This document shows positions 1 to 24,833 of a stretch of 24,833 nucleotides of DNA, piece after piece (the stretch's first letter is position 1; each line of letters starts with the position of its first letter). The stretch comes from Baffinella frigidus (Eukaryota; Cryptophyceae; Cryptomonadales; Baffinellaceae). Under the pieces are notes generated by a model. It had not been told where the DNA came from. It worked only from the letters and a program-made list of their open reading frames with translations, and did not search any database. Position numbers and translations under genes: made by a program. The stretch is taken from the NCBI GenBank assembly GCA_026770585.1, contig MU646334.1, forward strand, positions 395,125 through 419,957, written 5' to 3'.

Positions 1-24
1 GGGGGGGGGGGGGGGGGGGGGGGG
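1..24. other. Homopolymer G run at window start
   Basis: Twenty-four consecutive G bases. Probably a contig end or sequencing artefact, but long G runs also occur inside the window (for example 1280-1294, 5135-5148, 8201-8217), so a real tract is possible. Confidence 0.6.
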
Positions 25-31
25 TTAGGGT

Positions 32-134
32 ATCCCCTAAGTGGCGAGTAGGCTCATACGCCCTACCGTAGGGCCCTAGGACCTGTCTAGGACCTCTCGG
101 CGGTCGATTTTGACCGCCTCACCACGTAAGAGAC
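32..134. mobile_element. Foldback element, diverged copy, inverted orientation
   Basis: Aligns along its length to the reverse complement of the element at 7418-7520: the left terminus ATCCCCTAAGTGGCGAG, the CTACCGTAGGGCCCTAGGAC core, and a degenerate right terminus CTCACCACGTAAGAGA. It overlaps the tail of the tentative last POLR1C exon. Confidence 0.7.
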
Positions 135-217
135 AGGGTCAAGGGACAAGGGTTTGGGGTTTGGGGTCCGCCATCGAATGAACGGACCCCACGGAAAGCC
201 GTGAGCGTCTTCATTGC
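119..217 (-). CDS. POLR1C: Possible POLR1C C-terminal exon (tentative)
   Basis: After acceptor AGAGCAG the frame reads [11 protein letters not shown] and so on, to a TGA after 32 codons. Joined to the previous LFKQ this gives LFKQAMKTL, similar to the L-x-x-EAIKVL helix of RPAC1. The downstream part reads into a foldback repeat and does not look like the family C-terminus, so the true exon may end near 190-195 at a GT, with the last exon lost beyond the contig end. Confidence 0.4.
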   Translation of the reverse strand, partial: AMKTLTAFRGVRSFDGGPQTPNPCPLTLSLTW

Positions 218-3200
218 CTGCTCTCCGGCTAAACCCTAAACCCTAAACACTAAAACCTAAACCTTCCGGGGGAAGGGGGCGCCGTTTTTAGAGCACGCGA
301 GCCGGGAAGGAGCAGAGTGTCGGTCCCTAGGCTGCACGGTTGTTCCTCTTCTTTGATGCGTCCAGGTCAACTCTAGTGAGGGGGACCTTATTCAAGCGAT
401 CGGCGGGGACGGGGGAGTTTTTTGGGGGGTTTGGGTCCTAGGCGGCTAGGCGACACGGCCTTCGCGCAAGGGGATACATGGTGGTTGTGGTGGTTGTGGT
501 GGGTTCGGTCCGGAATGAACGCACGTTTCCCTCAGCGTGAAGTAGTCGGCGGGGGCGAGGGGAGGTGCATACACGCCGACCGTGTTGGTCGCAATAACGG
601 TCTCACTCTCTCGGAGGGAGTCTCACTCGGAGAGACGGGAGGGGGGTGATGAGATTTGTAGGCAATTTTACCCTTCAGAGGTCCTAGGCAGGTCCTAGGG
701 CCCTACGGTAGGGCGTATGAGCCACTTAAGGGATACATAAAGGTCTCTCTCTGAGAGATCTCTGGGATAGATGGGATGGGGGGGATGCCTGCTTGAAGAG
801 TTCGGTGGGTTTGATGATGCCGGAGGACTCGATGGTATAGATGAAGTGGTCCTTCTTGCGCGCCAGCCGAATCTGGAGAGCGGTGTGAAGAGATGTTGGT
901 CGCAGAAATGGAAATTGGTTGCAGAAATAGTGAAAATTGGTAGCAGAAATAGAGGGAAAATGGTAGAAATTGGTCGCAGAAATAGTGGAAACATGGTTGA
1001 AGTTGATGGTACAAATTTTCTTGCGTGCCAGCCGCACCTATCAGGGAGCGGTCGCAAGAGAGAGTGAGACCTTCGTTACTCCGAAGGACCACTTCATCTG
1101 AGACTTTTCGAGAGCGGTGTGCAGAAAAGTTGGCCGGATAAATAATGGAAACATGGTAATAGTCGATGGTACACAATTATGAACTTTTACCATTATTGCA
1201 TTATCTTCGCGGCCAACTTTTGTGGACAGTACTCTACCAGGAAAAGTTGGAGAAGAGAGAGAGTTGGGTGTGTGTGTGTGGGGGGGGGGGGGGGCTGGAG
1301 AGGGAGGGTGACTTTTTTTAAATGTATTTGGTTTTCTTTTCACATTTGCTTCGAGAAGGGATGGGAAACTGTGAAATCGCCCCCAGGGGAGGGTGTCGAG
1401 GAAGAAGCATCTTGGACTTCAAGGTGCAGGGTTTAAGGTGTAGGGTTGCACCTGGGGCGCGACACCTTGAACCCGTGCACCCTACACCCTGCACTCTGCC
1501 CCTTCACCCTACACCCTTCATCCTACACCCTTCACCCTGCACCCTACACCCTACACCCTACACCCTGCACCCTTCACCCTACACCCTACACCCTACACCC
1601 TACGACTTACACCCTACACCCTACATCCTACGACACTAGGAGGACTCGAAGGAAGAAGGACCTGGGGCGCGAGGTCTTCGTCCCGGATGCACTCTCGGCA
1701 CAGCGTGCAGTCCCGCTCCTAGTGGGGGATGAGGGTTTAGGGTTTAGGGTTTAGGGTTTAGGGTTTAGGGTTTAGGGTTTAGGGTTTAGGGTGTCGGGTT
1801 TGGGGTTTGGGATTTCGGGTTTCGGGTTTGGGATTTCGGGTTTCGAGTTTCGGGTTTCAGGTTTCGGGTTTTAGGGTTTGGGGTTTAAGGTCCAGGGTTT
1901 AGGGTCCAGGGTTTCGGGTTTCGGGTTTCGGGTTTCGGGTTTCGGGTTTCGGGGTTCGGGGTGTGGGTTTAGGGTGTAGGGCTTGAAAGTGGGAGCGGGA
2001 CCCGTTCCAAGACGATCGCACGGACCATAACAGAATCGTACCCGGTTTTCAGGCTTTTACTTTATCGAGTTGGATGGGAGGTGCACAACATTTTAAGTTT
2101 GATGGGAGGTGCACAACAAGTTTGATGGGAGGTTCACAACCCAAGTTTGATGGGTGGTGCACAACAACGTCGGGCGGGGGCGGGACCCGTTCCGAGACGA
2201 TCGCGCGGCGGCTCCCCCCCGCCAAGTCCTCGATGTCGAAGCAGCTTATCGGACACTGCGCACACGTTTTTGCCAAAGTCAACACTCTTCAACTTAAAGA
2301 CATAGCGTTGCTTAGTGCCTGCGCCCGACGTGCCCTGGGAGCCCAACACCTCGTCACTGGACCGGGCGGGGAGTGCCACGCTGATCTTTCCTGTCAAGTG
2401 TATTATATGGTACCACGATGGTAACCTGTACGCTGGGAAAGCTGCGCGCCAGGAAACCCTCTGATCCGAACAGCGCAAACCAACGTTGTCCATCCGTCCG
2501 TCCAAACTGGACTGCCCTTGAAAATTCGCCACCACCATTTCTGGGTAATGATAAGTCAAGCGCGGGCGGAGGAAGGGGGGGGGGGGTGTTGAACCTTGGC
2601 GACGAGGGTGTCGGCTCGTCAAGCACGTCCCCCAAGATGTCTCGGATCGGGTCCCGCGCCACTCGAGACTATTGCATCGATGACTCACATCCAGGATTGA
2701 TAGTACTGAAGAAGAAGGTATGGAAAATGCACTGCAGGCCAGGATTTCTTTGCTCACGTCAACCCCCCCTTGAAACTGACCTCTTTAAAATCACGAACAC
2801 CACAGTGGCGTCCTTTTCACTACACCTCTTTCCAGTTTTTTTCAAAGTTGACTAATACAAAATGTTCTGGCTAGCAGTGACACGGTGGCGAGGGTACCTT
2901 GACGACGAGGGAGGGAGGATTGGCATTGATTGGATGGGCATTGATACCTTGGCGACGAGGGTGTCAGCACGCTCTGTCAGCACGCTGTCAGCACACCTGT
3001 CACGCGCGGTACGTAGGAGGATGGGATTGGCATTGGTACCTTGGCGACGAGGTTGTCGGCGCGCTCGTCGAGCACGTCTCCCAGGATGTCGATCCGCGGG
3101 AGCAGCCGGTACCTGCACCAGGGAAACCAAATTTAAAATGCTATCTCAGCGTCGACATAGCTTTACCATAGCACACAATTCAACCTCACGTTTACAAAGA

Positions 3201-3389
3201 GGTGATTTGAATTGAATCCCAATTTAGGGACGGCAGTGTACCACGCGGTGGCGACGGGCGACCACTTGGCGTGCCCGCGGTCTCCGAAGTTGTTCTCTCT
3301 CTGTCTCCCTCTTTGTATATCACTCTGTCTCTCTCCCTCTCCCTTTCTCTCTCCCCTATCTCTCTCTCTCTCTCGCGCGCGCGCTCTCG

Positions 3390-3449
<60 letters not shown>

Positions 3450-6400
3450 CGCTCTCTCTCTCGCTCTCTCTCTTTCTCTCTCTCTCTCGCGCGCGCGCTC
3501 TCTCTCTCGATCTCTCGCGCTCTCTCTCTCTCGCGCGCGCGCTCTCTCTCTCTCGCTCGCTCGCTCTCTCTGTCTCGCTCTCTCGCGCGGGGTCTCTCTC
3601 GGGAGGAGACGGTACCACGCAGTGGCGACGGGCGACCACTTAGCGTGCCCGCGGTCTCCGAAGTTGTTCCCCTTCACGCAGTGCATCTCAATGTCGATCT
3701 CCTGCAAGGGGGGATGCGAGGTTTCATAAATGGTCAAACATGACCGCGACAAGCCAGAAGACACGGTGGGATGCCACGGCACCGGCAAGCTTGAGAGCAA
3801 TCAAGAAAAAGAAAGAAGGACAGGCAAGCGCTGTTTGTTCGTGGAGGGGGGGGGTGCGTTTATGAAAAAGACGCGCTGAGAATGGATTCGCAGTAGGGCC
3901 GAACCTATAGCTCTGTCCCAGTCGATTCGGTCTCACCAATGTGGTGAAAGCAGCCCCCCCCCCCAAAAATGACGGATTGCCACCACAACCCCCACACGTC
4001 AACTTACGCATAGTCCGCGAGCCAAACCGAGATTTCGGCAGAGGCAGGAACGCTAGCTCTGCCTCTAGCTCTGCCTCAGTTAATCCTGGGTCCTCTACAT
4101 AGATCAGGACTCCGTTCAAACGTTTCACTACAAAGTTATAGATGAATCAAATAAGGAACCTACATGGACTGAGGCAGAGATAGGAAGAACATGTCCAGGG
4201 CGAAGGCGTGCGACAAGGATGTCGGAGTGGACAGGCTCGGCCCAAAAGTTGACGGATTGGTACTACACACCCAGCACGTCAACTTACGAATAGTCCGCGA
4301 GCCAAACCGAGACTTCGGCAGAGCTACGACGAACCTGCCCCGGGCGAAGGCGAGCCACGAGAATGTCGGAGTGGACAGGCTCGGGGCGGTCCGACGCGAA
4401 ACGCTATCCGCGGTTAATGGGGGCACTACAACGCTATCCGCGGTTAATGGGGGCACTACAACGCTATCCGCGGTTAATGGGGGTACACGAACCTGTCCCG
4501 GGCGAAGGCGAGCGACGAGAATGTCGGAGTGGACAGGTTCGGGGCGGTCCGACGCGAAATCCTCCTCCTGCTTCCCGAAGGGCAGCCACTGCAGCTGCGA
4601 AGAGAACACCTGCGCGCGAGAAACCCCAACTCGCTTGAGCACCTCAGGCTGCATCGCTGCCGGTGAAGCGGTTCCATCCACCAACCCTCACGGGAGGACC
4701 AAATCGTTAATTTTAAGACCTGGTATTTACCCGGCTGAGGGGTCAGATCTGGCCCCTCTGTCAAAGGAAAGCGGCTCCAAAAACGCGTCGATTTGGTCCG
4801 ATTGTGAGGGTTGGTGGATCCATGCCCGCCCTCCAGGAGGCTCCGGGCACAACGCCGCGCCTCCACAACCTCACAACCTCCTGCTTCCCTCACGGGTTCC
4901 AGAGCTGCTTTGACGAAAACGCCTGCGGAAGCCGCCGCTTTTCGAGCGCCGGTTTGGTCGTTCTGTCCGGCCACACGTCGTGTGGCGTGTCAAGTGCACG
5001 TTGGGGGCGTTGCAGCAAAGGGCGGCAGGGGGTGGGGCCGCGTCTTCCCGTTGATTGGTTGAACCATAACCTGATAGCTCCGGCGGCTGATATAACAACA
5101 CCAATGTGGTTTTCGGCGTGTCGAGGCATGCGGCGGGGGGGGGGGGGGCACAGGGGGGTTAGGGTTTAGGGTTTATAGTTGAGTGTCCAGGGTTTAGGGT
5201 TTACCTTTCCGTTGATTGGTTCCTGGTTCGCGTCCCCACCAGGGGCCTTCTTGCACTTGACCTGTGTTGAGGGTTTATGGTTTATGGTTTAGGGTTTAGG
5301 GGTTGGGGTGTGGGGATTGGGGTTTGCGGTTTAGGGTTCAGGGTTTCGGGTGTAGGGTTTAGGGTTTAGGGTTTAGGGTTTAGGGTTTAGGGTTTAGGGT
5401 TTAGGTTATAGGGTTTAGGGTTTAGGGTTTAGGGTTTAGGGTTTAGGGTTTAGGGTTTAGGGTTTAGGGTTTAGGGTTTAGGGTTTAGGGTTTGGGCTAT
5501 GAGGTTTAGTTTCTGGGTCTGGGGTTTAGGAATCCACGGGCGCGGGGGTCAGCTCCCTCCCATTCCGCGCTCTGCATAATGTTGGCAATTGCCAAGTAGG
5601 CTGACTTTACAAAAAACCCAGACGGTCGTTGCCAGCACGGTGTTCGTTTGCGGCACGTGGGGGTTGGGAGGTTGGGTGGCTTGGAAACGAAGGGAGAGGG
5701 GGGGGGGCGGGAGAGACAAAGAGAGAGAGAGAGAGAGACAGGGACAAGGACAGGGTCAGAGAAACATAGACAGCGAGACAGCGAAACAGAAAGGGGGTCG
5801 GGGGGGTAGGGGGTGCGTGCCTGGAGTTTGAACTTGATCACCTCCTTCTCGCTGACGGGCCCCGTGCTATCCACCGCCTTCGTCTCTGCGGGGTTCGGGT
5901 TTGGGGTTGAGGGTGTAGGGTTTAGGGTTTGGAGTTTAGGGTTTGGGGTTTGGGGTTTGGTGTTTGGGGTGTAGGGTTTGGGGTTTAGGGTTTAGTGTGT
6001 AGGGGTTCGGGTTTTGGGTTTTAGGTTGAGGGTTTATGGTTTAGAGTTTAGAATTTAAGGTTCAGGGGGCGCGGACAGGGGGAGGGCCAGTCGAACTTTT
6101 CAGGGTTGATTTGATCGGCGTCAGGCCTCATCCTCATCATTAGGGTTGAAGGCTCAGGGTTGAGAATTGAGGGGTCCACTTAGCAGCCACCGTGGACCTT
6201 TCCCCCCGGATTTCCGGGGGAATTTTGGGTCGCAATCCACAGCAATGGACAAGATTTGTACCCGAATCGTTTAGATGGACTATTTGAGTCACTGATGGCG
6301 TTTAGATGGACTATTTGAGTCACCACGGGGAGGGGGCGCAGACCGGGGGACGGCCAGTCGAACTTTTCGGGGTCGATTTTGATCGGGATCAGGCCCAGGC

Positions 6401-8727
6401 GCTGTGCGAGGAGCTCGTCGTGCAGCACGCCCGTGTTGTTCATTACGAACACCTGCATGCAGAACCGAGCTGTTAGCGATGCAGGAACGGTCATGGAAGC
6501 TGTGTGTTCTGCACCGAAAAACTGCCATGGAGTGCTATGCGGTCAGCGTGTGGAACCCCCGTGTTGTTCATTACGAACAACTTCGTTCAGGGTTTCGGGT
6601 TTAAGGTTTAGGTTTTAGGGTTTAGGTTTAAGGTTTAGGGTTTAGGGTTTAGGGTGTAGGGTTTAGGGTGTAGGGTGAGGGTTGAGGGGTGAGGGGTGAT
6701 GGGTGAGGTGTGAGGGGTGATGGGTGAGGGGCTGGGGTTTGGGGTTTGGAGCGTGGGTACCGCTAGCGCGCCCGGTTTAGGGTTAAAGGTTTAGGGTTTA
6801 GGGTTTAGGGTGTAGGGTTTAGTGATTAGTGTTTAGTGTTTAGTGTTCAGTGTTGAGTGTTTAGTGTTTAGGGCTTAGGGTTTAAAGCGTTGATTTCGCG
6901 AGCGGTTCGCGCTGCCACCATAGCTGCCATGGTGTGTACATTTAGGCTCTCAGGCCGCACTAGTATTGATGAGTCTCTCGCGCTCGTATTCTCAGACGGA
7001 CCTTCTAGCTCTGCCTCTCTCGGGTTGACCCACTATCCTCAAGTTGACATGCCTGGTGTGCGGTACAAACCAGTCAACTTTGGAGCTCTCTCCCCCTCTC
7101 TCTCTCTCTCAACTCTCTCCCTCTCAGCGAGGGAGAGAGTCTCTCTCGCTCGCTCGATCACTCTCTCTTTCTTCTCTCCCCCCCCCCCTCTCTCTCTCCC
7201 TCGCTCTATCTACCTCTCTCGTAACTCTCGCTCTCAGAGGCGGGGACCTTCTCAATGGCCATGGTGGGCAGCTCGGCGTTAAGGATGCGGCGAAGCGCGT
7301 TGGCAAACGCCACGTCCAGCCCCGACATGTCCATCGTCATCTGCCCACCCATTGCGTCTCCTCAGACCTGGAAAACGCACACCTGTACACGCGTACACGG
7401 TCTTCCCCCTCGTACATATCCCTCAAGTGGCGAGGGGGTCAAAATTGACCCCCGAGAGGTCATAGGACGGTCCTAGGGCCCTACGGGAGGGCGTATAAGT
7501 CTACTCGCCACTTGAGGGATGGGCGTGTGTGCTGTTTAAAAATACATCATACGGTGCCTGCAGTTAACATATACACCATACAGTGTCTGAAGTTAACAAA
7601 TACACCATACGGTGCCTGAAGTTAACAAATACACCATACGGTGCCGCGTTAGCAAACGTCACGTCCAGCCCTGACATGTCCATCGTTATCTGCCAACGAT
7701 ACGGCGCTTTGTCAAGAACCTTGTCGGCGGCTCTCTGAGAGACGGGGCCAACCATTCGTACTTGACCGTCGAGGCATTAGAAGGTTCAGTGATGCAGGAG
7801 AATGATTCAGAAGAAGGACAGTGTGAGAGGGTGAGAACCCACGCAGTCTCCTCAGCGCTGGGGAACGCACAGGGGTGCGGACACCGCGAAACTCCCCCTA
7901 TCAACTTAGTTTTCCTCCACAATCAATTCGAACCAGGAACCAATCTTATCTCAGAAAACGAGTTCTAAAACTCGTTTTCTTAAGTCAATTCCCCTACAAA
8001 TTCGTCAACTTATTCTTGACGCTCCGCCTAAGTTGACAACTTTGTAGAGGAATTGACTTAAGAAAACGAGTTTTAGAACTCGTTTTCTGAGATAAAATCA
8101 CATATATAGATTTACCGACACAGCCGTGGTTTGCCCCTCACACATAGAGGTGTATGTGCTGTTAAAAAATAAACCGTACGTTCCCTGAAGATCATGAGCG
8201 CTGGGGGGGGGGGGGGCTGCACGCTGCGTGTAAGAGCGCGATGGCCCGAGCACCTGAACCCTCGGCCCTCAACCTAGCTCTGCCTCAGTCTATTTATTTG
8301 AGCTCACCAATTTGGTGAGCCCGGGCTCTTTTGCGCACCAAATTTGATGAATGTGTACCGAATTTCAGCATGTCAACTTGAGAATAGTCGGCCAACCCGA
8401 GTCTACGCGTGAGGGTTATTGCTTTTGAAACGCCCCAACGCATTTTTAAAATTTGTACCACAATCACCACTTTTGGAGAAAATTCAAAGAAAAAAATGAG
8501 TTTAGACAATAGACGGCCGTGCCGGAGAAGCACGCGGTCACCTGGATAGACCAGATAGCCCTCCCCTCCCGGGTAGGTGAGACAGAGCTAGAGCACCTAA
8601 ATCCTGTACCCTAAACGAGGAGGGGATCAGCTCACGTCGTCCTCGACGATGGTGAGGATCTTAATCTTGAAGCCATCCTTCCAAGTGTTCATGTCCCAGG
8701 GCATGTCCTCCGGGAACGTCCCCCGGC
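119..8727 (-). CDS. POLR1C: RNA polymerase I/III subunit RPAC1 (split gene, whole span)
   Basis: Spliced minus-strand gene for the alpha-like subunit shared by RNA polymerases I and III, which dimerises with RPAC2 (POLR1D) to nucleate polymerase assembly in the nucleus. Eleven exons with agreeing phases give about 300 codons; the human protein is about 346 residues. In order they show the N-terminal segment ([10 protein letters not shown]), the alpha-type dimerisation motif ([18 protein letters not shown]), [19 protein letters not shown], the insert domain ([24 protein letters not shown]), MHCVKG with [14 protein letters not shown], the cysteine cluster [12 protein letters not shown] (present in plant and fungal RPAC1, lost in human) and [12 protein letters not shown] near the C-terminus. 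Known family facts come from POLR1C/Rpc40; the joins are my inference from splice sites and phase. The initiator Met and final exon are not certain. Most exons have truncated copies nearby. The gene is divergent from the SPAG1-like gene. Confidence 0.93.
661..734. mobile_element. Foldback element, partial copy
   Basis: Carries the AGGTCCTAGGCAGGTCCTAG core, GGGCCCTACGGTAGGGCGTA and the right terminus CCACTTAAGGGAT in the same orientation as the 7418 copy. It is inverted relative to the copy at 32-134, so the two could pair across about 530 bp. The left terminus is missing. Confidence 0.65.
789..872 (-). CDS. POLR1C: POLR1C exon: [12 protein letters not shown]
   Basis: 28 codons, phase 0, acceptor CTCCAG and a GC donor (CAG|GCATCC). 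Reads [18 protein letters not shown] then [10 protein letters not shown], matching the R-V-R-D-H-F-I-F-S-V-E-S-T-G near the C-terminus of RPAC1. Partial copies occur at 1019-1036 (direct) and 1083-1099 (17 nt, inverted). Confidence 0.93.
1019..1099 (-). repeat. Partial copies of the POLR1C KDHFIY exon
   Basis: 1019-1036 repeats the CTTGCGNGCCAGCCG part in the same orientation. 1083-1099 repeats GAAGGACCACTTCATCT on the opposite strand. The flanking GAGAGCGGTGTG...AAGTTGG at 876 recurs at 1110. Confidence 0.7.
1478..1632 (+). repeat. Telomere-like heptamer array (CCCTACA, CCCTTCA, CCCTGCA)
   Basis: About 22 heptamers with variation at positions five and six. One of the few arrays whose sense orientation (TGTAGGG in POLR1C sense) is opposite to the others. 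Confidence 0.9.
1662..1718 (-). CDS. POLR1C: POLR1C exon: CxxCxxC cysteine cluster
   Basis: 19 codons, phase 0, acceptor CTAG, donor GTCCTT. Reads [19 protein letters not shown]. The CTLCRECIR cluster is typical of RPAC1 in plants and fungi and of the ferredoxin-like archaeal Rpo3; the vertebrate protein lacks it. The acceptor side meets a TTTAGGG array (CCCTAAA in sense). Confidence 0.9.
1731..1978 (-). repeat. Telomere-like array, TTTAGGG then TTTCGGG blocks
   Basis: Begins 13 bases upstream (in gene sense) of the POLR1C exon acceptor at 1718. A pure TTTAGGG block changes to TTTGGGG and TTTCGGG blocks. In sense: CCCTAAA and CCCGAAA. Confidence 0.92.
1993..2023 (-). repeat. Donor-side copy of the POLR1C CFDIEDL exon
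   Basis: GCGGGACCCGTTCCAAGACG continues in parallel with the exon's 3' edge and donor at 2181-2212, with a few substitutions. Confidence 0.8.
2069..2165. repeat. Tandem repeat of about 27 bp, four units
   Basis: TTGGATGGGAGGTGCACAAC, TTGATGGGAGGTGCACAACA, TTGATGGGAGGTTCACAACC and TTGATGGGTGGTGCACAACA with short spacers, just downstream (in sense) of the POLR1C CFDIEDL exon. Confidence 0.9.
2187..2255 (-). CDS. POLR1C: POLR1C exon: CFDIEDL segment
   Basis: 23 codons, phase 0, acceptor GCGCAG, donor GTCCCG. Reads [14 protein letters not shown] then SRRAIVSER, matching the CPxGVFDIE segment of fungal and plant RPAC1. A donor-side copy is at 1993-2023. Confidence 0.85.
2594..2998 (-). repeat. 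Three donor-side copies of the POLR1C YRLLP exon
   Basis: The exon's 3' edge CTTGGCGACGAGG recurs at 2596, 2900 (diverged) and 2949, with adjoining GTGTCGGC or GTGTCAGC. The first copy extends about 75 bases into the exon. Confidence 0.85.
3040..3112 (-). CDS. POLR1C: POLR1C exon: YRLLP segment
   Basis: 73 nt: one base finishes Trp, then [20 protein letters not shown] plus LVAK in 24 codons. Acceptor GTGCAG, donor GTACCA. The previous donor and this acceptor are flanked by the same GGTACCG heptamer. Three further donor-side copies lie between 2594 and 2998. Confidence 0.93.
3236..3296 (-). repeat. Donor-side copy of the POLR1C MHCVKG exon
   Basis: About 60 bases match 3612-3672 with few substitutions (ACGGGCGACCACTTGGCGTG shared region). 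The copy is cut where the sequence becomes a CT run. Confidence 0.92.
3297..3600. repeat. CT/CG microsatellite
   Basis: About 300 bases of CT dinucleotides with CG blocks, between the full POLR1C exon at 3616 and its truncated copy at 3236. Long open frames here are compositional artefacts. Confidence 0.95.
3616..3701 (-). CDS. POLR1C: POLR1C exon: MHCVKG...KWSPVATA
   Basis: 86 nt: 28 codons plus two bases, acceptor CTTGCAG, donor GTACCG. Reads [18 protein letters not shown] then [11 protein letters not shown], near-identical in pattern to MHCVKGxGKDHAKFSPVATA of RPAC1. The split Trp codon is completed by the next exon. The flanking intron carries a CT/CG microsatellite, then a second truncated copy of this exon. 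Confidence 0.95.
3905..4080 (+). repeat. Dispersed palindromic repeat family, copy 1
   Basis: Contains AGCTCTGTCCCAGTC, TCACCAATGTGGTGA, CACGTCAACTTACGCATAGT and GAGCCAAACCGAG. The same ordered blocks recur at 8270-8415, 12437-12560 and, partly, 4225-4310 and 12103-12155; reversed at 7003-7085, 12280-12360 and 17228-17335. Non-coding; probably a non-autonomous transposon remnant. Confidence 0.6.
4191..4400 (-). repeat. Two donor-side copies of the POLR1C LRPGQ exon
   Basis: The stretch CCGGGCGAAGGCGAG...GAATGTCGGAGTGGACAGG occurs at 4499 (exon), 4340 and 4197. The middle copy is nearly identical, including the GGGGCGGTCCGACGCGAAA interior. Confidence 0.92.
4401..4490. repeat. Tandem repeat, 3 x 30 bp
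   Basis: Units at 4401, 4431 and 4461 (ACGCTATCCGCGGTTAATGG, then GGGCACTACA); the first two are identical. It fills the gap between two copies of the same exon edge. Confidence 0.95.
4493..4609 (-). CDS. POLR1C: POLR1C exon: WLPFG and LRPGQ insert domain
   Basis: 39 codons, phase 0, acceptor GCGCAG and donor GTTCGT. Reads [14 protein letters not shown], then [16 protein letters not shown], matching the family's W-x-P-x-G-x-Q ... D-I-L-I-A-x-L-R-P-G-Q block. Donor-side copies are at 4332-4400 and 4191-4237, and a diverged acceptor-side copy is near 4903-4930. Confidence 0.93.
4676..4819. repeat. Inverted repeat in POLR1C intron
   Basis: Arms 4676-4706 and 4789-4819 (31 bases, starting ATCCACCAACCCTCAC) pair with a few mismatches around an 82-base centre containing GGGTCAGATCTGGCCCC. 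MITE-like; no target duplication identified. Confidence 0.7.
5157..5525 (-). repeat. Telomere-like array interrupted by a small exon
   Basis: TTTAGGG units at 5157-5202, the POLR1C VKC exon at 5205-5261, then TTTATGG and a long near-perfect TTTAGGG tract to about 5490. The array abuts the exon's GT donor within four bases. Confidence 0.92.
5205..5261 (-). CDS. POLR1C: POLR1C small exon: VKC segment
   Basis: 19 codons, phase 0, acceptor ACACAG and donor GTAAAC. Reads [19 protein letters not shown], aligning with the V-R-C-x-R-N-P segment after the FxLQ strand. Two telomere-like arrays flank it. A short donor-side copy lies at 5044-5060. Confidence 0.85.
5821..5885 (-). CDS. POLR1C: POLR1C exon ending FKLQ, with GC donor
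   Basis: 65 nt: two bases finish the previous codon, then [21 protein letters not shown] in 21 codons. Corresponds to the strand before the conserved V-(R/K)-C. The 5' splice site is CAG|GCACGC, a GC donor; no GT at the junction preserves the FKLQ-VKC join. Confidence 0.85.
5889..6066 (-). repeat. Telomere-like array in POLR1C intron
   Basis: Mixed TTTGGGG, TTTAGGG and TGTAGGG units; in gene sense C-rich. It ends four bases from the acceptor at 5886-5887. Confidence 0.88.
6065..6128 (-). repeat. Donor-side copy of the POLR1C LGLIP exon
   Basis: Parallels 6331-6395 (GGCCAGTCGAACTTTTC and the GGTTGATTTTGATCGG region) with about ten changes; also keeps the intron start. Confidence 0.88.
6267..6322. 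repeat. 31-bp tandem repeat
   Basis: GTTTAGATGGACTATTTGAG, then TCAC, occurs twice in succession in the intron between an exon and its donor-side copy. Confidence 0.85.
6344..6452 (-). CDS. POLR1C: POLR1C exon: [13 protein letters not shown] motif
   Basis: 109 nt from acceptor GCATGCAG to donor GTCTGC; 36 codons plus one base. Contains [20 protein letters not shown] then [16 protein letters not shown], matching the NNTSxxxDExLAHRxGLxP block of RPAC1. A donor-side copy lies at 6065-6128 and an acceptor-side fragment at 6556-6581. Confidence 0.95.
6556..6581 (-). repeat. Acceptor-side fragment of the POLR1C LGLIP exon
   Basis: CCCCGTGTTGTTCATTACGA, then ACAA, repeats the exon's 5' edge at 6430-6452. 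Confidence 0.75.
6589..6885 (-). repeat. Telomere-like array in POLR1C intron
   Basis: TTTAGGG blocks, a GGTGAGGGGTGATG variant block at 6675-6730, then TTTAGGG and TTTAGTG blocks. C/A-rich in the sense of POLR1C. Confidence 0.88.
7003..7085 (-). repeat. Dispersed palindromic repeat family, reversed copy
   Basis: TCGGGTTGACCCACTATCCT, CAAGTTGACATGCCTGG, then GTACAAACCAGTCAACTTTG is the reverse-complement order of the blocks seen at 8270-8415. Confidence 0.55.
7085..7220. repeat. CT-rich microsatellite
   Basis: Imperfect CT repeats with a C run, in the POLR1C intron beside the FANALRRIL exon. Confidence 0.9.
7248..7340 (-). CDS. POLR1C: POLR1C exon: alpha-like dimerisation motif
   Basis: 31 codons, phase 0 at both ends, from acceptor GGGCAG to donor GTCCCC. 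Reads [20 protein letters not shown] followed by [11 protein letters not shown], the diagnostic N-terminal motif of alpha/RPAC1/RPB3 subunits that forms the dimer interface. An acceptor-side copy of this exon lies at 7646-7693. Confidence 0.95.
7418..7520. mobile_element. Foldback (MITE-like) element, reference copy
   Basis: 103-bp element with 17-bp perfect terminal inverted repeats (ATCCCTCAAGTGGCGAG and its complement). Inside are two smaller palindromes, GGGGTCAAAATTGACCCC and one around GGGCCCTACGG. No coding capacity and no clear target-site duplication. Lies in the intron between the POLR1C exons at 7248 and 8636. Confidence 0.75.
7549..7645. repeat. Tandem repeat of about 29 bp, four units
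   Basis: Units of the type AAGTTAACAAATACACCATA followed by CGGTGCCTG. The array joins directly to an acceptor-side copy of the POLR1C exon at 7646. Confidence 0.9.
7646..7693 (-). repeat. Acceptor-side copy of the POLR1[10 protein letters not shown] exon
   Basis: AGCAAACGTCACGTCCAGCC, then CTGACATGTCCATCGTTATC and TGCC match 7300-7344, acceptor included, with about five changes. Confidence 0.9.
7946..8095. repeat. Long hairpin with 67-bp arms
   Basis: Arms 7946-8012 and 8029-8095 are complementary with about three mismatches, with a 16-base loop. Each arm contains its own palindrome (AAAACGAGTTCTAAAACTCG and so on), so a cruciform with side stems is possible. No coding capacity; probably a foldback element in a POLR1C intron. 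Confidence 0.85.
8270..8415 (+). repeat. Dispersed palindromic repeat family, copy 2
   Basis: The most complete copy: AGCTCTGCCTCAGTCTATTT, the hairpin GCTCACCAATTTGGTGAGC, GTGTACCGAATTT, and the end CATGTCAACTTGAGAATAGT followed by CGGCCAACCCGAG. Confidence 0.6.
8636..8727 (-). CDS. POLR1C: POLR1C exon: N-terminal region
   Basis: Acceptor CAG just above 8727 and donor GTGAGC below 8636. Two bases complete a split codon, then 30 codons read [24 protein letters not shown], ending in VEDD. This matches the family pattern T-x-FP...W...F...F-x-V before the MDM/LDM strand. The upstream exon with the initiator Met was not found. A Met in a good context (ACCATGG) lies at 9238 on this strand, but its phase does not join directly. 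Confidence 0.85.
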
Positions 8728-9999
8728 CTGCTCACCACCGCCGCCGCGTTCACGCACGCCCGTGGCAGGGGAACAGAGAGCTGTCCCTCTTGACGCGTCC
8801 CCCGCCGGGTGCCTCGCGGAAAGGGAAAGGGCATATAGGAGAGGTCCAGAGTAAAGGAGATCGTCCCGCAGCGAGACGCTTGGGATTATTTGCACTGCTC
8901 CTCGACCAAGGTCCCCAGCGAGGGGGTCGTTGCAGGCGTAAGAGCGGGGTGGTCGCGCACGAGTGCCAAGTAGCGAGGCCTCGCGGGGCCGAGGTCCCGG
9001 CTTGGCTCGGGCGGGGGGCGTACTGTAGGTGGTGGTGTGGGTCGGAGACGCTCCATGGCAGGTGGCGTACTCCTTGATAAACCTGCCCCGTGCCAAACCG
9101 CAGTCAATACGCACGGCCCCACACATACTGAGATTGCATACACCACGATTGCACGGCCCAGGCCTCTACAGCATCCCCTCGTTCTATGCGGTCCCACCCC
9201 CCGGGACCGGGACCATACTTGAGGTTCGCGTTCGCCATGGTTCACTGATTGGACACTTCAGTGAGCGCAGCGAGAGAGGGGAGCTCTGACGATCCAGCCC
9301 ACCGCTGAGCACGTGAAATTCAATTCAAACCAAATTGATTTGTCAACTTTTGAAAGTGGACGATTCAAGTTTGATCAAACTTGCATCGTTCAAACCGCTC
9401 GCAAACCGCGTGCTCGTTCGTGGCAAAGCGCTTCCTTCTCTCACAACACCCCTTAACAGCGCGAACAGAGAAGCAGCAGAGAACTTGGTGTGCAGTTTCC
9501 TCACGATGCCGGCGCCAGCTGACTTCACGGCACACTCGCTCCAAAGTGAACTATTGCCAAGCGGGATGGGCGTCAGAGAGCTCGACAACATGCTCAAGGC
9601 GGTGGGCTGCCCAAGACCCCCCACCCCTTCTACCCCAGACACACCTCGAAGGTCGCCGGCGTTCGTCTCGTTGGCGGCGCTGGGTTGTCTTGCTGTGAGA
9701 GTGATGTGGAACGATTCACATTTCAAAATTGAGAGTTCGCAAGTTGGAAGTCCTTGGGGTGCGCTGTGGTTTCAATGTTGGGAGTTGGGTCGGGCATCAC
9801 TGAGAGCATCCATGCCCGTGGCGATGTTCTACCGGTGTAAGCGTACCCCAACATGAAGGCCAGAGGATCTGACGTCCGCTTGCGTTTCTCCCGCGCTTAA
9901 AAACTGCCCATCCTGACGAAGGGACTCACGGCACCCGCCGGCTGAGCGGGCGCGAGCATGGTGCAGCGCAGGCCCTGACGTTCTGGCGTGTGTGTGCAG
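8728..9999. promoter_or_regulatory. Putative divergent promoter region between POLR1C and SPAG1
   Basis: No exon of either gene could be confirmed here and no telomere-like array occurs. POLR1C's first exon must lie here: a Met in ACCATGG context is at 9238 (minus), another at 9055 (minus). Open frames exist on both strands (for example 9335-9856 plus, 173 codons) but none shows a recognised family. The core-promoter location is inference from the divergent layout. Confidence 0.4.
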
Positions 10000-10047
10000 T
10001 CCGAAATGGAAGAGGTCATGGTCGAGGAGCGGCGCAAGGAGCGCCTG
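10000..10047 (+). CDS. SPAG1: SPAG1 N-terminal exon (possible start)
   Basis: Acceptor TGTGTGCAG and donor GTGACC; 16 codons, phase 0, reading SEMEEVMVEERRKERL. Charged and joins in phase to the next exon. The Met at 10006 could be the start if CAG is not an acceptor. The region across its donor is repeated about 100 bp downstream (10136-10250), as for other exons of this gene, which supports it being a real exon. Family identity cannot be told from this piece. Confidence 0.55.
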
Positions 10048-13000
10048 GTGACCTGCTGTCCACACCCCAAGTTCCAACACCCTTTGTACCTTGCATTGCG
10101 CAGTTTTCTCTCCCTCTTGCCCTCAAAGTCCCGCCAGGCGCTCTGGGTGACCATCACTCCCCACCCCAAGTTCCACACCCCTTTGTACGGTTCAGCGTGG
10201 AGCCCTTGCGCAGTTTTTCTCTCCCTCTCTGCCTCTTTCCCTCGAAGTACCCTCACACCGCCTCAAAGTCGCGGCAACAGCTTGTCAGAAACAATGCTCC
10301 CGCCTCTCGCTGCTGCCTCAACCCCCCGCCCTGATCCCGCAACCCTCCGCCATCCGCGCGCGTGAAAGATGTCACCCGCACCCTCCAGCGTGAACGATCT
10401 TCCCCCTCATCCTCACAGAAGCCCCAGCCCGCTTCCCTCTCCGCCTCGCCCCGCTGACCCACCCCCCGCCCTCGGCCATCAACTCGCGGCCATCCCCACA
10501 GATGCATCAACTCTCTGCCACCCCCATATCAACTCTGTGCTATCCCCACAGATGTTCCCCCCGCTCCCTCACCGAAGCCCCCGCCCTCGCGCAACCCTAA
10601 ACCTCAAACCGTACGGCAGGCTGGGGAGATCTTCGATGACCGAAAGACGGGGTCAGACGAGCCTCTCGTCCTGCCCCGTTGCCCTCACGGAAGCCTCGCC
10701 CGCATCCCTTCACCCCCGCAACACCACCCCCCTCTCTGACTCACACACGCACACCAGGCTGGGGAGATCTTCGATGACCAAAAGGCGGGGTCGGACGAGC
10801 CGAGCCTCTCGGACTTTCTCGCGGACATCAACGACAAGGACGCACAGCTCCGTCTCGCGGGGCAGGTACCACCATCCCTCCAGAGTGGGAGCAAATCTTC
10901 TGTTCGAGTCCCTTGATTTATACCAGAGGTCGTCGGAATCCGACGACTGTCAGTACAAATCAAGGGGATAACAAACGGCGATTTGCTCCAGCGGGGCAGG
11001 TCTCGTCCCACCTCCAACAGTGGACCGTTCTAGAGGGTCACGTTCGGCGGCGCGTCCTAGATTAGAACCGCAGCGTCGTTGTTAGTACCGGAGTATTTGC
11101 CATGGGTTTGTTGTGGCGTCCGTTTATAGACCTCTCGGACTTTCTCGCGGACATCAACGACAAGGACGTCTCGCTTCCCAGATACGACGAGGGGCTAGGG
11201 GTTCCGGAGACAGTAGGTTCCGGCGTGGGTTCCGGAGACTGATCTCCTCTCGCACCTCCAAGCACTGAACCCTGAACCCTGAACCCTAGCCTCCCACACT
11301 CCAACGCTAGGTCCAGCGCGTCGTCACCCCGGTTCGTCCCACCTCTCCCCCTGGCGCCATACCGCGGTCGTGTAAACTTATTACCATACCGCGGTCGTGT
11401 AAACTTGATAAATGCCAACTTAATCACCCTCGCCTGTCACCCAGGTCGAGCGCGTGGTCCCAGGGAGCAAGATTGCGCACGGGGTTCCGGAGACAGATCT
11501 CCACCAGCCACCAGAAGTGAACCAAAGCAAAAGTTGATTTCCCCTGCAGACTCAACCCTGAGGGTTTAGTCTGCAGGGGAAACCAACTTTTGCAATTCTT
11601 CGATGTGGTTCTCTTCTGGTGGTTGGTGGCTCCTCTCGCACCTCCAAGCACTGAACCCTAAACCCTAGCCTCCTCACCCCTCCCAAACTCCAAAACCCAA
11701 GGTCGAGCGCGTCGTCCCTGGGAGCCAGAAGAATCTCCTCTCGCACCTCCAAGCACTGACCAGTTTGACCAGTTTGACAGTTTGAACCCTAAACCCTAGC
11801 GTCCCGCACTCCAAACCCAGGTCGAGCGCGTGGTGCCCGGGAGCCAGAAGAATCTCCTCTCGCACCTCCAAGCACTGACCAGTTTGACCAGTTTGACAGT
11901 TTGAACCCTAAACCCTAGCGTCCCGCACTCCAACCCCAGGTCGAGCGCGTGGTCCCAGGGAGCAAGATGCCGCCCGTGCGCAACGCGCGCCCCGTGCGGA
12001 ATATCCAGACAGGCAAGAGCCGGGTCGAGGAGGCCAAGGAGGCGGCGAAGTTGGCCAAGGAGGGGAAGGTGCGCGCCGTGCTCCCGTGCGCTCGGGGTGA
12101 AAGGGGTTTAAGCTCTGTCCTAGTCTTTGTGGGCTCACCAGTCTGGTGAGCCCGGGATGTTGTGGAAGGTTCAGACAGGCAAGAGCCGGGTCGAGGAGGC
12201 ACGGAGGCGAAGGAAGCGCGCCTGGGGAAGGAGGGGAAGGTGTGCCGTCCTCCTGTGCGCTCTGGAGGGGGGGATGGCTCTGCCCAGTTGGGTTGGCTGA
12301 CTATTGCTGAGTTGACATGCTTGAGTGCTGGTGCAAATTCGTCAACTTTGGAGCGGGGAAGAGCCTGGGTTCACCAAATTGTTGGGGTAGGAGGGGGAGG
12401 TGCGACGTGCTCCCGTGCGCTCGGGTGGAACGGGTTCGAGCTCTGTCTCAGTCTATTTGGGCTCACCAATTTGGAGAGCGGGCTGGTGTCGGTGCCAACG
12501 GTGCCAGATTTGTACCGCACACACTGCGTGTTAACTTGAGAAAAGTCGGTCAATCCGAGTGAGCTAGGGATTCGAGCGCCGTGCTGCGGCGTTGCCGCAA
12601 CCCTGCGTGGTGCGGGACGCCTGAGCTACATTTGAGTTTCCTACCACCCTGGAGGGGACTTGCGGCCAATCCCGAATAACCCTTTATCGAAAAAGTTGAC
12701 AGGATTTGTACCACTAAAATACTTGTAAGACCGTTTTGTACCAGATCCATTCATCACGGGGGACTGAGGGCTCAGTCCTTTTCAAGGGGAGTTGACTTAA
12801 GAATGCTCAAAATACCCCCACCCTGCCTCCAGGGTGGATTAATTAATTAATTAATTCATTGATGCCATTATGTCAGTATCTAAGTTATGAGCCTCAAGTG
12901 TGTCCAACTCAGATTCCCCCAAAGTACTGTTGGCGTTCCTTGCGGTGCAGTGCGGAAGTGGTCAACCATAGCCAAATGTGGTTAGCCGTAGTTGAAAGTG

Positions 13001-16000
13001 GTCAACCCCAGCTGAAAGTGGTCAGCCGTAGTGGAAAGTGGCCAACCCTACCTGAAAGTTGTGAGCCGTAGTTGAGAGTGGTCAACCCTAGCAGCGCAGA
13101 CACGGCCGCGTGAGGCAGTGTTTCAGAGATAGTGAGGGTACCTCTGTCCCGCGACCCGGACCGAAACTTGACTATCTTCGAAACACTAATGTCCGTGTCC
13201 GTTGTCTCGCGACCTGGGCCGAACCCCGACGCCTGACTCCTAAATCCTAACTCCGAAACCTGACACCTGAAAGCTAACCCCAACACCCGAAACCCTGACT
13301 CCCAACTCCTAACTCAAAGACCCGAAACCCGAAACCTAAAACCCGGACCCCTGAAGCAGGACCCGTCGAAGCACCAGAAGTACTACTCGTACGAGTACTT
13401 CAAGGAGTGGGACACCTTCGACGTCGACAAGGAGATCGAGCGCATCGAGAAGGTACTTCTACCCACCCCCGAAATCCGCAACCCGAAACCCGAAACCCGA
13501 GAGACGAAAGACGAAATCCGAGACCCGAAACCCGAAACCCAAAACCCGAAAACCGAAACCCAAAACCCGAAACCCGAAACCCTAAATCCTGAAACCTAAA
13601 CCCAAAACCTAAACCCAAAACCATAAACAATAAACAATAAACCCTCAAACCTAAACCCTAAACCTTCAACCCTAAACCCTAGACCCTAGACCATAAACCA
13701 TACACCATGATCCATCGACCATAAACCATAAACCATAAACCATAAACCATAAACCTCAAACATAAAATCATAAACCCTAAACCCTAAACTAAACACAGCG
13801 AACTGTGTTTTGAAACCGCGGCGCGCTGCTGAGGCCTGCCCCGGGCAAATGCATTCAATTTGATGGAAATGTCGTTCTAATTTAGGACGACCGGACGGGC
13901 CCGCCTCAGACAACTGGTACAAATTGAAAACTAAAGAGGTTTACAAGTTTTTTTTATTGTTCTAGTCAGCATTGTTTAAAAATTTGTACCACGAAACTGT
14001 CCTCAATGAGAACGATATTCCCATGAAATTGATCGGATGCCTTCAATATCAGGAGGAGAAGGCAAAGGACGAGTTCAAGACGTTCTCGAAAAAGGCCGTC
14101 GACTACGGCGATGAGGTCGGCTTCGCTCCACTCTTGAACAATCCTACCTCTGACTGAATTAATCTGGTCTCCTCAAAATGAGGAGACTGGAAGTTTCCCC
14201 GGGCGTGCGGTACAAACTCGTCAACGTTTGGTATGAACACGATCAGTCAAACCGACGGAGGCAGTGCTAGCACTCCTGCATCCCTCAGTCGCTGATTGAC
14301 TCCCAATCGTAGGCGCACGCGCGGGTTTGAGCGCGAGATTTTTCCCTGTGCCTACTTCGCTGAAAGCACCGTGATCTCGTCGATCTCGCCTTCAAACCCT
14401 CCGACCCTCGAGGCAGGTGGCAAACGGTTGCTACCGGTCTCGGGAAGGCTCATGTTGGAGGTGGAACACACAATCTTCACAAACAACAGACCTCACAAGG
14501 CAAACATTATCATCCCTCTCCTTCAAACGTCACACGGCCGCTATAAATTTCACAAGGATGCAACATACTTGACAAGGCTGTAATTGTCTGAAACAATCGT
14601 GCGGTTGGCCAACCGCAGCGCGGACATCATCTCGATCGAATACGTCTTGTTCGGATCGTGCACCTGCTTTGCTCTCTCTCCCTCCCTCCCTCGCAACTAT
14701 TTTCTGAACTGTCTAAGCAAAGCAGGTGCACGATCCGAACAAGACGTATTCGATCGAGATGATGTCCGCTCTCGAGAAGCGCCACGCGGCCAAGCGCGAG
14801 AAGGAGAAGGGCAACGAGTGCATGAAGGCAACTCCTAAACCCCCAACCACCAAGCCCAAACCCCAAACCCCAAACCCCAAAACCCCAAAACCCAAAACCC
14901 CAACCCCAACCACAAACCCTAAGTATTCACCCCTACACCCTGAACCCGAAACCCGAAACCCGAAACCCGAATCCAGAAACCCGAAACCCCTGAGCCCCAA
15001 ACCCCAAACCCCAAACCCAAAATCCTAAACCCCAAACTCTAAACCCCAAACCCCAAACCCCAAACCCTCACGCAGGCCGGGGAGATCAACGCGGCCGTAG
15101 CCTACTACACCAAGGCGCTCGAGCTGAGCCCTGCCCGCGGCTTTGAAATCCCTAACCACCACACCCTGCCGGCGGCTTCAAAAACTCTAACCCCCACACC
15201 GCCAACCAGGCGGGAGAGATCAGCGCTGCGGTGGCCTACTCCACCAAAGCGCCCTTTCCCGAGGCGGTCCTCACTGCCTGTGCCCAGTAACTAACTCCTC
15301 CCGACGTAACACTCGTGACCGCGGCGCAGGCCGGGGAGATCAACGCGGCGGTGGCATACTACACCAAGGCGCTGGAGCTGGTCCCGGGCGACCACCTTGT
15401 CCTCGGCAACCGCGCCCAGGTGCCCCATCACACACAGCGGACTTGGAAGGGATTTTTGAATAACCCCTCAGCGATAAGACCTAGGACCCTACGGTAGGCA
15501 ACCTGTAGGGGCATAAGGGGGTTCCTACGGATAAGGTAACGGAAACTCGGGCACTCAGCGTAGCCCTCTGTGTGAAGTACCAGCCGTCGCCGGATATTGG
15601 ACCCCTCCCGGTACACATTCGCCAGCCGTAAAGTCCGCGAGCTCCCGAAGCCTCGACATGCGTCCTCGGCAACCGCGCACGGGTAAAGGTGGCCGACCTA
15701 ATTCAGGTGTCAACCTAACTACAGTCTTCCGTAGGTTGCTACCGTATGTAATACCGTAGGGTGGCACGGAATACCGGAATCAGGTAAGACGACGAAATTA
15801 CAGCGTTCACCCTTACCCCGAGTATTGTCGAAATGGGCTCCGCGCGGAAAAAATCGAGGTCAGATCAGCAACATTTTTTTGTTTTTTTGCCTTTTTGTGT
15901 CATCTTACGGGTGGGAGATGCTATTTTGAGATAAAAACCATGCCTAAGATAGCATAAAAGTCCATTTTTTGGGAAAAATCCTGATTTCCTGACCTGACCT

Positions 16001-18081
16001 CGATTCCGCGCGAAGCCCAGATCGACAATACCACCCCTTCGGCAAGGGCCCTTGTTCGTTGCGATTCAAAATTTTGATTTTTGGGCACCATATCCGAATC
16101 CAACCGGGTTTTGGACATTTGGGGCACCCACGTTTAACATTTGGGGCCAAAACAACTGCCCGGCATGGTGGCCGCTCGCGAAGCTGGCGCGTTTTTTCGG
16201 TTCGGTTGCGACCTCGATCGCCCTTTGCAACAAGGCTTCCACGTTGCTGAAAAATTCTTCGCGGCCCTCCACGGTTTTCAGCTCAGGTTCGCGTCGGGTT
16301 TCGAGCCATTTGTGAGCGCATCTCGCTTTTAGGGGTTTAAAATATCTGGGTGTGTACCAAAAATCATTTAGATGGACGTCCAGCGAAATGCAATGGGCTG
16401 GGACTAAAATACACGGAATGGCGGCAGGCGTACATCGGGATCCGGTGCTACTACCAGTCAGAGGTGGACTGCGACAAGGCCCTCGCGATCGACCCTGCCT
16501 ACTTCAAGGCCCGCTACCGGTACCCCCCCCCCCCCCCCCCCGATGTTGTGCGTAAATGTTGTGTATGTCAAGGCACTGGCATTCGACGGTTCTTTCTTCT
16601 TCAAGGCCCGCTACCAGTATCCATCCCCCACCCATCCGCTGGTGTGTGTGAATGTTGTGTATTAGAAGGCCCTCGCGATCGACCCCGCTTACTTCAAGGC
16701 CCGTATCCATCCTCAGAGAGAGAGAGAGAGAGCGAGAAAAAGAGAGAGAGAGAAAAGGGGGGGGGGGGGGCGAGAGATCCCCAGAGAGAGAGAGAAAGAT
16801 AGAGAAAGAGATAGACCCCCATCTGCTGTTGTGTGTGAATGTTGTGTATTAGAAGGCCCTCGCGATCGACCCCACCTACTTCAAGGCCCGCTACCGGTAG
16901 CCCCCCCCCCTTCCCCATCCTTAGTGTTGAGTTTTTAAAGTTTAGGGTTCAGGGTTTCGACCCTGCCTTCTTCAAGGCCCGCTACCTGGTAGGTGGCCTT
17001 GAAGCCCGCTTCTTGAGGGATGTCCATACCCCCCTTCCTGTCCGCGCTGTCCTGGCGGACCGCACAGATGAGGGGGCAGACAGGCGGAAAGCGCAGGCAG
17101 GCTGCGGCCTCGGTAAGTCCTCTTGGGAGTCCTAGCGAGATGACACCGCCTTTCTATGTGCAGGCGCGCCGTCGCGAAGAAAGAGCAGCACAAATACGCG
17201 GAATCACTCGAGGATCTGACCGAGCCGCTACCTCACTCGGGTTGACGGACTATTTTTAAGTTGACACGCTGGGCCGGCGTGCTGGTAGATCCACCTCACT
17301 CGGCTTGACGGACTATTCTAAAGTTAACATGCTGCCCTGCCCCCCAAATCTCAACCCTAAACCATGTACAGGCGCGCCGTGGCGAAGAAGGAGCAGCACA
17401 AATACGGGGAATCACTCGAGGATCTCACGGAGCTGCTGCGGACGAACCCGGAGCATACGCTCGGGGTGAAGCTGCTTCAGGAGGTGGAGTACAAGAAGAA
17501 GGAGAAGGATGATAAGGAGGCCAAGAAGGCCAAGGAGGTCAACGCTAAACACTCATCCCTAAACACTAAACACTAAACACTAAACACTAAACACTAAACA
17601 CTAAACACTAAACACCAAACACTAAACCCGAACCCTAAACCCCGAACATAAACACTCAACACTAAACACTAAACACTGAACCCTAAACACTACACTAAAC
17701 ACTCAACCCTGAACCTTGAACCCTAAAACCTACACCACAAACCATAAACCATAAACCATAAACCACAAACCACAAACCATAAACCATAGACCATAAACCA
17801 TGAACCATACACCATACACCATACACCATACACCATACACCATACACCATACACCATGCACCATAAACCATACCATAAACCATAAAAAATAAGCCCTAAA
17901 CCCCAAACCCTAAACCCTAAACCCCACACCAGGAGAGTGATCGGACGCAGTACGAGAACGCGCCGCGGCGCAAAATCATGATCCAGGAGACGGATGATGA
18001 TGATGAGGAGGAGGATGAGGAGGGGGGGATGGATTCCGTGGCGATGCTGGCGGTGCGTGCCTTTTCGCCCGAATCTCGTTC

Positions 18082-18113
<32 letters not shown>

Positions 18114-18272
18114 CTATGCATATCTTTTTATCTCTCTCTCTATCTCTCTCACACACACACTCGGAGACGGATGATGATGACGAGGAGGATGAGAAGGGGG
18201 TGATGGAAGCCGTGGCGATGCTGGCGGTGCGTTCCTTCTCGCCCGAATCCCACTCATTCATCTCCTTTCTCG

Positions 18273-18303
<31 letters not shown>

Positions 18304-21300
18304 ATTCTTTCTCGCTCTCTCTCTCTCTCTCTCTCTCTCGGAGACGGATGATGATGACGAGAAAGATGGTGAGGAGGGGGGGATGGATTCCGTGGCGATG
18401 CTGGCGGTCCGTGCCTTCTCTCTCTCCCTCCCTCTCTCTATATATCTCTCTCGCTCAAACACACAGACACACACTTTCTCTCTCTCTCTCGCCATGCCAG
18501 CCCCCTCCCCCTTCTGTAAATCTCCCCCCCTTTCTCATATCTCTCTCATATGTCTCACTATATCTCCGGCTGTGTCTATCTCTCACACATCCTTTTGTTA
18601 CCACGTTTCCAACCTCACGCCCCACCCACCGCAGCTCAACAGCCCATGACCCCCGCTCACCTGATCCATTTTATTGGGTACACATCAAATCACGAAATAG
18701 TGGGGGTTTCACAGAGCGGAATCCAGCCGAGGGTTGACCCCCCACGCACACACCCGCCGAGCAGGTCGAGGGTTCGAATCCCTGAACCCTAAACCCTAAA
18801 CCATAAACCATAAACCCTAAATCCTAAACCCTAAATCCTAAACCCTAACCCCTCAACCCCAAACACCAAACACCACACCCCAAACCACAAACCCCACACC
18901 CCCGCACAGGCCAAAGAATCCCTCCGCAAGAAGCAGGACAACAAATCGGACCCTGCGCCCTCAACCCTAAGCCCCAAGCCCCACACCCCAAACCCCAAAC
19001 CCCAAACCCCTAACCCTGAAACCCGCGCGTCCAGGCAGAAGAATCGCTCCGCCTGAAACAAGACAACGAATCCGACCCTAAACCCTCAGCCCCACACCCC
19101 AAACCCTAAACCCGAGACCCGAAACCCCCAAACAACAAACACCAAACAACAAACACCAAACACCAAACACCAAACACCAAATACCAAACACCAAACACCA
19201 ACCCCCCTCACAGGCGAAAGAATCGCTCCGCAAGAAGCAGGACAACGAATCCGACGCCAAGGAGTCCTCGCGCCTCAAGGCCGAGAAGGAGGGGGAACTC
19301 CTCCGTCTCGGGTACACCCTAAACCCTGAACGTTGAGGGTGTAGAGTGTAGGACCTACACCCTACACCCTACACCCTACACCCTACACCCTACACTCTAC
19401 ACCCTACACCTCAAACCGAGGAGTCATCACGCCTCAAGGCCGAGAAGGAAGGGGGGCTCCTCCGCCTCGGGTACCCCCTGAACCCTACCCCTCAAGTGGC
19501 CAGGGGGTATTAAAAGACCCACGCCAGGTACCCGAAACCCTACACTCTACACCCTTAACCTCACGCCTCAAGGCCGGAAAGAAGGGGGAGCTCCTCCGCC
19601 TCGGGTTCCCCCTGAACCCTACACTTTACACTCTACACCCTACACTCTACACCCTACACCCTACACTCTACACCCTACACCCTACACCCTACACTATACA
19701 TCCTACACCCTACACTCTACACCCTACACTCTACACCCTACACCCTACACCCCACACCCTGCACCCTACACCCTGCACCCTACACCCTACACCCTAAAAC
19801 CTAAACCCCAAACCCCAAACCCTCAACCAGGGCGGCGCGCGCTGAGAAGGCCAAGGGCAACGACGCCTTCAAGGCCAACGACCTCCCGGGTACCTCCCAA
19901 TTCACCCTGTACATATTCATCTATTAAATACCGTAAAGATTTATTAAATAAATAAATAGATGAATATTTACGGTTCAGGTTGAGTTTGATTTTTAAAAAA
20001 TAACCTCAACCTTCTGTGACGTTTTGCAGGGGCGCTGCTCCACTACACGCGCGCTATGGCCGCGCTTCCCGACGGCGACAAGGAGGAGGTTCCACCCCAA
20101 ACTCTCAACCCTAAACTCCAAACCCTAAACCCCAAACCCTAAACCCTAATCCCAAATCCCCAACCCCTAACCCCTACGCCCTAAACCATGAACCCTAAAC
20201 CCCACACCCTAAACCATAAACCATAAACCATAAACCATAGAACATAACCCCCAATCCACAATCCCTCATCCATCATCCCCAATCCCTGATCCCTGATCCC
20301 TAATCCACAAACCATCAACCAGGCGCACCTTATCCTTTCCAACCGCGCCATGGTGCACCTGAAAGCCAAGAGCTTCCTCCTCGCGGAATCCGACTCCTCC
20401 GCGGTCAACCCCTACTCCCTAAACCCCGAAACCCGAAACCCTCAAACCCGAAACCCGAAACCCGAAAACCCGAAAACCCGAAACCCGAAAACCCGAAACC
20501 CGAAACCCGAAACCCGAAACCCGAGACCCTGAACCGATGACCCTAACCCACAACCCCAACCCCAAATCCGAAACCCTCAACCTCAAACCCTATCCCAGGC
20601 GATTGCGGCGAACGGCAAGTGGGGGAAGGCGTACCACAGGCGGGGCGGTGTGCCCCTGATTAAATTTACTTAGGGCCCTAATTAAATTTACTTAGGGCCC
20701 TTCGTCCAACTCCTATGAACAAATAGGGATTCGTTTTCTTTTGAATTAAACATGTCCCCGGATTAAACCCCACACCCTTTCCCAGGCGATTGCGGCGAAC
20801 GGCAAGTGGGGGAAGGCGTACCACCGGCGGGGCGTGGCGCGCTACAACCTCGGACGGCTCGAGGAGGCGTTGGTTGATCTCGAATCCGCGCTGAAGATGG
20901 AGCCGGGGAGCAACGCGACCATCGATGAGATCCGGAATGTGCGGCAGCTTCAGACTGCGAAGCGCCGCGCGAACGGGGAGGCGGAGCCTTCCCCTGCCAA
21001 ACCGGTCAAACCTGTCAAGGGGGGGACGGACGCCGGGAAGATGGGCGGGTTCAAGTTCGGGGCCGGGAAGGCCGGGAAGGGTGGGGCGGCGGCGGCGGCG
21101 GCGGACGCACCGTTGAAGAAGTGCTTTATTGAGGAGATCGACTCCGACGAGGAGGACGAGGACGAGGAGGTCGTGATGGTGTCGCGCCCTTACACCAGAA
21201 ACACGAAACACGAAACCCGAAACCCGAAACCCTAATCCCTGAACCATAAACTCTAAACCCTAAACTCTAAACCCTAAACCCTAAACCCTAAACCCTAAAC

Positions 21301-23273
21301 CCTGAACCCTGAACCCTAAACCCTCATCCCTAAACCCTCATCCCTAAACCCTAAACCCTAAACCCTAAACCCTAAACCCTAAACCCTAAACCCTCACCCC
21401 TAAAGGTGTCGCGCCCCGACGCGCCTTCGCCCGCCGCCGGGAAGCGGGTCGCGGTGGTGGAGGAGAGCGAGAGCGAGGGGGAGATCATCGATGACGAAGA
21501 GGTCAACCCCGAACCCCTCGAAACCCTTGAATCGGGGGAAACGCGAGGTTTGTTGAGTTGATACACATCGGCGTCCTAGCGGGTCGCGTCCTAACGTGGT
21601 GGAGGAGAGCGAGAGCGAGGGGGGGGTCATCGATGACGAGGAGGTGGACCCCGAACCCCTCGAAATCCTCGAAGCGGGGGGGAAGTGAGGTTGATTAAGT
21701 TGATGGGGAAACGTGGGGAAACGCGAGGTTTGTCGAGTTGATACACATCGGCGACACGCTAGGGGGGGAGACGCGACATGCCACCTAGTTCCGGAGGTTT
21801 GGGGTGTAGGGTTCCGGATGGTTCCGGAGGGTAGCGCGTTAATCCCTAAACCCTAAACCCTCGTTATCTCCACAACCCTAAACCCTAAGGTTGGGCGTTA
21901 ATATCTCAACCCTCAACCTCAAGCCCTAATCCCTGAACCTCAAGGTGGTGGCGGTTGGCGGCTCCGTCAAGCCTGCGGGGAACACCGCGCCGGTGAAGGT
22001 GAACAAGATCGTGATCGAGGAGGAGAGCGATGATAGCGACTCCGACGCGGACACCCCGCCGGCTGCGAACAAACCTGCAAACAAACCTGCGAACATGGCC
22101 GCGGATGACGCTGCGAACAAAGACGCTGCGAACAAGTCTGCGAACAAAGATGCGAACAAAGCGGCGAAGAAGCCGGCGAGCCCCGGCACGAACCGCGTGC
22201 CGGTGATGGAGGTGGACTCCGACGAGAGCAGCGGGGAGGACGCCGCTGCACCCGAGCACCTCCCCCCCCCCCCCGCTGCGCCTCCCCCCCATGCGCCTCC
22301 CGCGAGTGCGGCAGGCGCGGCGCCCGAGGTGGAGAGCGAGATGGGGAGCGAGGCGGTGGTGGTGGCGGCGTGGGACGCGGCGGGGCGTGACGCGGGGGTG
22401 CTGGGGGAGGCGCGGGGGGTGAAGGAGGCGGCGGACGTGCAGTTTAAGGCGGGGTTGCATGAGATCGCTGCGGAGGGGTACTTTACCCCTACAACCTAAA
22501 CTATGAACCCTAAACGCTACCCCCTGACCCCTGCAAATCCTACACTCTACACCCTAAACGCTAAACCCTAAACCCCAAACCTCAAAACCAAAACCCAAAG
22601 CCCAAACCTCAAACCCCAAACCCCAAATCCCACACCCCAAACCCTAAACCCTGAACCCTAAACCCTGAACCCTAAACCATAAACCCCCTAGGTACACAAA
22701 GCCGGTGCTGCTCCTGGAGGCTGAGGAGTACTTATAGGCACACTGTTTATTTTGGAAGCATTGTGCGTCAATGAAAATTACTTCACATTTGCTTGAATAG
22801 TGAATTCCATTGCAGATTTTTTTTTAAATAAAACAGATTGCCAAACCCCAAACCCCACACAAGGTACTCGGAGGCAGTGCTGCTCCTGGAGGCAGAGGAG
22901 TATGAGGCGGAGCCGATTGTTTCTAATCTCTTGCAAAGAGATCAGGTTATCTTTTGGGACGTCACGAGAGTTGAGAGGGGTGTAACGGGAGGCTAAAAGT
23001 TTCGTCCGCTCGTTTCCAAACTAGGTACTCGGAGGCGGTGCTGCTCCTGGAGGCGGAGGAGTATGAGGCGGAGCGGATGCTTTGCTTCCTCAACCGCGCC
23101 GCGTGCCGCCTGCAGATCCGCGACTTCAAGGCCGTCATCGCCGACTGTTCCGAGGTGTACACCCTACGCCTTGCATCGTAAACCGAGAGAGAGAGAGACA
23201 GACAGAAAGAAACAGAGAGTTTGTGCGTGAGAGAGAGAGAGAGAGGGGGAAAGAGACAGAACGGAAGACAGGG

Positions 23274-23311
<38 letters not shown>

Positions 23312-23622
23312 GCGCGGCGTGAGGCGGAGGAGTATGAGGCGGAGCGGATGGTGTGCTTCCTCAACCGCGCCGCGTGCCGCCTGCAGATCCGCGACTTCAA
23401 GGCGGTTATCGCGGATTGCTCCGAGGTGGCCCTACACCGTAAAGCTTAAACCGAGAAGGAAATAGAGTGTGAGAGTGAGAGAGTGTGTGTGAGGGAGAGA
23501 GAGAGACAGAGAAAGAAAGAGCGAAAGGGAGAGAACCGCAGTTCCTTCGCCTTGCAGCGTAAACCGAAAGAAAGAGAGAGAGAGTGTGTGTGTGAGAGAG
23601 AGAGAGAGAGAAGAGAGGGAGG

Positions 23623-23656
<34 letters not shown>

Positions 23657-24833
23657 AGAGAGGGAGGGAGGGAGGGAGAGAGAGAGAGACGCGCGGCGTG
23701 CCGGCTGCAGATCCGCGATTTCAAGGTTGTTATCGCCGATTGCACTGAGGTCTAGATTCTGCACCCCAAAACCCTGAACCGCAAACCATGGATTCGACCC
23801 CTGAACCCTGAACCCTGGGACCTTAAAGAGACACAGACACAGACACAGACACAGACACAGACACAGACACAGACACAGACAGACCATAATACAGACCAGA
23901 CAGACAGGGAAATAGAGAGACGTTCATTACTACAATCACCCGCCATGTGAACCCGTGATTCAACCCCTGAGCCCGGAAGCCTGAACTATGACCCCTGATC
24001 CCTCAACTCTGGACTGTACGTCAGGTGCTGTTCGTGGACGAGGACAACGTCAAGTCTCTCATGCTTCTTCTTCCTCTTCTTTATTCCCCTCTTAAAGTCC
24101 TGTATACAGGCCCTAACCAAGTGAAAAGTGACCAACACACCAACCTAGTGAAAGGTGGTCAACTTACTAACCACGCGCGCACCCCATGTACTTTTGTATC
24201 ACCTGTATCGAGAGTAATAATAATAAAGAAGAAGAAGAAGAAGAAGAAGAAGAAGAAGAAGAAGAAGATCTGACCCATGAACCTAACACAGGTGTTGTTC
24301 GTGGACGAGGACAACGTCAAGGCCCTGGTCCGCCGCGGGATGGCCTTCGAGGGGCTGGAGCGCTTTGAAAAGGCCGCTGAGGTCAACCCTGAACCCTGAA
24401 CCATAAACTCTGTCACGTAACCCCTAACCCATAACCCATATCCCCTGAACCCTAACCCCTGAACCCTCAACTCTATCACGAAACCCCTAACCCCTAACCC
24501 CTAACCCCTATCCCCTGAACCCTAACCCCTGAATCCCACAACCTTAACCCTACATCTTAAACCTCACACCCTCCCCCGCTCGAGTTTGCATCCGGGGGCC
24601 TATCACCCCTCGAGACCAAAGGACGCGACTGAACCCCCACACCCCAACCCCAGGACATGATAAACGCCATGTCCCTCGAGTTCTCGCCTCCGGGGGCCTC
24701 TCAGCCCTCTGGACCCTAACTGCCAAACCATACGCCCCACACCCTAAATCCTGCACTCCAAACCGCAGGACATGAGAAACGCCATGGCGCTCGAATTCGC
24801 AGCCGGGGGGCTGTCAACGCTCGGGACCAAGGC
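10000..24833 (+). CDS. SPAG1: SPAG1-type TPR co-chaperone, dynein axonemal assembly factor (split gene, 3' truncated by window)
   Basis: Nineteen exon segments with matching phases give about 850 codons, running off the window; human SPAG1 is about 926. Order: acidic/charged N-terminus, LSDFLADINDKD helix, MPPVRN (LPPVR/LPPIR in SPAG1 and RPAP3), the signature YFKEWDTFDVDKE (EWDKFDVEKE in SPAG1), then three TPR cassettes starting at REKEKGNECM, AEKAKGNDAF and AADVQFKAGL. Acidic linkers follow with the recurring pattern K-x-x-I-x-E-acidic (KIMIQETDDDDE, KKCFIEEIDSDEED, KIVIEEESDDSDS). Known SPAG1 acts in the cytoplasm with HSP70/HSP90 and R2TP-like complexes to pre-assemble ciliary dynein arms. 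RPAP3 is the alternative, but it has two TPR cassettes and a different linker signature. The first coding exon is not certain. Confidence 0.87.
10136..10250 (+). repeat. Donor-side copy of the first SPAG1 exon region
   Basis: GGCGCTCTGGGTGACC repeats GAGCGCCTGGTGACC of the exon end at 10047. The following intron (CACCCCAAGTTCC...CCTTTGTAC...GCGCAGTTTTCTCTCCC) is copied too, with a period of about 100 bp. Confidence 0.8.
10620..10669 (+). repeat. Acceptor-side copy of the SPAG1 LSDF exon
   Basis: The 5' 50 bases of the exon at 10758 with acceptor, three or four changes, then unrelated sequence. A second fragment of the same exon (internal 38 bases) is at 11131-11168. Confidence 0.9.
10758..10865 (+). 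CDS. SPAG1: SPAG1 exon: LSDFLADINDKD helix
   Basis: 36 codons, phase 0, acceptor ACACCAG, donor GTACCA. Contains AGEIFDDQKAGSDEP then LSDFLADINDKDAQLR, resembling the L-x-D-F-(M/L)-x-D-(L/I) helix before the LPPIR/LPPVR motif in RPAP3 and SPAG1. An acceptor-side copy lies at 10620-10669 and an internal copy at 11131-11168. Confidence 0.8.
10888..10989. repeat. Hairpin just after a SPAG1 exon
   Basis: Nested stem: GGAGCAAATC/GATTTGCTCC outside, CCCTTGATTT/AAATCAAGGG in the middle, and GTCGTCGGAATCCGACGAC at the tip. It begins 22 bases after the donor of the exon ending 10865. Foldback insertion or structured intron segment. Confidence 0.7.
11443..11850 (+). repeat. Tandem acceptor-side copies of the SPAG1 MPPVRN exon
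   Basis: CAGGTCGAGCGCGTSGTCCC followed by GGGAGC occurs at 11441, 11700, 11819 and then 11937 (real exon), with a degenerate one at 11310. The last three have a period of about 120 bp and share the upstream intron (CTCTCGCACCTCCAAGCACT, GACCAGTTTGACCAGTTTG). Confidence 0.93.
11499..11633. repeat. Inverted repeat in SPAG1 intron
   Basis: Inner arms 11527-11552 and 11568-11593 match 25 of 26 around a short loop. The outer arms (CCACCAGCCACCAGAAGTGA and its near-complement ending 11633) extend the stem with a 12-base bulge on the right arm. Confidence 0.75.
11940..12068 (+). CDS. SPAG1: SPAG1 exon: MPPVRN motif
   Basis: 43 codons, phase 0, acceptor CCCCAG, donor GTGCGC. Reads VERVVPGSKMPPVRNARPVR, then a Lys/Glu-rich helix RVEEAKEAAKLAKEGK. 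MPPVRN matches the LPPVR/LPPIRN of SPAG1 and RPAP3. This is the last of four or five tandem copies of its 5' edge and the first of two or three copies of its 3' edge. Confidence 0.85.
12166..12240 (+). repeat. Donor-side copy of the SPAG1 MPPVRN exon
   Basis: CAGACAGGCAAGAGCCGGGT and CGAGGAGG repeat 12007-12034, then a frameshifted tail GAAGGAGGGGAAGGTG carrying the donor. A third, intron-only copy starts near 12395. Confidence 0.88.
12437..12560 (+). repeat. Dispersed palindromic repeat family, copy 3
   Basis: GAGCTCTGTCTCAGTCTATT, TGGGCTCACCAATTTGG, then ATTTGTACCGCACACACTG and GTTAACTTGAGAAAAGTCGG. It lies downstream of a third donor-side echo of the SPAG1 MPPVRN exon, so the repeat was duplicated along with the exon edge at 12068. 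Confidence 0.6.
12950..13095. repeat. Tandem repeat of 22-bp units
   Basis: About six units of GTGGTCAACCNTAGNTGAAA, alternating with GTGGTCAGCCGTAG, in a SPAG1 intron. No coding sense recognised. Confidence 0.85.
13245..13800 (+). repeat. Telomere-like arrays flanking the EWDTFDVDKE exon
   Basis: Degenerate units at 13245-13345, the exon, then CCCGAAA units from 13468, CCCTAAA, and a CCATAAA block at 13690-13750. Sense C-rich. Confidence 0.88.
13360..13452 (+). CDS. SPAG1: SPAG1 exon: EWDTFDVDKE signature
   Basis: 31 codons, phase 0, acceptor GAAGCAG, donor GTACTT. Reads DPSKHQKYYSYEYFKEWDTF followed by DVDKEIERIEK. This is the SPAG1 signature (EWDKFDVEKE...KIDE) that precedes the first TPR cassette and best separates it from RPAP3. 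Heptamer-like arrays flank both sides. No echo copy was found. Confidence 0.92.
13972..14157 (+). other. Unassigned ORF inside a SPAG1 intron
   Basis: 61 codons with balanced composition, unlike the surrounding arrays, ending in TGA. The central part EEKAKDEFKTFSKKAVDYG and DEVGFAPLLNNPTSD look protein-like. It does not join in phase with GT/AG sites I can defend and is not part of the SPAG1 domain order. It could be a fragment of a captured gene or element; no family recognised. Confidence 0.3.
14620..14769. repeat. Perfect 54-bp inverted repeat including a SPAG1 exon edge
   Basis: Arms 14620-14673 and 14716-14769 are exactly complementary over 54 bases with a 42-base pyrimidine-rich spacer. 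The right arm contains the acceptor and first 44 coding bases of the exon starting at 14726. Confidence 0.95.
14726..14827 (+). CDS. SPAG1: SPAG1 exon: start of TPR cassette 1, GC donor
   Basis: 34 codons, phase 0, acceptor AAAGCAG, donor AAG|GCAACT (a GC donor, needed to join KGNECMK to AGEIN). Reads VHDPNKTYSIEMMSALEKRH then AAKREKEKGNECMK; REKEKGNE is the standard opening of SPAG1 TPR cassette 1. Its first 44 coding bases and acceptor lie in the right arm of a perfect inverted repeat (14620-14673/14716-14769). Confidence 0.92.
14830..15075 (+). repeat. Telomere-like array (CCCCAAA, CCCGAAA)
   Basis: Starts two or three bases after the GC donor at 14828 and ends at the CACGCAG acceptor of the first AGEIN copy; the intron is array throughout. 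Confidence 0.9.
15077..15251 (+). repeat. Two acceptor-side copies of the SPAG1 AGEIN exon
   Basis: At 15077 the copy matches the first 60 bases of the exon nearly perfectly. The one at 15208 is more diverged (GCGGGAGAGATCAGCGCTGC). Both lose similarity before the NRAQ part. Confidence 0.93.
15330..15419 (+). CDS. SPAG1: SPAG1 exon: TPR1 helix pair
   Basis: 30 codons, phase 0, acceptor GGCGCAG, donor GTGCCC. Reads AGEINAAVAYYTKALEL then VPGDHLVLGNRAQ, matching the G-x-Y-x-x-A-x-x-Y-Y-T and NRA positions of a TPR. It is the third and only complete copy; earlier ones at 15077 and 15208 lack the VLGNRAQ end. A donor-side scrap is at 15662. Confidence 0.9.
15826..16037. repeat. Imperfect foldback element of about 210 bp
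   Basis: The left end AGTATTGTCGAAATGGGCTC with CGCGCGG...ATCGAGGTCAG is inverted at the right end (CTGACCTCGATTCCGCGCGA, then AGCCCAGATCGACAATACC). The centre is AT-rich, with runs of T and a second inner pairing. MITE-like, in the SPAG1 intron between the exons at 15330 and 16428. Confidence 0.7.
16428..16519 (+). CDS. SPAG1: SPAG1 exon: TPR1 second repeat
   Basis: 92 nt, acceptor GCGGCAG, donor GTACCC; 30 codons plus two bases. Reads AYIGIRCYYQSEVDCDKALA then IDPAYFKARY, fitting the ...A-x-x-D-C-x-x-A-L-x-L-D-P-x-x-x-K-A-x-x-R pattern of SPAG1. Four donor-side copies follow over the next 470 bp. Confidence 0.9.
16600..16990 (+). repeat. Four donor-side copies of the SPAG1 FKARY exon
   Basis: CTTCAAGGCCCGCTACC and preceding GCCCTCGCGATCGACCC recur at about 16600, 16665, 16852 and 16964, separated by AG or C runs and TGTGTGTGAATGTTGTGTAT. 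The 16665 and 16852 copies share 25 bases upstream. Confidence 0.93.
17164..17230 (+). repeat. Acceptor-side copy of the SPAG1 AVAKKEQHKYG exon
   Basis: GCGCGCCGTCGCGAAGAAAG through GAGGATCTGACCGAG, about 60 bases with six changes, acceptor CAG kept, then cut by a dispersed repeat end. Confidence 0.93.
17228..17335 (-). repeat. Two end fragments of the dispersed repeat
   Basis: CTCGGGTTGACGGACTATTT followed by AAGTTGACACGCTG, then CTCGGCTTGACGGACTATTC followed by AAAGTTAACATGCTG: two direct copies about 65 bases apart, between the two copies of a SPAG1 TPR exon edge. Confidence 0.55.
17372..17537 (+). CDS. SPAG1: SPAG1 exon: TPR1 third repeat and Lys/Glu helix
   Basis: One base finishes the split Arg, then 55 codons: RAVAKKEQHKYGESLEDLTE, LLRTNPEHTLGVKLLQEVE and a Lys-rich tail. 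It matches RRATTY...ATEDLSKVL...A-K-K-x-L-x-E-V-E of SPAG1. The donor is GAG|GTCAAC, and the heptamer array starts within a few bases. An acceptor-side copy is at 17164-17230. Confidence 0.93.
17540..17930 (+). repeat. Telomere-like array with several homogeneous variant blocks
   Basis: Successive blocks of CACTAAA, CCATAAA, CCATACA and finally CCCTAAA fill the intron between the exons ending 17537 and starting 17933. All keep the seven-base period. Confidence 0.92.
17933..18052 (+). CDS. SPAG1: SPAG1 exon: first acidic linker
   Basis: 40 codons, phase 0, acceptor ACACCAG, donor GTGCGT. Reads ESDRTQYENAPRRKIMIQE, then a run of Asp/Glu and GGMDSVAMLA. The RRKIMIQE-acidic pattern follows TPR cassettes in SPAG1. 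Two copies of the acidic end plus donor follow at about 175-bp spacing. Confidence 0.85.
18162..18412 (+). repeat. Two donor-side copies of the SPAG1 acidic exon
   Basis: GAGACGGATGATGATGA to GCGATGCTGGCGGT at 17987, 18164 and 18340, with intron start CCTTCTCGCCCGAATC and CT repeats included. Spacing is about 177 bases. Confidence 0.95.
18781..19213 (+). repeat. Telomere-like arrays between echo copies of a linker exon
   Basis: CCCTAAA, CCCCAAA and CACCAAA/CAACAAA blocks alternate with two truncated acceptor-side copies (18911 and 19037) of the exon at 19214. Confidence 0.9.
18911..19077 (+). repeat. Two acceptor-side copies of a SPAG1 linker exon
   Basis: AAAGAATCCCTCCGCAAGAA and GCAGGACAAC at 18911, and a more diverged copy at 19037, both ending in TCGGACCC or TCCGACCC where the true exon reads TCCGACGCC. 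Confidence 0.92.
19214..19311 (+). CDS. SPAG1: SPAG1 exon: charged linker before TPR2
   Basis: 98 nt, acceptor CTCACAG, donor GTACAC; 32 codons plus two bases. Reads AKESLRKKQDNESDAKESSR then LKAEKEGELLRL. Linker sequence, not conserved enough for family assignment alone, but phase and echo copies on both sides (two acceptor-side, two donor-side) mark it as an exon. Confidence 0.8.
19421..19608 (+). repeat. Two donor-side copies of a SPAG1 linker exon
   Basis: CGCCTCAAGGCCGAGAAGGA and CTCCTCCGCCTCGGGTAC or GGTTC at 19430 and 19562 copy the 3' edge at 19271-19313, the donor included. Confidence 0.92.
19488..19520. mobile_element. Foldback element end fragment
   Basis: CCCCTCAAGTGGCCAGGGGG followed by TATTAAAAGACCC resembles the first 30 bases of the foldback element. 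It lies right after a truncated copy of a SPAG1 linker exon. Confidence 0.45.
19831..19889 (+). CDS. SPAG1: SPAG1 exon: start of TPR cassette 2
   Basis: 59 nt, acceptor CAACCAG, donor GTACCT. After the split Gly, reads AARAEKAKGNDAFKANDLP, the opening K-x-x-GN-x-x-F-x-x-x-x-(F/Y) of a TPR cassette. The acceptor side is a CCCTACA/CCCCAAA array. Confidence 0.88.
19910..20018. repeat. Nested hairpins filling a 140-nt intron
   Basis: TATTCATCTATTAAATA pairs with AAATAAATAGATGAATA, CCGTAAA with TTTACGG, and AGGTTGAG with CTCAACCT further on. AT-rich, unlike the neighbouring array introns. The intron is bounded by exons ending 19889 and starting 20030. Confidence 0.6.
20030..20088 (+). CDS. SPAG1: SPAG1 exon: TPR2 continued
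   Basis: 59 nt, acceptor TTTTGCAG, donor GTTCCA. Completes Gly then reads ALLHYTRAMAALPDGDKEE, matching A-x-x-x-Y-(S/T)-x-A-(I/M) of SPAG1's second cassette. The preceding 140-nt intron (19890-20029) has no telomere-like array; it is AT-rich with nested hairpins and a good pyrimidine-rich 3' end. Confidence 0.9.
20090..20598 (+). repeat. Heptamer arrays on both sides of the SNRA exon
   Basis: CCCTAAA, CCATAAA and CCCTGAT units before the exon at 20323; a nearly pure CCCGAAA block at 20425-20522 after it. Confidence 0.9.
20323..20403 (+). CDS. SPAG1: SPAG1 exon: TPR2 SNRA helix
   Basis: 27 codons, phase 0, acceptor CAACCAG, donor GTCAAC. Reads AHLILSNRAMVHLKAKSF then LLAESDSSA; SNRA is the TPR hallmark. 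Both neighbouring introns are almost wholly heptamer array, and the downstream one is nearly pure CCCGAAA. Confidence 0.9.
20599..20647 (+). repeat. Acceptor-side copy of the SPAG1 KAYHRRG exon
   Basis: CAGGCGATTGCGGCGAACGG, CAAGTGGGGGAAGGCGTACC, CAGGCGGGGCG: 49 bases with a single change before divergence. A 22-bp tandem duplication (ATTAAATTTACTTAGGGCCC) follows. Confidence 0.95.
20786..21178 (+). CDS. SPAG1: SPAG1 exon: end of TPR2 and acidic linker
   Basis: 131 codons, phase 0, acceptor TCCCAG, donor GTGTCG. Reads AIAANGKWGKAYHRRGVARY, NLGRLEEALVDLESALKMEP, then a low-complexity Gly/Ala/Lys linker and KKCFIEEIDSDEEDEDEE. KAYHRRG with the DLxxxLKMEP helix is typical of cassette ends. The acceptor-side copy is at 20599-20647. 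The donor and next acceptor are followed by the same 11 bases. Confidence 0.92.
21205..21405 (+). repeat. CCCTAAA array in a 227-nt intron
   Basis: Nearly pure CCCTAAA array that ends at CTAAAG, so the acceptor AG is itself formed at the array edge. The intron is flanked by a 12-base direct repeat. Confidence 0.92.
21406..21501 (+). CDS. SPAG1: SPAG1 exon: acidic linker
   Basis: 32 codons, phase 0, acceptor CTAAAG, donor GTCAAC. Reads VSRPDAPSPAAGKRVAVVEE then SESEGEIIDDEE. Linker-type sequence. A donor-side copy, including about 90 bp of the following intron, lies at 21594-21780. Confidence 0.75.
21594..21780 (+). repeat. Donor-side copy of the SPAG1 SESEGE exon with intron
   Basis: GTGGTGGAGGAGAGCGAGAG and ATCGATGACGA(G/A)GAGGT recur, followed by the copied intron start (GAACCCCTCGAA...) and GGGGAAACGCGAGGTTTGT, GAGTTGATACACATCGGCG. 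Confidence 0.93.
21845..21944 (+). repeat. Short CCCTAAA array before the long linker exon
   Basis: Degenerate units CCCTAAA, CCCTCAA and CCCTGAA ending in CTCAAG, the acceptor. Only part of this intron is array; the rest is the copied edge of the preceding exon. Confidence 0.8.
21945..22477 (+). CDS. SPAG1: SPAG1 exon: long linker leading into TPR cassette 3
   Basis: 533 nt, acceptor CTCAAG, donor GTACTT. Begins VVAVGGSVKPAG, then KIVIEEESDDSDSD, a degenerate Ala-Asn-Lys repeat (AANKPANKPAN...), a second acidic patch MEVDSDESSGED, a Pro/Ala-rich stretch, and ends VKEAADVQFKAGLHEIAAEG, which opens TPR cassette 3. Low-complexity composition fits a disordered linker. It could be read as a separate ORF, but the phase joins on both sides. 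Confidence 0.85.
22490..22692 (+). repeat. Telomere-like array before TPR3
   Basis: CCCTAAA, CCCCAAA and CCCTGAA units from about 12 bases after the donor at 22478 to the first echo of the next exon at 22693. Confidence 0.88.
22693..22922 (+). repeat. Two acceptor-side copies of the SPAG1 TPR3 exon
   Basis: GGTACACAAAGCCGGTGCTG at 22691 and GGTACTCGGAGGCAGTGCTG at 22863, each followed by CTCCTGGAGGC(T/A)GAGGAGTA, then unrelated AT-rich sequence. Confidence 0.95.
23025..23154 (+). CDS. SPAG1: SPAG1 exon: TPR cassette 3 core
   Basis: 130 nt, acceptor ACTAG, donor GTGTAC. Completes Gly then reads YSEAVLLLEAEEYEAERMLC and FLNRAACRLQIRDFKAVIAD, CSE; NRAACRL and A-x-x-DC are TPR hallmarks. This is the only copy with both edges intact among five. 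Confidence 0.92.
23176..23310. repeat. AG microsatellites between exon copies
   Basis: AG and AGAC runs separate the real TPR3 exon from its first donor-side copy. Similar runs occur at 23460-23690 and an ACACAG run at 23826-23883. Confidence 0.92.
23322..23749 (+). repeat. Two donor-side copies of the SPAG1 TPR3 exon
   Basis: 23322-23425 repeats 104 bases to the GAG|GT donor with few changes; 23689-23749 repeats the last 60 bases. Each copy includes intron material (GCCTTGCANCGTAAACCGA and AG runs). Confidence 0.95.
24025..24054 (+). repeat. Acceptor-side copy of the SPAG1 LFVDEDN exon
   Basis: CAGGTGCTGTTCGTGGACGA and GGACAACGTCAAG, one change from the exon at 24292, then cut to TCTCTCATGC. 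Confidence 0.95.
24216..24268. repeat. AAT/GAA trinucleotide run
   Basis: About 14 GAA units, immediately upstream of the CACAG acceptor of the exon at 24292. A purine run here is unusual, because acceptors normally have pyrimidines upstream. Confidence 0.95.
24292..24381 (+). CDS. SPAG1: SPAG1 exon: TPR3 continued
   Basis: 30 codons, phase 0, acceptor ACACAG, donor GTCAAC. Reads VLFVDEDNVKALVRRGMAFE then GLERFEKAAE, matching D-x-x-N-V-K-A-(L/F)-x-R-R-x-x-A of SPAG1. An acceptor-side copy (ten to twelve codons) sits at 24025, before a long GAA run. Confidence 0.92.
24384..24560 (+). repeat. CCCTGAA/CCCCTAA array
   Basis: Begins inside the donor sequence GTCAACCCTGAACC of the exon ending 24381. 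CCCTGAA and CCCCTAA variants in blocks. Confidence 0.88.
24578..24716 (+). repeat. Two copies of the SPAG1 AMALEF exon
   Basis: 24654-24716 repeats GACATGATAAACGCCATG through CTGGACC with acceptor CCCCAG. 24578-24620 repeats only CTCGAGTTTGCATCCGGGGG and CTATCACCCCTCGAGACCAA. Confidence 0.92.
24769..24833 (+). CDS. SPAG1: SPAG1 exon, cut by the window end
   Basis: Acceptor ACCGCAG, phase 0, reading DMRNAMALEFAAGGLST then LGTK at the edge. It continues the last TPR helix. Two earlier copies (24578-24620 and 24654-24716) carry substitutions. Confidence 0.8.

What the first reader, a model, noticed from the sequence alone, without database searches (positions are those of the whole stretch)
789..24833. 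Exon echoes: most exons have truncated same-orientation copies of their own edge
Of about 30 assigned exons, at least 20 have one to four nearby copies of one boundary: exon edge plus splice site plus adjacent intron. The copies lie on the acceptor side (upstream) or donor side (downstream) and stop inside the exon. The pattern holds in two unrelated genes on opposite strands, so it is a property of the genome and not of one gene. Exon interiors are rarely copied. Such copies supply ready decoy splice sites. I do not know a described process that duplicates exon-intron junctions this systematically; replication slippage, microhomology repair at R-loops and assembly error are all possible.
Basis: partly seen in the sequence, partly recalled or inferred. 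Interest (0 to 1): 0.9.

Follow-up and report, generated by a model that had tools for sequence, protein, structure and literature searches.

The report
Stray exon edges inside algal introns
In this alga many coding segments have broken, same-direction copies of one of their ends lying in the neighbouring intron, and the copies differ from the real segments the way other working versions of the gene would, which suggests they are scars of recombination rather than simple decayed duplicates.

Summary
The window is from the cryptophyte Baffinella frigidus and carries an RPAC1 gene (minus) and a SPAG1-like TPR gene (plus). A scan of 49 modelled exons, including CCT1 on another contig, gave 40 same-strand copies within 1.5 kb, 2 opposite and 0 in a reversed control. 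Of 34 copies anchored at an edge of a complete exon, 18 are donor edges lying downstream and 16 acceptor edges lying upstream. Matched non-exonic segments are copied less often (14 of 98 against 21 of 49) and equally on both strands. In RPAC1 and CCT1 the few amino-acid changes do not avoid conserved residues. So the copies look like edges of other, diverged working versions of these exons that later decayed. I favour scars of exon-anchored recombination between very different alleles. The published assembly is Illumina AllPathsLG; an assembly artefact stays open.

The parts
789..8727 (-). RPAC1 (POLR1C/AC40) gene part modelled: exons 8727-8636, 7340-7248, 6452-6344, 5885-5821, 5261-5205, 4609-4493, 3701-3616, 3112-3040, 2255-2187, 1718-1662, 872-789
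9506..24833 (+). SPAG1-like TPR gene, 21 exons modelled: 9506-9601, 10000-10047, 10758-10865, 11940-12068, 13360-13452, 14053-14115, 14726-14827, 15330-15419, 16428-16519, 17372-17537, 17933-18052, 19214-19311, 19831-19889, 20030-20088, 20323-20403, 20786-21178, 21406-21501, 21945-22477, 23025-23154, 24292-24381, 24769-24833 (cut by window end)
2002..2023 (-). donor-edge echo of exon 2187-2255
2595..2641 (-). donor-edge echo of exon 3040-3112 (4-nt gap)
2948..2984 (-). donor-edge echo of exon 3040-3112
3242..3295 (-). donor-edge echo of exon 3616-3701, S 2 N 0
4192..4240 (-). donor-edge echo of exon 4493-4609, S 5 N 0
4335..4401 (-). donor-edge echo of exon 4493-4609, S 3 N 0
6078..6127 (-). 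donor-edge echo of exon 6344-6452
6547..6579 (-). acceptor-edge echo of exon 6344-6452
7645..7689 (-). acceptor-edge echo of exon 7248-7340
10620..10663 (+). acceptor-edge echo of exon 10758-10865
11131..11168 (+). identical copy of positions 48-85 of exon 10758-10865 (scored interior)
11445..11481 (+). acceptor-edge echo of exon 11940-12068
11702..11729 (+). acceptor-edge echo of exon 11940-12068, within a 119-nt tandem unit
11821..11848 (+). acceptor-edge echo of exon 11940-12068, within a 119-nt tandem unit
12161..12239 (+). donor-edge echo of exon 11940-12068
14617..14663 (-). inverted copy (98%) of the first 47 nt of exon 14726-14827; the clear exception in orientation
15076..15126 (+). 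acceptor-edge echo of exon 15330-15419, S 4 N 0
15210..15252 (+). acceptor-edge echo of exon 15330-15419
15662..15678 (+). donor-side echo of exon 15330-15419 (17 nt, weak)
16569..16615 (+). donor-edge echo of exon 16428-16519
16666..16703 (+). donor-side echo of exon 16428-16519 (stops 6 nt short, scored interior)
16853..16896 (+). donor-edge echo of exon 16428-16519
16957..16986 (+). donor-edge echo of exon 16428-16519
17164..17229 (+). acceptor-edge echo of exon 17372-17537
18163..18226 (+). donor-edge echo of exon 17933-18052
18340..18406 (+). donor-edge echo of exon 17933-18052
18910..18951 (+). acceptor-edge echo (exon nt 1-42) of exon 19214-19311
19039..19076 (+). acceptor-edge echo (exon nt 5-42) of exon 19214-19311
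19416..19470 (+). donor-edge echo (exon nt 44-98) of exon 19214-19311
19559..19604 (+). donor-edge echo (exon nt 53-98) of exon 19214-19311
20599..20647 (+). acceptor-edge echo of exon 20786-21178
21578..21643 (+). donor-edge echo of exon 21406-21501; similarity runs about 60 nt into the intron
22692..22730 (+). acceptor-edge echo of exon 23025-23154
22864..22917 (+). acceptor-edge echo of exon 23025-23154 (not in the list)
23321..23425 (+). donor-edge echo (exon nt 26-130) of exon 23025-23154, S 6 N 1
23690..23742 (+). donor-side echo of exon 23025-23154 (stops 7 nt short, scored interior)
24025..24054 (+). acceptor-edge echo of exon 24292-24381
24577..24619 (+). copy of exon 24769-24833 (exon cut by window end)
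24654..24715 (+). acceptor-edge echo of exon 24769-24833 (exon cut by window end)

Best explanation
The echoes are edges of other, diverged working versions (most likely alleles) of the same exons, stranded in the neighbouring intron by imperfect recombination or break repair. Between such versions only exons are alike enough to pair. A break in an exon is extended by copying a homologous version past the exon edge into its intron. There the end finds no partner and is joined to the other broken end. The gene keeps one complete exon, and a truncated exon edge with its splice site is left in the intron. Extension rightwards leaves a donor edge downstream; extension leftwards leaves an acceptor edge upstream. 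Afterwards the stranded edge decays as intron. A variant needs no special template: an ordinary tandem duplication across an exon edge, followed by normal exchange of the exon with other alleles. Shown: copies, sides, truncation inside the exon, synonymous bias, changes at conserved residues. Inferred: the allelic source, the repair route, and that the copies exist in the living genome.
For: Sides: 18 donor/down and 16 acceptor/up, none wrong among edge-anchored copies of complete exons; 40 same strand, 2 opposite, 0 control. Copy versus exon: S 100.5, N 60.5 in 556 codons, dS 0.281, dN 0.051, dN/dS 0.18; dS is 0.28 in each of three genes; observed pN/pS 0.209 against 0.548 for a neutral copy beside a constrained exon (95% 0.41-0.74; 0 of 200 simulations at or below observed). 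Copy versus copy at the same exon, 20 pairs, 232 codons: S 56, N 44, dS 0.389, dN 0.089, ratio 0.23, where two neutral copies should give about 1; copy-copy dS exceeds copy-exon dS (0.268 on the same codons), so a fast-evolving exon cannot explain it. Changes private to one copy: S 33, N 27, against about 74% N expected if neutral (p 1.8e-6). Amino-acid changes do not avoid residues fixed in relatives: RPAC1 plus CCT1 7 of 12 changed codons against 95 of 172 codons overall, so these look like later decay. In most copies the intron flank becomes unlike within about 16 nt, as expected if the source's introns had diverged. Intron-intron repeat pairs show no codon periodicity. A transcript-derived protein matches the CCT1 model 100% without echoes, and RPAC1 P0001 contains none.
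Against: No second version of an exon was found: exon 20786-21178 hits only itself and its echo, and for exon 16428-16519 all other hits lie in the GA-repeat part of the query. This is weak, since 13 of 20 stretches I fetched were withheld throughout and even RNA_pol_Rpb2_6 gives no hit. Only one Baffinella protein is named among the best 120 of 2444 RPAC1 matches and one among 16 TPR matches. Synonymous distances would have to be about 0.2, near or above the most diverse species known (recalled). S counts per copy fit one single rate (chi2 33.8 on 39 df), exponential ages fit worse by 12 log units, and S and N are uncorrelated, which is not the spread expected of allele ages in one mixing population. 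TPR amino-acid changes avoid conserved residues slightly (14 of 44 against 154 of 384). The RPAC1 and CCT1 count of 12 is small. Some echoes arose from one another, so the 40 are not independent.
Confidence: 0.4

Rival explanations
1. Assembly artefact: the culture or strain holds several diverged haplotypes, and a short-read assembly strung exon-edge fragments of the others into the introns of the main one (false duplications).
For: The published assembly is Illumina AllPathsLG, no long reads mentioned in the passages seen (PMC9756366). Coding-like differences between copies and exons are what foreign haplotype fragments would show. Almost no near-identical repeats: 3 of 63 pairs in the window at 97% or more.
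Against: It is not shown that G000 is that assembly: G000 has 382 Mb in 1364 contigs and its C32 is 1,289,341 long, against 534.5 Mb, 10,880 scaffolds and a 1,304,910 contig for P0001. The window has no N through 38 echoes. Several exons have two to four same-side copies that on average differ from one another at least as much as from the exon, so more than two haplotypes would be needed. Mid-exon junctions of 35 window copies are not at simple repeats more than chance (0.25 masked against 0.32). In the three introns that have both kinds (16520-17371, 18053-19213, 23155-24291) donor copies come first and acceptor copies last, the reverse of a bubble laid out in line. The transcript-derived CCT1 protein equals the main exons.
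Confidence: 0.22
2. Ordinary in-place tandem or template-switch duplications that cross an exon edge, filtered by selection: duplications inside exons are lost, those crossing an edge are harmless because splicing can skip the extra copy; all later differences are decay.
For: Explains side rule, orientation and rarity of interior copies. The genome is full of local repeats. One copy pair runs through 60 nt of intron as a whole tandem unit.
Against: Predicts neutral decay: pN/pS 0.55 copy-exon and about 1 copy-copy; observed 0.21 and dN/dS 0.23. Only 10 of 180 repeat pairs are head-to-tail. Intron flanks are unlike even beside several copies 95-98% identical in the exon part.
Confidence: 0.2
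3. The echoes are used as coding sequence (alternative exon parts), so selection keeps their amino acids.
For: dN/dS 0.18-0.23. The public TPR model P0121 takes several echoes in as exons.
Against: Two echoes that P0121 takes in are among the less constrained (18163 and 18340: S 0 and 1, N 5 and 3), while RPAC1 echoes, absent from P0001, are the most constrained (dN/dS 0.111). The transcript-derived CCT1 protein has none. Relatives P0122 and P0124 carry single copies (by eye). Amino-acid changes hit invariant residues in RPAC1 and CCT1. Frame-breaking gaps occur in some copies.
Confidence: 0.1

Closest known systems
Tandem duplication of exon sequence with novel intron positions (Drosophila near intron pairs, PMC2891723, abstract seen)
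   Same: local duplication of coding sequence around a splice site, one copy becoming intronic
   Different: there isolated gains of new intron positions; here many truncated copies beside existing introns, with coding-like divergence
Direct repeats near intron borders (Rogers and Bendich 2025, PMC11782384, abstract seen)
   Same: direct repeats close to splice sites, break repair invoked
   Different: those compare the two borders of one intron, 4-30 bp; here one exon edge is copied into the intron, 17-105 nt
Newly gained introns of Daphnia (PMC4202315, search listing and start of abstract seen; repair model recalled)
   Same: break-repair duplications at introns
   Different: there new introns in exons; here the intron already exists
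One-sided invasion and repair with end joining at gene targeting (recalled)
   Same: one side by homology, other side joined without it, giving a partial duplication
   Different: known from experiments, not as a genome-wide exon pattern
False haplotype duplications in draft assemblies (recalled)
   Same: diverged versions of the same sequence side by side
   Different: usually whole segments beside gaps, not mid-exon-truncated edges in a gap-free stretch
Introners (e.g. Amoebophrya, PMC7789003, search listing seen)
   Same: intron-rich protist gene with unusual introns
   Different: introners are families of similar introns (recalled); echoes are copies of the adjacent exon

Membership tests
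partial tandem duplication | same strand, local, on the side that tandem geometry predicts | tested here: met
   40 same strand, 2 opposite; no wrong-side copy of a complete exon
partial tandem duplication | duplicated unit continues head-to-tail into the intron | tested here: not met
   intron part 2-16 nt in 18 of 21 copies; 10 of 180 repeat pairs head-to-tail; exceptions 21443-21562/21578-21704 and 23050-23255/23321-23521
partial tandem duplication | copy decays neutrally after duplication | tested here: not met
   copy-copy dN/dS 0.23
mutually exclusive or alternative exons | copy is a complete exon with both splice sites | tested here: not met
   copies begin or end inside the exon; by eye no consistent AG or GT at that end
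mutually exclusive or alternative exons | copy appears in mRNA | tested here: inconclusive
   CCT1 transcript-derived protein lacks echoes; TPR model includes some; no reads available
introners | near-identical intron sequence at many loci | not tested
   no intron-wide family search was run
false haplotype duplication | copies are sequences of another haplotype of the same sample | not testable with these tools
   no reads; no second copy found in the part that can be searched
false haplotype duplication | junctions at gaps or unresolved repeats | tested here: not met
   no N in window; junction flanks of 35 copies no more repetitive than chance
allelic recombination scar | copy and exon differ as two functional versions do | tested here: met
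   dN/dS 0.11-0.20 per gene, dS 0.28 in each
allelic recombination scar | alleles that diverged exist in the species | not testable with these tools
   no population data held

The most novel reading that the evidence does not exclude
Introns of this alga are an archive of past exon versions: each echo is the edge of a functional but strongly diverged allele, stranded when recombination anchored in exons failed to find homology in the intron. The genome would then record, beside its own exons, the diversity of a hyperdiverse population, and exon-limited pairing would be a continuing source of intron growth and spare splice sites.
Probability: 0.33. Interest if true: 0.85.

Novelty: new variant of a known kind. 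Interest (0 to 1): 0.62.

Why it matters
If real, it shows a systematic by-product of recombination when introns are too different to pair, gives a source of alternative splice sites and intron growth, and lets allelic history be read from one genome. If it is an assembly artefact, it warns that draft genomes of diverse protists can carry fragments of other haplotypes in introns and that gene models take them in as exons, as the public TPR model does.

Tried and rejected
Fast-evolving exon as cause of the synonymous excess: rejected, because copy-copy dS (0.389) exceeds copy-exon dS (0.268) on the same codons. Two-haplotype bubble laid out in line: predicts acceptor copy before donor copy within an intron; the three introns with both show the reverse order (read from coordinates). 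Homogenising conversion between exon and copy: by reasoning it raises rather than lowers dN/dS. Current translation of echoes: see rivals. A single burst of neutral copies fits uniform S counts (its input was typed with half counts rounded) but not the copy-copy ratio. Scarcity of near-identical copies may itself be an effect of short-read assembly (inference). Relatives in bacterial and archaeal genome contigs and in viral contigs: none confirmed; phage records no match. HSP90 gave 1 match and RNA_pol_Rpb2_6 none, so no further full gene was added; the CCT family search gave 10 matches, of which only the C94 gene was modelled in full. Paper searches in the held open-access library listed no paper that, by title and start of abstract, describes exon-edge copies in introns; two searches showed only 15 of 454 and 12 of 17. 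One search looked for Baffinella. Only PMC9756366 (passages), PMC11782384 and PMC2891723 (abstract and outline) were opened.

Rows left out or added: one search dropped hits under score 34 or of low word diversity; the two copies of exon 17933-18052 and copy 22864 are not in the and 84 counts but are in the count; keep the two copies of the cut exon 24769-24833. An earlier count on 31 copies picked by eye gave S 78, N 48 changed codons and dN/dS 0.17.

Full report
What the window is. A protein joined from eleven minus-strand exons is 100% identical, over the 90% of it that aligns, to a Baffinella frigidus RPAC1 in public records; the window lies at G000:C32:395125-419957. Plus-strand exons code for a SPAG1-like TPR protein, 82% identical by local alignment to record P0121, whose contig has the same length as that of P0001. 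Relatives of RPAC1 in the listing include MMETSP and EukProt transcripts at 66-69% and a JGI contig protein at 82%.

The observation. Self-comparison of the masked window gave 73 local direct repeats against 2 in a reversed-sequence control, and 24 inverted (score 32 or more). By boundary, with the 27 exons modelled first, 18 of 53 exon boundaries had a copy; every donor copy lay downstream and every acceptor copy upstream. With each exon as its own query in three genes (21 TPR, 11 RPAC1, 17 CCT1 exons), 40 same-strand copies appeared: 18 donor/downstream, 16 acceptor/upstream, 4 interior, 2 from an exon cut by the window end; 2 opposite, 0 control; 21 of 49 exons have at least one. Random non-exonic segments of matched length: 14 of 98 with a copy, 23 copies same strand, 22 opposite (tests). 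So exon edges are copied more often and nearly always in one direction. Introns also hold many local repeats, base coverage shows a smaller contrast (0.38 against 0.26), and a copy of a conserved exon stays recognisable longer, so part of the excess may be visibility.

Generality. The CCT1 gene on contig C94 was modelled from seventeen exons; the spliced protein matches a transcript-derived protein (P0137; organism not shown in the listing) at 100% over the query. Four of its exons have five copies: two donor/downstream, two acceptor/upstream, one interior lying upstream. Partial exons at two further loci: one copy in five exons; both loci have minus-strand matches, and by that the copy is a donor edge downstream. 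Repeat density in five other stretches is 1.2-6.7 per kb; by eye, L023 and L027 hold acceptor-like pairs of the same kind.

Anatomy. The copies keep 17-105 nt of exon, the splice site and, in 18 of 21 copies, 2-16 nt of intron; beyond, most flanks are unlike, with exceptions at exons 17933, 19214, 21406 and 23025. They start or stop inside the exon. In some exons upstream and downstream copies are nearly complementary, e.g. exon 19214-19311 with nt 1-42 and 5-42 upstream and 44-98 and 53-98 downstream. Junction flanks of 35 window copies are not richer in simple repeats than random intron (0.25 against 0.32). One copy is inverted, 14617-14663.

The divergence. Copies and exons differ mostly at synonymous sites: 100.5 synonymous and 60.5 nonsynonymous changes in 556 codons, dN/dS 0.18; RPAC1 0.111, TPR 0.202, CCT1 0.186, with dS 0.28 in each. 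If the copy drifted freely and only the exon were constrained, simulation gives pN/pS 0.55 where 0.21 is observed. Two copies of one exon edge, neither of them the exon, still show dN/dS 0.23 with dS 0.389. Mismatches in exon-intron pairs are phased by three (85 of 125 in the best phase, expected 69.3, sd 3.3), those of intron-intron pairs are not (106 of 212, expected 111.6). Gaps are few in exon-intron pairs (3 per 125 mismatches) and commoner in intron-intron pairs (19 per 212). In RPAC1 and CCT1, 7 of 12 amino-acid-changing codons fall on residues invariant in the relatives compared, against 95 of 172 codons overall; in TPR, with two relatives, 14 of 44 against 154 of 384. The simplest reading is two phases: a long one as working coding sequence on a separate line, then a short one as dead intron.

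What that implies. The separate working line is most simply another allele or strain version of the gene. Recombination confined to exons, because introns do not pair, and completed by end joining gives the side rule, the mid-exon ends, the short shared intron part and the coding-like differences together. The same differences would arise if an assembler had spliced in fragments of other haplotypes; the published assembly is Illumina AllPathsLG (passages read), though G000 differs from it in size, contig number and the length of this contig, so that it is the same assembly is inferred. Against the artefact: no N in the window, more than two versions at single exons, and junctions without repeats. 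No second exon copy was found, but 13 of 20 stretches I fetched were withheld throughout, so this decides little.

Against my reading. S counts are as uniform as one fixed age, which ordinary allele coalescence would not give; short-read assembly may remove the youngest copies and detection the oldest (inference). The needed allelic diversity is extreme. Echoes within one exon are partly copies of one another. TPR changes avoid conserved residues slightly.

Known literature. The closest described cases are tandem duplication of coding sequence with intronisation in Drosophila (PMC2891723, abstract), direct repeats at intron borders (PMC11782384, abstract) and new introns in Daphnia (PMC4202315, listing). 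None of the listings shown describes exon-edge copies like these; the library covers open-access papers only and two of the listings were partial.

Noticed in passing
14617-14663 and 14726-14772: The first 47 nt of exon 14726-14827 are present as an inverted copy (98%) about 60 nt upstream, a potential hairpin; it suggests a fold-back template switch.
   Followed up: partly
e.g. 1732-1981, 5266-5493, 6585-6884, 13468-13789, 17541-17924, 19616-19823, 21213-21404: Introns are filled with degenerate plant-type telomere-like heptamer arrays (CCCTAAA and variants) and GA/CT arrays.
   Followed up: no
about 4010, 4300, 7011-7086, 8354-8402, 12277-12354, 17228-17334 and L039 about 880-960: A short interspersed sequence with a core like GGACTATTCTCAAGTTGACATGCTG and an end like GAGGCAGAGCTA recurs in both orientations (partly by eye); perhaps a small mobile element.
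   Followed up: no
14828, 5820, 788 and L039:8140: GC-AG introns; apart from GT or GC, donor sites show little extended consensus by eye, while most acceptors read CAG followed by G.
   Followed up: no
P0121 against 18163-18406, 20599-20649, 22865-22912, 23321-23428, 24025-24054: The public TPR gene model appears to take several echoes in as extra exons, giving tandem partial repeats not seen by eye in relatives P0122 and P0124.
   Followed up: partly
51-97 and 677-723; similar in L027:1858-1918 and L013:8009-8142: An inverted pair (98%) of a motif containing CCCTACGGTAGGGCGTATGAGCCTACTCGCCACTTAAGGGAT; similar sequence appears in other contigs, perhaps termini of a mobile element.
   Followed up: no
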